Source of the DNA: an uncultured Draconibacterium sp. | Lineage (GTDB): Bacteria; Bacteroidota; Bacteroidia; Bacteroidales; Prolixibacteraceae | DNA length: 64,000 bases | Assembly: GCF_963675585.1 (NCBI RefSeq) | Contig: NZ_OY776414.1 | Coordinates: forward strand, 1,095,001-1,159,000 | Direction: 5' to 3' | In this document: piece after piece, positions 1 to 64,000 of the stretch | How positions within the stretch are numbered: position 1 is the first letter of the stretch | Layout of the letters: every line of letters starts with the position of its first letter | Translations under genes and position numbers: made by a program | Notes under the pieces: generated by a model | Databases searched by the model: none | The model's input: the letters and a program-made list of their open reading frames with translations, nothing else | What the model was told of the DNA's origin: nothing

Positions 1-621
1 TGTAGTAATACGTGCCTGATTGGCATGGCCGCTTATAAAACCATCGGGAATACGTTGTGCCACCCAAACAGCACCTTTTTCACCTTCACCTTTTCCAATC
101 ATTTCCAGAATCCATACTTCTTCCGGATCAGAAATAGAAAAGGACTCGCCCGAACTGTAGTACCCGAATTCTGCAACAAGGTCGGTCATAACCTGAATAG
201 CCTCGCGGGCAGTTTTGGCACGCTGTAAGGTTACATATATTAAACTTCCGTAATCCATAATTGCTCCACTTTGGCTTGCCAATTCACTTCGTCCGCCATA
301 AGTAGTTTCGCCAATGGCTACCTGAAACTCATTCATATTTCCAATTACACTGTAGGTGTGTGCCGGTTGAGGAATTTCTCCCAAATATGTTCCAGTGTCC
401 CACTCATAAATTTTACGCATGGCTCCTTCAGGATAGTCGGCAGCCGGCTGGTAATACAATTCGCCATAAAGGGTATGCGAGTCGGCAGCATAAGTTATCA
501 TTGTTGATCCATCGATGCTGGCCCCTTTTGTTATTAAAAAGTTGGTGCAGGCAGTAGAAACTTGCTGGTTTATAATCAGGAATGAAATAATTAACATTCC
601 AAGCATGGAAATTCTCTTCAT
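1..621 (-). CDS. Secreted C69-family dipeptidase, N-terminal part (cut by window edge)
   Basis: The reading frame opens with ATG at 621 and runs without a stop to base 1, giving 207 visible residues. A signal peptide of about 23 residues ends just before TACTNF. Family C69 (PepD-like) peptidases are N-terminal-nucleophile enzymes whose new N-terminus is this cysteine, so the precursor is probably trimmed to Cys24. Downstream residues such as GNMNEFQVAIGETTYGGR and the EVWILEMIG segment match the family core. C69 proteins hydrolyse dipeptides, and Bacteroidota versions are usually exported and over 500 residues, so more than half lies outside the window. Family is confident; substrate is not known. 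Confidence 0.85.
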   Translation of the reverse strand, partial: MKRISMLGMLIISFLIINQQVSTACTNFLITKGASIDGSTMITYAADSHTLYGELYYQPAADYPEGAMRKIYEWDTGTYLGEIPQPAHTYSVIGNMNEFQVAIGETTYGGRSELASQSGAIMDYGSLIYVTLQRAKTAREAIQVMTDLVAEFGYYSSGESFSISDPEEVWILEMIGKGEGEKGAVWVAQRIPDGFISGHANQARITT

Positions 622-652
622 TGTACAGTTTGTTTTATTTTTAAGAATGGAA

Positions 653-660
653 CAAAGATA
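653..660 (-). promoter_or_regulatory. -7 box TATCTTTG of the C69 gene
   Basis: On the minus strand TATCTTTG fits the Bacteroidota -7 consensus TAnnTTTG, 31 bp upstream of the ATG at 621. I see no convincing TTTG -33 element at the usual spacing, so the call rests on one box. Confidence 0.4.
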
Positions 661-760
661 ATTAAATCGTATTTGCTTTGTATGATATTTGTTATTAGTA
701 AACTATGTAATCATGATGTTGTTCAATATGCAATTGCCAAATGGAATTTTGTACACGGAA

Positions 761-802
761 GTAAAAGAAAAGGATTCCATCTTTTCTAAAAAATGAAATC
801 CT
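761..802 (-). terminator. Intrinsic terminator after the PLP lyase gene
   Basis: Bases 771-780 and 793-802 form a 10-bp stem with one mismatch and a 12-nt loop. Read on the minus strand it is followed by TTTCTTTTAC. It lies just beyond the stop codon at 810 and before the promoter of the C69 gene, so it separates the two transcripts. Confidence 0.55.
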
Positions 803-809
803 AATATAC

Positions 810-1991
810 TTACAAACAAGTCTTAATTTTCTCAAATGTTTCGTTAATATCGTTGTCTAATCCAACTGAAAGTCGCACTAAACCATCGGACAATCCCATC
901 TCTTTTTGAACTTCAACCGGAATCTCGGATGAAGTGCTGTGTCCTGAACAGCTAAATAGTGTGCGGAAATATCCCAGAGAAACTGCCAAATAACCAACGC
1001 CCGCTTCTTGCATTTTAAACATGATTTGATTGGCATTTTTTTCGGTTCCGAAATCAATGGCAAGCATACCACCATAACCAAATTGTTTGTTCATAAGTTG
1101 GGTGTGGAGTTGATTCTGAGGATGACTTTCCAATCCGGGATACTTTACAGCCAATCCCATCTCTTCCAGTTTTTTTGCAACAAACAAGGCATTCGAACTG
1201 TGTTGTTTCATTCGTAAATGAAGGGTATGCAGGTTTTTAAGAATACTTGACGAACGCAAAGGATCGAGTACCGGCCCAAGCAACATCGCAGTTCCATCGT
1301 TTACATTCGATAATTTTGCAATAAATTCGTTCGAGCCACAAATGGCACCGGCCACACAATCGTTTTTACCGTTAATAAACTTGGTCATGCTGTAAACTAC
1401 AAAGTCAGCACCCAATTCGGCAGGCGAAAAAATCATTGGTGTAAAAGTGTTGTCCACCATTAATTTTGCACCGTTTTCGTGTGCAATTTTTGCGAGTTCC
1501 GGAATGTCAGAAACCTGTAAAAGTGGATTGGTAACGGTTTCGGTATAAATAACTTTTGTATTTGGTCGAATTGCTGCTTTTACCTGCTCCAGATTTGTGA
1601 TGTCAACAAACGAAACTTCAATGTTGTATTTGGGCAACCAGTTTTTCAAAAATGCATAGGTTCCTCCGTAGGTTGTTACACTGGTAATAATTTGGTCGCC
1701 CGAGTTGCATACCTGTAATAACGAACAGGTGATAGCCGCCATTCCCGATGAAGTGATCCATGCGGACTCGGTCTTTTCCATAGCGGCCAAAGCATCAGCC
1801 AGGTATTTGTTACTTGGATTCCAGTGTCGGGAGTACAAAAAACATCCTTCCATATGTCCCAGGAAGGTTTCCTCCATCGTTTCTCCTTCTAAAAATGTAT
1901 AAGTTGACGAATCGGTGATGGAAGGATTTACACCACCAAATTCACCGAATTGCTGAATATCATAAATTCGTTTTGCCGGATCTGTACTCAT
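810..1991 (-). CDS. PLP-dependent trans-sulfuration enzyme (Cys/Met metabolism family)
   Basis: This 393-residue protein has the full Cys/Met metabolism PLP fold. Visible signatures are the YSRHWNPS phosphate-binding segment (residues 53-60), TTYGGT (106-111), MVDNTFTP with Asp180, and SMTKF with the Schiff-base Lys204. Family members make or cleave C-S bonds in cysteine, homocysteine, cystathionine or methionine. The cysteine typical of methionine gamma-lyase after TLYG is Gly here, as in cystathionine gamma-synthase/lyase, so I do not call a specific reaction. It is monocistronic, with its own terminator downstream and a repeat-filled upstream gap. ATG at 1991 gives a normal N-terminus. Confidence 0.85.
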   Translation of the reverse strand: MSTDPAKRIYDIQQFGEFGGVNPSITDSSTYTFLEGETMEETFLGHMEGCFLYSRHWNPSNKYLADALAAMEKTESAWITSSGMAAITCSLLQVCNSGDQIITSVTTYGGTYAFLKNWLPKYNIEVSFVDITNLEQVKAAIRPNTKVIYTETVTNPLLQVSDIPELAKIAHENGAKLMVDNTFTPMIFSPAELGADFVVYSMTKFINGKNDCVAGAICGSNEFIAKLSNVNDGTAMLLGPVLDPLRSSSILKNLHTLHLRMKQHSSNALFVAKKLEEMGLAVKYPGLESHPQNQLHTQLMNKQFGYGGMLAIDFGTEKNANQIMFKMQEAGVGYLAVSLGYFRTLFSCSGHSTSSEIPVEVQKEMGLSDGLVRLSVGLDNDINETFEKIKTCL

Positions 1992-2068
1992 GTTTTAGAT
2001 TTTAAGTTTCCGGCAAGTTAAGAGGATTGCAATAGTTGAAGAATGATATTTGCTTGGTATTTTTTTAT

Positions 2069-2258
2069 TCAAGAATCAAGAATAGAGTAGTAAGATGGAA
2101 GATGGAAGCTGGGAGCTTGAAGTTGGAAGACTGTAGACAGTGTCCGGTCACTGTTCCTTTTTCCCATTTGACTTTTTCTTTTTCCTGATGACCAATGACC
2201 AATGACCAATGACCAATGACTAGTGACTAGTTACTAGTTACCAATGACCAATACCTAA
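2069..2258. repeat. Degenerate heptamer tract between genes
   Basis: Most of this gap reads in steps of seven. The clearest part is ten units at 2189-2258: four TGACCAA, two TGACTAG, TTACTAG, TTACCAA, TGACCAA, TACCTAA. Before it, in the same phase, come T/C-rich units such as TTCCTTT, TTCCCAT and TTCCTGA (2154-2188), then purine-rich units ATGGAAG, ATGGAAG, CTGGGAG, CTTGAAG, TTGGAAG (2095-2129), and TCAAGAA twice (2069-2082). No ORF or hairpin terminator is evident. Function is unknown. Confidence 0.8.
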
Positions 2259-2264
2259 TTTTGG

Positions 2265-3338
2265 CTATGGATTATAAACGCGTCCTCCGCAACTGTCTTT
2301 TGACGCCCCGGTTACCGAAGCCAGACAATTATTTATGTTTTTTATTCGAAGAACTCCTAAAAAAGCAAAAATGATGGCTTCTTTAAAATCGATGATTTCT
2401 TTTGAAGGAATTATTGTTTCACAGGTTGTTAGGTCCTTGATTCGTTCGGTTAAAAAGGAATTAAATGCACCACCTCCTGTGAGCAGCAATTTCCCTTCGC
2501 CCGATAAAACTCTGGTGATTTGTATTGCAATGTGCTCGTAAACTGTTCGCATTTTGTCTACATCCGAAATATTGAATTGATCAAGAACCGGAAAAAACGC
2601 CTCTTCAACCCATTCTCTTCCCAACGATTTTGGTGCTGCAGAATTGTAAAAAGGAATCTGATTTAATTTATTCAAAAGCCCGGTGTTCAGATTTCCTTTT
2701 TTTCCCAGTTCACCATTTTTGTCGTATGCCAAACCCTGCTTTTCTGCAAAATGGTTGAGTATAAAGTTTGCCGGACAAATATCAAAAGCCAGACGTTTTC
2801 CGTTTTGCTCGAACGATACATTTGCAAAACCGCCAAGGTTCAGACAATAGTCAAACTTCGAAAATAAAAGCTTGTCTCCAATTGGAACCAAAGGGGCACC
2901 CTGGCCACCCAATGTTACATCGCCCGTTCTGAAATCTGTAATTGTAAGCGTTTTTGTTTTTGCAGCAATCGAGGCTCCATTGCCTATTTGTAAAGTGTAA
3001 CCCTTTTCCGGGCAGTGAAACACGGTATGACCATGCGACGCAACCAGGTCGGGAGCGAAGTTTGTGCTCTGTATAAATTTCAAAACCTGTTCGCCAATAA
3101 ACCTGCCATATTCGAAATGCAATTCGGTCAATTGTTCTCCGGAAAAAGTGGGAGCATTTTTTAAGAGATCGAACCATTGTTCGGAGTATGAAATTGTAGT
3201 AGCCGCATGTAATTTAAAGCTCCATTTATTTTCCTTTAAAAAGAATTCGACAGCAGCAATGTCCATTCCGTCAAGTGATGTTCCCGACATTACTCCAATT
3301 GCAATAAATGCTGTTTTATTTACTATTGACTGATTCAT
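2265..3338 (-). CDS. anmK: Anhydro-N-acetylmuramic acid kinase
   Basis: AnmK phosphorylates and opens 1,6-anhydro-N-acetylmuramic acid to MurNAc-6-phosphate during peptidoglycan recycling in the cytoplasm. The 357-residue protein has the ASKHA-type N-terminal nucleotide motif GVMSGTSLDGMD (residues 16-27), SHGHTVFH, and TDFRTGDVTLGGQGAPLVP, which in the family carries the catalytic Asp. A second glycine-rich nucleotide segment, LLTGGGAFN, lies near residue 289. Length is typical. It lies upstream of no partner gene, but the M23 peptidase 78 bp away fits a cell-wall theme. Confidence 0.93.
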   Translation of the reverse strand: MNQSIVNKTAFIAIGVMSGTSLDGMDIAAVEFFLKENKWSFKLHAATTISYSEQWFDLLKNAPTFSGEQLTELHFEYGRFIGEQVLKFIQSTNFAPDLVASHGHTVFHCPEKGYTLQIGNGASIAAKTKTLTITDFRTGDVTLGGQGAPLVPIGDKLLFSKFDYCLNLGGFANVSFEQNGKRLAFDICPANFILNHFAEKQGLAYDKNGELGKKGNLNTGLLNKLNQIPFYNSAAPKSLGREWVEEAFFPVLDQFNISDVDKMRTVYEHIAIQITRVLSGEGKLLLTGGGAFNSFLTERIKDLTTCETIIPSKEIIDFKEAIIFAFLGVLRIKNINNCLASVTGASKDSCGGRVYNP

Positions 3339-3416
3339 TTTCTAATGGGCAACTACAATTACGACTGAGAATTTACTTTAACTGGTTTTGTTTTACTTCC
3401 AACTTCTGACTTTTCT

Positions 3417-5117
3417 CTATTTCCAGAAAGTTGCTTCGTAAACGGAAGAATTTCCACGGTAATCATTGACTGTTAATTTCAAAGTGTGGCGTTTATTCAT
3501 TTCGAACCGTATTTTATCGAAATAATGGGTAATCTGACTGATTCTGGGGTCGTATTCAAACAAAGCCCATTTCCCGTCAATAATTCCTTCTACCTTTTCA
3601 ATTCCTGCCAAATCATCCATGATTTTAAATCTGATTCGGTTCGATTCAGTTAAACTATTTTCTTTTATGCTGAGAGGAATTATTTCTGGCGCCAAAGTAT
3701 CGACAACAACAGCATAAGTGCCAAAATTTTTTGTATCCGTTTCAACCCAGCCATTTTTGTAAACTCCTCCGGCTGCATACATTTCTCCATTTATGGTGTC
3801 GACATTTGCCATTATAACTTTCGATTCCAGCTCCCCGGAGATATTTTTTGTTTTTATGCGGAAAGTTGCACTTTTTTGAAGAGGAACCCGATTGTTGTGA
3901 ATGTTGTGCAAATCGCTGTAATATACGGCGCTTGCAGGTTTTTTCGAATAGGTGAAGTTTAAATCATCATACAAAGCTCCTTTAGGAATAAAAACATCTG
4001 CCTCACTGGTTTTAAATTGGTTTTCACGGTCGTATTTAAAACTGGTGGTATTTTCATTTCTTATTGGTCCAATTTCCTTAAAACTTCCTTTTACTGAAAA
4101 AACAAGTAGGGACGTGTTTCCATATGTATCCTGCAATTCTATTTCAATTTGTTGTACTTGATCCTGTTTTGGGGTAATAATTCCCTGCGAACCATTGTGG
4201 TTGTAGATTGGTAATTTATTTCCGGGGTCGAGCCATGTTTTCTGAAAACGCCTTTTTGAACTCATGTATTCATCAAAAACAATGTGGCTGTTAATGTAGC
4301 GTGTGTCATCGAATGAAAAACGGTTTAGCTGAAATGTAAAATAGGTTTCGCCATCAACTGCCATTCGTAACAGATTGATCCCGCATTTGTTGTAGTTTCC
4401 ATTCAGGTAATCGTTGGTTTGTACCGCTACACCAATTTGTCCCCAAACCGGAATGACAGGATTGTTTTTTAAATGATATGCTCCATCGTAAAAAACCACA
4501 GGATAACTGCGCTGAACTGTACCAAAATTTACATTCGATTCATCAGAAAGCGGTACCAGCAGTACTGAAAATATTTTGGGAGGAATGCTGTCATTTACCG
4601 GAAAATTGTACTTCAGTGGATTTAATGGCTCTTCTGTATTTGTATCTCTTATTTCAAAGTGAAGGTGCGGACCTCCCGAACTTCCACTGTTCCCGCTTTT
4701 TGCAATTTCTTCGTTTTGTTTTACCGGAAACAAGTAAGAGGGGACTTCTAAATCAACACGAAACGATTTTTGCTCGTACTGCTGGTCTTTAACATATTTC
4801 GAAAGGGCTGCGTTAAAACGCATTAAATGACCATAAACCGAGGTTGTTCCGTTTGGGTGATTTATATACAAAGCATTTCCGTATCCTGTTGGCGAAACTG
4901 AAATCCTCGAAACATAACCATCGGCAACGGAATATACCGGCAGTCCGGTTGTACCCTGTGTTTTTATGTCTATTCCGGAGTGAAAATGATTGCTGCGTAA
5001 CTCGGCAAAGCTGCCACTTAATAGCATGGGTATTTTAACCGGATTGGAATAATAGCGCTCCTGAGTCACGCCTGCCATCGAAATTAAAAGAAATAAAAGC
5101 AGAAATAATCGTTGCAT
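3417..5117 (-). CDS. Secreted M23 (LytM-type) metallopeptidase
   Basis: A signal peptide of about 18 residues is followed directly by an M23 domain at roughly residues 30-160. Zinc ligands are intact: His46 and Asp50 in HSGID, and His151/His153 in HLH. YGHL at residues 95-98 is also present. M23 enzymes cut peptide cross-links in peptidoglycan. The remaining 400 residues have beta-rich segments with no domain I recognise; they are probably substrate-binding or scaffold modules. The placement of the peptidase domain at the N-terminus with a long C-terminal tail is common in Bacteroidota. The gene runs toward anmK. Confidence 0.88.
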   Translation of the reverse strand: MQRLFLLLFLLISMAGVTQERYYSNPVKIPMLLSGSFAELRSNHFHSGIDIKTQGTTGLPVYSVADGYVSRISVSPTGYGNALYINHPNGTTSVYGHLMRFNAALSKYVKDQQYEQKSFRVDLEVPSYLFPVKQNEEIAKSGNSGSSGGPHLHFEIRDTNTEEPLNPLKYNFPVNDSIPPKIFSVLLVPLSDESNVNFGTVQRSYPVVFYDGAYHLKNNPVIPVWGQIGVAVQTNDYLNGNYNKCGINLLRMAVDGETYFTFQLNRFSFDDTRYINSHIVFDEYMSSKRRFQKTWLDPGNKLPIYNHNGSQGIITPKQDQVQQIEIELQDTYGNTSLLVFSVKGSFKEIGPIRNENTTSFKYDRENQFKTSEADVFIPKGALYDDLNFTYSKKPASAVYYSDLHNIHNNRVPLQKSATFRIKTKNISGELESKVIMANVDTINGEMYAAGGVYKNGWVETDTKNFGTYAVVVDTLAPEIIPLSIKENSLTESNRIRFKIMDDLAGIEKVEGIIDGKWALFEYDPRISQITHYFDKIRFEMNKRHTLKLTVNDYRGNSSVYEATFWK

Positions 5118-5335
5118 AATTGAATTTTATCAGCCTGTAAATTTAAAGATTTTAATGAGAGCAACTGAGTATACCACACTTCATTCGGAAAAAAATTTTA
5201 AGAACAAATGGGCTCAGAAATTGGATTTTAACAGCGTTTTTATCCAGATCGGAAGATTTTGGAAAATTTCCAATAGTGATTCGCTTATTCCATCAACATG
5301 CCAGTGTTAGCATTATTTGGAGGCAATCAATTGCT

Positions 5336-5370
5336 TTTGCTTTTACAATAGGGAAAAAAAGTTAACTTTG
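5336..5370 (+). promoter_or_regulatory. Promoter of the coiled-coil/zapA operon
   Basis: TTTG (5336-5339) lies 23 bp before TAACTTTG (5363-5370), matching the Bacteroidota TTTG / TAnnTTTG promoter. The predicted start is within about 15 bp of the ATG at 5390. The rest of the 5118-5389 gap shows nothing else I can name. Confidence 0.6.
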
Positions 5371-5389
5371 TCCGTGAAATGCAGCTGTT

Positions 5390-5683
5390 ATGACTGAAGA
5401 AGATTACTTGCTTCTTAATGATTTAAAGACGAATACACAGCAATTGTTCAAAGGATTTAATGCACTGGAGAACGAAAAAAAGATGCTGGAGGAAAAGATT
5501 TTAAATCTTAAAAATGAAATAGAAATACTGGAGCAGGAAAAATCGGAATTGAGTCGAAGAAATGAGCAACTGAAAGTAGCTACCCAACTTTTATCGGAAA
5601 ACGAAGAAAGACAGGAAGCTAAACAGAAAATAAATTTTTTGGTACGGGAAATTGATAAATGTATCGCATTACTAAATAAGTAA
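5390..5683 (+). CDS. Small coiled-coil protein upstream of ZapA
   Basis: The 97-residue protein is almost entirely a charged heptad-rich helix (about residues 10-80), ending with VREIDKCIALLNK. There is no signal peptide or membrane segment. It is co-transcribed with zapA: its stop at 5681-5683 is followed after 3 bp by the zapA start. Small coiled-coil proteins in this position are common in Bacteroidota, and the context suggests a partner of ZapA at the division ring, in the way ZapB partners ZapA in Gammaproteobacteria. I cannot show homology to ZapB, so the function is inferred from position only. Confidence 0.75.
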   Translation: MTEEDYLLLNDLKTNTQQLFKGFNALENEKKMLEEKILNLKNEIEILEQEKSELSRRNEQLKVATQLLSENEERQEAKQKINFLVREIDKCIALLNK

Positions 5684-5686
5684 TGA

Positions 5687-5992
5687 GTGAAAGATAAAGA
5701 CTTTAGAATACATATTAAGATTGATGGAAGGGCATATCCTTTAAACATTAATCGCGTTGATGAAGAGAGATACAGGAGAGCTGCAAAGATTGTTAATGAA
5801 ACAATTGCTGAATTCAGGAAGATGTTTCAAGGCAATGACCAACAAGACATTATGGCGATGAGCGCTTTTCAGGTAGCACTGAATTTTACAAAAGAGCAAG
5901 AACGCCACGATTATTCTCAATTTGTTGACGATATAAAAGATTTGAACGATGATATTTCTGATTTTTTGAAAGAAAAGGAAAGAAATAAGTGA
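5687..5992 (+). CDS. zapA: Cell division protein ZapA
   Basis: ZapA bundles FtsZ filaments at the Z-ring. The 101-residue protein shows the family layout: a short beta N-terminal domain with IDGRAYPLNI (residues 12-21), then a long helix with EERYRRAAKIVNE and a C-terminal coiled coil. The start is GTG at 5687, because the ATG at 5683 overlapping the upstream stop reads into a stop after four codons. It lies 3 bp after the coiled-coil gene and is followed by a hairpin before RNase Y. The zapA-rny neighbourhood is a usual Bacteroidota order. Confidence 0.88.
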   Translation: MKDKDFRIHIKIDGRAYPLNINRVDEERYRRAAKIVNETIAEFRKMFQGNDQQDIMAMSAFQVALNFTKEQERHDYSQFVDDIKDLNDDISDFLKEKERNK

Positions 5993-6009
5993 AAAAGAAT
6001 ATTTATCAA

Positions 6010-6060
6010 AGCCCGTATTAGGTCCGTTCCGAAAGATGAATGGATTTATTACGGGTTTTT
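6010..6060 (+). terminator. Two-part hairpin with U-tail between zapA and rny
   Basis: An outer stem (6010-6017 with 6050-6057) and an inner stem (6022-6029 with 6038-6045) pair completely if G-U is allowed. They are separated by a symmetrical 4-nt internal loop and capped by CGAAAGAT. The 3' arm runs into a T-run ending at 6060. It can act as a terminator for zapA or as an attenuator in the rny leader. Confidence 0.6.
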
Positions 6061-6081
6061 AATTATATATATAAACTAAAT

Positions 6082-7635
6082 ATGGAATTACTAATAGGAG
6101 TAGCCGCAGGTTTTGTAGTGGGAGGTGCCTTAGCGTACTTTATCTGGGACAAGGCTTTGAAGGCGAAAAAGAATCGAATAATCAGCGAGGGACAAGCCCA
6201 GGCTGAAGTAGTAAAAAAGGATAAGATTCTGCAGGCAAAAGAGAAATTTTTGCAGCTGAAATCGGAACATGAAAAGTACATAAACGAAAAGACTGCGGGT
6301 TTGTCTCAGTTGGAAAACAAACACAAACAACGCGAGAACTCTTTGAATCAGCGACGCGATGAAATCAATCGTAAAACCAAAGAATTTGAAACAGAAAAAC
6401 GCGATATTGAAATAATTCGTGAGAATCTGAATTCTCAATTGGAACGTGTGGAGCACAAAAGTGCAGAGCTGGATAAAGTTCATCGTCAGCACCTTGAAAA
6501 ACTGGAGCAGATATCAGGCTTGTCGGCAGAAGATGCCAAAGCGCAATTGGTAGAATCGTTGCAGGAAGAAGCCAAAACTGAAGCTGTTGCCTACATCAAC
6601 GAGATTATGGAGGAAGCCAAACAAACCGCCAATAAAGAGGCGAAAAAAGTTGTGGTGAAATCGATTCAACGTGTTGCAACCGAAACTGCTATCGAAAATT
6701 CAGTAACTATTTTCCACATCGAAAGCGATGAAATCAAAGGTCGAATTATTGGTCGTGAAGGTCGTAATATTCGTGCTTTGGAAGCTGCAACCGGAGTTGA
6801 AATCGTAGTTGATGATACACCTGAGGCAATTGTACTTTCTGCATTTGATCCTGTTCGTCGCGAAATTGCCCGTTTGGCTTTGCACCAGCTGGTAACCGAC
6901 GGCCGTATTCACCCTGCCCGTATTGAGGAAGTGGTTGGAAAGGTTAAAAAGCAAGTAGAAGAAGAGATTATTGAAACCGGTAAACGTACCACTATCGACC
7001 TTGGAATTCACGGATTACATCCTGAATTGATTCGTTTGGTGGGTAAGATGAAATACCGTTCGTCATACGGACAAAACCTGTTACAGCACTCGCGTGAGGT
7101 AGCTAATTTGTGTGCTACAATGGCATCGGAGCTTGGATTAAATCCGAAAAAAGCAAAACGTGCCGGACTGTTACACGATATTGGTAAAGTGCCTGACGAT
7201 GAGCCGGAATTACCACACGCTGTTTTGGGTATGAAACTGGCGGAGAAATACAAAGAGAAGCCGGACATTTGTAATGCCATTGGTGCTCACCATGACGAAG
7301 TTGAAATGCAATCGTTAATTGCTCCAATTGTACAGGTTTGTGACGCCATTTCAGGTGCACGTCCGGGTGCTCGCCGCGAAGTGGTTGAATCATATATCAA
7401 ACGATTGAAAGATCTTGAAGATTTGGCATTGTCGTATCCTGGAGTAATGAAAACCTACGCAATTCAGGCAGGTCGCGAATTACGCGTAATTGTTGGATCG
7501 GATAAAATGAGTGATCAGGAAACTGAACAACTGTCATACGATATTTCAAAACGTATTCAGGATGAAATGACTTATCCGGGTCAGATTAAAATTACTGTAA
7601 TTCGTGAAACACGTGCAGTAAGCTACGCAAAGTAA
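6082..7635 (+). CDS. rny: Ribonuclease Y
   Basis: RNase Y is a membrane-anchored endoribonuclease that starts mRNA decay. The start at 6082 gives [15 protein letters not shown], the expected N-terminal membrane anchor. An in-frame ATG at 6040 lies inside the upstream hairpin and is rejected. The layout is anchor (1-25), long coiled coil (about 30-200), KH domain around residues 215-280 with [15 protein letters not shown], and an HD domain with His365-Asp366 in LLHDIGK. The 517-residue length is normal. A strong terminator follows at 7656. The nearby hairpin could regulate its synthesis. Confidence 0.95.
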
Positions 7636-7655
7636 AAGTTTGCACAAAATATAGT

Positions 7656-7687
7656 AAACCTTCGTTCTTAGGGACGAAGGTTTTTTT
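7656..7687 (+). terminator. Intrinsic terminator of rny
   Basis: A perfect 10-bp stem (7656-7665 with 7674-7683) with an 8-nt loop is followed by a run of seven T. It starts 20 bp after the rny stop codon. Confidence 0.9.
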
Positions 7688-7741
7688 ATGTCTTATTTTT
7701 CCTCAGATTATTGGCTAAAATGATCCAGAAAGAAAATAATG

Positions 7742-7797
7742 ATATCAAGTATCGAGTATCAAGAAGACAATGGAATGAAACAGAAATCAGAAATTGT
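7742..7797. repeat. Second heptamer-periodic tract
   Basis: The gap between two convergent genes reads ATATCAA, GTATCGA, GTATCAA, GAAGACA, ATGGAAT, GAAACAG, AAATCAG, AAATTGT. The first three units are clear repeats; the rest are looser. The composition (TCAAGAA and ATGGAAG-like words) matches the 5' part of the tract at 2069-2135, so it may belong to the same class. Confidence 0.55.
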
Positions 7798-7826
7798 ACT
7801 CTTCCCGTTTTCCACTAATAATTTTT

Positions 7827-8699
7827 CTAAAACAGGCTGAGCAGTTGTTTTATTTTTTCTTCTTTATCGGGAAAGCCAACGGCGACATACGATTCCTGCA
7901 TTGATTCCAGTAAGCGTTGAATAAACAGTGAGTCAGGTTTTGGCTCTGTGTACTCATGGAATGGCAGGTAGTCGTTTTTTTTTAAATGGTACTCAATTTC
8001 TTTCCGGCTGGTAATCGATCCTTTATTCGACGGATTGATGTAAAACAAAACATCGGAATTTACAGAAGAACCATGTACTTTTTGGGCCAACTCAGAGTCG
8101 ACAATGCCAACCAAAGGATTTTTGGGGAAGTCGATTAGTTTTACCGGCAATTCAAGCTGACGCGCCATGATCGTATAAAATATACTCATGGAAATGGAAT
8201 TTCCTTTTTTAGTGTCGATAAGTTGGTTTAAAAAGCAATTTTGCGGAGAATGGGGATTACTCAAATTAACAGAGTAGCCATTCATGTTGAATAAAAAATG
8301 GTTTAATATTGTTGTTTTTTCAAGAAGCGTGAGCGAATTGTTTAACTCCAGCCAAATTGATTTTCGAAGGTTTTCAATTTTAAGCTGAAGGTTTAATAAA
8401 TTTAGATCGGGGTATTGAAACCGATCAACAATTGAAAAACCATCGATTAAGTTTTGATGCTTCGGTTTTAGCGCAAGCCAGTTTTTTAGTTTGCTGTATG
8501 TTTTTTTAAACTGAAGGTTTTGAATGATATTTTCAATACGTTCCTGACAATTCTCGTCAAAACTCGATTCCCATTTCTTTTCCAGCTCAGGAATAATTTC
8601 GTGAGTTTCTTTGAGTAATTCTTGTTCAACCATTCCAAAAACCATGTTGTCAGGGTCATCTAATAATTCAATAAGCGCATTCAGTTTACCTTTTTCCAT
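7827..8699 (-). CDS. SirB1-like transglutaminase-fold protein
   Basis: The 290-residue cytoplasmic protein has a C-terminal region (about 150-230) matching the SirB1/Transglut_core2 pattern: CFLNQLIDTKKGNSISMSI, then a helix and VKLIDFPKNPLVG. In many family members the last segment reads FPGHFL; the His is absent here, so a thiol-protease-like activity is doubtful. The N-terminal half looks helical and may be repeat-like. Family members are often near tRNA or peptidyl-tRNA genes but have no firm function. The start is 7 bp after the stop of the nucleoside phosphorylase gene, so the two are co-transcribed. Confidence 0.75.
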   Translation of the reverse strand: MEKGKLNALIELLDDPDNMVFGMVEQELLKETHEIIPELEKKWESSFDENCQERIENIIQNLQFKKTYSKLKNWLALKPKHQNLIDGFSIVDRFQYPDLNLLNLQLKIENLRKSIWLELNNSLTLLEKTTILNHFLFNMNGYSVNLSNPHSPQNCFLNQLIDTKKGNSISMSIFYTIMARQLELPVKLIDFPKNPLVGIVDSELAQKVHGSSVNSDVLFYINPSNKGSITSRKEIEYHLKKNDYLPFHEYTEPKPDSLFIQRLLESMQESYVAVGFPDKEEKIKQLLSLF

Positions 8700-8706
8700 A
8701 AATCTC

Positions 8707-9576
8707 TTAATTGGTTAAATTATTGAGTACTTTCTGTATCAGCTTTTTCATCTCAGTTCTGTAATTTTCGTTTGCGGTTAGGGTAACACGGTTGGCAATA
8801 ATCAAACACACCGTTAAAGCACGGTGACCAAGCATTTTGGATAAACCATAAATTGCCGAACTTTCCATTTCAAAATTTGTGATTCGTAAATTGTTGTATT
8901 TAAACGATTCAATTTGTGCATTCAAATCAGGAAATGCCAGTGGCAAGCGAAGTTCTCTTCCTTGTGGTGCGTAAAAGCCCGGAGCCGAGATGGTTACACC
9001 CATTTTGAAATCTTCTGTTTTGAATTTTTCAAGCAATTCATCCGAAGCATTCACCGTGTATGGTGCTGCCAGTAATGGACTCCAGTTGGTATATTTTGTA
9101 AACGCCTGCTCAAATTCCATATCGCAAAACTGTTCGCGGTTGGCATAAAAGTTTAATAGCCCGTCAAATCCAATTGATTTTTGAGAAACCACAAATGAGT
9201 TAACCGCTAAGTCGGTTTGTAATCCTCCCGAAGTACCTATACGAACAATATTCAGCACTTTGTGCTCCTGCTTTTTTTCGCGCAATTGAAGGTCAATATT
9301 TGCCAAAGCATCCAACTCGTTTACAACAATGTCTATATTGTCGGTGCCTATTCCGGTTGAAATAACCGTGATTTTATGTTTGTTAAACCATCCTGTAATT
9401 GTTTTAAATTCACGGTTTTGAGTTGTGAATTCAATCTTGTCGAAATACGTGGAAATGGTATCTACGCGTGCCGGATCGCCCACAAGAATTATTTTATCTG
9501 AAATATTTTCCGGTTTTAGGTGTAAGTGGAAAATTGAACCGTCATCGTTTAATATTAACTCAGAATGTTTAATCAT
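8707..9576 (-). CDS. Nucleoside phosphorylase (PNP/UDP family)
   Basis: This 289-residue protein carries the hexameric PNP/uridine phosphorylase signatures: VGDPARV (residues 32-38) for phosphate, STGIGTDN, RIGTSGG, and NFEMESSAIYGL near residue 235 for ribose binding. Such enzymes split nucleosides with phosphate to base and ribose-1-phosphate. It is closest in feel to the Bacteroidota uridine-phosphorylase-like group; base specificity cannot be read from sequence. It is the first gene of a two-gene minus-strand unit with the SirB1-like gene. Confidence 0.85.
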   Translation of the reverse strand: MIKHSELILNDDGSIFHLHLKPENISDKIILVGDPARVDTISTYFDKIEFTTQNREFKTITGWFNKHKITVISTGIGTDNIDIVVNELDALANIDLQLREKKQEHKVLNIVRIGTSGGLQTDLAVNSFVVSQKSIGFDGLLNFYANREQFCDMEFEQAFTKYTNWSPLLAAPYTVNASDELLEKFKTEDFKMGVTISAPGFYAPQGRELRLPLAFPDLNAQIESFKYNNLRITNFEMESSAIYGLSKMLGHRALTVCLIIANRVTLTANENYRTEMKKLIQKVLNNLTN

Positions 9577-9596
9577 AGTTTTGCTTTAGAATGAAC

Positions 9597-9604
9597 CAAA
9601 ACTA
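9597..9604 (-). promoter_or_regulatory. -7 box TAGTTTTG of the nucleoside phosphorylase gene
   Basis: TAGTTTTG on the minus strand fits TAnnTTTG and lies 20 bp upstream of the ATG at 9576. No clear -33 partner was found. Confidence 0.4.
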
Positions 9605-9782
9605 TTCAAAATTAGATGAATAGCCAATTCTGCTGCGCAAAACATATAAACATGTAGGGTGATGAAAATTTGCAGAATATGATATTTTGTTAAAAACAAT
9701 AAATATGTTAAATAGAATTAGTATTGTTATGCACAATTCGAATGATTATCGAATTAAAATAAGGAATAATGACTGAATTTTA

Positions 9783-9790
9783 TATTTTTG
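9783..9790 (+). promoter_or_regulatory. -7 box TATTTTTG of the repeat/GH16-like gene
   Basis: TATTTTTG fits TAnnTTTG and lies 28 bp before the ATG at 9819. The sequence is very AT-rich here, so a chance match is possible. Confidence 0.35.
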
Positions 9791-9818
9791 ATATTTATAC
9801 GAATCTAAGAACAAACCG

Positions 9819-11642
9819 ATGTCATTTAAAATTTTCTCACTTCAATTAACAGGTAAAATAAAACCTGTAAGCACCATTGAAAACCGAAGGAAAGAACTAG
9901 CCAATGATTATGCCGAGTTTCAGCAGACTGAAGCATCTGAAGAATTAAAGGCTTTTTTGGAGTTGGACAGCTGGATAAACTCGGATGAGTTTAAGAAAAA
10001 GAAAAAGGAAATTGAAAGCTTAAAGTTTGCTGGAAGCCTTGAAGAAAATCAGTTAAAAGAATTTCAACGCCTAAAAAAATCTGCCCGAATACGGAAATAT
10101 TTCAAGCTTGCAAATTCTTCTGATCTTTCGAAATTCGAAAATGAGAAAGAGTCGCAAAAAATGGCTGATTTTTATGCGCTCTCAGAATATGTAAAAGAAG
10201 GGCAGTTCGAAAAAGAGAAGAAAGAAATTCAGAGTCAGGTGTTTAAAGGTTCGGTAGAGGAGAAGCACTGGCTGGATTTCCGTCGTTTGGATAAATCGGC
10301 GGCATTTCGCGCTTACAATGAATTGGAAGGTTCGGAGAAACTCAAAAAGCACCTGGCTCTTGAACAAACAGATAAGTTTAAGAAATACAATCGGCTAAAA
10401 AATGTATCGGAGCAAGATAAGGAAAGTAAAAAGGAGTTTACTTTGCTAAAAAGAGATGCTGAGATAAAAGCCTATTTCAGGTTCGAAAAATCAAAAAAAC
10501 TTAAGCTGTACCACGAGACAGTTGGTAGCCATGATTTAACAAAGTACAATGAATTAAAAGAATACATCAGCACTGATGCATATAAAAAACAGGAAGTCTT
10601 TTTAAAAGACAAAAAGAAGTTTGAGAAAAGTGAAGCCTACAAAAAGCAGCAGGAGTATAAAAAACTTGCAGCTGACAGCCTGGTTAAATTCATTTTAAAA
10701 TTTGAAAAATCGGCAGCGTACAAAAACTACCTCGATGTAAAAGACTCGTTTGATTTAAAACGATATTTCGAGTTGGAAAAAATTATTGATTCGGATGAAT
10801 TTAAACAGCAGAAAGTTTGGCTGGAGGATAAAAAGCGCTGGGAAAAGACAGAAGAGTTTAAAAAAAAGCAGCAACATAAACAAGAACAAGCCAAGCCTGA
10901 ATTTGTAAAATACTTTAAATACCAGAAGTCGAATGATTTTGATTTTTTGAAGAATTGGGAAGTAGTTTTCGAGGACGATTTTACAGGAAAAGAATTGGAT
11001 TCGACACGTTGGAGCACAAGCAGTGCAGCGGCAGAAAAGTTGCTTGGCGAAAATTATGCGCTACCCGGTGACTTAAATATTTTTACAAACGGTAAAAATT
11101 TACTGACTGGAAAAGGACTGTCGATAAGTGTGAAAAAGGAAAAGAGCACCGGGAAAGTATGGCAAATGCCGGCTGGTTTTGTGCCAACCGAATTTGAATA
11201 TACATCGGGTTTGATAACCACAGGCTCGAAATTTGTGATGGAAGACGGTATTTTGGAAGCTAAGCTGACATTTAATCCTGTTAAGCAAGTGGCAAGTTCG
11301 TTTTATCTGGCAGGTGACGAAACAGCTCCCCGATTGAATTTATTGGAAATGGGTGCAAAAAATAATGTGGGTATCTCAACGCTCAATGGAAAAGGAAAAA
11401 TTGAAAATTCGGGTTTAGATATTTTGAATCTGAAAAAAGGATCGTATATAGTAAGTTTGGAGAAGAGTGGAGCCTCGTTTACATGGAAAATAAATGAGAC
11501 CGAAATTTGGCAACAAAACAACAGCGAGTTAAATAAACCACTTCAACTAAATGCTTCCAGCTTGGTTATCGAAGAGTTATCCGGATCGCAAATACCGGTA
11601 AATTTTCAGATAGAATGGGTAAAATGCTATCGTAAAAAATGA
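9819..11642 (+). CDS. Charged helical-repeat protein fused to a degenerate GH16-like domain
   Basis: The first 375 residues are a highly charged Lys/Glu/Phe/Tyr-rich helical array. Related segments recur, for example LDSWINSDEFKKKKKEI (49-65), LSEYVKEGQFEKEKKEI (121-137), LKEYISTDAYKKQE (246-259) and LEKIIDSDEFKQQKVWL (319-335). Residues 380-607 look like a GH16/concanavalin-type beta-sandwich: FEDDFTGKELDSTRW, then SGLITTGSKFVMEDGILEAKL. At the GH16 active site, where ExDxxE is expected, I read LLEMGAKNN with Glu510 but no Asp or second Glu, so hydrolysis is unlikely. No signal peptide is visible, so the protein is probably cytoplasmic. Its stop overlaps the PAS gene start (ATGA). Confidence 0.7.
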   Translation: MSFKIFSLQLTGKIKPVSTIENRRKELANDYAEFQQTEASEELKAFLELDSWINSDEFKKKKKEIESLKFAGSLEENQLKEFQRLKKSARIRKYFKLANSSDLSKFENEKESQKMADFYALSEYVKEGQFEKEKKEIQSQVFKGSVEEKHWLDFRRLDKSAAFRAYNELEGSEKLKKHLALEQTDKFKKYNRLKNVSEQDKESKKEFTLLKRDAEIKAYFRFEKSKKLKLYHETVGSHDLTKYNELKEYISTDAYKKQEVFLKDKKKFEKSEAYKKQQEYKKLAADSLVKFILKFEKSAAYKNYLDVKDSFDLKRYFELEKIIDSDEFKQQKVWLEDKKRWEKTEEFKKKQQHKQEQAKPEFVKYFKYQKSNDFDFLKNWEVVFEDDFTGKELDSTRWSTSSAAAEKLLGENYALPGDLNIFTNGKNLLTGKGLSISVKKEKSTGKVWQMPAGFVPTEFEYTSGLITTGSKFVMEDGILEAKLTFNPVKQVASSFYLAGDETAPRLNLLEMGAKNNVGISTLNGKGKIENSGLDILNLKKGSYIVSLEKSGASFTWKINETEIWQQNNSELNKPLQLNASSLVIEELSGSQIPVNFQIEWVKCYRKK

Positions 11643-11992
11643 AGCTGGAAGGAGTTGACGTAAACTGGGTTGATGAATTTGACGGAGCTGTTACGGTTTG
11701 CGATTTGGAAGGAATTATTGTTTACATGAATCAATTCTCGATTCGTCAGTTTGCAAAGTATGGCGGCGAGAAACTTCTGGGAACAAATCTGCTTGATTGC
11801 CATCCTGAACCTTCAAAAACCAAGCTCAAAGAAATGCTTGCTCAGCCGCTTGAAAATATGTATACCACAGAAAAGGAGGGTGTTAAAAAGATCATTGTTC
11901 AAAAACCATGGCTAAGAAATGGTAAATTCTCAGGGGTGGTTGAAATTTCATTCCAACTGGATGAAAATATGCCACACTTTATACGTAAATAG
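11639..11992 (+). CDS. Single-domain PAS protein
   Basis: The 117-residue protein is one PAS fold: DEFDGAVTVCDLEGIIVYMN at residues 12-31, then FAKYGGEKLLGTNLLDCHP and a GVVEISFQ beta-hairpin end. There is no output domain. The LLDCHPEPSKTKLKEML segment is shared by stand-alone PAS proteins of Bacteroidota and Firmicutes. The start overlaps the stop of the repeat/GH16-like gene by 4 bp, so translation is coupled and the two proteins likely work together. Ligand or cofactor is unknown. Confidence 0.75.
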   Translation: MKLEGVDVNWVDEFDGAVTVCDLEGIIVYMNQFSIRQFAKYGGEKLLGTNLLDCHPEPSKTKLKEMLAQPLENMYTTEKEGVKKIIVQKPWLRNGKFSGVVEISFQLDENMPHFIRK

Positions 11993-12019
11993 CTGAACAC
12001 GCTCAGGAATTATCCTTCT

Positions 12020-14311
12020 TTATAAACCTCTTTTGTTAAAAAGAATGTACCCAAAATTTAAGGTCAAATAGAGGTTGCTGTTTTCTTTTTCGTAGTAGTT
12101 TAGCGATAAACTCACTGGGCCAATTCCGGTTTGATATACCAGAGAAGCCATTCCCTGCAGGTAATAATTATCAATGAATTCGGTGCTTTCAACAGCAGTT
12201 AGGTCGCTCGTTGGTAAAGCTTCATAAATGGGAACAAAACCATAACCTTCAATACGCAAATGCATTGCCTGATTAAAATTAAAAATGGCTTTTAAACCTC
12301 CTGCAAAATAGTTATTTGCATGAAAGTGGCTTATAAACAGCGATTTGCTGTGAGGTGTTGGCGCAAAACCCGGAGCCGACAACATACTTGCCCGATAGTT
12401 TTGAAAAAAATCTTTACTGCTTAAAACTCCTTCGACGTGTGTTCCCAAAGTAATATTTTTCGATAATTTGTAATGACGCAAGGAGTAGGCTTGCAACTGA
12501 AAATAATTATGGTTTGTTTCCTTTTTTATTCGACTTTGGGCTGTACTTCCCGGAACATGGTTTTCCTGGCCAACCACATATTTTAAATTAATAAAGCGAA
12601 ATGCCCCTTCGGTTGCATATTGTTTGTAATTCAACGAATTGTTTTCCAATCCAACCTGGCTTACAAAAGCATCAAAAGAAGTTTTGTCGGGCGTGTCTTC
12701 CTTGTTAAATATATCAGTCTGGTAATATTCGTCAGTAGCTCCTGAATAGGCCATTCCTGCATAAAACTTGCTGTGCAAACCCATCGGGAATCCTGTTTCT
12801 AACCTGAAATTCGATTCGTCCTGTATGATATATGGAGGCCTCACATCTTCGAAAAATAACTCCGTACTCGATGAAAAATAGTCCCACCTGTTAAGTGTGA
12901 AATTTGCCGACAAATAAAAGGGGAGGCGGGTAGGATAATCAATTCTTCCACCAAATTTTACCGAACTGTAAAAACGTCCAAAATACAAGTTGGAATTTAA
13001 GGTGTAAGCACGGCTTTGGTACGAACGGAAATTAAAACTGGCAAAACCCTGGTTAATTGGTTTTGTCGAAAGGTTTCCGCCAATACTAATGTCTACTTTT
13101 TTTTCGGGCTCTACTTTTAAGTGCAGATCAAAATATCCTGTTTCAGGATTGTAGCGTGTAAGCGGCCGAATTGATTTTAAATGCTCATCAGCAATCAGTT
13201 TAAAATATTCTGTTTTTAAGGTCGATAACGAAACCACATTGTAATTGTGTTTCATGCTTTGAATAATAAATTTCCGTTGCATTGGATCGCTAACACCTTC
13301 AACCTGAATGTTCTGAAAAAATAATTGGGGCTTTTGTGCATTAAATTTTGATCGTTTTTCCTGTATTTCTTCCAGGCTTACTCTCCGGTCGATTAAATCT
13401 TTAATCTTTTCTATTGAGGCTTTGGCTGTTTTTTCACCTCGCTGCATTACCTCGTCAATCTTCTGAAAATCGAGCAGGCTGACATCGTCGAAAGTAGTTT
13501 CAAGTAATATGCCATCCTCGGGCGATATCTCAAAATCAGTTGGGCGCATTACCATGTTGGCAATTTGGGTGAGAACATCGTCCTGGTCGGCTTCTTTGGG
13601 ACCGTTTGCCACTTTATGACCAATAATAATATCGGGTTTGTAGGTTTCTTTCATTTCCCGTGTTGGAAAATTATTCAATAAACCTCCGTCAAATAGTAGG
13701 TTTCCATCAATCTCAATGGGTTTAAAATACAAGGGAACAGTCATGGAAGCACGCATGGCAGAGCCTAAATCGCCATTTCGTAACATCACCGCTTTGCTAT
13801 TGTTTACATCGGCTGCAATACAAAAATAGGGAACCATTAAATTGTCGAAATTGTAATTACAAGCCGCATTTGTCGCGGCTGTTAATTCCATAAAGGCAAA
13901 ATCCATTTGTCCTGCAGGAATGATATTGGTAGGAGGAAGAAGCTTTACCTTTTCTTCTTTTTTTGCAACACGCAATTGTATCCAGGCAGGTGTTGGTTCC
14001 GGACGTTTAAAATAGTAGCGGTATTCGCGTTGAATTTTTCCGGTCGACCAGAAATAAAAATCATCCGATTTAAAAAGTTGTTCCATTTCGTCGGGGGTGT
14101 AACCGGCGGCGTAAAGTCCACCAACAATGGCACCAATACTTGTTCCTGCAATGTAGTCAATTGGAATGTTGTTTTCTTCGAGAACCCGGATTACAGCAAT
14201 ATGCGCCATACCTTTGGCTCCACCACCACTTAGCACAAGTCCAACCGACTGTGCATTTAATTGTATGGAGATAAGTACTAATAAGCAGGTTAAAAGTAGA
14301 GTATGCTTCAT
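12020..14311 (-). CDS. Patatin-like phospholipase with C-terminal outer-membrane barrel
   Basis: A signal peptide (1-20) precedes a patatin domain: oxyanion-hole GGGAKG (29-34), nucleophile Ser58 in GTSIG, and Asp208 in DGG. The catalytic dyad is complete. Residues from about 330 onward contain a POTRA-like segment followed by repeated aromatic beta-strands ending at LTLNFGYILFNKRGL, as in an Omp85-type barrel. This layout resembles type Vd (PlpD-like) proteins, in which the barrel exposes or anchors the lipase. The substrate is probably phospholipid or lysophospholipid. The gene stands alone and converges on the PAS gene. Confidence 0.88.
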   Translation of the reverse strand: MKHTLLLTCLLVLISIQLNAQSVGLVLSGGGAKGMAHIAVIRVLEENNIPIDYIAGTSIGAIVGGLYAAGYTPDEMEQLFKSDDFYFWSTGKIQREYRYYFKRPEPTPAWIQLRVAKKEEKVKLLPPTNIIPAGQMDFAFMELTAATNAACNYNFDNLMVPYFCIAADVNNSKAVMLRNGDLGSAMRASMTVPLYFKPIEIDGNLLFDGGLLNNFPTREMKETYKPDIIIGHKVANGPKEADQDDVLTQIANMVMRPTDFEISPEDGILLETTFDDVSLLDFQKIDEVMQRGEKTAKASIEKIKDLIDRRVSLEEIQEKRSKFNAQKPQLFFQNIQVEGVSDPMQRKFIIQSMKHNYNVVSLSTLKTEYFKLIADEHLKSIRPLTRYNPETGYFDLHLKVEPEKKVDISIGGNLSTKPINQGFASFNFRSYQSRAYTLNSNLYFGRFYSSVKFGGRIDYPTRLPFYLSANFTLNRWDYFSSSTELFFEDVRPPYIIQDESNFRLETGFPMGLHSKFYAGMAYSGATDEYYQTDIFNKEDTPDKTSFDAFVSQVGLENNSLNYKQYATEGAFRFINLKYVVGQENHVPGSTAQSRIKKETNHNYFQLQAYSLRHYKLSKNITLGTHVEGVLSSKDFFQNYRASMLSAPGFAPTPHSKSLFISHFHANNYFAGGLKAIFNFNQAMHLRIEGYGFVPIYEALPTSDLTAVESTEFIDNYYLQGMASLVYQTGIGPVSLSLNYYEKENSNLYLTLNFGYILFNKRGL

Positions 14312-14586
14312 GACCAGGTTAAAACTTTCTGAACGGTACCAAATTTACAAAATTCAGAGATTGCTAAACAGTTAATTCCGAAAAAATCCAAGATAATCGG
14401 TTAAGTGTCGATTTTGCGCCTTGAATGAAGAATTGAAGTAAAAATCAGGCACTTTTAACTAAATGGCAGTAGCTGTTAAATTGTACATAACCAAAAACAA
14501 AAGAGTTGACAGGAATTCACTTTTTTAAATTTTTATCGACGAACGGAAATATGGAACTTGATTTAGTATCATAAGAAGAATATTGA

Positions 14587-14594
14587 TAGATTTG
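14587..14594 (+). promoter_or_regulatory. -7 box TAGATTTG of the esterase gene
   Basis: TAGATTTG matches TAnnTTTG and lies 27 bp before the ATG at 14622. The remaining part of the 310-bp gap (14312-14586) is AT-rich and shows no ORF, hairpin or repeat that I can support. Confidence 0.45.
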
Positions 14595-14621
14595 TACAAG
14601 AACCAAAATATAACCTGAATC

Positions 14622-15485
14622 ATGAAAAATGCAATTCTTCTTTTTATCCTATTAGTTTTTGGAACCGTGGCATCTGCCCAACACGGGAAAGTTTTCGAAT
14701 CGCTTGAGTTTAAAAGTAATCTGGTACATTATCCTGTTGAATATTCGATTTACCTGCCACCGGATTATTACACTTCAGAACGCAGTTATCCGGTTCTGTA
14801 TTTGCTGCATGGATACTCTGATGACGAAACCGGCTGGATTCAGTTTGGTGAAGCCAACCGAATTTCAGACGAAGGAATTGCAAATGGCGATTTCCCTCCT
14901 TGTATAATTGTAATGCCCGATGGGAAAGTTTCGTGGTACATTAACAGTGCCGATGGCAACGATCCCTGGGAAGATATGTTTATTCAGGAGTTTATTCCAT
15001 TTATTGAGAAAGAATATCGAATCAGATCGAAGAAAGAGTTCAGAGCGATTGCAGGACTTTCGATGGGAGGAAATGGTTCGTTGTTACTTGCCATGCGCAA
15101 TCCCGATTTATTTACGTCGTGTGTGGCAATGAGTGCAGGTACATTCACCGATGAAGAAAGTATTGCAAACGACCAATACGATGCTTATTTCAAGAATATT
15201 TATGGTGCAAAACCCAAAAACGATGTAAGTGAACATTGGAAAGCAAACAGTCCCTTGCATTTACTCGATAGTGTTGATATCAAAAAATTAAAATCGATAC
15301 GATGGTACATTGATTGTGGTGATGATGATTTTTTATACAAAGGAAATTCTGCTTTACATGTAAAAATGCGAAACCTTGAAATTCCTCACCAGTACCGGGT
15401 TCGGAATGGAGGCCATGAATGGAGTTACTGGCGCACCGGATTATTTGATGGTTTAAAATTTATTGCCGACGATTTTCATCGTTAG
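14622..15485 (+). CDS. Secreted esterase-D-type alpha/beta hydrolase
   Basis: A clean signal peptide (1-19) precedes an esterase domain of PF00756 type. The nucleophile is Ser147 in GLSMGG, the acid is probably Asp235 or Asp236 in CGDDDF, and the base is His265 in GGHEW. YLPPDYY and LYLLHGYSDDE are the usual N-terminal strand and oxyanion regions. Relatives remove acyl groups such as acetate or ferulate from plant polysaccharides, or act on small esters; the substrate here is open. The next gene starts 38 bp downstream on the same strand and is also secreted. Confidence 0.85.
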   Translation: MKNAILLFILLVFGTVASAQHGKVFESLEFKSNLVHYPVEYSIYLPPDYYTSERSYPVLYLLHGYSDDETGWIQFGEANRISDEGIANGDFPPCIIVMPDGKVSWYINSADGNDPWEDMFIQEFIPFIEKEYRIRSKKEFRAIAGLSMGGNGSLLLAMRNPDLFTSCVAMSAGTFTDEESIANDQYDAYFKNIYGAKPKNDVSEHWKANSPLHLLDSVDIKKLKSIRWYIDCGDDDFLYKGNSALHVKMRNLEIPHQYRVRNGGHEWSYWRTGLFDGLKFIADDFHR

Positions 15486-15523
15486 GAGTTGTACTTTGAT
15501 GAATTGTTATAGAAAACAGAGAA

Positions 15524-16984
15524 TTGAAACAGTCTTTAGAAAATAGAAACCCTGTAGTTTTTTTGTGTTCAAACATAGCTTCTGAAACCCAAAAAAGACA
15601 ATTGCTATGGTTTTGCAAGCTATTTGTACTTGTAGGGTTTATCGGATTTCCGGGCGTGCTGTTTGCACAACAAAATGCCGGATTTAATTGGGGAAATACA
15701 AGCTACTTGAATATGAATGTTGGCGATAGCATTGAATACAATTCGCTTATAATTAAAGTGCTGGAACTCGACAATCACTTCAATAAAATAAGTATTGGCA
15801 ACGATACTGTGTGGATTAAGGTAAGCCGGCGAACATTGCCAATTAATGTAAACGGAGTACGATTGTTTGTGGCAGATAACAAAAATGTACAAAACATTCA
15901 TGACGATAATAATCTGCATTCTCTGCTCTTTAAAGATGTGATGGTCGGTGTTTCAGAACCAAATAAAAGGATGCTTGAGTCGGATCAATATGTATTTCCA
16001 ATAAGTTTTAACGATGGATTTTTATGGAGTGCAGAAGAAGATTCGTATGTGTTTTCGTTTCAGAACAACAGCATTGGAGAGGATGAAAAATGTTGTAAAT
16101 CCTACGAAGGAATTGGCATTGACTTACAGGAGGCACGGGGCATTGAGAGACACTGGATTGTTGCGATTGAAAACAGTACCGTAGTTTGGATTGAAGATAA
16201 AAAACTGGACGAATCGGGAAAGGACGCTTGTGTTTTGTTGCAGAGTGATTCCGATTCAAGTATTTACTATTTGTACAATCATTTATACAACAAAAGTATT
16301 GAAGTAAAAGAAGGACAGAAGCTGATTAAGGGAGAATTACTTGGCACTGTATGGGGCGATGACAAGTGGGGGCATTTACAATTAGTGGTTTTAAAATCGG
16401 ATTCGATACCGGACTACACGAACAGATACGCAAATTCAATCAACTTCTTTCCACAATTTTACGAATTGTATTTTCAGCATACCTACAGTGCCAACAAATC
16501 GTTTACGCGCGGTAAAATTGATTTCGGACAACCTTCATATATAAACAGAAACCAAAAAAATACCTGTGCATTTGAAGAATATTCGGGAAAAGGTTGGGTG
16601 CTTGGAAATTGGAACATTGCCGATAAGGTTGACCACGTTGAAAAAGGGGAAGATGGAAATGCCCGTTTGCAAAAAACATTATTCGCAAATTCGGGAGCAA
16701 AAAGCACTAATCCGGAGGATTATTACGATTACCAGGTGAATGTAAAAAATGGAGTTTACCGTGTTCGGGCTAAAGTTGGCGATTTGATTTTGCCATCGTG
16801 GCAAAAAATAGATTTTGAAGGTGTGAATGCAGCTACCTATTCACTCGCGGCCGGCGAACAAAAATGGACTACTGAGAAGGTTGTAAAAGTAAGCGACAGC
16901 AAACTGAGTATCCGAATTTACATCGATTCTAAAAATAACAAAGTAGCCGGTTTAAGCGAGATCGTATTTCAACGCGCTTATTAA
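15524..16984 (+). CDS. Secreted protein with degenerate M23-like fold and C-terminal beta domain
   Basis: There is no in-frame ATG before residue 64, so the start is probably TTG at 15524. This gives an unusual 24-residue leader before a hydrophobic signal stretch ending at VLFAQ (residue 49). Residues 190-290 follow the M23/LytM pattern (YNHLYNKSIEVKEGQKLIKG, then LLGTVWG and WGHLQL), but two zinc ligands are lost: the first His is Gly196 and the HxH pair reads HLQ (His284, Gln286). Asp200 is kept. The C-terminal 90 residues are a beta-sandwich-like module, perhaps carbohydrate-binding. A non-catalytic wall- or glycan-binding role is my inference. Confidence 0.65.
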   Translation: MKQSLENRNPVVFLCSNIASETQKRQLLWFCKLFVLVGFIGFPGVLFAQQNAGFNWGNTSYLNMNVGDSIEYNSLIIKVLELDNHFNKISIGNDTVWIKVSRRTLPINVNGVRLFVADNKNVQNIHDDNNLHSLLFKDVMVGVSEPNKRMLESDQYVFPISFNDGFLWSAEEDSYVFSFQNNSIGEDEKCCKSYEGIGIDLQEARGIERHWIVAIENSTVVWIEDKKLDESGKDACVLLQSDSDSSIYYLYNHLYNKSIEVKEGQKLIKGELLGTVWGDDKWGHLQLVVLKSDSIPDYTNRYANSINFFPQFYELYFQHTYSANKSFTRGKIDFGQPSYINRNQKNTCAFEEYSGKGWVLGNWNIADKVDHVEKGEDGNARLQKTLFANSGAKSTNPEDYYDYQVNVKNGVYRVRAKVGDLILPSWQKIDFEGVNAATYSLAAGEQKWTTEKVVKVSDSKLSIRIYIDSKNNKVAGLSEIVFQRAY

Positions 16985-17015
16985 TTTCTGAAAATTACGG
17001 TTTAAGACGAATCTT

Positions 17016-17036
17016 TTCAAATCCAGCGGATTTGAA
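17016..17036. repeat. Perfect 9-bp inverted repeat with AGC loop
   Basis: TTCAAATCC (17016-17024) and GGATTTGAA (17028-17036) pair perfectly around a 3-nt loop. It is the first of four closely spaced inverted repeats between convergent genes. Confidence 0.75.
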
Positions 17037-17067
17037 TGTCTACAAAAAGGGCTGTGAATTTATCGTA

Positions 17068-17095
17068 CGACCCCAGACGGGGTCGGGTAATTTTT
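17068..17095 (+). terminator. GC-rich hairpin with T-run after the 15524 gene
   Basis: CGACCCC (17068-17074) pairs with GGGGTCG (17079-17085) around AGAC. A T-run follows at 17091-17095, five bases after the stem. It could end transcription from the plus-strand gene, though it also fits the REP-like cluster here. Confidence 0.5.
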
Positions 17096-17118
17096 AATTT
17101 GAAACGTTTATAAATATG

Positions 17119-17135
17119 TGATGCCGCCGGCATCA
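17119..17135. repeat. 17-bp palindrome with GC-rich core
   Basis: TGATGCCG and CGGCATCA pair perfectly around a single central C. Such tight GC-rich palindromes in AT-rich gaps resemble REP elements. No T-run follows on either strand. Confidence 0.65.
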
Positions 17136-17147
17136 TATTCATTCAAA

Positions 17148-17176
17148 TAAAGAGTAAGTTTAAACATTACTCTTTA
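17148..17176 (-). terminator. 10-bp A/T-rich hairpin after the MBL-fold gene
   Basis: Bases 17148-17157 and 17167-17176 pair perfectly (TAAAGAGTAA with its complement) around a 9-nt loop. It lies 45 bp beyond the stop of the minus-strand MBL gene. Only three T follow, so termination is possible but weak. Confidence 0.45.
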
Positions 17177-17221
17177 ATCAAGATTGATTTGCGGAGTTTG
17201 TCATACCAAAATTTCTAACGA

Positions 17222-18004
17222 TCAAAATTCAAATGTCATTCCTGTTTTTACCTGCTGAATTTTAAATTGCTGATAGAACAGAGCTAAAGCAGGCAAATCG
17301 GTACAATGCGAGGGAAGTATCGTTTCTACTTTATTTTTTTTGAAATATTCAATGGTTTGCTCGGTTTGTTTGTTCTGAAATTTTAAATGAAATCCGCCGA
17401 TAACCGCCCTTATTTTGTCTTGCCCGGTCACCTTTTTGGCATATTCGCAAATGTTGCAAATTCCGGAGTGAGAACAAGCTGTAATTACAATAAGTTCATT
17501 GTTTTGTACAACAACCAAGGCGGAGTCGTCGTTTACAAAATCATAATCACCGCTGGCCAATTCAAATGGCGTTGTTTGACTTTCAAAATCATTCAATCGC
17601 GGAATTTCACCTAAAAAAAATACGTTTTTTACAAGCTCATAAGGTTGTGTTGTTTCAATCAATTGAAACTGATTTTTAATCTCATCTTCGCTAAATGCAA
17701 GTCCAACAGGACTGTGATCGGATTTTCGAAAGCGTGGAATAAAAACCTGGGGATGCGTGATCAATGTTTTGTTTGAAAGATGTTTTAATCCATTCCCGTG
17801 GTCCCAGTGTCCATGACTTAAAACAACTTGTGTAACAGAATTTTGAATGTCGACTCCTAATTTATTGGCATTTTGTAAAAATACATCGGAATGGCCGGTA
17901 TCAAACAATATACATTCACCATCAATTTCGATTAAATAGGAAAGACCGTGTTCGGCCAGATAAGTTCCTCCTGCAAGATTCTCTGTTAAAATTGTAATCT
18001 TCAT
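17222..18004 (-). CDS. MBL-fold metallohydrolase
   Basis: The 260-residue protein has the metallo-beta-lactamase signature HGHWDH at residues 64-69 (His64, His66, Asp68, His69), plus a later ligand in CSHSG and a conserved His in GGFHL. It belongs to the group often labelled methanopterin-biosynthesis-like MBL proteins, whose true substrates are mostly unknown. The gene is last in the minus-strand cluster (38 bp after the MFS gene). In anaerobes MBL proteins of this kind commonly lie beside NifX-like and ferredoxin-ATPase genes, which supports a shared role in redox or metal-cluster biology. Confidence 0.8.
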   Translation of the reverse strand: MKITILTENLAGGTYLAEHGLSYLIEIDGECILFDTGHSDVFLQNANKLGVDIQNSVTQVVLSHGHWDHGNGLKHLSNKTLITHPQVFIPRFRKSDHSPVGLAFSEDEIKNQFQLIETTQPYELVKNVFFLGEIPRLNDFESQTTPFELASGDYDFVNDDSALVVVQNNELIVITACSHSGICNICEYAKKVTGQDKIRAVIGGFHLKFQNKQTEQTIEYFKKNKVETILPSHCTDLPALALFYQQFKIQQVKTGMTFEF

Positions 18005-18042
18005 AATAAAAATGGTTCAGTTATTCTTAAGTTGTTGGTTCA

Positions 18043-19293
18043 TTATCTTTTACAATCGATTTTTGCTATAAAAAAGGCAGCCGAGAGAATGATTATCATA
18101 AACAGAATAAAAAACGATTGAAATCCGAATTGTTTGATAATGCTTCCACCTATTAATGGAAAGAGTGCCGGAAGTATGTTTCCTGCACCGGCAAATCCTG
18201 TATATAAGGCACGATTTTCAGTTCCCGATATTTCCAGTAACAAACCACTCATTGTCATTGTGTATAGTGAATAAACAATTCCGCCCAGCACAAAAATGTA
18301 TTTTAACAAACTGGCATCGTTTATAAAAATTGCCATAGTTGACAGAGCCAGCGAAAGAAAAACATTGGAATATAATAATACCTTGTATTTTAGTTTTTTT
18401 GCACCAAACAAAACAAGGATACTGACCAACACAATCCCAACTACTTTAAAAATTAGAAATGTGCCGGTTGAATTACTTTGGGTGTGAAATGTTTCTTTGG
18501 CGTAAAGTATTACAAAAGGTAAAAATGAAATTGCAATCCCTTGTGTATTAATAAATCCAAGAAAATAGGGGAGTTTTTTATTTTCTTTTAGTTCTGTTTT
18601 TAACAGCTTAATAAATGCATTGAATCCTTTAATTTTTAGTTTCGAAGGAATAACTTCTTTGATTGCCCAAAATCCTCCTGATGCCAGAAATAAAATTCCC
18701 GCGCCGGCAAAAAACATAAAAGCATAATTTTCTGGAAATGTTTTCCAAACCAGAATTCTTTTTACAAGAAATGCCGAGGCCAAAACAATTATTCCTGAAA
18801 TGATTTGTAAGGATGAAAAAAAGGTTTTTCGTTTATCCTGATTAACCGATTTCCCGAGAATATCGGTATAGCTGATATTTGCAAAAGCACCGGCCAGCGA
18901 AAAAAGGGTGATAAAGAGGAAGGTCATCCACAGCACAAATCCAACCCGTTCACCTTGCAATAAGAATAGCAAAACTCCAAGGCCCAGAAGCGCAAATACA
19001 CGTGTGTTGATGCCAAGTAAAAGGTATTTCTTTTTATAGGTTTTATTGCTCAAATAGGGTGCAAAAAATAGCTGAGTAAAGCTCGACCCACCCAACATTA
19101 TCGCAGTCATAATCCCAATATGCATGGCACCGCCACCGGCTTCTACTATCATTGCCGGAATTACGGTGTCTACATCCATAAAGTTTTTGGCAAAAGCCAA
19201 AAAAGTGGCATGCCATATAAAAGCTCTGAAATTATACGTCGATATTTTTTTTGATAACACTTTTGGCAAATTTGGTTTGCGTAAAGGTTTCAA
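18043..19293 (-). CDS. Major facilitator superfamily transporter
   Basis: The 416-residue protein has about 12 hydrophobic segments and a short cytoplasmic N-terminus rich in Lys/Pro. It fits the MFS by length and by the two six-helix halves split by a loop near residue 215 (KEVIPSKLKIKGFNAF). I do not recognise a substrate motif. The start is one base after the stop of the NifX-like gene at 19295, so the two are translated from one message. Its place among Fe-S ATPase genes suggests transport of a metal chelate, cofactor or thiol, but this is speculation. Confidence 0.8.
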   Translation of the reverse strand: MKPLRKPNLPKVLSKKISTYNFRAFIWHATFLAFAKNFMDVDTVIPAMIVEAGGGAMHIGIMTAIMLGGSSFTQLFFAPYLSNKTYKKKYLLLGINTRVFALLGLGVLLFLLQGERVGFVLWMTFLFITLFSLAGAFANISYTDILGKSVNQDKRKTFFSSLQIISGIIVLASAFLVKRILVWKTFPENYAFMFFAGAGILFLASGGFWAIKEVIPSKLKIKGFNAFIKLLKTELKENKKLPYFLGFINTQGIAISFLPFVILYAKETFHTQSNSTGTFLIFKVVGIVLVSILVLFGAKKLKYKVLLYSNVFLSLALSTMAIFINDASLLKYIFVLGGIVYSLYTMTMSGLLLEISGTENRALYTGFAGAGNILPALFPLIGGSIIKQFGFQSFFILFMIIILSAAFFIAKIDCKR

Positions 19294-19294
19294 T

Positions 19295-19738
19295 TTATTT
19301 TGGATTTGTTGTAATCCTGGATTTTAAAATTCCACTTTTTACTTGAAAAAGAGCGTATTCGCCATTGCGGTTTTTTAGTTCGTCTTTAAACCACTTTTTG
19401 TGTTTGTCTAAAATTGGTACCACTGTTTCTGGTGAATTTTCATGAATAATTACCGGAATAAAATGGCTGTTTACCCGGTTAATATTCTGACCAAATTTTC
19501 TTGAAATTAATACATTAACGTTCTTTTCTTTTAGCAAACCAATAACAGCATTCCCTTTTGCCAGTGAACCATGCGATGTTTTTTCGTCGAATTCTTTTGT
19601 CGGGTTTATTATGTATTCGTTAAAAACAAGGCTTTTGTTTTCTTCGCGGTACAGTGCAAATTTGTCGGCTTCTCCAAAATGTTTGTTCTCGAATAGCCCG
19701 TCGTTGTTCAGTGCAAATGCAAAGGTAAGTTTCATCAT
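19295..19738 (-). CDS. NifX/NifB-type cofactor-binding domain protein
   Basis: The 147-residue protein begins MKLTFAFALNNDGLFENKHFGEADKF, the usual opening of the dinitrogenase Fe-Mo-cofactor-binding fold, and continues with a segment on how a locus is inaccessible (VIGLLKEKNVNVLISRKFGQN). Related domains bind Fe-Mo cofactor precursors in nitrogen fixers and a Mo-Cu-S cluster in the Desulfovibrio orange protein. No nif structural genes are near, so nitrogen fixation is not implied. It is more divergent and longer at the C-terminus than the two at 23-24 kb. ATG at 19738 or the next codon are both possible. Confidence 0.75.
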   Translation of the reverse strand: MMKLTFAFALNNDGLFENKHFGEADKFALYREENKSLVFNEYIINPTKEFDEKTSHGSLAKGNAVIGLLKEKNVNVLISRKFGQNINRVNSHFIPVIIHENSPETVVPILDKHKKWFKDELKNRNGEYALFQVKSGILKSRITTNPK

Positions 19739-19876
19739 TTATTGAATTTAAGATTTACGTATTAAATAAGTTAACTCTTCTTTGGGTTCTGTAAATCGGA
19801 GTAAGCGAAAAGGAAGGAGAACGGGTCAGAAATTCCGCTCTCTTTCCGGTGTCATGTCTTAATTCAATCGGATCAC

Positions 19877-21241
19877 CTACCTTTTCATATTTTCAATTTG
19901 GTCGATTATTTTTTCAGCTGCTTTAATCAGAATTGTCTTTGTTGGGGCACTGGTTAACAGAGGGTGCGATCCAATTTGGAACGAAATCATTTCGAATACG
20001 GTAACCCCTTTTTGAATGGCAAGACTTATTGTATTAATCATTTCTCCGGCCGATTTGCCTCCCCATACTTCACCTCCAAGTATCGAACCTTCGCAAGCCG
20101 AAGCATACAGTTTAATAGTCAAAGGTTTTGTATCTTCAAATTTGTCCGGATGCGTATCGAAATCGCTAAATTCTGCCGACAGGATTTTAATGTTTGCCGC
20201 CATTGCAGTAGTTTCGTTAACTCCGGCTGCTGCCATGGCTACGTGATTAATTTCGGTAGAAAATACAGCCAGGGTTCCATTAAATGTTTTTCTGATTTTT
20301 ACACCAAATAAATTATGCCCTAATACCCTTGCTTCTGCAGTTGCTGTTGAGGCAAGCATAACATAGTCTGACCGCCCTGTCAGAAATCCTAGAGTTTGCG
20401 AACAATCGCCAACAGCGCAAACATCGGGTTCAATTGTACGCTCGTAACTATCTACTTTTATGGCACCTCTTTTATTCAGTTCCAAACCTGCCTTTTTGGC
20501 TAACTCGGTATTCGGGCGGTAGCCAATAGCCATAATTACTGCATCGCAATCAATGGTTTCGCCAGTACTTAGCAATACCGATGACACCTGGCCGTTTGTT
20601 TCGTTTATTCGTTCAACTTTTACAGATGTACTCACCTTTACTTTTGTTTTTCGTAATTCATCGGTGGCAACTTTACTCAGGTCTTTTGAAAATGCTTTTG
20701 AGAAACATTGTTCTTCACTTTCGATTAAGAATACATTTTTACCGGGATTCATGGCCAGTTGTTCCGCCACTTCAGCACCAATAAAACCACCTCCAACTAC
20801 TACAATATTCTTTTTGGTTTGAAATTCATCGAACAGATGACTGATGTACTGGTAACTTTTTTTAATGTAAAAAACATTTTTTAAATCGTAACCGGGAATA
20901 AATGTTGGAATTATAACTTTCGAGCCGGTAGCAAATACAAGTTTATCGTATTTGTATTCTTTTCCCGATAAAGTTTGTATTGATTTTTCTTTAATGTTTA
21001 CGTCAGTAACACTGTCGGTCTCTACTATTCCGCCCATGTCGATAAATGGTTTTGGACCCATCACATTTTTATCCACATTGTTTAGGGTATGGAAAATGTA
21101 AGGAATACCGCAGGGAACCAAACCTTTTTCTTCTTCTTTGAAAAGTAGCATACTTTTATTGGGGTGAGCTTTTTTTGCCGTAACACCGGTGATAATTCCG
21201 GCAGGACCAGCTCCGATGATAATTACATCAAACTGTTTCAT
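19877..21241 (-). CDS. NADH oxidase / CoA-disulfide-reductase-like flavoprotein
   Basis: A 454-residue class III pyridine-nucleotide disulfide oxidoreductase. Visible are the FAD motif GAGPAG (10-15), a single redox Cys44 in VPCGIPY, the NAD(P) motif GGGFIG (150-155), and the second FAD motif VCAVGDC. Relatives reduce O2 to water, CoA disulfide, or polysulfide using the single cysteine as sulfenate or mixed disulfide. It lies 44 bp after the second Fe-S ATPase gene in the same direction, so it may supply or protect reducing power for that complex in an anaerobe meeting oxygen or sulfur stress. Confidence 0.85.
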   Translation of the reverse strand: MKQFDVIIIGAGPAGIITGVTAKKAHPNKSMLLFKEEEKGLVPCGIPYIFHTLNNVDKNVMGPKPFIDMGGIVETDSVTDVNIKEKSIQTLSGKEYKYDKLVFATGSKVIIPTFIPGYDLKNVFYIKKSYQYISHLFDEFQTKKNIVVVGGGFIGAEVAEQLAMNPGKNVFLIESEEQCFSKAFSKDLSKVATDELRKTKVKVSTSVKVERINETNGQVSSVLLSTGETIDCDAVIMAIGYRPNTELAKKAGLELNKRGAIKVDSYERTIEPDVCAVGDCSQTLGFLTGRSDYVMLASTATAEARVLGHNLFGVKIRKTFNGTLAVFSTEINHVAMAAAGVNETTAMAANIKILSAEFSDFDTHPDKFEDTKPLTIKLYASACEGSILGGEVWGGKSAGEMINTISLAIQKGVTVFEMISFQIGSHPLLTSAPTKTILIKAAEKIIDQIENMKR

Positions 21242-21285
21242 GGTTTTATTTTTATTGATTCTGATTTTTTGTGCGTGTAAATCAT

Positions 21286-22158
21286 TTATAATTCAGATAT
21301 CATGTTATTCCATATGGTTTTTAAGGTGTTGCTGACATTACTTTCCCGATCAAATTCAATAACTGTTTTTTCGGCAATCATCGATTCCACCATTATTTCG
21401 GAGAAGGGGATTTTACCTGCAAGCGGAATTCCTGTTTCCAATAAATAGTCTTCTACTTTTTTTGTAAATTCTGTGTTGATGTCGTATTTGTTAATGGCAG
21501 CAAACACGGGTATTTCAAACGATTGTATTAACTGAACCACACGTTTGGCATCGTGCAATCCCGAAACGGTAGGTTCGATAACCAGCAAAACTGCATCGGT
21601 TCCGGTAATGGAAGAAATGGCGGTACAACCAATTCCCGGAGGGCCATCATTGATGATGTAGCTGGCTTTTGTTTCAGTTGCAATTTCTTTTGCGCGCTCC
21701 CTTATTCTACTCACAAGTTTGCCCGAGTTTTCTTCTCCCGGCCCCATTTTAGCGTGAACAAGTGTGCCAAATCTTGTTTCTGAAATGTACCAGCTATTGT
21801 TTAAGTTTTGGGTAATTGTAATTGCATTGGCAGGGCAAATACGTTCGCATAATCTGCACCCTTCGCATTGAAACGGATTAACTTCGGGATAATCATTTTG
21901 GTTTTTATGAATGGCATCAAAGCGGCACGAATCTTCACATAAACCACAGTTTGTGCATGTTTCCTGATTTATTACTGCAAGCGATCCACTATCAAATTTG
22001 TGCGTTTCTTTGGTCTTGGGTTTAAAAATCAGGTGCAAATCGGCTGCATCAACATCGTTGTCGCAAAAAACGGCATTTGGTGCCAACGAGGCAAGGGCTG
22101 CAGCAACTGTTGTTTTTCCGGCTCCTCCTTTTCCGCTTAAAATGGTTATCTCCTTCAT
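21286..22158 (-). CDS. MinD/Mrp-type ATPase with two 4Fe-4S clusters (second copy)
   Basis: Deviant Walker A GKGGAGKTT (residues 9-17) is followed by an inserted ferredoxin domain. It has two complete CxxCxxCxxxC motifs: Cys68, 71, 74, 78 and Cys98, 101, 104, 108. The ATPase core then resumes with INDGPPGIGC. The start overlaps the stop of the paralogous gene at 22155 by 4 bp. Pairs of such ATPases are encoded together with NifX-like proteins in the ORP cluster of Desulfovibrio and in many anaerobes, where they may insert or move metal clusters. The precise reaction is unknown. Confidence 0.85.
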   Translation of the reverse strand: MKEITILSGKGGAGKTTVAAALASLAPNAVFCDNDVDAADLHLIFKPKTKETHKFDSGSLAVINQETCTNCGLCEDSCRFDAIHKNQNDYPEVNPFQCEGCRLCERICPANAITITQNLNNSWYISETRFGTLVHAKMGPGEENSGKLVSRIRERAKEIATETKASYIINDGPPGIGCTAISSITGTDAVLLVIEPTVSGLHDAKRVVQLIQSFEIPVFAAINKYDINTEFTKKVEDYLLETGIPLAGKIPFSEIMVESMIAEKTVIEFDRESNVSNTLKTIWNNMISEL

Positions 22159-23024
22159 TTTACAACAATTTTAGATTTTAAGCTTTTTACTATTTGTGAA
22201 TAGTAGGCTTCAATTTCAGCTGGTATATTATTAAGTAGTTCGCCTTTCGAGTAGTTTTCGGCGTATTTTTTCGAGAATGGAATGTTGCCGAGTAATTCAA
22301 TATTTTTCTGCTTCAGGAAATCGTAAATCGCATTGTTTCCTAAGCCGGCTTTATTTACCAGCACACCAAATGGAATTTTTAAATCATTTAGCAATTCAAC
22401 GGTTATTTCTAAATCATTTAGTCCAAATGGAGTAGGCTCGGTTACAAGAATTACATAATCAGCATCAGCAACTGTTTCAACTACCGGGCAACTGGTTCCC
22501 GGTGGTGCGTCAAACAGCACAAATTCAGCTTGTTTTGAAGCTTCTTTTTTTACTTCTTTTATCAGCGAAGTTTGCATTGCCGAGCCTATTTCCAATCTGC
22601 CTTCAACCAATCCCAATCCAAATCCTGTATTGAAATAAGTTATTTCTCCAAGTGGCTTTTGATATTCAGTAATTGAATTAAAATTACAGGCAATGGAACA
22701 TACACCACAAGAGTGGCATAAATCTGGATTTACTTCGGCAAATTTTAGGTTCTTTACAACGGTGATTGCATTAAATTCGCACCAGTCTGCACACTTTTTA
22801 CAAAATGTACATTTATCGGTGTCGATTTTTGGCACCAGGGAGAAGACTGGTTTTTGCTTGCTTTTTTCTGCTGCTGAGAAGAACAATAAATCATTGGGTT
22901 CTTCAACATCGCAATCAATAAGCTGTACTTGGTTTTTAAACTTTTTCGAAAGAGAATGGTACAGGTTTATTGCAACTGTTGTTTTTCCTGTTCCGCCCTT
23001 TCCACTTGCAATAGCAATTTTCAT
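22155..23024 (-). CDS. MinD/Mrp-type ATPase with two 4Fe-4S clusters (first copy)
   Basis: The 289-residue protein has Walker A GKGGTGKTT (8-16), then a ferredoxin insertion with Cys72, 75, 78, 82 and Cys103, 106, 109, 113, and then FDAPPGTSCP. It is a paralogue of the next gene and overlaps it by 4 bp, which points to a heterodimer or a stoichiometric complex. A terminator lies just upstream at 23092-23132, so this operon has either its own promoter or read-through from the NifX-like genes. I did not find a good TAnnTTTG box in the 70 bp upstream. Confidence 0.85.
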   Translation of the reverse strand: MKIAIASGKGGTGKTTVAINLYHSLSKKFKNQVQLIDCDVEEPNDLLFFSAAEKSKQKPVFSLVPKIDTDKCTFCKKCADWCEFNAITVVKNLKFAEVNPDLCHSCGVCSIACNFNSITEYQKPLGEITYFNTGFGLGLVEGRLEIGSAMQTSLIKEVKKEASKQAEFVLFDAPPGTSCPVVETVADADYVILVTEPTPFGLNDLEITVELLNDLKIPFGVLVNKAGLGNNAIYDFLKQKNIELLGNIPFSKKYAENYSKGELLNNIPAEIEAYYSQIVKSLKSKIVVK

Positions 23025-23091
23025 ACTGATTTATAAAGTATTAATGTGATTCCGAGTACTGTTCTTGCAAAAAAAAAATACGATCCACTTT

Positions 23092-23132
23092 CATAAAAAA
23101 CTCCCCGAAGTAGGATTGTACTTCGGAGAGTT
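23092..23132 (-). terminator. Intrinsic terminator after the NifX-like gene at 23205
   Basis: Bases 23099-23112 and 23119-23132 form a 14-bp stem with one mismatch and a 6-nt loop. On the minus strand it is followed by TTTTTT. It separates the NifX-like trio from the ATPase pair. A second inverted repeat (23152-23160 with 23176-23184) lies just before it. Confidence 0.85.
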
Positions 23133-23204
23133 GTCGATTTAGTTTTGCGTTTTCTGATAACGATACACCTTTTTTTTATCAGAAAATTATAGTAGAAGAA
23201 ATTG

Positions 23205-23552
23205 TTAATGGTCGCAATAGTTTGCAGTAAATTCAATTGTATGCTGCAGAAATCCATTCGCCAGTTCGTTTGCAGAAAGCTGAGGTGCTCCAACAAAAAC
23301 ATTTACATTGTTGTAATTAAAAATCTGAATGGCTTTATGGCCCATACCTCCGGCAATTACATCGGTAGCTCCTTTTTCTGCTAACCATTTGGGCAAAATA
23401 CCGGGTTCGTGTGGGGGAGGAACAACTTTTTCTTCCGAAAGGATAGTATCTCCATCAACGTTTAACAAGGCAAAAAATTTGCAGTGTCCAAAGTGTCCGT
23501 CTAAAATCCCGTTTTCATCAACAGGAATTGCGATTTTTTTATTCATAATCAA
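23205..23552 (-). CDS. NifX/NifB-type cofactor-binding domain protein
   Basis: The 115-residue protein is a canonical member of the dinitrogenase Fe-Mo-cofactor family: KIAIPVDENGILDGHFGHCKFFAL at the start, then PHEPGILPKWLAEKGATDVIAGG and the GMGHKAIQIF segment. Gly-His-Phe-Gly-His and the Cys24 region may bind a metal cluster. It is the last gene of a three-gene unit (24124 to 23205), 13 bp after the DUF5320-like gene, and is followed by a strong terminator. The start may be the second Met at 23546. Confidence 0.85.
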   Translation of the reverse strand: MIMNKKIAIPVDENGILDGHFGHCKFFALLNVDGDTILSEEKVVPPPHEPGILPKWLAEKGATDVIAGGMGHKAIQIFNYNNVNVFVGAPQLSANELANGFLQHTIEFTANYCDH

Positions 23553-23565
23553 TATCCGATTTTAG

Positions 23566-23793
23566 TTATAAATTTCGACCACGTCGTAAACCTCTCCAGC
23601 CATTTCCTCTTCCTCCGCGAAATCCTTCCTCCGCTTCATTCTCCATATTTCCTCTGTGTCTGAATCCTCGTCCGTTTCTTCTGCCACGCATCGGATATTC
23701 TAATGTCGTGTCATTATCGGTGCTGCATCTTCCGTTTTTTCTTCCGGTTTGAGATCCTTGTCCCATTGGTCCGGTTTTGTCTAATCCTGGCAT
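23566..23793 (-). CDS. Small Gly/Arg-rich DUF5320-like protein
   Basis: The 75-residue protein starts MPGLDKTGPMGQGSQTGRKNGRC, which matches the DUF5320 opening (DRTGPxGxGPxTGRGxGxC), and ends in a Gly/Arg/Asn-rich low-complexity tail. Such proteins accompany NifX-like and ferredoxin-ATPase genes in anaerobes; no function is known. It is 4 bp after the stop of the preceding NifX-like gene and 13 bp before the next one, so all three are co-transcribed. The length and composition would make it easy to miss. Confidence 0.8.
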   Translation of the reverse strand: MPGLDKTGPMGQGSQTGRKNGRCSTDNDTTLEYPMRGRRNGRGFRHRGNMENEAEEGFRGGRGNGWRGLRRGRNL

Positions 23794-23797
23794 GGTT

Positions 23798-24124
23798 TTA
23801 ATTTTTAGCGTTTTCCAGTTTATTTATAATATCAACAACAAGTAGTTCGTTTTCATCCATTGTAACCATCTGAATATTCAGACGTTCTAATAAATCTTTG
23901 GCTTTTGGTCCAAAATGCCCTGATATAACCTGATTTGCACCCAGCTCGGCAACCATTTCTGAAGATTTAGTTCCGGCACCTCCGTTGGAATCTTTAAAAC
24001 TATTTTGTATAAAATTTGTCGTCTTACTTTCTCTGTCGTAGATGCAAAACCATCCGGCGCGTCCAAATTTTAAGTCAAATCCGGCGTCAATTGAATCTCC
24101 AAGTGAAGTAATAATTGTTTTCAT
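23798..24124 (-). CDS. NifX/NifB-type cofactor-binding domain protein, first gene of the unit
   Basis: The 108-residue protein has the same fold as the gene at 23205: MKTIITSLGDSIDAGFDLKFGRAGWF, then NGGAGTKSSEMVAELGANQVISGHFGPKA. The beta-alpha-beta layout and the GANQVISG turn are typical. It lacks the His-rich motif near residue 24 seen in the other copy, so the two may have different roles, such as a carrier and an acceptor. It leads a unit of three genes and has a good promoter upstream at 24149-24180. Confidence 0.82.
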   Translation of the reverse strand: MKTIITSLGDSIDAGFDLKFGRAGWFCIYDRESKTTNFIQNSFKDSNGGAGTKSSEMVAELGANQVISGHFGPKAKDLLERLNIQMVTMDENELLVVDIINKLENAKN

Positions 24125-24148
24125 ATAATAATAATCAAATGTTCACTA

Positions 24149-24180
24149 CAAAAATAATTCTATTATTTGATTAAAACAAA
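24149..24180 (-). promoter_or_regulatory. Promoter of the NifX-like unit
   Basis: On the minus strand TTTG (24177-24180) is followed after 20 bp by TATTTTTG (24149-24156), a full Bacteroidota promoter. The box ends 24 bp upstream of the ATG at 24124. Confidence 0.6.
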
Positions 24181-24240
24181 TTTTATATGAACAAATGATT
24201 GTTATGTCTTGGTCGGGGCTAGAGTGTTTAATTTGCTAAA

Positions 24241-24290
24241 ATAAAAAAGGTGTTACACATACTTTCCCGAAACAGTATGTGTAACACCTT
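24241..24290 (-). terminator. Intrinsic terminator of the HdeD-like gene
   Basis: A perfect 16-bp stem (24247-24262 with 24275-24290) and 12-nt loop are followed on the minus strand by TTTTTAT. It starts 22 bp after the stop at 24313. Confidence 0.9.
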
Positions 24291-24312
24291 GAATTATAAT
24301 TACGTATTGTGT

Positions 24313-24900
24313 TTAGTCTCTCAGGTCATCTTCACTTTTTTTCTTAATCCGAAAAGCAACAGCCATTAATATTAAACCTGCAAATAATGCAAATGATCCA
24401 ATTATTTTTATAATTACCAAGGCTGAAGCAAATGGCGACGACATAAGTACAATACCAAGAATGACGGAGAAAACACCGCCCCAAATCATCGATCGTTCAT
24501 TTCTGTTTGTTTTCTGAAGCCGAACACCGGTAACAATACCCGAAATACCATTTAGAACCGCTACTATCCCAAGAAACCACATTAAAAAGGAAGTGGTTAA
24601 CACGGTACTTGAAAAAGGTTTTGATAAAACCACAATTCCGGCAATAATACCTAAACCACCGGTAACCAATCCCCACCACCAATTTTTATAAATATTTCGT
24701 CGTAGTACGGAATTGACTGAAGTTACAATTCCGTCAATTAGCCAATAAACACCCATAATAAATACCAGGGTTGTTAAGGTTCCTTTCGGGAAAATGAGGA
24801 GAATTAATCCAACAAGTATCAAAAAAATACTTCTTGCCATAATCAGTTTCCAAGTTTTTTCAGCAAATTTCTTTGCTGTGTTAGCATCTGTGTTTGTCAT
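24313..24900 (-). CDS. HdeD/DUF308-family membrane protein
   Basis: The 195-residue protein has six hydrophobic segments arranged as three repeats (for example WKLIMARSIFLILVGLILL, then WWWGLVTGGLGIIAGIVVL), with VYWLIDGI after the second. This is the DUF308 pattern of HdeD, an acid-resistance membrane protein in E. coli. In Bacteroidota the role is undefined. It is monocistronic with a very strong terminator downstream. ATG at 24900 gives a 19-residue cytoplasmic N-terminus. Confidence 0.85.
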   Translation of the reverse strand: MTNTDANTAKKFAEKTWKLIMARSIFLILVGLILLIFPKGTLTTLVFIMGVYWLIDGIVTSVNSVLRRNIYKNWWWGLVTGGLGIIAGIVVLSKPFSSTVLTTSFLMWFLGIVAVLNGISGIVTGVRLQKTNRNERSMIWGGVFSVILGIVLMSSPFASALVIIKIIGSFALFAGLILMAVAFRIKKKSEDDLRD

Positions 24901-25010
24901 TACCGTTTTATTAATTTGATTTGAGATATTTATATGTATTAAAAATAGAACAAATGAATGAGTATCTCAAAATTTATTTAGACTTGATGCCCTCAATGTT
25001 GGTTTGGAGC

Positions 25011-25056
25011 AAAAAAAATCCTCTGAAATTACCTTTTTGGTAATAACAGAGGATTT
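25011..25056 (-). terminator. Intrinsic terminator of ppnP
   Basis: Two stacked stems, 25016-25025 with 25047-25056 (10 bp) and 25028-25033 with 25039-25044 (6 bp), are separated by a small symmetrical loop. They are followed on the minus strand by five T. The stop of ppnP is 23 bp upstream. Confidence 0.88.
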
Positions 25057-25078
25057 GTAGTACAGGAAACAAAACGTT

Positions 25079-25360
25079 TTATTCGTACCTGCACAAGTAG
25101 CTAACAGGCTCATTTACTTTAACTTTAAACGATGAATCTTTATCTACTTTAAAAGTTTCGTTTTGAGCAAAAAGTTTCCATTCTGCTGAACCGGGTAACA
25201 AAACCAACATTTCGCCATAAGTTACTGTCATGTATTCAATTGTACTGGTTCCAAATTCAAATTCGCCCGCATCAATTACTCCTGAAGTTGCTTTGCCTTT
25301 TGAATTATCAACTGCAATCGATTTTACTTTTCCCTCAAAATATTCATTAACTTTTAACAT
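25079..25360 (-). CDS. ppnP: Pyrimidine/purine nucleoside phosphorylase PpnP
   Basis: The 93-residue protein is a single small cupin-type barrel of the DUF1255/PpnP family. Typical segments are YFEGKVKSI (8-16), GEFEFGTSTIEYMTVTYGEM, and the end VSYLCRYE. PpnP phosphorolyses several nucleosides to base and pentose-1-phosphate. Length matches the family. It stands alone with its own terminator and is divergent from the GH42 gene. Confidence 0.9.
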   Translation of the reverse strand: MLKVNEYFEGKVKSIAVDNSKGKATSGVIDAGEFEFGTSTIEYMTVTYGEMLVLLPGSAEWKLFAQNETFKVDKDSSFKVKVNEPVSYLCRYE

Positions 25361-25613
25361 ATTATTTTCGTTTTAATTTTCGGTAAAAATAATAAATCGA
25401 ACAGATCGTGATATCGGTGGAGTAGTCGAAATAGCACAATCATAACTTCACTATTAATTCTACACAATCTCTGTTTCTATCGCTTCAATCTTTTCCTGTT
25501 AATTTAAATAAGACGTAAAAACCGGTTTCGGTAAATACATTATTGAGGATTTTGGGTATTTTAGACACTTAAAATCAAATACTATATCAAATAAAAAAAC
25601 AAATACTAAAAGA

Positions 25614-27686
25614 ATGAAAAAAGTTACCGCAATAACTATTCTGTTTTTATTGGTTTTCAATGCTTATGCACAGCGGGTTGATCAATACTTTCCATCATCT
25701 GAATTAACAACAGTAGGGGCGTATTATTATCCCGAACATTGGAATGAGTCGCAATGGGAGCGCGATTTTCAGAAAATGGCTGAGATGGGATTTGAGTTTA
25801 CTCACTTTGCTGAATTCGCCTGGGCACAACTCGAACCACAAGAGGGAGTTTATGATTTTGTTTGGTTGGATAAAGCTGTTGATTTGGCTACAAAATACAA
25901 GCTGAAAGTTGTAATGTGTACATCAACTGCAACTCCACCTGTTTGGCTGGTTCGTAAACACCCCGATGTTTTAAAAAGCAACGAAGATGGTACAACTTAC
26001 GATCATGGTTCGAGGCAGCATGCCTCATTTTCGAATGAATATTACAGAGCATATTCGCAAAAGATGATTACGGAGCTGGCAAAACATTATGGCAACGATA
26101 AACGAATTATTGGATGGCAGTTGGACAACGAACCTGCATCGAATACCGACTTTGGTGAAGATGCTCAAATACGTTACCGTAATTGGTTAAAAAGGAAGTA
26201 TAACACAATTAATGCCTTAAATAAAGCATGGGGAACAAATTTCTGGAGTGGTACATATTCCGATTTTTCAGAAATTAATATTCCCAAACACAAACAGTGG
26301 GGAATGAATTTGTATCAGCGTTTGGATCACAGTCGTTTTTGCGATTATGAGACCTCTTCCTTTTTGGATGAGCAAGCCCAAACTATCCGTAAATACTCCG
26401 ATGCCGGTCAGTGGATAACAACGAATTATATACCTTATTACGATGCAAGATATGTTGGCGCAAGTAAGGAGCTTGATTTTATAAGTTATACACGCTATAT
26501 GGTGTATGGCGAGCATCCGGGAATTGGAACAAAAGGATACCGGGTAGGCGAATATTCAAGAATAGCCATGGCGAATGACTATTTCAGGCCACTTTCGCCT
26601 TTGTATGGAGTAATGGAACTTCAGCCGGGACAGGTAAACTGGGGATCGATAAACTCTCAGCCACTGCCCGGAGCTGTTCGCTTATGGTTGTGGCATGTTT
26701 TTGCAGGAGGTAGTAAATTTACCTGTACTTACCGTTTTCGTGCGCCTATTTATGGCTACGAACAGTATCATTATGGCATTGTTGGACCCGACGGAGTGAC
26801 TCCAACAAGAGGAGGGAAGGAGTTTCAGCAATTTATGGATGAGATAAAAGTACTGCGCGAAAATGCCGCTGATTATAAAGTTCCTGAAGACTACATGAAA
26901 CGAAAAACAGCCATTCTTTATGATCCGGATAATACGGTAGCCATCAATCAGAACAAACAAACGGTGGTTTGGAATACCGAAGAACACGTTTTAAAATATT
27001 ACAAACCATTAAAGGCATTTGGCGCGCCAGTTGATTTTATTCGCGATACCATGGATTTTTCAGGATATGCGGTGCTCGTACTTCCGGCCTATCAGCAAAT
27101 GAGTTTGAAATTAATCGGGAAACTTAGCACTTATGTAAATAATGGAGGAAATCTTGTCATGTCATGTCGTTCAGGTCATCAGGATGAGTTTGGACATTTA
27201 TGGGAGGCAAAACACGCCGAACCGATCTATAAATTGATTGGGGGAGAAATTGAATTCTATGATCTGCTCAGACCTTATGCACCGGATACCATTTTAATGG
27301 ACAATCAGAAATATGCATGGACAAGCTGGGGCGACATTTTAAAGCCTGCAAATAACACCGAAATATGGGGAAATTATGCAGGTGATTTTTATTCCGGTAA
27401 GCCGGCTATAACCTTTAATAAACTAGGTGATGGAACAGTTACTTATGTGGGAGCAGACAGTAACAGTGGAGATTTGGAGTTTAATGTTCTTGAAAAATTA
27501 TACAAACGATTGGACATTGGCATTGAAAACTATCCTAAAGGAATAATTGTAGAGTACCGCGACGGATTTGGAATTGCTATGAATTATTCGGACAAAGTTT
27601 ATCAAATGAAACTTCCTATCGGTTCGGAGATTTTACTGGGAACAAAAGATATTCCAACGTCAGGTGTGCTGGTTTGGAAACTCTAA
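25614..27686 (+). CDS. Secreted GH42 beta-galactosidase
   Basis: A signal peptide (1-20) precedes a GH42 TIM barrel beginning GAYYYPEHWNESQWERDF. The acid/base is Glu173 in WQLDNEP and the nucleophile Glu335 in YGVMELQPG. A trimerisation-like flavodoxin-fold domain and a C-terminal beta domain complete the 690 residues. GH42 enzymes release terminal beta-linked galactose (or arabinose) from oligosaccharides such as galactan fragments. The signal peptide indicates a periplasmic enzyme. It converges on the GH43 gene through a shared terminator; no SusC/D pair is adjacent. Confidence 0.92.
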   Translation: MKKVTAITILFLLVFNAYAQRVDQYFPSSELTTVGAYYYPEHWNESQWERDFQKMAEMGFEFTHFAEFAWAQLEPQEGVYDFVWLDKAVDLATKYKLKVVMCTSTATPPVWLVRKHPDVLKSNEDGTTYDHGSRQHASFSNEYYRAYSQKMITELAKHYGNDKRIIGWQLDNEPASNTDFGEDAQIRYRNWLKRKYNTINALNKAWGTNFWSGTYSDFSEINIPKHKQWGMNLYQRLDHSRFCDYETSSFLDEQAQTIRKYSDAGQWITTNYIPYYDARYVGASKELDFISYTRYMVYGEHPGIGTKGYRVGEYSRIAMANDYFRPLSPLYGVMELQPGQVNWGSINSQPLPGAVRLWLWHVFAGGSKFTCTYRFRAPIYGYEQYHYGIVGPDGVTPTRGGKEFQQFMDEIKVLRENAADYKVPEDYMKRKTAILYDPDNTVAINQNKQTVVWNTEEHVLKYYKPLKAFGAPVDFIRDTMDFSGYAVLVLPAYQQMSLKLIGKLSTYVNNGGNLVMSCRSGHQDEFGHLWEAKHAEPIYKLIGGEIEFYDLLRPYAPDTILMDNQKYAWTSWGDILKPANNTEIWGNYAGDFYSGKPAITFNKLGDGTVTYVGADSNSGDLEFNVLEKLYKRLDIGIENYPKGIIVEYRDGFGIAMNYSDKVYQMKLPIGSEILLGTKDIPTSGVLVWKL

Positions 27687-27710
27687 ATTTTAGCGAAAAT
27701 TCATTGCATT

Positions 27711-27748
27711 AAAAAAGACCGTTGAGCCCAGTTTCAACGGTCTTTTTT
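27711..27748. terminator. Bidirectional terminator between GH42 and GH43
   Basis: A perfect 12-bp stem (27714-27725 with 27734-27745) around an 8-nt loop is flanked by A-run and T-run, so it can serve both convergent genes. Confidence 0.92.
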
Positions 27749-27756
27749 TCGACAGA

Positions 27757-29274
27757 TTATTCTGAAATTGGCGTGTAAACAAAGTTCTTAAAGCTTACTT
27801 TGCCATAACCAATAGAGCAAAGCCCGATACGCAAACTCAGGAATCCGCTTAGTACATTATGATGCAAAGCTGATGTTTCAAACGAATTTTCAATCTTTAT
27901 CCAATCTTCTCCATCCAGACTATAATACATGTCAACCGTGTTGTTTATACTTTTTAAACGCAAGTAAACGTGCCGGTTGATGACATTTCGCTCGGTGGCA
28001 AATTGCCAGCCTCTTAAGTTCGCCAAAACATTAGTATCGTCTGCCAGAATTCCGGAAGAAGCTTGCTGGTTATAAAACAATACCAAACCTCCAATTGCAT
28101 CGCCTTCAATTTCCATTTCAACATCAGCCATATAAGCATGATCGGCCGGAATTGTCAACATGGGCGAACAATTGGCAATTCCATTTCCTTTGCCATTGAT
28201 AACAATGCTGTTGTTTTTTATTTCAAAGCGATCGTTCTCAAAACCACCAAAGAATTTCCATTGCGGATTTAATTCGTCTCCTGAAAAATCGTCGCTTAAC
28301 TTCAATGCTTGCTGAGCTACATTTGCTTTTCCGGGAAGTGTCATTTGCTTTTCGATTTTTATATCATCTGGTATTTTGTACCAACCATCTTCAGTCCACT
28401 CAACAGGAACGAGCATGGTTTGGCGTCCCATGTTGTAAAAACCATTTTCGTAGCCATGAAACATCATAAACCAGTTTCCGTCCACATCGTCGAAAATTGT
28501 ACCATGTGCTACCGACCACCACTGATCTTTGTTTGATTGTGACCTGAGAATCGGATTAAAAGGCGAGTTTTCCCATGGTCCAAGTGGCGATTTCGAGCGG
28601 GCAGAAATAACCATGTGTCCGGTTGCCGGACCGGCAGTTCCTCCTTCAGCAACGGTTAAATAGTAATATTCGCCTCGTTTAAAAAGTTTCGGACCTTCCA
28701 TACAAAAACATTCGATCGACCACTCGCGGGGAATTTCCCAACCATCGTAACTGTGAATAGGATCGCCGGCCACTGTAAGTCCATCGTCGGTTAAAGGAAC
28801 ATAACTTCCACTGCTAAAATAGAGGTAGCGGTTGCCTTTTTCATCAACTACATGCCCGGGGTCGATCATACTGATATCGATCAAAACCGGTTCTGTCCAG
28901 GGACCTTCAATATTCTCTGAGGTAATTACATAATTCTTGTTGTCGGCCGGAAAATAGATGTAGAATTTGTCATCGTATTTGGTCAGTTCCGGTGCCCAAA
29001 CCGAACCAACATAAGTGTTCAGAGCATTTGCTACCGGCTTCCAGTTTATTAAATCAGTTGAATGCCAAATTAGTAGGCCAGGGTAGTAATAGAACGATGA
29101 ATGAACCAGATAATAATCCTCACCATCGCGTAAAATACTTGGATCGGGGTAATCGCCTTTAAATAATGGATTTGTAAAAGTTGGCTTATTATCGGGCAAA
29201 TTTTTGTACTGGCCGTTGGCAAAAATACATATACTAAAAAGCACAATTCCGAAAAAAATCTTCCTGTAATTCAT
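27757..29274 (-). CDS. Secreted GH43 glycosidase with C-terminal beta-sandwich
   Basis: A signal peptide (1-21) precedes a five-bladed GH43 domain. The catalytic base is Asp44 in YPDPS, the pKa modulator Asp138 in MIDPG, and the acid Glu193 in CMEGP. Residues from about 325 to 505 form a concanavalin-like domain (LSDDFSGDELNPQWKF) as in beta-xylosidase-type GH43 proteins. Likely activities are beta-xylosidase, alpha-L-arabinofuranosidase or galactan hydrolysis; sequence alone does not decide. Its GH42 neighbour suggests work on galactose- or arabinose-containing side chains. Confidence 0.9.
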   Translation of the reverse strand: MNYRKIFFGIVLFSICIFANGQYKNLPDNKPTFTNPLFKGDYPDPSILRDGEDYYLVHSSFYYYPGLLIWHSTDLINWKPVANALNTYVGSVWAPELTKYDDKFYIYFPADNKNYVITSENIEGPWTEPVLIDISMIDPGHVVDEKGNRYLYFSSGSYVPLTDDGLTVAGDPIHSYDGWEIPREWSIECFCMEGPKLFKRGEYYYLTVAEGGTAGPATGHMVISARSKSPLGPWENSPFNPILRSQSNKDQWWSVAHGTIFDDVDGNWFMMFHGYENGFYNMGRQTMLVPVEWTEDGWYKIPDDIKIEKQMTLPGKANVAQQALKLSDDFSGDELNPQWKFFGGFENDRFEIKNNSIVINGKGNGIANCSPMLTIPADHAYMADVEMEIEGDAIGGLVLFYNQQASSGILADDTNVLANLRGWQFATERNVINRHVYLRLKSINNTVDMYYSLDGEDWIKIENSFETSALHHNVLSGFLSLRIGLCSIGYGKVSFKNFVYTPISE

Positions 29275-29314
29275 TTTAATTTTTGATAATGTTTTATTGA
29301 ATTTTAAACCTTTA

Positions 29315-29322
29315 CAAAGCTA
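29315..29322 (-). promoter_or_regulatory. -7 box TAGCTTTG of the GH43 gene
   Basis: TAGCTTTG on the minus strand matches TAnnTTTG and lies 40 bp before the ATG at 29274. No TTTG at the usual -33 distance. A short inverted repeat (CATGTGT 29406-29412, ACACATG 29418-29424) lies farther upstream. Confidence 0.45.
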
Positions 29323-29470
29323 ATGCACTTCAGTAGGGCAGGAAAAAAAATGTATGTTCAAAATGTTTCAAGTTGGTAGTTAATATGTTTCAGTATAGGA
29401 AGATTCATGTGTAAAACACACATGGCTAGCGCTAAATTTTCTTCATCCTGTTTTCGAAAGAATATATAAT

Positions 29471-29974
29471 CTATTCCTGAGGTAACGACAAAGTAACATT
29501 AACATCTCCCTTTCCAAGCACTTGAATCAACTCTTGTTTTGTTATATTATCAATCTTTCCGAGCCTGGTAAAACTCCATGAGTTGGGAGCGTAATAAATG
29601 ACCAAGGCATTTCCCTGGTATAAAATTATGTCTCCCGGTTCGGTGGTTATCGATTCGTCGTTTGTTGGGTAATTTTTCCCAAGCGATCCTACTTTTTCCA
29701 TGTTCCCGTAATCGCGCATTTCAATTGTTATCGAACCATTAGTAAGTTCTTTTACTAAAGCTTTTGCCGAAGAATTATCAGCAAGCGTGGCTGTAAGTGT
29801 TGTATCTCCAATTTTTAAAATCATTTTGTCTGTGTTTATTTTATTTTCCGTTGAGTCGCTAACAATGTCTTCGTATATCAGATTCTCTGCTTCAAAATCA
29901 TGACTTTCACCTGAACAGGCCAAAGTCATGATTACCAGTATAAAACTGAAAAATTGTATAATGCTTCTAATCAT
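29471..29974 (-). CDS. Cyclophilin-like-fold lipoprotein
   Basis: A lipoprotein signal ends at TLAC, giving lipidated Cys20. Residues 50-165 match the small cyclophilin-like domain of Bacteroidota (MILKIGDTTLTATLADNSSA, then PGDIILYQGNALVIYYAPNSW and FTRLGKID). The peptidyl-prolyl isomerase activity of this subgroup is unproven. The gene lies 57 bp after the esterase gene at 30032 on the same strand, so the two may be co-transcribed. The function is unknown; the fold call is fairly secure. Confidence 0.78.
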   Translation of the reverse strand: MIRSIIQFFSFILVIMTLACSGESHDFEAENLIYEDIVSDSTENKINTDKMILKIGDTTLTATLADNSSAKALVKELTNGSITIEMRDYGNMEKVGSLGKNYPTNDESITTEPGDIILYQGNALVIYYAPNSWSFTRLGKIDNITKQELIQVLGKGDVNVTLSLPQE

Positions 29975-30031
29975 TGTCCATTTACTATTAGAATCTGCAT
30001 TTTATTAGAAAAGTAACTGCAAATTGTAGGT

Positions 30032-31219
<1,188 letters not shown>

Positions 31220-31303
31220 TTATTTTAGCGATTATAGCCTATTTGGAAATTATTAGTTAAATACGTTTGTTTTAATTGTCTGGTTTAGAATAGAGCAGAA
31301 TGT

Positions 31304-31338
31304 TGAAAAAATAGAAAACACCTCGTTGATGCGAGGTG
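31304..31338 (-). terminator. Intrinsic terminator of the CMD-cupin-hydrolase operon
   Basis: CACCTCG (31319-31325) pairs with CGAGGTG (31332-31338) around a 6-nt loop. The minus strand continues TTTTCTATTTTTTC. It lies 36 bp after the stop at 31374. Confidence 0.8.
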
Positions 31339-31373
31339 CTACTATTTTATGTCCATTTGATTTCATCAAATTC

Positions 31374-32432
31374 TTATTTCAGGTTTTCTTTGAAGAACGA
31401 TTCAAGTTTGTCAAAAGGAATAACATCGGTTTTGTCGTACAAATCGGTATGAACAGCACCCGGAATGATCATCAGTTCTTTTGGCTCGTTGGCTGCTTTG
31501 TATGCATCTTCGCTAAAATAGCGGGAGTGTGCATTTTCGCCGGCAATAATCAATACCGGACGAGGTGAAATCTCGCTGATGTAAGTCAGCAACGGCATGT
31601 TCATAAATGATAATGCATTGGTTGCTGTCCACGATCCGTTTGAGTTGATCGAACGTGGGTGAAAACCGCGCTCTGTTTTGTAGTAGTTTACGTAACCTTG
31701 CACAAATTCAGGTTCGTTTCCGGTTAATTGATCAGCTTCCGGTAATCCGGCAACTCCGTACGCTGGTTCTCCGTTCTCAGCATCTTTCCAGCGTTGTTCG
31801 CCCAATTGTTCCAGCATTTGTGAGCGTTGTTCCGGAGTCATGCTATCAAAATAACCACGTGCAGTAACACGCGACATGTCGTACATACTGGCAACTGCCA
31901 CAGCTTTTACACGTTTGCCGACTGCGGTAGCATTTAAGCCCATTCCGCCGAAACCACAAATTCCCATGATTCCAACTTTCTCACGGTCTACGAACGGTTG
32001 AACTCCAAGGAAGTCGATAGCGGCGCTAAAGTCTTCAGTATTAATATCGGGTGATGCCACGTTTCTTGGCTCGCCACCACTCTCTCCTGTAAAAGAAGGA
32101 TCGAAAGCCACTACAGCAAAACCGCGCTGTGCGAATTGGTTAGCATATAAACCTGATGATTGCTCTTTAACGGCTCCGTATGGACCACTGATTGCCAATG
32201 CCGGAAGTGGTTCTGTTCCTCTGTCTTTTGGTAAATACAGGTCACCGGTCAGGGTGATTCCGTAACGGTTTTTGAACGTTACCTTTTCGCGGGTAACCTT
32301 ATCACTTAATTCAAATGTGTAATGATCTTCTGTCTTTTTCATCTCTGTTTTGTTGTTTGTTTGCTTGTTTTCTGAACGTGCCTGTGTCAGTACCGTGACT
32401 GACAGCACTGCCACTGCTAATAGTTTTCTCAT
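31374..32432 (-). CDS. Exported alpha/beta hydrolase with cysteine nucleophile
   Basis: A signal peptide (about 1-20) precedes an alpha/beta hydrolase domain. The nucleophile elbow reads GICGFGG, so the nucleophile is Cys rather than Ser, as in dienelactone hydrolase and in a common Bacteroidota subgroup. His in PGAVHTDLY near residue 330 is the base; an acid is plausible in IIAGENAHS. The protein is last of three genes after the carboxymuconolactone decarboxylase and cupin genes (gap 36 bp). That set suggests detoxification or turnover of a reactive lactone, quinone or thioester, which is inference. Confidence 0.82.
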   Translation of the reverse strand: MRKLLAVAVLSVTVLTQARSENKQTNNKTEMKKTEDHYTFELSDKVTREKVTFKNRYGITLTGDLYLPKDRGTEPLPALAISGPYGAVKEQSSGLYANQFAQRGFAVVAFDPSFTGESGGEPRNVASPDINTEDFSAAIDFLGVQPFVDREKVGIMGICGFGGMGLNATAVGKRVKAVAVASMYDMSRVTARGYFDSMTPEQRSQMLEQLGEQRWKDAENGEPAYGVAGLPEADQLTGNEPEFVQGYVNYYKTERGFHPRSINSNGSWTATNALSFMNMPLLTYISEISPRPVLIIAGENAHSRYFSEDAYKAANEPKELMIIPGAVHTDLYDKTDVIPFDKLESFFKENLK

Positions 32433-32468
32433 TATTTAATTGTTTCTGTTTTTGTAATTGTTTTCTGT

Positions 32469-32867
32469 TTAGCCCAGTTTGTTGTATTCTTCATCGGTAA
32501 CCGGATCGTTCCATTGTGTGGTGGAATTTTCAACCGGAACCGACAATGCGATGTGTGCGAACCAACTGTTTTTTACCGCTCCGTGCCAGTGATTAACTCC
32601 GGCAGGAATGTTAACGGTGTCGCCCGGATTCAACTTTTGGGCAGGTTTGCCTTTTTCCTGGTACCAGCCTGTTCCGGCTGTGCAAAACAAAATTTGTCCG
32701 CCGCCATTGTGTACGTGCCAGTTGTTGCGGCATCCCGGTTCAAAAGTTACGTTGAATGAAGGAACGCCTTCCAGTGTTAATACTGCCAGGTAGCTTTGGC
32801 CTGTAAAATATTCTGCATAAGCATCGTTTTTCTGTCCCAGTGGAAATGGTTGTTTAAATTCACTCAT
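32469..32867 (-). CDS. Single-domain cupin protein
   Basis: The 132-residue cupin has metal-ligand candidates His51, His53 and His93 in WHVHNGGGQ and PAGVNHWHG. Gln58 occupies the place where many cupins have Glu. Cupins of this group are commonly found beside carboxymuconolactone decarboxylase-like proteins in Bacteroidota and Proteobacteria, and may act on the same small molecule. It has an unusually good Shine-Dalgarno for this phylum (32876-32881). Gaps are 23 bp to the upstream gene and 36 bp to the downstream gene, so the operon order is CMD, cupin, hydrolase. Confidence 0.85.
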   Translation of the reverse strand: MSEFKQPFPLGQKNDAYAEYFTGQSYLAVLTLEGVPSFNVTFEPGCRNNWHVHNGGGQILFCTAGTGWYQEKGKPAQKLNPGDTVNIPAGVNHWHGAVKNSWFAHIALSVPVENSTTQWNDPVTDEEYNKLG

Positions 32868-32875
32868 TTTAAAAT

Positions 32876-32881
32876 CCTCCT
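32876..32881 (-). promoter_or_regulatory. Strong Shine-Dalgarno AGGAGG before the cupin gene
   Basis: AGGAGG is placed 8 bp before the ATG at 32867. Most genes in this window lack a recognisable site, so this one may boost translation of the cupin within the operon. Confidence 0.6.
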
Positions 32882-32890
32882 ATTATTTTA

Positions 32891-33649
32891 TTATTTATTT
32901 TCCGGTAATACTTCGTTGATGCATGCCAGCGCATTCAATGTTCTTGGGAAACCCATGTAGGGCAAACATTGGGTTACAGCTGTCAGCATCGTATTTTTAT
33001 CGTTTCCAACACTCAGGTTGCCGTTTACGTGCGATTTTACCTGGCTTTCGCAACCACCCAGTGCGCTTAAAATGCAAACGGTGAGTAGTTCGCGGATTTT
33101 AAGATCCAGTGTTCCTCGCGTATAAATATCGCCAAAACAGAATGCCGATAAGTAGTTCTGAATGTGTTTCTGATTTTCGGGTGCAGTCTCATGCATTTTA
33201 TCGATGATCTCTCCGAAGATGCTTTTTTGAACTTTCAAACCGTCGTTAAAACGGGTTTCTTCGCTTACTGTTTTTTGGCTCTCAACAGGAAGATAAATGT
33301 TGGCAGCTTTAAAAACCTCGTTGGCTTTATTAATGGCATTTAGCGTTTTCGGAAATCCAATATATGGAGCACATTGGTAAATAGCTTCTTTAATTTCAAC
33401 CGAAGAAACGCCAATATTTAATGCCGCAAAAACATGTGCCTGAAGCTGCTCGAGCGTTTGATTAGTTGTTAATACTACGATTGTAATTAACTCGCGTAAT
33501 TTGTCGCTTAAATCGCCCTGATAGAAGACCTCACCGAAAATGAAACGGTTTAACATGTCTTGTAAATCAGGATCAGTTTCTGCCAACGGACCGTTGTGTT
33601 GTCCGAATAACTCATCAAACTTTATCTTACTTAATTCTATCCTGTCCAT
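32891..33649 (-). CDS. Tandem carboxymuconolactone-decarboxylase-like protein
   Basis: The 252-residue protein holds two CMD/AhpD-type helical domains (about 30-110 and 155-240). Each has the core LRELITIVVL/IRELLTVCIL helix, a conserved His (QLQAHVFAAL, QVKSHVNGNL) and a PYIGFP/PYMGFP turn. The CxxC of AhpD is absent, so peroxidase-reductase activity of that type is unlikely. It leads the CMD-cupin-hydrolase operon and has operator site A 84-121 bp upstream. In other bacteria such genes respond to electrophile or oxidant stress; here I infer control by the AraC protein at 57.2 kb. Confidence 0.85.
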   Translation of the reverse strand: MDRIELSKIKFDELFGQHNGPLAETDPDLQDMLNRFIFGEVFYQGDLSDKLRELITIVVLTTNQTLEQLQAHVFAALNIGVSSVEIKEAIYQCAPYIGFPKTLNAINKANEVFKAANIYLPVESQKTVSEETRFNDGLKVQKSIFGEIIDKMHETAPENQKHIQNYLSAFCFGDIYTRGTLDLKIRELLTVCILSALGGCESQVKSHVNGNLSVGNDKNTMLTAVTQCLPYMGFPRTLNALACINEVLPENK

Positions 33650-33703
33650 TTGTTTGTTTTTTAAAAAATGCTCAACCTCAAAAGTTTATGAGATTTTACA
33701 ATG

Positions 33704-33711
33704 CAAATATC
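33704..33711 (-). promoter_or_regulatory. -7-like box GATATTTG of the CMD operon
   Basis: On the minus strand GATATTTG deviates from TAnnTTTG at the first base only. It ends exactly 22 bp from the left end of operator site A. The same box-to-operator distance occurs at site B. Confidence 0.4.
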
Positions 33712-33732
33712 ATTATTCGCATTTTTAAAAAA

Positions 33733-33770
33733 TTACCCAAATAACGGATAGAATTACCCCGATTACGGAA
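33733..33770. promoter_or_regulatory. Operator site A (17-bp direct repeats, 21-bp period)
   Basis: TTACCCAAATAACGGAT (33733-33749) and TTACCCCGATTACGGAA (33754-33770) start 21 bp apart. The pair matches sites B, C and D. Two-turn direct repeats are the usual binding mode of AraC-family regulators. It lies upstream of the CMD operon. Confidence 0.75.
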
Positions 33771-33860
33771 TGTGAGAGAGAAGTGTGTAAAAGAAGTTTT
33801 GTTAACTTCCAGATTCGTAAATTATCTGATTGAGAGAAGGTAGGGGTATACTACTATTAG

Positions 33861-34421
33861 CTAGTCAATGTGCTTAATTATTTTAGCAGGAATACCGCCT
33901 ACAACCGTATTATCCGGCACATTTTTGTTTACAACAGCTCCGGCTGCCACAATCGAATTCTCACCAACAGTAACACCGGGAAGAATAGTTGCACCGGCAC
34001 CAATCCATGCACCGTTTTTAATCACAACCGGCCGAACCATTAATGCTTTTCTGTCGGCAGGATTTACAGGATGCTCTTCGCTTAATAGGTTTACTTTTGG
34101 CCCGATCAAAACATTATCGCCAATTGTTATGGTGCCCATATCGAGCATTGAACAGAGATGATTGATATATACATTTTTACCAATGCGTGTGAATTTGCCA
34201 ATATTCACATAAACCGGAATCTGAATCATGGTGCTCGGGTCAAGTGCTTCGCCCGAAATTTCGCCCCACATTTGGCGCATCTTTTCAGTATCTGCCGTTG
34301 CGTTCAACTCTAAAAGTAACTTTGTGGTGCGCACAGCTACTTCAGAAATCTGAAAATGTTGTGGATCGGTATAGGGAACTGCTTCACCACCTTGTAAACG
34401 ATCAAAAATATTCTTTTTCAT
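33861..34421 (-). CDS. Maltose/galactoside O-acetyltransferase-like hexapeptide protein
   Basis: The 186-residue protein has the LacA/Maa layout: a helical N-terminus (RLQGGEAVPYTDPQHFQISE) and a left-handed beta-helix with hexapeptide repeats from about residue 70 to 180 (IGDNVLIGPKVNLLSEEHPVNP, WIGAGATILPGVTVG). The catalytic His is in EEHPV. The enzyme would transfer acetyl from acetyl-CoA to a sugar or similar hydroxyl. It is 70 bp after the MalY-type gene and is the last gene of the DUF3737 operon. A weak operator-like pair lies just upstream at 34434-34471. Confidence 0.87.
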   Translation of the reverse strand: MKKNIFDRLQGGEAVPYTDPQHFQISEVAVRTTKLLLELNATADTEKMRQMWGEISGEALDPSTMIQIPVYVNIGKFTRIGKNVYINHLCSMLDMGTITIGDNVLIGPKVNLLSEEHPVNPADRKALMVRPVVIKNGAWIGAGATILPGVTVGENSIVAAGAVVNKNVPDNTVVGGIPAKIIKHID

Positions 34422-34433
34422 TTTTACCTAAAT

Positions 34434-34471
34434 TTAAACGTATTACGTAGCAACTTATCTTTATTACGAAA
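34434..34471. promoter_or_regulatory. Weak operator-like direct repeat (site E)
   Basis: TTAAACGTATTACGTAG (34434-34450) and TTATCTTTATTACGAAA (34455-34471) are spaced exactly 21 bp. Both keep ATTACG but lose the CCC core. It sits only 13 bp upstream of the acetyltransferase ATG, so it may be a relic or a secondary site. Confidence 0.35.
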
Positions 34472-34491
34472 TCGTATTTCCAGATGTTGTT

Positions 34492-35667
34492 TTAAGCTAT
34501 AAGCTGATCAAATGACATTTTTAGTCTATTCAGTCCTTCTTGTAAAACATCGCGCGAACATGCAATGTTCAGGCGCATAAATCCTTCTCCTGCATCGCCG
34601 TAAACCGTTCCTTCGTTGAGCCAGACTTTTCCTTTCTCTATAAGCAGTTCGGTTAGTTTTTCCGACTTAATGTTTAATGCAGAAGTATCGATCCAAACCA
34701 AATAAGTTGCTTCCAGTGGTAAGATCGGGAATTGTGGAAAGTTTTCCGTGAAGAAGTCTTTTACAAACAAATAGTTGTCCCACAAATAGGCTCGCAAATC
34801 ATCCAGCCATTTTTCTGAATCTTCGTTCGTGTAAGCGGCAATCAGTCCTTCAACCGCAAACGGACTTACATCGCAAACTTCGTTAATGTTGATGGCTTTA
34901 TCGATCTTTTTGCGAATCTCCGGATCGTACGTTAAAATATTTGCGATCTGTAATCCTGCCAGATTGAAGGTCTTACTTGGAGCAACACAGGTTACAGAAT
35001 GCTCTAAAAACTGTTGGCCCAGCGACGCGAACGGAATGTGGGTGTGTCCCGGATGCACCAAATCGCAATGGATTTCATCTGAAACCACAATTACCTTATT
35101 ACGGAAACAGATTTCACCAATTTTCTCCAGTTCTTCTTTTGTCCACACACGGCCTGCCGGATTATGCGGGTTGCATAAAAGCATCACTTTGGCTTTTGGA
35201 TCTGCCGCCTTTTTTTCCAGATCTTCAAAATCGATGGTGTATTTTCCATCTTTGTAAATCAGGTCATTTGAAAAACTCTCACACTGGTTATTCCGAATCG
35301 ACGAGAAAAAACAGTTGTAAACCGGCTCTTGCACAATTACTTTATCACCGGGTTCTGTCAAAGCCAAGATTGTTGCTGAGATGGCAGGAACCACACCAAT
35401 TGTGTAAATCATCCATTCCTTTTCAACCTTGAAATTATGTCTGTGTCCAAACCAACTGATAACCGCATCGTAATACGCATCTGGTACTTTTGTATACCCG
35501 AAAATACCATGCTGCACACGATTTGCAAGTGCATCAATGATAGGCTGAGCAGTTTTAAAATCCATATCGGCCACCCACAAGGGAATTATATCGTCGTTGG
35601 TTTTTGAATCCCACTTGTATGAATTAGTGCCTTTGCGTACTATTTTTTCGTCGAAATTGTGTTGCAT
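34492..35667 (-). CDS. MalY/PatB-type PLP aminotransferase (cystathionine beta-lyase family)
   Basis: The 391-residue class I/II aminotransferase-fold protein starts [16 protein letters not shown] and WVADMDF, the MalY/PatB signature. PLP residues are Asn in [11 protein letters not shown] (about 166-175), Asp197 in VVSDEIH and the Schiff-base Lys232 in SKTFNLAG. Family members cleave C-S bonds of cystathionine or cysteine conjugates; some have regulatory roles. It is 4 bp after the DUF3737 gene, so the two are co-transcribed. Removing cysteine conjugates would fit an electrophile-response operon. Confidence 0.88.
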
Positions 35668-35671
35668 ATTT

Positions 35672-36529
35672 TTATACGTTTACTTCGCTTTCTACTTTGA
35701 TTTTACATCCTCCCGGATTTTTACAGTTTTCATCAAAAATAACATCTCCAATATTATGTGCCAAAATTTCACCTTCCGAAGGATTTTTAACGCTGGTAAC
35801 CGGACTGTTAATTTCAGCTTTTAATGTGCTGTATTCAAATGCCAGATCAGCATTTTCTTCCATTGTACAGTTTTCCATTACTAAACCTTTGGCATAACAA
35901 AGCGGTTGGGTTCCGCTGATTACACAGTTTACCAGGCGTAGATTTTTCGAGTGCCAGCCCAGGTATTCACCATCAATAACAGAATCATACACGGTAACAT
36001 TTTCGGTATTCCAGAACGCATCCTTCGAGGCCAGATTAGAGTTGCGGATTTCAATATTTCTGGCATACTGAAAACCGTAGTTTCCCTGCAGCGTAAGGTC
36101 TTCAATTTGAATGTTTTTACTATCCTTAAAAATGTAATCGCCATTAGTTATTTTAACATGGTTAAGTTTGATGTTTTTACACCACCACAAACATTCCTGA
36201 GCATCGGTGAGTTCGACCTTTTCAAGAGAGAGTCCATCAATTTCCCGAAACATTTTTGGTGCGTCCACGCGGGTGTTAATCATACGAATATCGCTACAGT
36301 ACCAAATGGCTGCACGCCCGCCTGGAGTAAATAATGAATTTTCGATAACACTGTTTGTATTGTGCCAGAAAGGGTATTTGCCTCCAAAAGTACAACCGGT
36401 AGCTTTTATGTTGCTCGCTTCCTTTAATGCTGATTCTCCTAATCCAATTTCAACATTCTTAATGTGTAAATCTTTTTCTGCAAACAACGGTCGTTCTCCT
36501 TGAAAAAATTTGTTTTCTATTGTTTTCAT
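35672..36529 (-). CDS. DUF3737 beta-helix protein, copy 1
   Basis: The 285-residue protein is a right-handed beta-helix made of short repeats such as NCxxxG and [14 protein letters not shown]. It belongs to DUF3737, which is common in gut and anaerobic bacteria and has no known function. No signal peptide is seen, so it is cytoplasmic. Residues 160-204 are identical to the paralogue at 38924. It leads an operon with MalY and acetyltransferase genes, and operator site B lies 158-195 bp upstream. Confidence 0.85.
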
Positions 36530-36657
36530 TCGTCTATAATTGTTTATTTCTAATGGTGACTCATGTATCTCCCATAGTCATTCTCCTCTGTATTAAGAGA
36601 CTTTTTATTATGCTCGTTTCATTCGTTTCGAATTGTTCATTTCTAAATTTATGGATA

Positions 36658-36665
36658 CAAAAATC
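36658..36665 (-). promoter_or_regulatory. -7-like box GATTTTTG of the DUF3737-1 operon
   Basis: GATTTTTG on the minus strand differs from TAnnTTTG at the first base. It is exactly 22 bp from the left end of site B, the same distance as at site A. Confidence 0.4.
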
Positions 36666-36686
36666 GGGCTTATAACTTTAACCGGA

Positions 36687-36724
36687 TGACCCGTATTCCT
36701 GTATTAGTTACCAATATTACGGAA
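36687..36724. promoter_or_regulatory. Operator site B (17-bp direct repeats, 21-bp period)
   Basis: TGACCCGTATTCCTGTA (36687-36703) and TTACCAATATTACGGAA (36708-36724) start 21 bp apart. The second repeat carries the invariant ATTACGGAA. It lies upstream of the DUF3737-1/MalY/acetyltransferase operon. Confidence 0.72.
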
Positions 36725-36738
36725 TGCGACATTTTGAA

Positions 36739-37986
36739 TTAATTCTTTGTAGCTCTTAGTGGTTGAATTTTTTTGTAGGTAAAACTTCGCCAGATCCATT
36801 CCAGTGGGCCAAAGCGAAAGAATTTCAGCCATAAATTACTCAGGATGATTTGGAATGTAAATATGATTACCGCAGTAATTGTCCAGGCCAGTGGGCCAAA
36901 TTGCTGAGCCAGACCAAAACCAACTCCATAAAACAGAATTATTCCGATTATACTCTGAAATACATAGTTGCTAAAGGCTGTTCTTCCGACAGTCAGTACC
37001 GGTTTTAGTATGTTTTGTACCCACTTTTTTTCGTAAATCAGTGCCAGTGCCATCATATATACAAGTGCCAAAGGAAACACCAGAAGTGAATCTGCAATGG
37101 TATAATACAAACCTTCGATTTGATGCTGATAATAAGCGTGCTCATTTTTTAGAACACCTTCGAGCCAGTAATTAAGCGGAACAAAAACAATTAATCCTGT
37201 GATGTTTGCTTTTAACGCTACCTTTTTGTGATTCATCAATTTTGAATACAAATTGGTTCGGCCAATATAAAAACCAATCATCATGGCACCCAGTACTTTC
37301 GGAATGCGGCTTACGGCAAATAAATAAGCAAAACGATAAGGTGCGTCTGCCAGTGTAATTTTAATACTTGCTGTTATACTTTTACTTTCACTCAAAACAC
37401 CTGTTCTGCTAGTATCCTGATCAATCCAGCCAAAGTGTTGATACATTTTTTCTCCAAGGCTGTATAAATAGTCGGAAGGGTAGTTTACCCACGGCCAATT
37501 CATCTTTAAAAAATATAGCAATACGGGAGACAGAAGGAGGAGAATGCCGGTGATCAACAAGGTGCTGTTGGAATATTTCCTAAATGCAACCAAAACAAAA
37601 CCAACCAATCCGTATAGAAATACAATGTCGCCTTCCCAGATAAAAAACATATGTACTCCCCCCAGAAGCATCATAAACCAGAGTCGTCGGCGTAAAAAGC
37701 GGGCAGTGGAGGCATCGTCTTTTTTCGAGCGGTTGATCTGAAGTGCAATTCCCCAGCCAAAAAGTATACTGAAAATGGTATAAAATTTACTTTCTATAAA
37801 AACACCTTGAAGAAGGTGGACTATACCGTCGATTTCACCTAAAGTAAACCTGCCACTCACTTGTGGAGAATAAAGGGAGAACCACCTTAAATTGGCGATT
37901 AGAATGCCGAAGATTGCAATTCCTCTCAGCAGATCCATGTAATCAATACGTTCGCGCGAAGAAAGCGGTGTAGGATTGTTACTCAT
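36739..37986 (-). CDS. DUF418-family membrane protein
   Basis: The 415-residue protein has about ten hydrophobic segments. The opening RIDYMDLLRGIAIFGILIAN and the C-terminal DUF418 region (VGRTAFSNYVFQSIIG, then FGPLEWIWRSFTY) are diagnostic. DUF418 proteins are related to acyltransferase-3-type membrane proteins, and some may transport or modify small molecules; function is not known. It is the last gene of the DUF3737-2/EamA operon, 2 bp after the EamA gene. Confidence 0.85.
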   Translation of the reverse strand: MSNNPTPLSSRERIDYMDLLRGIAIFGILIANLRWFSLYSPQVSGRFTLGEIDGIVHLLQGVFIESKFYTIFSILFGWGIALQINRSKKDDASTARFLRRRLWFMMLLGGVHMFFIWEGDIVFLYGLVGFVLVAFRKYSNSTLLITGILLLLSPVLLYFLKMNWPWVNYPSDYLYSLGEKMYQHFGWIDQDTSRTGVLSESKSITASIKITLADAPYRFAYLFAVSRIPKVLGAMMIGFYIGRTNLYSKLMNHKKVALKANITGLIVFVPLNYWLEGVLKNEHAYYQHQIEGLYYTIADSLLVFPLALVYMMALALIYEKKWVQNILKPVLTVGRTAFSNYVFQSIIGIILFYGVGFGLAQQFGPLAWTITAVIIFTFQIILSNLWLKFFRFGPLEWIWRSFTYKKIQPLRATKN

Positions 37987-37988
37987 AG

Positions 37989-38918
37989 TTATTTTCTGAC
38001 TAACCTTTGCTTGTTAAGTTGCACTAGTGTTACACTTGTAAGAATAAGAACCAGTCCGCCAATTTGAATTCCGGTTACCAGTTCTTTGCCTAATGTAACG
38101 CCAATAATTATTGCGATTACAGGATTTACATAAGCATGCGTTGCAACTTCGGCAGCAGGACGAACTTTTAAAAGCCAGATGTAGGCCGTGTAGGCGAATA
38201 TGGAACCAAATATTATGAGGTAGAACACCGATGCCCATGATGATGTAGAAATTGTTTTGACATCAACCGTTGCTAACTCACCTCGCCATAAGGAAAAAAT
38301 CCAAAACATGGCTGAAGCAAAAATCATTTGCCAGGCAGCTCCCGAAAATGCATCGGTATTAGCTTCACGCATCGAAAAGTATTTGGTATAAAGCGTGCCC
38401 ACAGCCCAGGATATACATCCAAATATGAGAATGTAGATGCCGGTGTTGTGAAGACTGGTGATATTTTCGTTTAAATATTGCTCCAGATAAAGCATTAAAA
38501 CTCCCAGAAAACCAATAACAATTCCCACAATGGTGAAGGGATTACGAAAATTCTTTTTCCACATCGGAAAATCGAGTAATAGAATCCAAATGGTGGTTGA
38601 GGAGGCAATTATGGCCACCAGGCTACTTGTTACATAGCTTTGTGCCAGCATAATAACTGCCATGTCGATAAACAAGAGAACCAGCCCACTTACTGCCGAT
38701 TTCTTTACCAGACTTTTCTCGAATACATTCACACCTTTGTAGTAGCGCCATGCCAGCAAAATAACTCCGGCTATCGAGAATCGAACGGCGCCAAGCAGGA
38801 AGGGAGGAAAATCGTTTAAAGCATAACCAATAAAGTAGTAAGTAGACCCCCAAACTACATAAATGAGAAAATATGCAAAAATGATTTGTAGCGATTTGTT
38901 GTCAATCTTGTTTAGCAT
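37989..38918 (-). CDS. EamA/DMT-family transporter
   Basis: The 309-residue protein has ten hydrophobic helices in two EamA halves, each beginning with a segment like IIFAYFLIYVVWGSTYYFIG and YILIFGCISWAVGTLYTKYF. EamA proteins export amino acids or other metabolites. It is 5 bp after the DUF3737-2 gene and 2 bp before the DUF418 gene, so all three share one message. An exporter in a stress-type operon may remove a toxic metabolite, which is inference. Confidence 0.87.
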   Translation of the reverse strand: MLNKIDNKSLQIIFAYFLIYVVWGSTYYFIGYALNDFPPFLLGAVRFSIAGVILLAWRYYKGVNVFEKSLVKKSAVSGLVLLFIDMAVIMLAQSYVTSSLVAIIASSTTIWILLLDFPMWKKNFRNPFTIVGIVIGFLGVLMLYLEQYLNENITSLHNTGIYILIFGCISWAVGTLYTKYFSMREANTDAFSGAAWQMIFASAMFWIFSLWRGELATVDVKTISTSSWASVFYLIIFGSIFAYTAYIWLLKVRPAAEVATHAYVNPVIAIIIGVTLGKELVTGIQIGGLVLILTSVTLVQLNKQRLVRK

Positions 38919-38923
38919 AGTCT

Positions 38924-39781
38924 TTAAACGTTTACTTCGCTTTTAACTTTTATTGTGCAACCACCCGGGTTTTTACAGTGTTCATCGAAGATAATTTCGC
39001 CAATGCTCTGTGCTATTATTTCGCCACTGGAAGGATTTTTTACACTGGCAACCGGACTTGTAATTTCTGCTTTTAACGAGCTGTATTCAAATGCCAAATC
39101 AGCGTCTGCATTCATTTTGCAGTTTTCCATTATTAAGTTTTCGGCATAACATAAGGGCTGAGTTCCACCAATTACACAATTAACCAAACGCAGGTTTTTA
39201 GAGTGCCATCCCAGGTATTCGCCATCAATCACCGAATCGTAAACGGTTACATTCTCCGTATTCCAGAAAGCGTCTTTCGAAGCCAGATTCGAGTTTCGGA
39301 TTTCGACATTTTTTGCATATTGGAAACCATAGTTTCCCTGAAGCGTTAAATTTTCAATTTTAATATTCGCACTGTTTTTAAAGATGTAATCCCCATTTCC
39401 CACCTTAACATTCTCAAATTCAATGTTCTTACACCACCAGGTACATTCCTGGGCATCGGTGAGTACCACGTTTTTCAGATATAATCCGTCAATTTCGCGA
39501 AACATCTTTGGTGCTTCCACACGGGTATTTACCATGCGAATGTTTTTACAATACCAAACGGCCGCACGACCATAAGGTGTAAATAAAGTGTCCTCGATTA
39601 CGGAATTGCTGTTGTGCCAGAAAGGGTATTTACCGTAAAACTCACAATTAACCGCATGAATATTGCTTGCTTCTTTTAAAGCAGACTCTCCGGGGTAAAA
39701 TTTAACATTTTTAAGGTGTAAGTTTTTAGCTGCAAATAAAGGTCGTTCTCCTTCAAAAAATCTGTTTTCAATTAGTTTCAT
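38924..39781 (-). CDS. DUF3737 beta-helix protein, copy 2
   Basis: The 285-residue protein is the same length as the copy at 35672 and shares long identical blocks, including 45 residues at 160-204. The two differ mainly at the N-terminal third. The high identity of the middle suggests recent duplication or gene conversion. It leads an operon with EamA and DUF418 genes. Operator site C lies 136-173 bp upstream and is shared with the divergent alcohol dehydrogenase gene. I found no TAnnTTTG box for this gene. Confidence 0.85.
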   Translation of the reverse strand: MKLIENRFFEGERPLFAAKNLHLKNVKFYPGESALKEASNIHAVNCEFYGKYPFWHNSNSVIEDTLFTPYGRAAVWYCKNIRMVNTRVEAPKMFREIDGLYLKNVVLTDAQECTWWCKNIEFENVKVGNGDYIFKNSANIKIENLTLQGNYGFQYAKNVEIRNSNLASKDAFWNTENVTVYDSVIDGEYLGWHSKNLRLVNCVIGGTQPLCYAENLIMENCKMNADADLAFEYSSLKAEITSPVASVKNPSSGEIIAQSIGEIIFDEHCKNPGGCTIKVKSEVNV

Positions 39782-39916
39782 GTTGAATTATCTTCTTAAT
39801 AATAGTATAAGACACTAATATCTTAAATAGGTTTAAAATTACATCTGTTTTTCTGCCATATTCTAAGAATTATAAGATCGGAAGTTGAAGTTTCATTCCA
39901 CTTTGATCCATATTAA

Positions 39917-39954
39917 TTACCCAAATTCCTGAATTACTTACCCAGATTACGGAA
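39917..39954. promoter_or_regulatory. Operator site C (17-bp direct repeats, 21-bp period)
   Basis: TTACCCAAATTCCTGAA (39917-39933) and TTACCCAGATTACGGAA (39938-39954) start 21 bp apart. It lies between the divergent DUF3737-2 operon and the alcohol dehydrogenase gene. Its right end is 38 bp from the -7 box of the dehydrogenase. Confidence 0.78.
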
Positions 39955-39992
39955 CATGAAACAAACCTGTAACTGCTTCAAAAATAGTTCGA

Positions 39993-40000
39993 TATGTTTG
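39993..40000 (+). promoter_or_regulatory. -7 box TATGTTTG of the alcohol dehydrogenase gene
   Basis: TATGTTTG matches TAnnTTTG; no TTTG is present at -33, which fits an activator-dependent promoter. It overlaps the in-frame ATG at 39994, so translation must start at 40027. AnTAGTT precedes it at the same place as at 57122. Confidence 0.6.
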
Positions 40001-40026
40001 CATGGAATTTTAAAAAGAAAACAGAA

Positions 40027-41199
40027 ATGAATACAGATTTCACATATCAAAATCCAACAACGATTCACTTTGGTAAAGAATCGTTAAAAAATTTGAAGAC
40101 AGAATTGGCCAATTACGGAGATACAATACTATTGGCTTACGGAAAAGGGGCAATCAAAAAAATCGGACTCTTCGATCAGGTGGTTTCGATTCTGAAAGAG
40201 AGCGGAAAACACATTGTTGAGCTTACCGGAATTATGGCCAACCCAACCTGGGAAAAAGTAAAAGAGGGGGCACAACTTGTTCGTGAGAATAAAGTTGATT
40301 TGATTCTTGCAGTGGGTGGCGGTTCGGTTATCGACTGTGCAAAAGGAATTTCGGTATCGGCTTATTGCGAAAATGATCCATGGACTAAATACTGGTTGCA
40401 ATTTCAACCGGTAGATAATGAGATTGTACCGGTAGCTTCGATTCTTACATTGGCTGGTACAGGTTCGGAAATGAATGGCGGATCGGTGATTACCAACGAC
40501 GATATGAAACTGAAAATGGGACGAGTGTTTCCTGCAAATGTATATCCTACATTTTCAATACTGAATCCTGAGTATACTTTTTCGTTACCAAAATACCAGA
40601 TGGTAAGTGGTATTTTCGATATGATGTCGCACCTGATGGAAGTGTATTTTTCGGGCAATGATGATGTAACATCAGATTATCTGGTTGAAGGTTTGTTGCG
40701 TTCAATTGTTAAAAGTGCCAAAGTTGCCATTGAAAATCCGGAGGATTACGAAGCAAGAAGTAACCTGATGTGGAGTGCAACGCTTGCAATGAATCCGCTG
40801 ATGGGATTGAGTAAACCTTCTGATTGGCAGGTTCACATGATCGAGCATCAGTTGGGGGCTTACACCGATTGCGCACATGGTATGGGTTTGGCGGCTGTTT
40901 CGCTTCCGTATTACCGAGCCATTTACAAAGAAGGGCTGGATAAGTTTGCTCGTTTTGCAACACAGGTTTGGGGAATAAAAGAGGACGACAAAACAAAAGA
41001 AGAACTTGCACTGGCCGGTATCGATGCACTGGAAGCTTTTTGCAAAGAGTGCGGCATTGTAACTAACCTGAAGGAATTGGGCGCAACAGAAGAAATGATA
41101 CCCGATATTGCCAACTCAACCATAATACTGGGTGGGTATAAAAAGTTAACACACAACGAAATTTTAGATGTTCTGAAAACTGCTTATAATGCAGAGTAA
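40027..41199 (+). CDS. YqhD/BdhA-type iron-containing alcohol dehydrogenase
   Basis: The 390-residue enzyme has the NAD(P) loop VGGGSVIDCAK (96-106) and the metal site Asp198, His202, His270 and His284, spaced as in YqhD. YqhD-type enzymes reduce aldehydes, including methylglyoxal and furfural, to alcohols with NADPH. The start at 40027 (MNTDFTYQN) is chosen because the upstream ATG falls within the -7 box. Operator site C lies 73-110 bp upstream. In E. coli yqhD is activated by an AraC-family protein, YqhC, which supports the regulon proposed here. Confidence 0.9.
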   Translation: MNTDFTYQNPTTIHFGKESLKNLKTELANYGDTILLAYGKGAIKKIGLFDQVVSILKESGKHIVELTGIMANPTWEKVKEGAQLVRENKVDLILAVGGGSVIDCAKGISVSAYCENDPWTKYWLQFQPVDNEIVPVASILTLAGTGSEMNGGSVITNDDMKLKMGRVFPANVYPTFSILNPEYTFSLPKYQMVSGIFDMMSHLMEVYFSGNDDVTSDYLVEGLLRSIVKSAKVAIENPEDYEARSNLMWSATLAMNPLMGLSKPSDWQVHMIEHQLGAYTDCAHGMGLAAVSLPYYRAIYKEGLDKFARFATQVWGIKEDDKTKEELALAGIDALEAFCKECGIVTNLKELGATEEMIPDIANSTIILGGYKKLTHNEILDVLKTAYNAE

Positions 41200-41216
41200 G
41201 AAATAGTTATTGGTTT

Positions 41217-41278
41217 AAAAAAGGTGAGTGAGCTATTGCCCAAATGTTTGTAACATTGGGTAATATCTCCTTTTTTTT
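41217..41278 (+). terminator. Long imperfect terminator of the alcohol dehydrogenase gene
   Basis: AAAAAAGG (41217-41224) pairs with CCTTTTTT (41269-41276), and an inner arm CCCAA..TGTT pairs with AACATTGGG. A run of eight T ends the structure. It starts 17 bp after the stop at 41199. Confidence 0.6.
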
Positions 41279-41336
41279 GTGAAAAATAGTTTATGGTTTT
41301 ATTCAATTACCAAGGATGATGGAAAAGTTAAACCGA

Positions 41337-44132
41337 TTATTTTTTTTGTGCATATTCGCTTGGCAAAATACCAAACTGATCTTTAAAACATTTTGTGAAA
41401 TAAGATGGTGACGAAAAACCAACTTCGTAGGCAATTTCTGAAATGGTTTTACCACTGGTTTTTATAAGGTTTAACGACAGTTTTAGTTTTACAGAACGCA
41501 CAAATTCACTGACAGACATTCCCGTAAGTTTTTTAATTTTTCTGTAAACATGTACTCTCGAAAGTCCTATCAACTGGCTCAATTCTTCCACAGTCAACTC
41601 TTCTTTTTCGAGGCGTTCTTCCACAATTCTCGAAATCTTATTCAAGAACTTGCGGTCGAGACGGGAAAGATTATCATCGTCGTCTTCAACCATTAGCTGA
41701 CCTTTGTAACGTTCCTGCATTTTCATTCGAAGTTCGAGCAGCTTCTTTACCCTAATTTGCAAATGTTTGCTGTTAAAGGGTTTTGGTATATACGAATCGG
41801 CACCATCTTCCAATCCTTCAAATTTCTGTTCCTGCGAGGCTTTTGCTGTTAATAAAATAATAGGTATGTGGCAGGTTTTCAGATCATTCTTTAGTGTACG
41901 TGTTAAATCGAGCCCATCCATTTCAGGCATCATAATATCGCTAATAATCAAATCGGGTTCTTCTTCCCGAATTATATTCAAGGCCTTTTTCCCGTTTTCT
42001 GCTTCCCGAATAGTGTAATATTCTATTAAGCTATCTCTTACAAATTCACGCACATCTTTTTCATCTTCAACCAACAGAACAACCTGTTTTTCAGAAAAAT
42101 CAACAACAGTGTTTTTCTTTTTAGCACTTAAGTCAGGAGTGAAATCAATTTCATCACTTCGTTGAATCTTCTGTTTTTTAGAACGGGTATCAGGAATTTC
42201 AATTTTTTCGGAAGCTTGAAGATGTGTATGGCCCAAGGGCAGTTGAATAATAAAACTTGTGCCTTTTCCTTCGGTACTTTCAACCTTTATTTCGCCGTGA
42301 TGGAGGGTTACAAATTCTTTTGAAAGTGAAAGGCCTAAACCTGTTCCCATAAACCCGAATGAACTTTGAGCCTGGTAAAAACGATCGAAAATATGCTTAA
42401 CCTGATGGAGCGGAATACCACTGCCGGTATCCGAAACTTTAATTTCTATTTCTTCATCCCAAAGCTTATTTGTAGTAGGTTTAGAAACTTTAAGACTGAT
42501 TTTTATGATTCCGTTTACCGGAGTGAATTTAATTGCATTTGAAAGCAGGTTAAACAAAACTTTGTCCAGTTTGTCGAGGTCGAACCAAGCGTTTAAACTA
42601 CTTTTTTCAGTGTCAAACAAGATGGAAATTTGCTTTCTTTCGGCCAGGTCTAAAAAGGGTTCAACAATTTCGCGCAAAAAAGCAACAATGTCGTAATTTG
42701 CCGCCTGCAATCTCATTTTATTGTTTTCTATTTTTCTAAAATCCATTATTTGATTGATCATGTGCAAAAGCCGAAGTGAGTTGCGGTGCATCATCGAAAC
42801 CTGGTTTTTAAAACGTCCCGGGAAATCTGCGGAGTCAATCAAATTTTCCAGCGGACCTAAAATGAGCGTAAGAGGAGTTCTGAATTCATGGGAAATATTG
42901 GTAAAAAATCGAAGTTGGGCTTGTGTAGCTTCTTCCAACTCACGTCCTAATCTCATAAGTTCCGTGTTTTGTGTCGATATTTCATTTTTTTGTTTTTCCA
43001 GATCAATATTAGACCTTTTTAGTTTTTTATTAGCAGAAAGGTACATAACGAGAAATACAATCATTACGGTAAACAGAACGATTAAAACAAACAGAAGGAA
43101 CTGTTGAACATGGTATCTTCCATTTAATATTTTAAGCATGTTCATTGATTTGTTTATATCATCCTGAAGTTCCTGTATATTTTGAAATTGATGGCGGGTA
43201 ATCTTCACATTTGAATTATCGACAATTGTTGTAGAAAGTGAACTGTATTTTTCAAATGTTTCTTTATGAAGAATTTGTGAAGCTCTTTGTATTGATTCCT
43301 TTCCTCCGGTCGGATAAATTATTGTTGCAGTTAAAATTCCATTTTCAACCATTTCAATTCCTCCGCCAAGAGTTGGTAGTCCGTCTACTCCAACAATTGT
43401 TATATCGGATCGTTTTGCAAGCTTTTTCAGTACTTGGTCCGCATCAACAGCCAGACCATCGTTAAAAGCAAATATGGCTTTGATATTGGGATGTTGTTTG
43501 AATCCGGATGGCAAACTGTCAGAAACAATATTATCAGTCCAGAATGAATGAATTTTGAATACGTTCTTTATGTTAGGATATTTGTTCAGGGCATCATTAA
43601 ATCCTTTGCTTCTTTCTGTTGCCGGAGATGTTGTTAGTGCTCCCTGAATTTCCAGAACTTCTCCCTTGAAATTTAATTTTCCGGCGATGTATTCTGCTGC
43701 AAATTCTCCTATCTCATAATTGTTTCCCCCTATGTATGCTGTAAAGTTTTCCGAATCAATACGTCTATCAATCAGAATAACCGGTATTCCTTTCTGATAT
43801 ACTTTTTCAATTGCTTGTTGTACCGGATTTATCTCGTTGGGAGAAACAATTAAAAGGTCGATGCCCATGTTAACCAGTTCTTCAATCTGTTTTACTTGTG
43901 TCTCACTGTCATCTAAGGCTTGTTTTATGATTATTGATAAATCGGGATGAAATAGCAATTCCCGGGTCATCTCAGCTTCCATTGTTAGACGCCAGTTATC
44001 TCTTTGCCCGCATTGCGAAAATCCGATTAAGTATTTTTCCTTTGAAGAAAGATCGAACGATAAAAACAACAGCGTGAATAGAAATAGAATGGTCAATTTC
44101 TTCGGCATAGCAATCAGTTCTATGATATACAT
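41337..44132 (-). CDS. Hybrid two-component sensor-regulator with periplasmic sugar-binding domain
   Basis: The 931-residue protein has a signal segment, a type I periplasmic-binding domain (about 35-310: YLIGFSQCG, IVSPNEINPVQ, FAFNDGLAVDADQ), a membrane helix (342-365), HisKA with His415 in ISHEFRTP, an ATPase domain with DTGSGIP and GLGLSLS, a receiver with Asp732, and a C-terminal AraC-type HTH. It is the BT1754-like class, which binds fructose in B. thetaiotaomicron. It is divergent from the transport/kinase/SusCD operon and should control it. The second Met at 44108 (MPKK) is an equally good start and gives a cleaner signal peptide. Confidence 0.92.
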   Translation of the reverse strand: MYIIELIAMPKKLTILFLFTLLFLSFDLSSKEKYLIGFSQCGQRDNWRLTMEAEMTRELLFHPDLSIIIKQALDDSETQVKQIEELVNMGIDLLIVSPNEINPVQQAIEKVYQKGIPVILIDRRIDSENFTAYIGGNNYEIGEFAAEYIAGKLNFKGEVLEIQGALTTSPATERSKGFNDALNKYPNIKNVFKIHSFWTDNIVSDSLPSGFKQHPNIKAIFAFNDGLAVDADQVLKKLAKRSDITIVGVDGLPTLGGGIEMVENGILTATIIYPTGGKESIQRASQILHKETFEKYSSLSTTIVDNSNVKITRHQFQNIQELQDDINKSMNMLKILNGRYHVQQFLLFVLIVLFTVMIVFLVMYLSANKKLKRSNIDLEKQKNEISTQNTELMRLGRELEEATQAQLRFFTNISHEFRTPLTLILGPLENLIDSADFPGRFKNQVSMMHRNSLRLLHMINQIMDFRKIENNKMRLQAANYDIVAFLREIVEPFLDLAERKQISILFDTEKSSLNAWFDLDKLDKVLFNLLSNAIKFTPVNGIIKISLKVSKPTTNKLWDEEIEIKVSDTGSGIPLHQVKHIFDRFYQAQSSFGFMGTGLGLSLSKEFVTLHHGEIKVESTEGKGTSFIIQLPLGHTHLQASEKIEIPDTRSKKQKIQRSDEIDFTPDLSAKKKNTVVDFSEKQVVLLVEDEKDVREFVRDSLIEYYTIREAENGKKALNIIREEEPDLIISDIMMPEMDGLDLTRTLKNDLKTCHIPIILLTAKASQEQKFEGLEDGADSYIPKPFNSKHLQIRVKKLLELRMKMQERYKGQLMVEDDDDNLSRLDRKFLNKISRIVEERLEKEELTVEELSQLIGLSRVHVYRKIKKLTGMSVSEFVRSVKLKLSLNLIKTSGKTISEIAYEVGFSSPSYFTKCFKDQFGILPSEYAQKK

Positions 44133-44215
44133 GTGTGAAAATACTAAATTTAAACTTACCAGTATTCTATGTTGATTGATAAAATGAAAGAAAATCGTGT
44201 TTGTTGAATGCTTGG

Positions 44216-44308
44216 TGTATCATAACTGATATCGATGTAACATGTTTGTTATTGTGTTGATTTACAGTAGTGTAATGTTACATGGTTTTGACGGTTTGTA
44301 TCATAGCT
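44216..44308. promoter_or_regulatory. Nested repeats in the sensor/PUL promoter gap
   Basis: TGTATCATAACT (44216-44227) and TGTATCATAGCT (44297-44308) are direct repeats 81 bp apart. Between them ATGTAACAT (44235-44243) and ATGTTACAT (44275-44283) are inverted. They are candidates for the binding sites of the hybrid sensor's AraC domain. Confidence 0.45.
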
Positions 44309-44333
44309 AAAAGTCAGAATTTGGGTTTGCCCG

Positions 44334-44341
44334 TACTTTTG
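44334..44341 (+). promoter_or_regulatory. -7 box TACTTTTG of the PUL operon
   Basis: TACTTTTG matches TAnnTTTG, 34 bp before the ATG at 44376 and 25 bp after the second TGTATCATA repeat. No -33 element at normal spacing, consistent with activation by the sensor. Confidence 0.5.
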
Positions 44342-44375
44342 ATTCAGAGTTTTAAACCAATAATTCTGGATCGAA

Positions 44376-45719
44376 ATGAAACAGCAAAATGTATTTCTTG
44401 TAGCAATTATTATTGCCCTTGGTGGATTTCTGTTTGGTTACGATATCGCTATGATGTCGGGTACCACTTCTCAATTGGAAACGATATATAATTTAAATAG
44501 TTTTTGGTTAGGATTTACAACAGCCATTGCAATAATCGGAACAATAATCGGAACCATTGTTGTAGGCAAACCAGCAGAGAAATTTGGTAGGAAAAAATCA
44601 TTGATTCTTTTATCTGCTTTATTTGCCATATCTACATTAGGAAGTGCTTTTGCCGTAAACTGGGCAATGTTGCTGTTTTTTCGATTTGTTACCGGTATTT
44701 TACTTGGTTGTATTTCTGTAGTTACGCCTTTGTTTATTGCCGAGATTTCTCCGGCTAAAAAACGGGGACAACTGGTTTTGTTGAATCAGTTTTTTGTAGT
44801 AAGTGCTATTTTCCTTGCATTTGCTGTAAATTATCTTTTATCCAATATAGTTGAAACCGGTTCGTGGCGCTGGATGATTGGTGTGGAAGCCATTCCGGCC
44901 GCTACTTTCTTTTTTTTGCTCAGTATTGTTCCCGAAAGTCCACGCTGGCTGGTTAACCACGGACGAATTGATGAAGCACTTGCCATTTTTCAGCGACTAA
45001 AAGCTGAAAATCCCAAAGAAGAAGTTCGTATAGTAAAGGAATCGGTTGAACAGGAAGAAGCTTTGGGGCACGGTAAGTTGTTTGCAAAAGAAAACCGTTT
45101 CCCGATAATAATTTCCATTTTGATTGCTGCCTTTAACCAGCTGGCAGGAATTAATGCCATAATGATTTATGCGCCAAGGGTATTCGAAATGGCAGGTTTT
45201 GGCACCAACGCATCTTTGCTTCAATCCATATCAGTAGGTGCTACCAATTTGATTTTCACTTTTGTTGCACTTTTCCTGATTGATAAATACGGACGCAGAA
45301 CACTGCTTATGGCCGGTTCGTTTGGAATGGTTTTTTTTCTGGGAATGCTTTCAAAGTCATTCTATACCAATAACTACTCCGATTTTGGCGGTTATGGTGT
45401 TATGATTTACCTGATGGGTTTCATCGCCTTTTTCGCTTTTTCGCAGGGCGCCGTGCTCTGGGTGGTTATTTCCGAAATTTTTCCAAATAAAGTACGCTCT
45501 CAAGGACAAGCTCTTGGAAGCTTCACTCACTGGATTTTTGCAGCTGCATTAATATGGGGTTTCCCGGTATTAAACAGCACCGTTGGCGGAGGAATATCCT
45601 TCGGCTTTTTCGCAGTAATGATGGTACTGCACTTCTTTTTTGCATGGAAAATACTTCCTGAAACAAAAGGCAAGTCCTTAGAAGAAATTCAACAGGAAAT
45701 GAAAAAACGATCCAACTAA
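44376..45719 (+). CDS. MFS sugar porter
   Basis: The 447-residue inner-membrane protein has 12 helices and sugar-porter signatures: GYDIAMMSG near residue 22, GRKKSL after helix 2, PESPRWLVNHGR at the central loop, and DKYGRRTL, then PETKGKSLEEIQ at the C-terminus. It resembles the fructose/glucose carriers of levan loci. Its job is probably to import the monosaccharide released by the GH32 enzyme. It is first in the operon, 13 bp before the fructokinase gene. Confidence 0.9.
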   Translation: MKQQNVFLVAIIIALGGFLFGYDIAMMSGTTSQLETIYNLNSFWLGFTTAIAIIGTIIGTIVVGKPAEKFGRKKSLILLSALFAISTLGSAFAVNWAMLLFFRFVTGILLGCISVVTPLFIAEISPAKKRGQLVLLNQFFVVSAIFLAFAVNYLLSNIVETGSWRWMIGVEAIPAATFFFLLSIVPESPRWLVNHGRIDEALAIFQRLKAENPKEEVRIVKESVEQEEALGHGKLFAKENRFPIIISILIAAFNQLAGINAIMIYAPRVFEMAGFGTNASLLQSISVGATNLIFTFVALFLIDKYGRRTLLMAGSFGMVFFLGMLSKSFYTNNYSDFGGYGVMIYLMGFIAFFAFSQGAVLWVVISEIFPNKVRSQGQALGSFTHWIFAAALIWGFPVLNSTVGGGISFGFFAVMMVLHFFFAWKILPETKGKSLEEIQQEMKKRSN

Positions 45720-45732
45720 AAGCAGAGCTAAA

Positions 45733-46629
45733 ATGAAAATAAAAAACAAAGAAATATTATGTGTTGGAGAGGTTCTTTGGGATCGATTGCCGTCAGGGGC
45801 AAAACCCGGAGGCGCGCCAATGAATGTGGCACTGCACCTGAATGCAATTGGGCTTGATGTTGCCATTGCCAGCAGCATTGGAAACGATGAAGCAGGTTGC
45901 GAACTAAAAATGTTTTTGGAAGATTCAGGCCTGAGTACCGATTACATTCAAACGGATGAGGCTTTAGCTACCAGCGAAGTATTGGTTCATTTGGATGAAA
46001 ACAACAATGCAACATACGAAATATGCGAACCGGTAGCCTGGGATTGTATTCGTTTAACGGAATCGCTGATGCAGAAAGCCAAACGTTCCGGGTTAATGAT
46101 TTATGGATCTCTGGCATCGCGCAACCCAATGACACGGGAAACACTATTGAGTTTGTTGGATTACGATGGCATTAAATTGATAGATGTAAATTTCCGTAAA
46201 CCATACGATTCGCAGACAGTGGTTGAAAAACTACTGGAGAAAGCAGATATCGCAAAATTAAACGACGACGAGTTGCTGGTATTTGCGCAATGGCACAATA
46301 AAATGAATTGCGACGAAAAGAGCCTCATAAAGTGGTTTGTTTCGAAGTACAATTTAAAAATGGTTTGTGTAACAAAAGGCGAGAAAGGTGCCTTGTTGTA
46401 TTGCAATGGCGAATTCTACGAACACTACGGATTTAAAGTAATTGCAGTAGATACAGTTGGAGCCGGCGATGCTTTTCTGGCCGGCCTGATTGCAGGTCTG
46501 CTTCACGAAAAAAAACCTACCGACGCTTTGGCATTTGCCTGTGCTACAGGAGCATTTGTGGCATCGAAAGAAGGAGCTACTCCAAAGTATGAAATGAATG
46601 AGATCAATTCGATTCTTAATATTAATTAA
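45733..46629 (+). CDS. PfkB-family fructokinase
   Basis: The 298-residue ribokinase-fold enzyme has the N-terminal substrate region GGAPMNVALHLNAIG (about 27-41) and the ATP/anion-hole motif GAGDAF with catalytic Asp246. It would phosphorylate fructose to fructose-6-phosphate after uptake by the MFS carrier 13 bp upstream. The SusC gene starts 12 bp downstream. The order carrier-kinase-SusC-SusD-GH32 matches levan/fructan loci, which is the main reason for fructose over other sugars. Confidence 0.88.
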   Translation: MKIKNKEILCVGEVLWDRLPSGAKPGGAPMNVALHLNAIGLDVAIASSIGNDEAGCELKMFLEDSGLSTDYIQTDEALATSEVLVHLDENNNATYEICEPVAWDCIRLTESLMQKAKRSGLMIYGSLASRNPMTRETLLSLLDYDGIKLIDVNFRKPYDSQTVVEKLLEKADIAKLNDDELLVFAQWHNKMNCDEKSLIKWFVSKYNLKMVCVTKGEKGALLYCNGEFYEHYGFKVIAVDTVGAGDAFLAGLIAGLLHEKKPTDALAFACATGAFVASKEGATPKYEMNEINSILNIN

Positions 46630-46641
46630 ACTAGTCAAATT

Positions 46642-49600
46642 ATGATGAAAAACGAAAAATTAAAAAGGATTGCTAGTGGAATAATAATTATTCTTCTATG
46701 TGTGTTTTCAACTTCAACATTTGCGCAGCAGGTAACTGTTTCGGGAAATGTAAAAGACGCCTCGGGCTTAGCACTGCCCGGAGTTACAATTGTTGAAAAA
46801 GAAACAACAAATGGTACCGTCACGAATATGGATGGTAACTATTCAATTAACGTATCAAGTGCCAATGCCGTTTTGAAAATCTCTTTTATAGGGATGAAAT
46901 CGCAGGAGATTATTGTTGCCGGACAAACCAGCATTAACATTACAATGGAGGAAGAAACAATCGGTCTTGCAGAAGTTGTGGCAGTTGGTTACCAGGTTCA
47001 ACGAAAAGCCGACTTAACCGGTGCAATCGAAGTGGTTGAAATGGAAACCATCGAGAATGTGAGTTTAAGCTCGGGTAATCCGATGCAGGCTTTACAAGGC
47101 AGGGTTCCCGGACTTTACATCGAAAAAACAGGTTCTCCATCAGGAACAAACAGCCGCATTCTTATACGTGGTGAAAACACTTTGGGGAATAATGATCCAC
47201 TTTACATTATTGATGGTGTACCTACAAAACGACCAGAGGTGTTTCAGGGCCTGAGCGCAGGATCTATCGTTTCGGTACAGGTGTTGAAAGATGCATCAGC
47301 TTCTTCCATTTACGGAGCCAGAGCATCAAACGGAGTTGTGATTGTTACCACAAAAAACGGGGCTAAGCAAGACGGGAAAATCAACGTTCAGTTTAACTCA
47401 AATGTGTCAATTCAAACCGAAAAACCACAGCGCTTTGACATGGTAAATGCTGTTGACAGAGGAAGAGCTTTGTGGCAGGCTTCTGTTAACGATGGTGTTG
47501 ATCCTGCAAGCGGTTATGGTGAGATTTACAATTTTGACTGGAACGGAGATTTTAACAATCCGGTTTTAAACAGTGTAAGTGTTCAACCTTATGTTGGTGG
47601 CGATACAAATGTGCCTGCTGGTGATACCGACTGGCAGGATGAAACCTACGAAACCGGTTTTGTTATCAACAACGACCTGACCATTTCCGGAGGAACTGAT
47701 AAATCTTCTGTTCTGATGAACCTGGGATACATTAAAAATACGGGTATGTTAAAATATACCAATTACGACCGTTTAACAGCACGTATTAATGCCCAGACAA
47801 AAATGTTCGACGATAAATTTCGTACAGGAATGAATGTTCAGGTTGTTTCTTCAAATGAAACATTGGAAACTCCCGACCTTGGTAGTGCACCAACTCCTGG
47901 GCTTGCCGTTACACTGGCACCTACAATTCCGGTTTATACCAGCACAGGTGAATATGCCGGTCCGATAGGATCTGGTTATTCCGATCGAAACAATCCGGTA
48001 TTTATGCAATACATTAACCGTTGGGACAATACCAATCGTTCTTATTTATTTGGGAATGCTTATGCCGAAATTGAACTCATTAAGAATTTAGTAGTGCGTA
48101 CAAATGTCGGCATTGATTATTCAATGGTAAAAGATAAAGACATTGAACAAAGTTTTACCAATGGATTTATTGCGCGTTCGGTTAATAGCCTCACCAATTA
48201 TAATAGCCAGTTTACAAGCGTTACCTGGTCGAATACTGCAAGTTATAAACTTGAAGTGGGCCAAAGCAATTTTTCATTCCTATTGGGAGTTGAGTCGGTT
48301 GGCGATGATTTTAAAGATTTTACAGGTTACAAAGAAGGTTTTTCATCACAAACTGAAGACTTTTTTGTTTTAAGTGCAGGTACCAGCAACGGTAATAGTT
48401 TTGGAACTGCAGCTTCCAGTCGTTTATTCTCACAATTTGGAAAAATCGATTACAACTTTGCCAACAAATATTTGGCTTCATTTACCTTACGCCGCGATGG
48501 TTCATCCCGATTTGGTGACGAAAATCGTTACGGATATTTTCCTGCTGCAACATTTGGTTGGAGATTAACAGAAGAGAACTTTTTGAAAGATGTTGATTAC
48601 TTATCGAATTTGAAATTCAGAGCTGGTTGGGGAAGTGTAGGAAACCAGGATGTTGGAGAATACGCAAGCCTTGGTTTGTACGAACCTCGTTACGGTGCTT
48701 TGGCGAGTCAGGTTGCATCCATCAATCATAACGACTTTTTCGACCAGTATTGGAATGTAGGTACAGCCTATTCGTTAAGTGGTGCCGATTCAGGAAATCT
48801 TCCTTCGGGCTTTGTATCTGTTCAGGGAGCAAATCCGGCACTGAGATGGGAAACAACTAAAGAACTGAATATTGGTATCGATTTCGGATTTTTTGATAGT
48901 AAGTTAATTGGTGCTTTTGATGTGTTTACACGTACTACTTCCGATATTTTAATTCAACCACCGGTAGCATCGGCTTTAGGCGAAGGACAAAAACAATTTT
49001 TAAATGGTGCTACCCAGAAAAACAAAGGTTGGGAATTTGCAGTGGGATACCGAAGCGAAACCAAAAATGATTTCTCGTACGATATTAATCTTGGCTTGAG
49101 TCATTTTGTAGATAAAATTACCGAATTACCGGAAGAAGTAAGAACTGCTTATCCTGGAAATGCAGAGCAAACAATTATCGGACATTCCAGTCGCTCAATA
49201 TTTGGTTATGTTACCGACGGATTGTTCCAAAACCAGGCTGAAGTTGATGCACACGCCTCGCAGGTTGGTGCTGCCCCCGGTAGAATCAGATACAAAGATT
49301 TGAATAATGATGGAACAATCGATGCCCTGGATCAGGATTTTCTTGGAACTACACTTCCTGATTTGGAATATAGTTTAAGGGTAGATTTAAACTACAAAAA
49401 CTTTGATTTTTCTATGTTCGGTTCAGGTGTAGCAGGAAAAACCGGTTATGATATTTATACCCAGTACAATGATTTTGTGCGTAGCCGCGATAATGTTGGC
49501 CCTGGTGTATTTCGTGCATGGACTCCCCAAAATACAAGTTCAACTGTGCCTGCTTTAAGTTTGTCGGATAATAATAACGAAGCCAGGTCGTCTGATTATT

Positions 49601-49830
49601 ACAATGTGAATGCCTCTTATTTTAAACTTCGAAATGTGCAATTAGGCTACACCTTTAACGAAGCGTTTACCAATAGAATCAGGCTTGAGAAACTAAGAGT
49701 TTATTGTATGGCCGATAACTTGTTCTGGATAAAGAGCAGCGATTTCCAGGGACCTGATCCTGAAAGAATTGACGTGAATTCAATACCTATTCCAACTTCA
49801 ATTTCATTTGGTGTGAACGTAACATTATAA
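46642..49830 (+). CDS. SusC-like TonB-dependent outer-membrane transporter
   Basis: Signal peptide to about residue 29, then a carboxypeptidase-D-like domain (30-110: VTVSGNVKDASGLALPGV), a plug with MQALQGRVPGLYIEKTGSPS and LYIIDGVPT, and a barrel of 22-strand type ending SISFGVNVTL. The 1062-residue length is normal. With SusD it imports oligosaccharides in a pedal-bin manner. The start is ATG at 46642, with a second ATG in the next codon. It is 12 bp after the fructokinase gene and 21 bp before susD. Confidence 0.95.
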   Translation: MMKNEKLKRIASGIIIILLCVFSTSTFAQQVTVSGNVKDASGLALPGVTIVEKETTNGTVTNMDGNYSINVSSANAVLKISFIGMKSQEIIVAGQTSINITMEEETIGLAEVVAVGYQVQRKADLTGAIEVVEMETIENVSLSSGNPMQALQGRVPGLYIEKTGSPSGTNSRILIRGENTLGNNDPLYIIDGVPTKRPEVFQGLSAGSIVSVQVLKDASASSIYGARASNGVVIVTTKNGAKQDGKINVQFNSNVSIQTEKPQRFDMVNAVDRGRALWQASVNDGVDPASGYGEIYNFDWNGDFNNPVLNSVSVQPYVGGDTNVPAGDTDWQDETYETGFVINNDLTISGGTDKSSVLMNLGYIKNTGMLKYTNYDRLTARINAQTKMFDDKFRTGMNVQVVSSNETLETPDLGSAPTPGLAVTLAPTIPVYTSTGEYAGPIGSGYSDRNNPVFMQYINRWDNTNRSYLFGNAYAEIELIKNLVVRTNVGIDYSMVKDKDIEQSFTNGFIARSVNSLTNYNSQFTSVTWSNTASYKLEVGQSNFSFLLGVESVGDDFKDFTGYKEGFSSQTEDFFVLSAGTSNGNSFGTAASSRLFSQFGKIDYNFANKYLASFTLRRDGSSRFGDENRYGYFPAATFGWRLTEENFLKDVDYLSNLKFRAGWGSVGNQDVGEYASLGLYEPRYGALASQVASINHNDFFDQYWNVGTAYSLSGADSGNLPSGFVSVQGANPALRWETTKELNIGIDFGFFDSKLIGAFDVFTRTTSDILIQPPVASALGEGQKQFLNGATQKNKGWEFAVGYRSETKNDFSYDINLGLSHFVDKITELPEEVRTAYPGNAEQTIIGHSSRSIFGYVTDGLFQNQAEVDAHASQVGAAPGRIRYKDLNNDGTIDALDQDFLGTTLPDLEYSLRVDLNYKNFDFSMFGSGVAGKTGYDIYTQYNDFVRSRDNVGPGVFRAWTPQNTSSTVPALSLSDNNNEARSSDYYNVNASYFKLRNVQLGYTFNEAFTNRIRLEKLRVYCMADNLFWIKSSDFQGPDPERIDVNSIPIPTSISFGVNVTL

Positions 49831-49851
49831 TCAACTTAAAACATTAAAATT

Positions 49852-51591
49852 ATGAATAACATAAATAAATATTTGATTTTACTCTTGATGGCATTTTTGT
49901 ATGCCTCATGCAATGACTACCTCGACACAGAACCGCAGGGTTTTATAACCGCAGGAGCTCCTTCCATTGATGGTGCTGAAGGTTTGGTTACAGCAGCTTA
50001 TGCAGGAATTGGAAATAACGATATGATCGGGCCCATTGCAAGTATGTGGGTGTATGGTAGTGTACGTTCCGACGATGCATACAAAGGTGGTGGTGGAACC
50101 GGTGATGTGGAGCCGTTCAACTTTTACGAACAGTACAATTTTACACAGCCTGAACAAAGCTGGCTGGCTGGTTTGCCTTATACCTGGGAAAACTTTTATA
50201 CGGCTATTTCAAGAGCCAATGCAGCTTTGAAGATGTTAAACCAACTTTCCGACGAAGAATATGCAGATCGAAAAACACGCATTGCAGAAGCACGTCTTTT
50301 ACGGGGACATTCTCATTTTATGCTAAAAGTTCTCTTTAAGTATGTTCCGTACATTGATGAAACCTTTTCAAATGACGAAATTCTGGAGACATCTAACAGG
50401 AAATACACAAACGATGAATTGTGGAATGTAATTGCCGAAGATTTTCAATTCGCTATAAACAATCTTCCTGAAACACAAGCAGAAATCGGACGTGTTAACA
50501 AATTTGCCGCTGCTGCTTATCTGGCTAAACTTCGTCTTTATCAGGCCTACGAACAAGATGAAAATAACCAGGTTACAAATATTAACCAAAACCGTTTACA
50601 GGAAGTGGTAGATTTAACCGAAATGGTTATTCAATCGGGAATGTACAATTTACAGCCTGATTTTGGTGAAAACTTTCTGGATGGATTCGACAATGGACCG
50701 GAGTCTGTTTTTGCTATTCAATTCTCGATTAGCGACGGAACCACTTCTGGCCGTTTAAATTTTGAAAACGGATTAAATTATCCGCATGGAGCACCTCAGT
50801 ACGGATGTTGCGGTTTTCATCAGCCAAGCCAAAATATGGTGAATGCTTTTGCTACTGATGAAAACGGATTGCCAAAATTCGAAACGTTCAATGATGTGGC
50901 ATTAAATGCTGCAGATATTACTCCTGATGGTGTTACAGTTGATCCGCGAATCGATCATTCTGTTGGTATCGATGGACATCCTTACAAATACCGTAACGAA
51001 GATGCTTATATTTTTAGCAACAGTTGGGTTCGTGAAGCGGGAGTTTACGGATACTATCAAAGTATGAAGGAGCAACAGGCAGCAGATTGTTCGTGTTATA
51101 AAAAGCAAGGCCCATTTATGGGAGTGTCTAAAAATATCGACATCATTCGTTATGCCGACGTGCTTTTAATGCAGGCAGAAGCTTATATTGAATTGGGACA
51201 ACAAGATAAAGCACGGCCTTTAATTAACGAAGTTCGTGCACGTGCAGCACAAAGTACAAGTAGAACAAGACTGGCAGACGGAACTTCTCCTTCAAATTAC
51301 CTCGTTAATTTATACGATGGTTCAAACCTTGATTGGACACAGGGAAATGCACGGAAAGCTTTACAATGGGAACGTCGTTTAGAGTTTGCTTTGGAAAGTC
51401 CACGTTTCTTCGACCTCGTTCGCTGGGGAATTGCCGAAGAAGTGCTAAATGATTATTTAGAAATAGAAAAGACCAGAAAAGATTTTCTGAACGAAGCTCA
51501 TTTTACTGCCGGTAGAGATGAATATTATCCTATACCACAACGCGAAATTGACTTTACAAAAGGTTTATACGAACAGAACACCGGGTATTAA
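49852..51591 (+). CDS. SusD-like surface lipoprotein
   Basis: A lipoprotein signal ends YASC, giving lipidated Cys20, then NDYLDTEPQGF, the usual SusD opening. The 579-residue protein has TPR-type helical repeats (IAEARLLRGHSHF, KFAAAAYLAKLRLYQAYE) and the C-terminal LQWERRLEFALESPRFFDLVRWG. It caps SusC and binds the imported glycan. It is 21 bp after susC; the next gene follows after a strong hairpin. Ligand is inferred as fructan or fructosyl-sugar from neighbours. Confidence 0.94.
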   Translation: MNNINKYLILLLMAFLYASCNDYLDTEPQGFITAGAPSIDGAEGLVTAAYAGIGNNDMIGPIASMWVYGSVRSDDAYKGGGGTGDVEPFNFYEQYNFTQPEQSWLAGLPYTWENFYTAISRANAALKMLNQLSDEEYADRKTRIAEARLLRGHSHFMLKVLFKYVPYIDETFSNDEILETSNRKYTNDELWNVIAEDFQFAINNLPETQAEIGRVNKFAAAAYLAKLRLYQAYEQDENNQVTNINQNRLQEVVDLTEMVIQSGMYNLQPDFGENFLDGFDNGPESVFAIQFSISDGTTSGRLNFENGLNYPHGAPQYGCCGFHQPSQNMVNAFATDENGLPKFETFNDVALNAADITPDGVTVDPRIDHSVGIDGHPYKYRNEDAYIFSNSWVREAGVYGYYQSMKEQQAADCSCYKKQGPFMGVSKNIDIIRYADVLLMQAEAYIELGQQDKARPLINEVRARAAQSTSRTRLADGTSPSNYLVNLYDGSNLDWTQGNARKALQWERRLEFALESPRFFDLVRWGIAEEVLNDYLEIEKTRKDFLNEAHFTAGRDEYYPIPQREIDFTKGLYEQNTGY

Positions 51592-51602
51592 TAAATTAGT
51601 TT

Positions 51603-51650
51603 AGAGTATGGTTGGGAGATAATTCTCCCTCCATACTCTGTTTTGTTTTC
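51603..51650 (+). terminator. Strong hairpin with T-rich tail after susD
   Basis: A 9-bp outer stem (51603-51611 with 51631-51639) and a 6-bp inner stem (51614-51619 with 51624-51629) are followed by GTTTTGTTTT. It sits between susD and the hydrolases and likely makes their expression lower than that of susCD. Confidence 0.8.
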
Positions 51651-51670
51651 ACTAAAAAGCTTGTTTAACC

Positions 51671-53158
51671 ATGAAAAATTCTGCCCTGATTTTATTCCTG
51701 ATGTTGATCCTTTTATTTGGATGCACAGAAAGGAAACACCAGAAAGCTGCTGCCAGCTTACACTTTAGTCTGAATAATTCGATGCTGCAAAATCCTGTGG
51801 CCCTTATTCATACCGAAGATTGTTATAACCTGTTTTTTAGATATTCAGTTGATGGTGGACTAAAACAATGGGGAAAGGCTCGAAGTAAGGATTTGGTGCA
51901 TTGGAATTACAATTTGGTGAATGTCGCCTTTGGAAATGTTGGCGGGCAAAATATTAAAACTGTAGTTGTTGATCGAAATCAAACATCAGCTTATAGTTCC
52001 GAATCACCGGCATTAATTGCCTTTAGTACATCTGCAAATCAGTTTGGAAAACTGGAACTTTTATACAGTGCCGACAATGGTTTAATTTGGAAACAAGATG
52101 AGGTAAACGAGATATTGTTAGCCGATTTTTATGAGCCGGTTCAGGATGTAAAAGTGATCTGGAATGACGATCTGCAAAAATGGATTATGTTAACGCTTTC
52201 AGGTTACGAGGTGCGTTTTTATTCGTCCGATAATCTGATAAACTGGGAGTATTTAAATCGATTTGGCGATGACGTATACCTGAAAACAGGAGAATGGACC
52301 AGCCTTGATTTTTTCCCGATGGAAGTAGAAGGAAGTCACGAGATAAAATGGATTTTGTTTATTAGTGCCGATAGTGGTTCTCCAAACGAGGGGAGTGGTG
52401 TTCAATATTTTGTTGGCGACTTTGACGGTTTTGTTTATCAGGCATCGCATAACAAACCCAAATGGATCGATCATGGAAGTGATCTTTACCAGGCAGTAGT
52501 TTTATCCGATTATCTGTCTGAAAATAAACCGCCTGTTTTAATCGGAAGTATATACAACTCGATCTATGAAAAATTTAATATCAACAGTGATTCGCTCATT
52601 GAATTTTCATTGGCCCGTCAGTTGACTTTAAAAGAAGAATTTAACGACTACTATCTAATTGCCGTACCTGCTAATACCATTGATACCATAGAAAAAGAAA
52701 AGGAAAAAATTGCAAAAACTGAATTGACGGATGGTAAGCAAGTCGGAAAAAAAATACAGTTGCCTGTTCGCATCGATCTGAACTTTAGCGTGAACAACCG
52801 TTTGTACTTGGGAATGGCCGAAGCTTTTGGTGCCAAAATAAAAAATAGTAAAGGAGAGGAATTAATTTTAGGATACCAGACTGAACGAAGATATTTTTAC
52901 ATTGCTGAACCTTCTATACAAAAAAAGTTCCCCGATTCCTGGGATGGCTTTAATTACGCCCCTTATGTTACCAACGATGCACTGATGGATATGACTTTAA
53001 TTATTGACAAGAACTCGGCCGAGTTATTTGCAATGAATGGACTTATTTCCTTGTCGAGGAAGTTTAATTTTAATGGAGAGTCAGCACAACTTCAGCTATT
53101 TGGAGAAAAAGGAACTGTAAGTTTACAAGAAGGAACGATTACTGAATTCCGGAAATAG
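51671..53158 (+). CDS. GH32-family lipoprotein that has lost catalytic residues
   Basis: A lipoprotein signal ends LFGC (Cys18). The body follows GH32, with blades LFFRYSVDGGLKQWGKA, LVHWNYNLVNV and VKVIWNDDLQKW. Aligned with the intact paralogue at 53196, the nucleophile in WMNDPNG is Asn41 (MLQNPVA), the acid/base in WECPD is Thr210 (WTSLD), and RDP reads QDV with Asp159 kept. Thus hydrolysis is very unlikely. The whole fold, including the C-terminal beta-sandwich, remains. In an operon with no SusE-type binding protein, a surface glycan-binding role is the best inference. A separate enzyme activity cannot be excluded. Confidence 0.85.
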   Translation: MKNSALILFLMLILLFGCTERKHQKAAASLHFSLNNSMLQNPVALIHTEDCYNLFFRYSVDGGLKQWGKARSKDLVHWNYNLVNVAFGNVGGQNIKTVVVDRNQTSAYSSESPALIAFSTSANQFGKLELLYSADNGLIWKQDEVNEILLADFYEPVQDVKVIWNDDLQKWIMLTLSGYEVRFYSSDNLINWEYLNRFGDDVYLKTGEWTSLDFFPMEVEGSHEIKWILFISADSGSPNEGSGVQYFVGDFDGFVYQASHNKPKWIDHGSDLYQAVVLSDYLSENKPPVLIGSIYNSIYEKFNINSDSLIEFSLARQLTLKEEFNDYYLIAVPANTIDTIEKEKEKIAKTELTDGKQVGKKIQLPVRIDLNFSVNNRLYLGMAEAFGAKIKNSKGEELILGYQTERRYFYIAEPSIQKKFPDSWDGFNYAPYVTNDALMDMTLIIDKNSAELFAMNGLISLSRKFNFNGESAQLQLFGEKGTVSLQEGTITEFRK

Positions 53159-53195
53159 AAACATCATATACGAAAGAACTGCTAATACAAATTTC

Positions 53196-54779
53196 ATGAA
53201 TCAAAAATATTTTAATTATCAGCTTATTATCTTAGTATTGTTTGTGTGGTCATGTTTTTCATGCTCAAATCAGACAACAAAGAATGCCGAAAATACAAAA
53301 CCATACACCGAAAAATTTCGGCCACAATACCATTTTTCACCTGATTCTGCCTGGATGAATGATCCCAACGGCATGGTGTACTTCGAAGGAGAATATCACT
53401 TGTTCTACCAATTTTATCCCGATTCAAATGTGTGGGGACCAATGCATTGGGGGCACGCAATCAGTACTGATTTGGTACATTGGCAGCATTTGCCTGTTGC
53501 CTTGTCTCCGGATAGTTTAGGATTCATTTTTTCAGGCAGTGCAGTGGTCGACCGGAACAATACAAGTGGATTTGGATCCAAAGAAAATCCGCCATTGATA
53601 GCCATTTTTACATATCATAATCCGGAGATTGTTGAAGCGGGTGGAGTAGAAGTGGAATCGCAGGCTATTGCCTACAGTTTGGATAAAGGACGAAGCTGGA
53701 CAAAATACGAAGGAAATCCGGTTATCCCGAATGACGGGAATAGGGATTTTCGCGATCCGAATGTGATTTGGAATGAAGAAATTCAAAAGTGGAACCTGGT
53801 GCTTTCTGCCAGCGATCATGTTCAGATTTATTCTTCAGAAAACCTGAAAGAATGGAAGCACGAAAGCGATTTTGGCATTGATGCAGGAACGCATGATGGA
53901 GTTTGGGAATGTCCTGATTTGTTTCCTTTACAGATAGAGGGAACGGATGAAATGAAATGGGTTTTAATCGTTAATATTAATCCCGGAGGTCCAAACGGTG
54001 GTTCAGGAACACAATATTTTTTGGGAGAATTTGATGGACATGAGTTTACTGCAGATTCGAAAGAAATCAATTGGGTGGATTGGGGACGTGATAATTATGC
54101 CGGAGTAACGTGGTCGGATGTGCCAAAAGAAGATGGCCGGCGTATTTTCCTGGGCTGGATGAGCAACTGGGATTATGCTGCAGTTGTTCCAACTAAAAGA
54201 TGGCGAAGTGCCATGACCTTGCCCAGATCATTGTCTTTAATTAAAAAGAAAGACAGTTATGTATTGAAGTCGACGCCGGTTAAAGAAATTGATCTGATAA
54301 CTGATGAGTCAACATCGGTTATTACTGAAAATATAGAAGTTTTGGGTGAGAAAAAACTGGATTTGAAAGGTAGAGCATTAAATCAGAGTCGTATCTCACT
54401 TGAATTTGAAATGGAAGAAACGCTTCCTCAGTCATTTGGAGTTGTATTTGAAAACGACCTGGGAGAGCGTGTAATATTAAGTTATTTGAGTTCCACAGGG
54501 CAGTTTCAGTTTAATCGTACAAAATCCGGAGACATGAGTTTTTCTGATAAGTTTTCCGGAGTATCATTCGCCCCCTACAAAATTGGATCAACCGTTACAC
54601 TCGACATATTTGTGGATGCTGCATCTTCTGAAATTTTTGTTGACGGTGGTGAGCTGGTAATGACAGAAATATTTTTCAGCACTCAACCATTTAGCACGCT
54701 CAAGGTTTTTGCCGATAAGCAAGCGCTTACTCTTCGAAGAGCAGAAGTTACTGCTATTCGTTCAATTTGGAATAAATAG
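53196..54779 (+). CDS. GH32 beta-fructofuranosidase lipoprotein
   Basis: A lipoprotein-type signal (Cys20 or Cys23) precedes a complete GH32 enzyme. The nucleophile is Asp56 in WMNDPNG, the transition-state Asp187 in FRDP, and the acid/base Glu238 in WECPD. The five-blade domain ends near residue 345 and a beta-sandwich follows. GH32 enzymes split sucrose, inulin, levan or kestose; exo or endo mode cannot be told. It is 37 bp after the degenerate copy and 19 bp before the GH36 gene. It is probably on the cell surface or periplasmic leaflet. Confidence 0.94.
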   Translation: MNQKYFNYQLIILVLFVWSCFSCSNQTTKNAENTKPYTEKFRPQYHFSPDSAWMNDPNGMVYFEGEYHLFYQFYPDSNVWGPMHWGHAISTDLVHWQHLPVALSPDSLGFIFSGSAVVDRNNTSGFGSKENPPLIAIFTYHNPEIVEAGGVEVESQAIAYSLDKGRSWTKYEGNPVIPNDGNRDFRDPNVIWNEEIQKWNLVLSASDHVQIYSSENLKEWKHESDFGIDAGTHDGVWECPDLFPLQIEGTDEMKWVLIVNINPGGPNGGSGTQYFLGEFDGHEFTADSKEINWVDWGRDNYAGVTWSDVPKEDGRRIFLGWMSNWDYAAVVPTKRWRSAMTLPRSLSLIKKKDSYVLKSTPVKEIDLITDESTSVITENIEVLGEKKLDLKGRALNQSRISLEFEMEETLPQSFGVVFENDLGERVILSYLSSTGQFQFNRTKSGDMSFSDKFSGVSFAPYKIGSTVTLDIFVDAASSEIFVDGGELVMTEIFFSTQPFSTLKVFADKQALTLRRAEVTAIRSIWNK

Positions 54780-54798
54780 ATATTTAAAAGAAACAGAA

Positions 54799-57018
54799 AT
54801 GCACACTTATATAAATAAACTCATTTTTGGCATTGGACTTGTTTGTTTTTCGTTTACACTGGCCGTTGGACAAAACACAAAAGTAATTGAGATCAAAACC
54901 AAATCAACATCACTTGTTTATGCGGTAGATCAAAGTAGCAGACTGATTTTTCAACACTACGGAAAAACAGTAGATTCTCCGGAAAATTTCAAACAACACA
55001 AAGCGTATGCAAAACCAGATACCGACCGTGATTTTTCGTATGAAGCTTATCCTACATTTGGATTGGGAAATATAAATGAGCCGGCATTGGCTGCAATCCA
55101 TTCCGACGGAAGTTTAAACACCGAACTGGCTTTTGTATCTGCAGAAACTAATGATACTCAGCCTGGAATCACAGAAACAGTAATAACCTTAAAAGACCGT
55201 GTTTATGATTTTACAGTAGAACTTTATACAAAAGCTTTTTGGAATGAAGATGTTATCAGCCAGTGGACGGTAGTTGAAAACAATGAAGAAGCTACGGTGA
55301 AACTGAACAATTTTGCATCTTCATTTTTGCCGCTTAAAGCAGAAAGTTATTACCTGACCCATTTTTATGGAGCCTGGGCAGGCGAGATGAGTGTGGCCGA
55401 AGAAAAGCTAGAAAATGGAATTAAAGTAATTGAATGTAAAAAAGGTGTACGAACCACCCAAACAGAGAATGCTTCGTTTCTATTAAGCTTGAATCATCCG
55501 TCGTTGGAAAACTCAGGTGATTGTTACGGAGGCGCACTTGCGTGGTCAGGGAATTATCGCTTAGCTTTTCAGGTAGACGAGTGGAGAACATTAAATGTTA
55601 TTTCAGGCATTAATCCATTTCTTTCGGCCTGGTCGTTAAAAGCGGGAGAAAGGCTTGCAACACCCGAAATGATTTACACTTTCAGTAGTACCGGTCGTGG
55701 TCAGGTTTCCAGAAATCTACACGATTGGGGCCGCAAATACGCGATGGTAGGTGGAACAAAAATCCACGATATAGTGCTCAACAGTTGGGAAGGCGCATAT
55801 TTTAGTTTTGATGAAAACACTCTGACCGGAATGATGGATGATGCAGCTGAAATGGGTATTGAAACCTTTGTACTCGACGATGGCTGGTTTGGGAATAAAT
55901 ATCCAAGGAACAACGACGATGCAGGTTTGGGTGATTGGCAAACGAACACAAAAAAACTGCCTCGGGGCCTGGATTATTTAATCGACTATGCACATTCGAA
56001 AGGTTTGAAATTTGGGTTGTGGATTGAACCGGAGATGGTAAATCCGGAAAGCGAATTGGCCGGTAATCATCCGGAGTGGATTGTGCAAAGTGCTGATCGC
56101 GATAAAATTACCTGGCGGAATCAGTTGTTACTTGATTTGTCAAATCCCAAAGTTCAGGATTTTGTGTACAATGTTTTTGATAGTTTGCTTACAAGTCACC
56201 CGGGAATCGAGTATGTGAAATGGGATGCTAATCGTCATGTTGAACAGGCAGGTTCTACTTTTCTTCCAGCTTCGGAACAAACTCATTTCTGGATTTCCTA
56301 TACTCATGGATTGTATTCTGTTTACGAGCGAATTCGGGAAAAATATCCTGATTTTGTAATCCAGGACTGTGCATCGGGCGGTGGCCGTCTGGATTATGGT
56401 GCCTTGAAATATCACAACGAATATTGGACTTCGGATAATACTGATCCTTTATCACGTATTTTTATTCAATATGGAACAACACTGATTTATCCACCGGTTG
56501 GGGCAGCATCGCACGTGTCAACCAGCCCGAATCATCAAACACTGCGTATGACTCCTCTGAAGTTTCGCTTTGATGTGGCTATGACAGGCAGGTTGGGAAT
56601 GGAGCTGCAACCAAAACATATTCAGGGAGATGAGCGTGTTTTTGCCGAAGAAGCCATTACGAATTATAAACAATTTGTAAGACCTTTGGTGACAAACGGT
56701 GATCTGTTTCGTTTAAAATCACCTTATGACGAGGGGGGATGGGCTTCGCAAATGTATGTTGCAAAAGACCAAACATCTGCTGTGTTGTATGCTTTCAGTT
56801 TGGAGCCACATCTGCGTGGAATTTATCCAACTATAAAACTGAACGGACTTGATGCCAAGAAAAAATATCAAATCGTTGAAATCAATAAAAATGGGAAAAC
56901 CCGTTTCCGGGGCGATGGACAAACATTTTCAGCCGACTATCTTATGAATGTTGGAATAGAACTTAAAATTGCGGATCAGTTTGATAGTGCTGTATTTTTA
57001 CTGAATGTTGTGCATTAG
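54799..57018 (+). CDS. GH36 alpha-galactosidase
   Basis: From ATG at 54799 the protein has a signal peptide (about 1-24, ending AVGQ) and 739 residues. An upstream in-frame ATG at 54709 lies inside the GH32 gene and is rejected. The GH36 barrel shows VLDDGWFG, GLWIEPEM, nucleophile Asp476 in KWDANR, and acid/base Asp546 in TSDNTD, close to the positions in Geobacillus AgaA-type enzymes. It removes alpha-1,6-galactose from raffinose or stachyose, leaving sucrose for GH32. The signal peptide places it in the periplasm. Confidence 0.92.
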   Translation: MHTYINKLIFGIGLVCFSFTLAVGQNTKVIEIKTKSTSLVYAVDQSSRLIFQHYGKTVDSPENFKQHKAYAKPDTDRDFSYEAYPTFGLGNINEPALAAIHSDGSLNTELAFVSAETNDTQPGITETVITLKDRVYDFTVELYTKAFWNEDVISQWTVVENNEEATVKLNNFASSFLPLKAESYYLTHFYGAWAGEMSVAEEKLENGIKVIECKKGVRTTQTENASFLLSLNHPSLENSGDCYGGALAWSGNYRLAFQVDEWRTLNVISGINPFLSAWSLKAGERLATPEMIYTFSSTGRGQVSRNLHDWGRKYAMVGGTKIHDIVLNSWEGAYFSFDENTLTGMMDDAAEMGIETFVLDDGWFGNKYPRNNDDAGLGDWQTNTKKLPRGLDYLIDYAHSKGLKFGLWIEPEMVNPESELAGNHPEWIVQSADRDKITWRNQLLLDLSNPKVQDFVYNVFDSLLTSHPGIEYVKWDANRHVEQAGSTFLPASEQTHFWISYTHGLYSVYERIREKYPDFVIQDCASGGGRLDYGALKYHNEYWTSDNTDPLSRIFIQYGTTLIYPPVGAASHVSTSPNHQTLRMTPLKFRFDVAMTGRLGMELQPKHIQGDERVFAEEAITNYKQFVRPLVTNGDLFRLKSPYDEGGWASQMYVAKDQTSAVLYAFSLEPHLRGIYPTIKLNGLDAKKKYQIVEINKNGKTRFRGDGQTFSADYLMNVGIELKIADQFDSAVFLLNVVH

Positions 57019-57045
57019 TTCTGACTAAATTAGAAGTTGGTTGAA

Positions 57046-57083
57046 TTACCAAGATTACTGAATTGGATACCCGTATTACGGAA
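57046..57083. promoter_or_regulatory. Operator site D (17-bp direct repeats, 21-bp period)
   Basis: TTACCAAGATTACTGAA (57046-57062) and ATACCCGTATTACGGAA (57067-57083) start 21 bp apart. It lies upstream of the AraC-family gene, and its right end is 38 bp from the -7 box, the same as at site C. This points to autoregulation. Confidence 0.75.
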
Positions 57084-57121
57084 TATAGTACTGAGGTGTA
57101 ATACCTTTATAAATAGTTGTT

Positions 57122-57129
57122 TAAATTTG
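57122..57129 (+). promoter_or_regulatory. -7 box TAAATTTG of the AraC-family gene
   Basis: TAAATTTG matches TAnnTTTG and lies 28 bp before the ATG at 57158. No -33 TTTG is present. Both this box and the one at 39993 are preceded by AATAGTT and followed by CAT. Confidence 0.55.
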
Positions 57130-57157
57130 CATCGTACTTATTTTTAAAACGTGGGTT

Positions 57158-58054
57158 ATGAGTGATATTCATAAAATAAACTCGGTAACAGAATACAATA
57201 ATTCAGTAGGGCAGGAAACGCTGCATCCATTAATCAGTGTTATTGATTTTGCAAAAACCGAACCTTTTGCATTTGTAAAGGCTCAGATGAATTTTTATGC
57301 CATATTTCTAAAAGATATCAAATGTGGCAATATTACATACGGTATCAATAATTACGATTACGAAGAAGGAACCCTGATATTTATATCTCCCGGTCAGGTT
57401 TACGGAATAGAAAGCAATGGTGAAAAACGACAGGCTTCGGGTACTGCTATTCTTTTTCATCCGGATTTAATTCATGGAACATCATTGGGAAAAACCATTG
57501 ACAACTATAGCTTTTTTTCGTATGAAGTAAACGAAGCTTTGCATCTCTCGGCCAGGGAAAGAGAGTTAATAAATCAGTGTATTGACAATATTAATTTCGA
57601 GTTGCAACATGCCATCGACACGCATAGCAAGGAATTAATTGTGTCGTATCTGGAACTCTTTTTAAAGTACAGCAAACGTTTTTACGAGCGCCAGTTTGTT
57701 ACACGTAACCACGTAAACAAAGATGTATTGGCTCGTTTTGAGAATATTCTGAAAGATTATTTCACTTCGGAGCAGCCATTGATTTCTGGTTTACCATCAG
57801 TTCGTTATTGCGCCGATAAGTTGTTCATTTCGCCAAACTACCTGGGTGATTTACTGAAAAAGGAAACCGGCAAATCGGCGCAGGAACACATCCAACTTAA
57901 AATGATAGATGTTGCTAAAGAAAAGATTTTCGATACCGAAAAATCAATCAGTGAAATTGCTTATGAGTTGGGTTTTAAACATCCGCAACATTTTACCCGC
58001 ATGTTTAAAAAGCAGGTGGGGATTTCTCCCAATGAATACAGAAATATGAATTAA
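57158..58054 (+). CDS. AraC-family transcriptional regulator
   Basis: The 298-residue protein has an N-terminal cupin-like ligand domain (about 45-105: YEEGTLIFISPGQVYGI) and a C-terminal double HTH (about 200-297: YCADKLFISPNYLGDLLKKE, then ISEIAYELGFKHPQHFTRMF and GISPNEYR). It has no membrane or sensor-kinase segment, unlike the PUL sensor. Direct repeats of 21 bp upstream of its own gene and of four other units fit the footprint of such a protein. By analogy with YqhC, the signal may be an aldehyde or other electrophile; this is not shown by sequence. Confidence 0.88.
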   Translation: MSDIHKINSVTEYNNSVGQETLHPLISVIDFAKTEPFAFVKAQMNFYAIFLKDIKCGNITYGINNYDYEEGTLIFISPGQVYGIESNGEKRQASGTAILFHPDLIHGTSLGKTIDNYSFFSYEVNEALHLSARERELINQCIDNINFELQHAIDTHSKELIVSYLELFLKYSKRFYERQFVTRNHVNKDVLARFENILKDYFTSEQPLISGLPSVRYCADKLFISPNYLGDLLKKETGKSAQEHIQLKMIDVAKEKIFDTEKSISEIAYELGFKHPQHFTRMFKKQVGISPNEYRNMN

Positions 58055-58062
58055 GTAATATT

Positions 58063-58098
58063 GCAAAAGAAATGCTGGTTAACCAGCATTTCTTTTGC
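58063..58098. terminator. 36-bp perfect palindrome between convergent genes
   Basis: The two 18-bp arms are exact complements with their centre at 58080/58081. Formed as RNA it gives about a 16-bp stem with a 4-nt loop and A/T-rich ends, so it can stop transcription from both sides. It contains the stop codon and last five codons of the small membrane protein gene. Confidence 0.85.
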
Positions 58099-58294
58099 TC
58101 TTTCTTTGAAGTGCCCAATACCCCATTATTCCCATAAAACCTCCCATAAATCCGCTTATTGCTCCGCTAATTCCATGACCAAAAGCGTGATCAACGATAG
58201 TTTCTGGTATTGGTGTCATAAAATAGTTCATTATAAAACTCATTATAAATCCCATAAGCCCACCAATAAGTCCTTGTTTTATAAAGTTGTTCAT
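58079..58294 (-). CDS. Small glycine-rich membrane protein
   Basis: The 71-residue protein has two hydrophobic segments, LIGGLMGFIMSFIMNYFM and ISGAISGFMGGFMGIMGYWA, and a basic C-terminal tail. GxxxG-like spacing suggests packed helices, but I recognise no named family. It lies 18 bp after the MFS gene on the same strand and likely forms part of that operon. Its last codons lie inside the palindromic terminator, so the C-terminal KRNAG is set by the hairpin sequence. Confidence 0.65.
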   Translation of the reverse strand: MNNFIKQGLIGGLMGFIMSFIMNYFMTPIPETIVDHAFGHGISGAISGFMGGFMGIMGYWALQRKSKRNAG

Positions 58295-58312
58295 TGTTTT
58301 GTTAAATTTGAA

Positions 58313-59491
58313 TTAGACTGATTTATTATTGATAACTCTTCTATTCAGATATAAATACACAAGCGATAAAAGGGCCAGTGCTGCACCAAGCACAATAAAA
58401 CTGGTATTGATACCCACCATATTTTGAATAGGTTGAATGATGATAGGGGAGAAAAACATACCTAAAAAAGTTGCTGTGGTTAAATAACCAACATACTTTC
58501 CCCGAACCTGAACAGGAACCAGATTAATCATCCACAGATTGCCGTTTGGAATTAAAATACCAACTCCCAAACCGCTTATTAAAACTCCTGAAATTGTTTG
58601 CCAGTACGAATGACTGAAGCCGATTATCCCAAAACCTATTGCCATTGGAATAAATCCCAGGCTGTAAATGCCAATGAAATCGAATTTCTTTTTAACTCGT
58701 TTGTAATAGAATGAAGCAATGGCTTGCGCAAATGGCAAGCTTCCGAGTGCATGTCCCATTTTGTTGCCGTTAATACCTTCCAGTTTTTGCAGAAAGAAAG
58801 GCAACTGAACGGGAATCATATAAAAACTAACAGTTGTTATAAATGCACTTACAAAAACCAGCCAAACAATAGGCGATACCCTTGTCCCGTTTTGTGTAGC
58901 CTTTGATGTTTCTTCATGCGTAATTTTGGGCTCGTGTAAAGCAAAAGGTACAAGCACCAGCACAATGGCAGAAAATCCATAAATTAAAAAGGCCAGTCGC
59001 CAATTTATATCTGTTAATATGCCGGCAGTGGTAATAAAAATAAGGCCTCCGAGCGCAACAAAAGCTCCCTGCAATCCCATAAAATGCTCTCGTTTTGCAC
59101 CCGTAAAATAATCGCCGATCAGGGTTGTTGAAACGGTCATAATTCCTGCAACACCAAGTCCGAATACTATTCGGCCTATTAATATGGGAAACAGACTTCC
59201 AAGCCAGAACCCCGAAGTTCCGGCTAATAAATAAATCAGCAACGAAATATACAATACTTTAATTCGACCGATTTTATCGAGCAGCCGGCCCGCTAGTGGA
59301 GCAACAAGGGCAATGGTAAGTGCCGGAAGCGTTAACATCATTTTAGTTAACATCTCTATATTGTTTACATTAGCAAAATCACTACTGATTAGTGGTAGTG
59401 ACGGTGCAATAATGGCATTGGCCAAAATGGTTAGCGTACTTGCCAAAAGCAGGGTTATTTCCAGCAACTTTGTATTTCTTTCGCTTTTCAT
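58313..59491 (-). CDS. MFS efflux-type transporter
   Basis: The 392-residue protein has 12 helices with drug-efflux-like motifs: LAGRLLDKIGRIKVL between helices 2 and 3 and GLGVAGIMTVSTTLIGDYF (motif C-like) in helix 5. It resembles Bcr/CflA-type efflux proteins. Substrate is unknown. It follows the barrel-protein gene by 33 bp and precedes the small membrane protein by 18 bp, so azoreductase-barrel-MFS-small protein read as one operon. Confidence 0.85.
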   Translation of the reverse strand: MKSERNTKLLEITLLLASTLTILANAIIAPSLPLISSDFANVNNIEMLTKMMLTLPALTIALVAPLAGRLLDKIGRIKVLYISLLIYLLAGTSGFWLGSLFPILIGRIVFGLGVAGIMTVSTTLIGDYFTGAKREHFMGLQGAFVALGGLIFITTAGILTDINWRLAFLIYGFSAIVLVLVPFALHEPKITHEETSKATQNGTRVSPIVWLVFVSAFITTVSFYMIPVQLPFFLQKLEGINGNKMGHALGSLPFAQAIASFYYKRVKKKFDFIGIYSLGFIPMAIGFGIIGFSHSYWQTISGVLISGLGVGILIPNGNLWMINLVPVQVRGKYVGYLTTATFLGMFFSPIIIQPIQNMVGINTSFIVLGAALALLSLVYLYLNRRVINNKSV

Positions 59492-59524
59492 TGTTCGATT
59501 CTACGACGTAATTCTTTCAGGCGC

Positions 59525-60199
59525 CTATCTCAATAAGGTGCTTATAAAAATTCCAAATTGATTTTCTGTAAGTTTTTGAGGACCGTAGCAGTCGTAATTG
59601 TAGGCGGCTCCAAACGAAAATGTTTTATAGCTGGCACCCAACCTAGCATAGAAATGACTTCGGTCGTGTTTGCTGATTTCCGAATTCTGGCTGTAAAGAC
59701 CTTGAATACGTGAGTACACCGACCAGGCTCCTTTGATTGGCGGACGATATTCAACAATAGCTAAGGTTTCGAAATTTTGTGTTTCGGTAAGATGAAATCC
59801 CGAATTAATAACTCCCATAAACGTTTTACTGTGGTATCCGTACTGGGCACCGGCATAGGGTCTGAATCCCCAGTGCGAATTAAATATTGCTCCTGAAAGC
59901 AGACTAATGCCCTTGAATACATCGTATTTCAGAAATGCCAGGTTAATTGATTCTCTTAAGAATTCGTCATTGTCATAATCGGCTTTTAAATACGACAATC
60001 CAAAAAATCCAAACTTACTTTCGGGGGCAAATTTTTTGTCGATAATCATTTGCGATACCCATCCGTCGCCACTTAAAACAATTTCTAAGGGAATTGGTGC
60101 CGATTGCTGAGCCGGAGCTTCTCCCGACTGGGCATAAACTCCAAACGAAGCTAAAACGGCAAACGTAACTAATAACAGGCTAAATATATTTCTCTTCAT
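59525..60199 (-). CDS. Outer-membrane beta-barrel protein
   Basis: A signal peptide (1-23) precedes about 200 residues with alternating hydrophobic strands and aromatic girdle residues (SKFGFFGLSYLKAD, PYAGAQYGYHSKTF, FSFGAAYNYDCYG), ending in FISTLLR with an aromatic/hydrophobic last strand. It fits a small 8-10-strand barrel. I do not recognise a family name. It lies between the azoreductase and the MFS genes, so it might be the outer-membrane exit for an efflux route, which is inference. Confidence 0.7.
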   Translation of the reverse strand: MKRNIFSLLLVTFAVLASFGVYAQSGEAPAQQSAPIPLEIVLSGDGWVSQMIIDKKFAPESKFGFFGLSYLKADYDNDEFLRESINLAFLKYDVFKGISLLSGAIFNSHWGFRPYAGAQYGYHSKTFMGVINSGFHLTETQNFETLAIVEYRPPIKGAWSVYSRIQGLYSQNSEISKHDRSHFYARLGASYKTFSFGAAYNYDCYGPQKLTENQFGIFISTLLR

Positions 60200-60249
60200 T
60201 TTGTTTCATTAAAATTAAAAATCATGACTTTGAGGCGTTTGAATAGCTT

Positions 60250-60855
60250 TTAGAATGCCAGTGCAAGTTCTTCTGCTTCTTCAATAGCTGAGTGCAAAAT
60301 TTGTTCGGTATCTTCAGTTATTACATCAAGACGATCGGCAGCAACTGTGGTAAAATCGGTAATTCCCATAAACCTGAAAATGTTGCGCAGGTATTTGTCG
60401 GCCATTTCAAGCGACTCCATCGGCTGCGATGAATAGTCACCTCCACGTGTGATAATATTTACGGCCTTTTTATTGTGGCACATTCCCACAGGACCGTGGG
60501 CAGTGTAAGTAAAAGTAATACCGCCCACCGCTACATAATCGATGTAGGCTTTCAGAATTGCAGGAATTCCAAGATTCCAGATTGGCTCCGAAATAATGTA
60601 TTTATCGGCTTGAAGAAACTGGTACGCATATTTCAGAATTGGATGGTCTTTTCCTGCATCTCCGGCTACGTTTCTTAATTCCTGCAACTTTCCTTTAGGT
60701 AAAAACTGTAGATTCTCTTCATACAAATCAAGTACAGTAATTTCATCTTCAGGATGTATTTCCATGTACTTGTGAATCAAACTGTCTGAAATACGAAATG
60801 TTCTTGATTCGCCTTCCGGTTTGGCGTTGGCTTTAATGTACAATACTTTGCTCAT
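60250..60855 (-). CDS. FMN-dependent NAD(P)H quinone/azo reductase
   Basis: From ATG at 60855 the protein starts MSKVLYIKANAKPEGESRTF, the flavodoxin-fold opening of AzoR-type reductases; the longer frame to 60885 only adds a poor leader. The FMN region includes EPIWNLGIPAILKAYIDYV and FTYTAHGPVGMCHNKKAVNII. Such enzymes reduce quinones, azo dyes and nitro compounds by two electrons. It is first of the azoR-barrel-MFS operon, and the Crp/Fnr-type gene is upstream on the same strand. Confidence 0.85.
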   Translation of the reverse strand: MSKVLYIKANAKPEGESRTFRISDSLIHKYMEIHPEDEITVLDLYEENLQFLPKGKLQELRNVAGDAGKDHPILKYAYQFLQADKYIISEPIWNLGIPAILKAYIDYVAVGGITFTYTAHGPVGMCHNKKAVNIITRGGDYSSQPMESLEMADKYLRNIFRFMGITDFTTVAADRLDVITEDTEQILHSAIEEAEELALAF

Positions 60856-61106
60856 GGTTGTGTTTTTTAAATTTGTTAATTGCATTAAATCAGTTACTTA
60901 GTATCTGATTTTATTCACTTCTTTTCGATAAAAAGCCGATTGTAACCTGAATTTTTTGGCATACAAATCCCATTAAAGCATGATTATTCAGCTTTGTTAC
61001 AAATCGACTTTTAAAGTCTTTTTGTCAATCGATATCCAATTTTGAAAAGACTGTGATGCAAATGTATTGGCGGGGGAGGAGAAAACTTTTTACAAATGTT
61101 AAAAAG

Positions 61107-61670
61107 TTATTTTTTCGATCGGATACGGCTTAACTGTACTTGAGAAATACCCAAAAAACCAGCCGTATCGCCTAAACTAATTCGTTGCTGAAGATGTCCG
61201 TATTCTTTAATAAACTTGGCGTAACGATCGGTAGCATTAAGATAAAGAAGGCCTTTCAGGTTTGAAATGGCAGTGTAGGCAACAATAGAAACAAACTTAC
61301 GGGCAAAGCTTTCAAAGGAGTGATGTTTCTTGCAAAGACGTTCAAAATCGTCATATCCAAGATAACTGAGTGTTGTTTCTTCAAGAGCCATGGTTGAATA
61401 TTCGGCAGGCATATCGTTAAAAAAGCTATCAGTGGCTATAAAAAAATCCTTTTCTGAAAAAAAACGGAACACGTATTGATTGCCATTGTGGTAATAGAAA
61501 TGTTTGGCCAGACCGGATTCCACAAAAAAAAGATCTTTACAAATTTTTCCTTCGGAATGAATCAGTTCTCCTTTTTTATAAGTTTTTGTCTGAATACACT
61601 CCAAATATTCAGCATTGGCTTCATCTGATAAAGGCGATATGGAATTTGTAAATTTTAAAATTTCTCTCAT
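61107..61670 (-). CDS. Crp/Fnr-family regulator
   Basis: The 187-residue protein has a cNMP-binding-type barrel (about 20-115: YKKGELIHSEGKICKDLFFV, FRFFSEKDFFIATDSF) and a short C-terminal winged-helix part ending TAGFLGISQVQLSRIRSKK. The FNR cysteine set is absent, so oxygen sensing by an Fe-S cluster is unlikely. The ligand is unknown. It lies 251 bp upstream of the azoreductase gene in the same direction; an inverted repeat (AAATCAG 60887-60893, CTGATTT 60905-60911) in that gap might be its target. Confidence 0.85.
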   Translation of the reverse strand: MREILKFTNSISPLSDEANAEYLECIQTKTYKKGELIHSEGKICKDLFFVESGLAKHFYYHNGNQYVFRFFSEKDFFIATDSFFNDMPAEYSTMALEETTLSYLGYDDFERLCKKHHSFESFARKFVSIVAYTAISNLKGLLYLNATDRYAKFIKEYGHLQQRISLGDTAGFLGISQVQLSRIRSKK

Positions 61671-61812
61671 CTCCTGATCCTAAGAAAACAAAAATAGAAC
61701 AACCGTTATTAATAACAAGTTACGGGAACCTTAATTTTTGAATGGCTAAATGATCAGATCCATAGTAGTTCTGTCATTTTTATTTGCCGGAAGGGTAATT
61801 TTTATATCGTAT

Positions 61813-61848
61813 AAAACAAAAAGCCTCTTCAATTTTTTGAAGAAGCTT
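61813..61848 (-). terminator. Terminator of the tRNA-Pro transcript
   Basis: AAGCCTCTTC (61821-61830) pairs with GAAGAAGCTT (61839-61848) with one G-U, around an 8-nt loop. The minus strand continues TTTGTTTT. It is 5 bp beyond the CCA end of the tRNA. Confidence 0.85.
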
Positions 61849-61853
61849 CTCTT

Positions 61854-61930
61854 TGGTCGGGATGACAGGATTTGAACCTGCGACCCCGTCGTCCCGAACG
61901 ACGTACGCTACCGGACTGCGCTACATCCCG
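61854..61930 (-). tRNA. tRNA-Pro (anticodon CGG)
   Basis: Read on the minus strand the 7-bp acceptor arm CGGGATG/CATCCCG, D arm (GCGC ... GCGT region), anticodon arm CGTCG-TTCGGGA-CGACG, T arm GCAGG-TTCAAAT-CCTGT and an encoded A-CCA end are all present. The anticodon C34-G35-G36 reads CCG codons for proline. The first 10 nt overlap the last codons of the GIY-YIG gene upstream. The first 20 nt recur at 62270-62289. Confidence 0.95.
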
Positions 61931-62178
61931 ATTTTTTTATGTATATAATTTAATAGTGCAACTCTCTTTTTCCAGCTTTTTAACCGTTTTTCAAGTTTCA
62001 TTGATTCGGAACGAGAACTACACTCTTCTTCATATATTATTTTCCAAGGTATTTTAGTTTTCGTGTACCTGTTTAACCCTTTATTATGTTTTTTTATACG
62101 CTCCACTAGATTTGATGTTTGCCCAATATATAGCGTCCCATCTAATTCTGATTTGAGTATATAAACAAAAAACTTCAT
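61921..62178 (-). CDS. Small GIY-YIG nuclease abutting tRNA-Pro
   Basis: The 85-residue protein is a single GIY-YIG domain (UPF0213/YhbQ-like): FVYILKSELDGTLYIGQTSN (4-23) with the VYI...YIG pair, Arg28 in ERIKKHN and Glu52 in the EEECSSR segment, close to the usual catalytic places. Such domains cut DNA and are found in homing endonucleases and repair proteins. Its stop codon lies inside the first 10 nt of tRNA-Pro. The gene lies between an intact tRNA and a 20-nt copy of the tRNA 5' end, which suggests a tRNA-targeting mobile element. Confidence 0.85.
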   Translation of the reverse strand: MKFFVYILKSELDGTLYIGQTSNLVERIKKHNKGLNRYTKTKIPWKIIYEEECSSRSESMKLEKRLKSWKKRVALLNYIHKKIGM

Positions 62179-62289
62179 TTTATTTCACTAACGGAGTACG
62201 CTATCCCGATTTTCTTTAATCTTTGATTAATTAGAAAATCGAGGACTCACGATGACTGTGTCATCGGAGCCGGACTGCGCTACATCCCG
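61931..62289 (-). mobile_element. Candidate GIY-YIG element bordered by tRNA-Pro 5' repeats
   Basis: The 20-nt 5' end of tRNA-Pro is found intact at 61911-61930 and again at 62270-62289. Between them are the GIY-YIG gene and two hairpins: 62207-62221 with 62225-62241 (15 bp, 2-nt bulge) and 62250-62256 with 62260-62266 (7 bp). The unit is 359 bp from repeat to repeat. It looks like an insertion after tRNA nucleotide 20 that rebuilt the tRNA 5' end. Confidence 0.6.
62270..62289 (-). repeat. Truncated copy of the tRNA-Pro 5' end
   Basis: The 20 bases are identical to tRNA-Pro positions 1-20 (acceptor strand and the start of the D arm). Past this point the sequence differs, so no complete tRNA can form. 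It marks the far edge of the candidate element. Confidence 0.85.
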
Positions 62290-62410
62290 AAAAATGTGAT
62301 GCTAATTTAATCAAAAATTAAAATTTCAATAAAATATTTATACGAATTTTTTAAAAATCAATAATCAGTTATTATTGCATATATTGAGCATAAATTCAAA
62401 ATGATTAGAA

Positions 62411-62905
62411 ATGGTTGAATTAAATCGTATAGAACTGCATACAATTGGAAAACTAATAACACCACATAAAACCATTGAAAATATTCCGGTTCAGGCTGTT
62501 GGGGGAAGAGAATTTACGGGCATTGCAGAACTGGTTCCTGAGCTTGCAGAAGGTTTAAAAAGTTTAGATGGTTTTTCTCATATGATCGTGCTGTTTCATC
62601 TTCATAAAAGTAAGGGTTACAGTCTTACTGTAAAACCTTTTATGGACGATAAATTGCATGGAATATTTGCTACCCGTTCGCCTAAACGTCCTTCTGCAAT
62701 TGGCATGTCGACCGTAAAGATTATTAAAGTAGAAGCGAATAGGGTATATTTTGAAGGCGCCGACATGTTAGACGGATCTCCGCTAATTGATATTAAACCC
62801 TTTTTTGCAAAAGTGGATAATGTTCACGGTGCAATATCCGGGTGGTTAGAAAATAAAGACAGTGATGTGGCAGAAAAAACGCGCTCCGATGACCGTTTTG
62901 CTTAA
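62411..62905 (+). CDS. trmO: tRNA (t6A37) N6-methyltransferase TrmO
   Basis: TrmO methylates the N6-threonylcarbamoyl-adenosine at position 37 of tRNA-Thr using S-adenosylmethionine. The 164-residue protein has the family pattern: IGKLITPHKT, then LKSLDGFSHMIVLFHLH, ATRSPKRPSAIGMSTVKI (about 94-111) and DMLDGSPLIDIKPF. Length is near the core domain size; the extra C-terminal domain of E. coli TrmO is missing, as in many bacteria. It converges on the PBP gene with only 12 bp between, and no clear terminator. Confidence 0.9.
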   Translation: MVELNRIELHTIGKLITPHKTIENIPVQAVGGREFTGIAELVPELAEGLKSLDGFSHMIVLFHLHKSKGYSLTVKPFMDDKLHGIFATRSPKRPSAIGMSTVKIIKVEANRVYFEGADMLDGSPLIDIKPFFAKVDNVHGAISGWLENKDSDVAEKTRSDDRFA

Positions 62906-62917
62906 GTTACGCAGTTT

Positions 62918-64000
62918 CTATTTCTTTTTAAAAATGCTTTTAATTTTTTTCCAGATTTGTCCTTTTTCTTTGCTTTCAGGAACGGTACGTTTTTCTCCTT
63001 TTTTTAGCTCTGTTTCTGTTTCTTTCTTTCCAAAAATGGATGCTAAGTTAAAATCTCGTTTTTCAATATCCAGTACTTCGCGGTAGTCGGGTTCACTAAG
63101 CATGGCCAATAATTCTTCGTTGGGTTCTGCAAACGAACTGTTTTTAAGCTGGGCAAATTTGCGGTCGTTGTAAGTTTTATGAAAGAATTTACCGACAATT
63201 GGAAGCGCCATATAAGCTCCCTGTCCATAAGTTGTGCTGCGAAAATGCACTCGCGGATCGTCGGCACCTACCCAACATCCGGTTACCAAATGTGGAGTGA
63301 TTCCTATAAACCAGCCATCGGAGTTGTTTTGTGTAGTACCTGTTTTTCCGGCAAAATCGCCGGGAATATTGTAGATGGTACGAATTCCTTTTCCTGTTCC
63401 TTCATCAACCACAGCCTCCATCATATTTATAACTGCCCTGCAGTTTTCGCTTGATACCACCGGATCCTGAGCCAATTCATATTCAAAGGTTTCCAATACT
63501 TTCCCGTTCTTATCTGCAATTTCAGTGAGGTAATGCGTTTTTACCGGTTTCCCGTCATTTACAATTCCAGCGTATGCTTCAACTATTTCTTTCAGTGAAA
63601 TGGAGGCAACTCCCAGTGCCAGCGATGGATAATCGGGCAAATCAGCAGAAATTCCCAGGTCTTCGGCAATTTCAATGGTTTCGTCAATACCGGCTTCCAG
63701 TAAAACTTCAACCGAAACTGTATTAAGCGATCTTGAAAGTGCTCCTTTCATACTGTAGTAACCACCGTATGCATCGTGCGAGTTTCGTGGTGTCCAGTCG
63801 TTGTATTCTTTGTAAACTTTTAACTGATTTATAAAATATGTGTCGGCTTCAATATCTTCTTCCAACGCGGCCAGGTATACAAAAGGTTTAAATGTAGAAC
63901 CGGTTTGTCGAGGCGATGTAACATGATCGTATTTAAAAAAACGATAATCAATGCCACCCACCCAGGCCTTTAATTCCGCTTGTTGCGGATCGATTGCAAT
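62918..64000 (-). CDS. Class A penicillin-binding protein (PBP1A type), C-terminal part
   Basis: The frame runs open to the window edge, so only the last 360 residues are present. It starts AIDPQQAELKAWVGGIDYRF, a standard PBP1A segment before the transpeptidase domain. The three motifs are intact: SxxK in GSTFKP, SxN in SRSLNT, and KTG in AGKTGTT. The tail after residue 290 is charged (KKGEKRTVPESKEK). The glycosyltransferase and membrane parts lie outside. The enzyme polymerises and cross-links peptidoglycan. Confidence 0.92.
   Translation of the reverse strand: MAIDPQQAELKAWVGGIDYRFFKYDHVTSPRQTGSTFKPFVYLAALEEDIEADTYFINQLKVYKEYNDWTPRNSHDAYGGYYSMKGALSRSLNTVSVEVLLEAGIDETIEIAEDLGISADLPDYPSLALGVASISLKEIVEAYAGIVNDGKPVKTHYLTEIADKNGKVLETFEYELAQDPVVSSENCRAVINMMEAVVDEGTGKGIRTIYNIPGDFAGKTGTTQNNSDGWFIGITPHLVTGCWVGADDPRVHFRSTTYGQGAYMALPIVGKFFHKTYNDRKFAQLKNSSFAEPNEELLAMLSEPDYREVLDIEKRDFNLASIFGKKETETELKKGEKRTVPESKEKGQIWKKIKSIFKKK

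Follow-up and report, generated by a model that had tools for sequence, protein, structure and literature searches.

AraC-family regulators with several of the features discussed here have been described. As set out in the available part of PMC3870299, the rhamnose regulators of Bacteroides, Bacillales and Enterococcus belong to this family and have predicted direct repeats with a 21-bp period, and one of the groups comes from the same phylum as the regulon presented here. They differ in that their targets serve sugar catabolism and that each group, according to that paper, has its own unique DNA motif. A single AraC-family protein using both class I (upstream) and class II (core-overlapping) modes is found in RamA, MarA and SoxS, apparently in opposite directions to judge from the consulted part of PMC8811837, as we propose here. 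However, in that setting RamA works as a monomer at sigma-70 promoters, whereas our sites are tandem, the protein has a sensor domain and the promoters have Bacteroidota −7 boxes.

The aldehyde response of Escherichia coli (YqhC–YqhD–DkgA; NC_000913, and PMC8262776 in the part available) likewise places a YqhD-type dehydrogenase under an AraC-family regulator, and it includes an aldo-keto reductase gene, a type of gene that also adjoins sites in relatives of our organism. Unlike that system, the present regulon adds genes for a carboxymuconolactone decarboxylase family protein (CMD), a cupin, a DUF3737 protein and PatB, and flavodoxin genes in relatives. Our regulator is not an orthologue of YqhC: the best similarity is 25% over 60 residues of the helix-turn-helix (HTH), and there is no match to AraC_N (PF06719) up to an E of 1, where YqhC itself gives 1.5e-40. 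Among open-licence papers, seen mainly as titles and the starts of abstracts, none was found on this regulon, and the available part of PMC10434189 does not concern it.

The window, a stretch of 64,000 nucleotides from an uncultured Draconibacterium, contains four such tandem sites. Our analysis establishes the sites, their specificity across the genome, their conservation with the regulator and a fixed promoter geometry. The AraC-family protein encoded at 57158–58054 very probably controls its own gene and three enzyme gene sets of detoxification type, judging from these features of the DNA.

The tandem sites, the regulator and its neighbours

All four sites lie on the + strand, in direct reading, where the sequence-only reading had put them (Table 1). 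The 21-bp period is exact at each, as it had claimed, and ATTACGGAA is present without change in the second repeat of 4/4. With the precedent of PMC3870299, as far as that source was available, this supports an AraC-type operator of direct repeats two turns apart. The repeats are looser than originally worded: the tandem arrangement of TTACCCnnATTACGGAA holds at every site, but the match is exact in just two of the eight half-sites. Of the 30 positions defined in the tandem, 2, 5, 2 and 3 are mismatched in operators 1 to 4; the next-best match in the window has 7 mismatches, two have 10 and the remainder more. Exact copies of ATTACGGAA occur elsewhere at 246, 35098 and 39597, the last two inside open reading frames (ORFs), and rarity is thus a property of the 38-bp tandem and not of ATTACGGAA alone. 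The next-best match may be a weak fifth site, possibly decayed. We keep it as a possibility since its direction and cluster are right, but across the genome its E is no better than 0.06, and the TTTG, 27 nt away, lies within the downstream acetyltransferase ORF.

Table 1. Predicted operators, −7 boxes and genes of the regulon (window coordinates)
Feature	Position	Strand	Remarks
Operator 1	33733–33770	+	Two 17-bp half-sites starting 33733/33754, 21-bp period; reverse complement toward CMD operon; genome rank 3; left geometry
Operator 2	36687–36724	+	Half-site starts 36687/36708; reverse complement toward DUF3737–PatB–acetyltransferase; genome rank 4; left geometry
Operator 3	39917–39954	+	Half-site starts 39917/39938; YqhD-type gene to right; genome rank 1; right geometry only
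Operator 4	57046–57083	+	Half-site starts 57046/57067; upstream of AraC-family gene; genome rank 2; right geometry
Weak candidate fifth site	34434–34471	+	Between patB and acetyltransferase gene; 7/30 mismatches; genome rank 6, E 0.06
Predicted −7 box GATATTTG	33704–33711	-	CMD–cupin–hydrolase promoter; TTTG 25 nt from operator 1 edge
Predicted −7 box GATTTTTG	36658–36665	-	Target operon 2; TTTG 25 nt from operator 2 edge
Predicted −7 box TATGTTTG	39993–40000	+	YqhD-type gene
Predicted −7 box TAAATTTG	57122–57129	+	AraC-family gene
CMD, first gene of target operon 1	32891–33649	-	PF02627, E 2.3e-35, two stretches
Cupin, target operon 1	32469–32867	-	Below (R)-mandelonitrile lyase cut-off
Alpha/beta hydrolase (S15-like), target operon 1	31374–32432	-	
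DUF3737 protein, first gene of target operon 2	35672–36529	-	PF12541, E 5.8e-121
PatB/MalY-family C-S lyase, target operon 2	34492–35667	-	TIGR04350, 456.8 bits against cut-off of 340
Hexapeptide-repeat acetyltransferase, target operon 2	33861–34421	-	PF00132
YqhD-type iron-containing alcohol dehydrogenase, target 3	39994–41199	+	PF00465
AraC-family regulator, 298 aa	57158–58054	+	N-terminal beta-barrel sensor, linker helices, double-HTH domain

The regulator is placed in the AraC/XylS family by both halves of the protein. The C-terminal double HTH matches HTH_18/HTH_AraC (PF12833, E 8.4e-22; PF00165, E 4.9e-16), for which the solved relatives include AraC, SoxS, MarA and RamA. The N-terminal part is a beta-barrel sensor/dimerisation domain in the predicted model (strands within 26–100, then helices; mean pLDDT 84.6), and Foldseek matches this model to the RhaR regulatory domain, ToxT, Rns and AraC; the match to PF02311 is below cut-off (19.2 of 21.1 bits). 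Cys56 of the regulator is shared by at least 90% of 23 homologues.

Among the targets, the dehydrogenase shares 36% identity with the YqhD of E. coli across 395 alignment columns. Residue 15 of its ORF aligns with residue 3 of the E. coli protein, and the predicted −7 box covers the first ATG of the ORF (39994), so that the true start is probably the methionine codon at 40027. DUF3737 is a family of unknown function according to Pfam, and no papers on it were found in the open-licence literature, as far as its texts were available.

Specificity and conservation of the sites

The first repeats vary, and an exact pattern search of the organism's own genome therefore recovers only two of the four sites. 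A sequence model (R1) was used instead. It was trained on 12 sites, all lying ahead of AraC homologues and taken from 12 other genomes, with the own genome left out, and was then run over the whole 6.03-Mb genome, where 150 of the 4075 candidates from the first look were scored and 20 matches listed. The four sites of the window take ranks 1–4 (E 1.3e-7 to 4.7e-5; 26.1–34.2 bits). Rank 5 (E 3.1e-4, 23.4 bits) starts 107 bp ahead of the only close AraC paralogue, and rank 6 falls to E 0.06. This excludes the random genomic spread that the sequence-only reading had named as grounds for abandoning its proposal, and the local regulon it proposed is upheld as mainly local. That all four repeats sit in gaps might also be expected of a shared promoter or mobile-repeat feature rather than of operators. 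The probability of this is close to nil: an E of 3.1e-4 or better is reached at five places in 6 Mb, every one of them before the regulator, the paralogue or the regulator's neighbours, and the flanks of the repeats appear unrelated by eye.

The gene of the AraC paralogue, at another place in the genome (G000 C4:3196618–3197517), thus has the same kind of site, a finding beyond the earlier reading. Its product is 54% identical to the regulator, the next-closest protein being 26% identical, and the site, which fits both promoter geometries described below, sits between the paralogue and a flavodoxin gene. Cross-binding between the two sets of sites is possible. It could further be argued that the sites belong mainly to the paralogue, or to both proteins as overlapping regulons in the style of MarA, SoxS and Rob, but we find this quite unlikely. 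The paralogue's site is weaker than any of the window's four and further from consensus, with 9/30 mismatches; the four lie in or near the cluster of the 57158 gene itself; and 11 of the 13 homologues with 71–90% identity have a site of more than 30 bits ahead of their gene, though 10 of these 11 were used in training. Conservation upstream of most close orthologues, a check that the sequence-only reading had proposed, is confirmed. In the culturable relatives Mangrovibacterium marinum and Maribellus maritimus, for example, a site precedes the orthologous gene.

The 57158 product had been put forward as the binder, and it is the likely one. Regulator and site tend to occur together. Among 119 genomes of the order, examined under Infernal's stricter filters, a site (E ≤ 0.01) is found in 14 of the 22 with the regulator and in 10 of the 97 without (Fisher p 5e-7; one-sided p 1.6e-6 without the own genome), where the regulator is scored by a protein search at E ≤ 1e-60 that mixes orthologues with paralogues, and orthologously placed sites are non-independent samples. 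The other 8 of the 22 have the regulator and no site at this threshold. Eight of the ten sites in regulator-less genomes (L089, L092, L096, L097 and L099–L102) fall within apparent ORFs, a tally made for the regulator-less genomes only, and resemble chance matches. The remaining two, in G005 and G111, do not. That in G005 is strong and correctly spaced (E 2e-7), directly upstream of a 73% homologue of the window's hydrolase, and this genome, given as 96% complete, has no AraC homologue at E ≤ 1e-15.

Outside the own genome R1 has 32 matches. In 11 of these, a listed AraC homologue starts no more than 160 bp from the nearer edge of the match, and 10 of the 11 are oriented as in the window. At homologue loci outside the training set there is an R1 match (E ≤ 0.1) in 15/29 and none in 14/29, a count that excludes the window's own locus and 7 of 37 homologues given no locus. 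Within the 16 loci L015–L030, R1 finds nothing at E ≤ 0.1 in L026, L028 or L029, each of which contains an AraC homologue, and in L019 no match immediately precedes the AraC gene. We set aside one Clostridia locus (L031, 23% identity) as non-orthologous. The site-bearing loci include those of Draconibacterium, Mangrovibacterium, a Bacteroidales bacterium, a Chitinophagaceae bacterium and Maribacter, and genes adjoining sites in relatives encode aldo-keto reductases, flavodoxins, cupins, CMD, cyclophilin-like, DUF3737 and metallo-beta-lactamase-fold proteins.

A hybrid two-component protein encoded at 41337–44132, between the targets and the regulator, also has an AraC-type HTH domain; its gene ends ~1.4 kb from operator 3, and distant matches to it (24–28%) occur in three site loci (L091, L096 and L106). 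We reject it as the binder, for which we see very little chance. The gene adjoins a fructan-type PUL (sugar transporter, PfkB, SusC/SusD, two GH32 and GH36), in the gap to which nothing scores above 6.1 bits (E 0.99), and in L015–L030 an ORF matching it best among the window's proteins is found in only one of the 16 loci (L026, 21%).

Promoter geometry and proposed mode of action

The consensus of the −7 element for the primary sigma factor of Bacteroidota is TAnnTTTG, according to the part of PMC7366714 consulted. At our sites a TTTG lies at one of two fixed distances, 25–27 nt on one side (left) or 40–43 nt on the other (right). At a threshold of 20 bits, chosen by us (25 and 30 bits were also computed), one or both geometries are present at 34/34 sites of the 16-locus set, 22/26 in fresh genomes (only loci returned by the searches), 5/5 in the window (4/4 without the weak site) and 1/1 at the paralogue. 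The total of 62/66 compares with 4.8% of random and 6.4% of AT-rich control positions, and all four misfitting sites are in genomes without the regulator. The distances were first noticed in the 16-locus set and the own-genome loci and then checked on the fresh genomes, with offset ranges set by eye; since the 16-locus set includes R1's 12 training sites, only the own genome and the genomes of the order are independent of R1. A looser cut of 13 bits gives 34 fresh sites, with TTTG on the left at 25–27 in 22 and on the right at 41–43 in 12.

The motif is directional, with two distinct promoter geometries, which goes beyond the earlier reading. The two sides also differ in the −7 box itself, which begins with TA in 24/25 right-facing but 20/48 left-facing cases (p 2.8e-6), consistent with two modes of activation; neither the box of gap 1 nor that of gap 2 has the TA. 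By geometry, gaps 1 and 2 would serve the CMD and DUF3737–PatB operons, and gaps 3 and 4 the YqhD-type and AraC genes. The earlier interpretation is largely, though only in part, upheld; operator 4 stands ahead of the regulator's own gene, as had been claimed, in the right geometry. Gap 3 had been thought to serve both divergent neighbours. The fixed −7 spacing is found on the YqhD-type side, but there is no TTTG at 25–27 nt on the left, so that a leftward role of this operator, for DUF3737–EamA–DUF418, is unsupported and we set it aside.

Bacteroidota promoters have a spacer of ~19 bp. With the −33 TTTG element positioned by this spacer, its expected place at the left-facing promoters coincides with the edge of the operator. 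We regard as likely a model in which the 57158 protein acts at the four sites as directional operators, by class II and class I activation. A dimer would occupy both 17-bp half-sites, which run head to tail at a distance of two helical turns, on the same face of the DNA. In the forward setting the reverse complement of the listed motif would point toward the gene with its edge at the −33 position, 25–27 nt ahead of TTTG, giving class II activation of the CMD–cupin–hydrolase and DUF3737–PatB–acetyltransferase operons. The backward setting, with the operator further upstream, 40–43 nt ahead of TTTG, would be class I-like and serve the YqhD-type dehydrogenase gene and the regulator's own gene. 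The protein would thus activate rather than repress, with positive autoregulation.

Repression at some or all sites is unlikely in our estimation. It might be entertained for the regulator's own promoter, as negative autoregulation, where the consensus −7 box TAAATTTG downstream of operator 4 may need no help. Yet the operators overlap neither a −7 box nor an expected start, and a fixed −7 spacing on both sides would suit contact between activator and polymerase, which requires it, while a repressor does not; this disfavours repression.

Beyond the activation model, we give even chances to a broader proposition, taken with all its parts jointly, that an asymmetric AraC-type operator encodes polarity for the Bacteroidota RNA polymerase. 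One orientation would substitute for the −33 element and drive promoters with degraded −7 boxes, the opposite orientation would drive consensus −7 boxes from further upstream, and one copy between divergent genes could serve both simultaneously. Such an arrangement, with an electrophile-defence regulon, would be widespread in Bacteroidota.

Significance of the proposed regulon

From the nature of the target enzymes we would guess the signal to be reactive aldehydes, quinones or other electrophiles. To our knowledge few sets of regulator, motif and regulon have been described in Bacteroidota other than those for polysaccharide use. Here the 38-bp operator is specific, a likely regulator is at hand, the promoter geometry is exact and the targets are conserved as a set. 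With this regulon, activator-dependent transcription from −7 TAnnTTTG promoters becomes directly testable, and it offers a route toward the role of DUF3737.

Predicted tandem operators in the window and across the genome

Four tandem sites lie in the intergenic gaps proposed by the sequence-only reading, all on the + strand (see table). Each comprises two 17-bp half-sites whose starts are 21 bp apart in four of four cases, and the exact period claimed earlier is thereby borne out. The repeat itself was described too generously: every site has an exact ATTACGGAA in its second half, but the full TTACCCnnATTACGGAA, said to occur twice in each gap, is found in only two of the eight half-sites. The next-best place in the window is a weak fifth site at 34434, followed by two with 10 mismatches over the 30 defined positions, and the remainder have more. 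ATTACGGAA by itself is also found elsewhere in the window, with some copies inside ORFs, and thus a lone half-site proves nothing. At the place matching the weak fifth site, locus L018 has a strong site (30.1 bits) after its patB.

Is the motif spread at random through the genome? R1, a sequence-only model of the 38-bp tandem, was built from the alignment (A1) of sites preceding AraC homologues in 12 other genomes, with all the window's sites excluded. In a search of the entire genome (6,032,436 bases), with scores for 150 of 4075 first-look candidates, ranks 1–4 went to the window's four sites (E = 1.3e-7, 5.8e-7, 3.6e-6 and 4.7e-5), and the motif is thus not randomly scattered. The match at rank 5 (E = 3.1e-4) begins 107 bp upstream of the regulator's single close paralogue (54% identity), the weak site of the window takes rank 6 (E = 0.06), and the remaining 14 matches listed have E values from 0.06 to 7.5.

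Features of the proposed regulon (window positions unless a locus is named; mismatches over 30 defined tandem positions)
Feature	Coordinates	Mismatches	Geometry	Predicted target or context
Gap 1 site	33733-33770	2	left	CMD-cupin-hydrolase operon
Gap 2 site	36687-36724	5	left	DUF3737-PatB-acetyltransferase operon
Gap 3 site	39917-39954	2	right	YqhD-type dehydrogenase
Gap 4 site	57046-57083	3	right	AraC gene
Weak fifth site	34434-34471	7		between patB and acetyltransferase gene, orientation as in other sites
DUF3737 paralogues	35672-36529; 38924-39781			~2.4 kb apart; operator with fixed promoter spacing only at first
Fructan-type PUL	41337-57018			between targets and regulator
TAGTT-like element	57114-57118			few bases before -7 box
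AraC-family gene	57158-58054 (+)			regulator, 298 aa
Neighbouring gene group	58313-61670			MFS transporter, 224-aa protein without Pfam hit, FMN azoreductase-like protein, cNMP-binding protein
Paralogous AraC locus	L107:3635-9521 (own genome, C4 near 3196618)		both	flavodoxin, acetyltransferase, MFS, iron ADH and aldo-keto reductase genes
Second weak R1 match (14.1 bits)	L107:6011-6044			precedes iron ADH in paralogue's locus
G005 operator	L109:4245-4285			before 73% homologue of window's hydrolase

Promoter geometry and gene assignment

The -7 box of Bacteroidota promoters is described as TAnnTTTG (PMC7366714). Reading outward from the operator, TTTG occurs at two fixed distances, 25–27 nt on the left or 40–43 nt on the right. 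Among sites scoring at least 20 bits, one or both geometries are present in 34/34 of a 16-locus set, 5/5 in the window, the single paralogue site and 22/26 in fresh genomes, compared with 4.8% of random and 6.4% of AT-rich control positions in the same loci. The misfits (L089, L092, L101 and L102) all come from genomes lacking the regulator. Both distances are fitted at once in 3/34 and 7/26 sites of the two sets, and by the paralogue's site. The -7 box begins with TA in 24/25 right-facing promoters versus 20/48 left-facing ones (p = 2.8e-6). A TAGTT-like element is common to right-facing promoters, at matching places in the window and in relatives.

In gap 3, TTTG is absent 25–27 nt to the left of the site, and therefore the control of DUF3737-EamA-DUF418 proposed from this gap is not supported; overall, the earlier interpretation was mostly right. 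The first ATG of the dehydrogenase ORF (39994) falls within its predicted -7 box, and translation probably begins at the Met codon at 40027, in agreement with the alignment to E. coli YqhD, in which residue 15 of the window's protein is matched to residue 3.

The regulator and its co-occurrence with the site

The 57158 protein contains the AraC double HTH, and its predicted structure (mean pLDDT 84.6) has an N-terminal beta-barrel, long helices and an HTH domain. Foldseek matches the model to the RhaR regulatory domain, ToxT, Rns and AraC, with low whole-chain TM scores (about 0.3) that probably reflect differing domain placement. Of 23 homologues in an alignment, at least 90% have Cys56; that it is a thiol sensor is a guess. 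Comparison of sequence and domains with YqhC led us to reject orthology.

Among 119 genomes of the order, 22 have a homologue at E <= 1e-60, 24 have an R1 site at E <= 0.01 and 14 have both (Fisher p = 5e-7; 1.6e-6, one-sided, without the own genome). Other genomes hold 32 of the sites, and 11 of these have their nearer edge <=160 bp from the start of a listed homologue, ten in the window's orientation and one, in G060, reversed. Homologue loci not used for R1 have a match at E <= 0.1 in 15 of 29 cases and none in 14; in 11 of the 15 the far edge of the site lies 97–115 bp upstream of the point where the protein match begins.

Counting against the association, as do the 14 loci with no match, eight of the 22 regulator-bearing genomes have no site at E <= 0.01, and ten of the 97 without regulator do have one. 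One of these ten, G111, has a homologue fragment (E = 1.4e-28); the other nine have no AraC homologue at E <= 1e-15. Eight of the ten sites are located within apparent ORFs and look like chance matches. G005 is the genuine exception, having a strong, correctly spaced operator and no AraC homologue at E <= 1e-15.

Proposed mode of control and regulon content

Presumably the spacer length places the expected -33 element at the edge of left-facing operators, which would correspond to class II-like activation, while the right-facing operators, further upstream, would act in a class I-like manner. Because the two geometries match this class I and class II picture, we propose that the 57158 protein is an activator at all four sites, its own gene included, with positive autoregulation; both binding and sign of control are predicted. 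The AraC-family protein RamA is described as having two activation modes, with sites apparently in opposite directions (PMC8811837), a precedent with which both geometries found here agree. Motifs made of 21-bp direct repeats have been described for the family, Bacteroides included (PMC3870299).

The PUL between targets and regulator encodes a hybrid two-component regulator, sugar transporter, PfkB kinase, SusC/SusD, two GH32 and a GH36. Since DUF3737-PatB genes immediately adjoin the AraC gene in loci L015, L018 and L030, the PUL may have split an older cluster. The gene group beyond the AraC gene is also found near it in L016, L017 and L018, and likewise, except for MFS, in L020 and L030; R1 gave nothing above 4.7 bits in 58313-64000, and thus no site before these genes.

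Among the products of genes directly behind sites in relatives are DUF3737 with PatB, CMD, cupins, cyclophilin-like proteins, aldo-keto reductases, flavodoxins, a Gfo/Idh/MocA-type oxidoreductase and metallo-beta-lactamase-fold proteins (Pfam scan of a chosen subset of 20 proteins). The window's matching set is CMD, cupin, hydrolase, DUF3737, PatB, acetyltransferase and YqhD-type enzyme. Among titles and abstract openings of open-licence papers, we found no description of this regulon, operator or promoter geometry; an autoregulated stress regulon of the AraC family is itself of an already known kind. Judged from the target enzymes, the signal would be reactive carbonyls or quinones and the gene set fits defence against them, comparable to that described for YqhC-YqhD of E. 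coli (PMC8262776).
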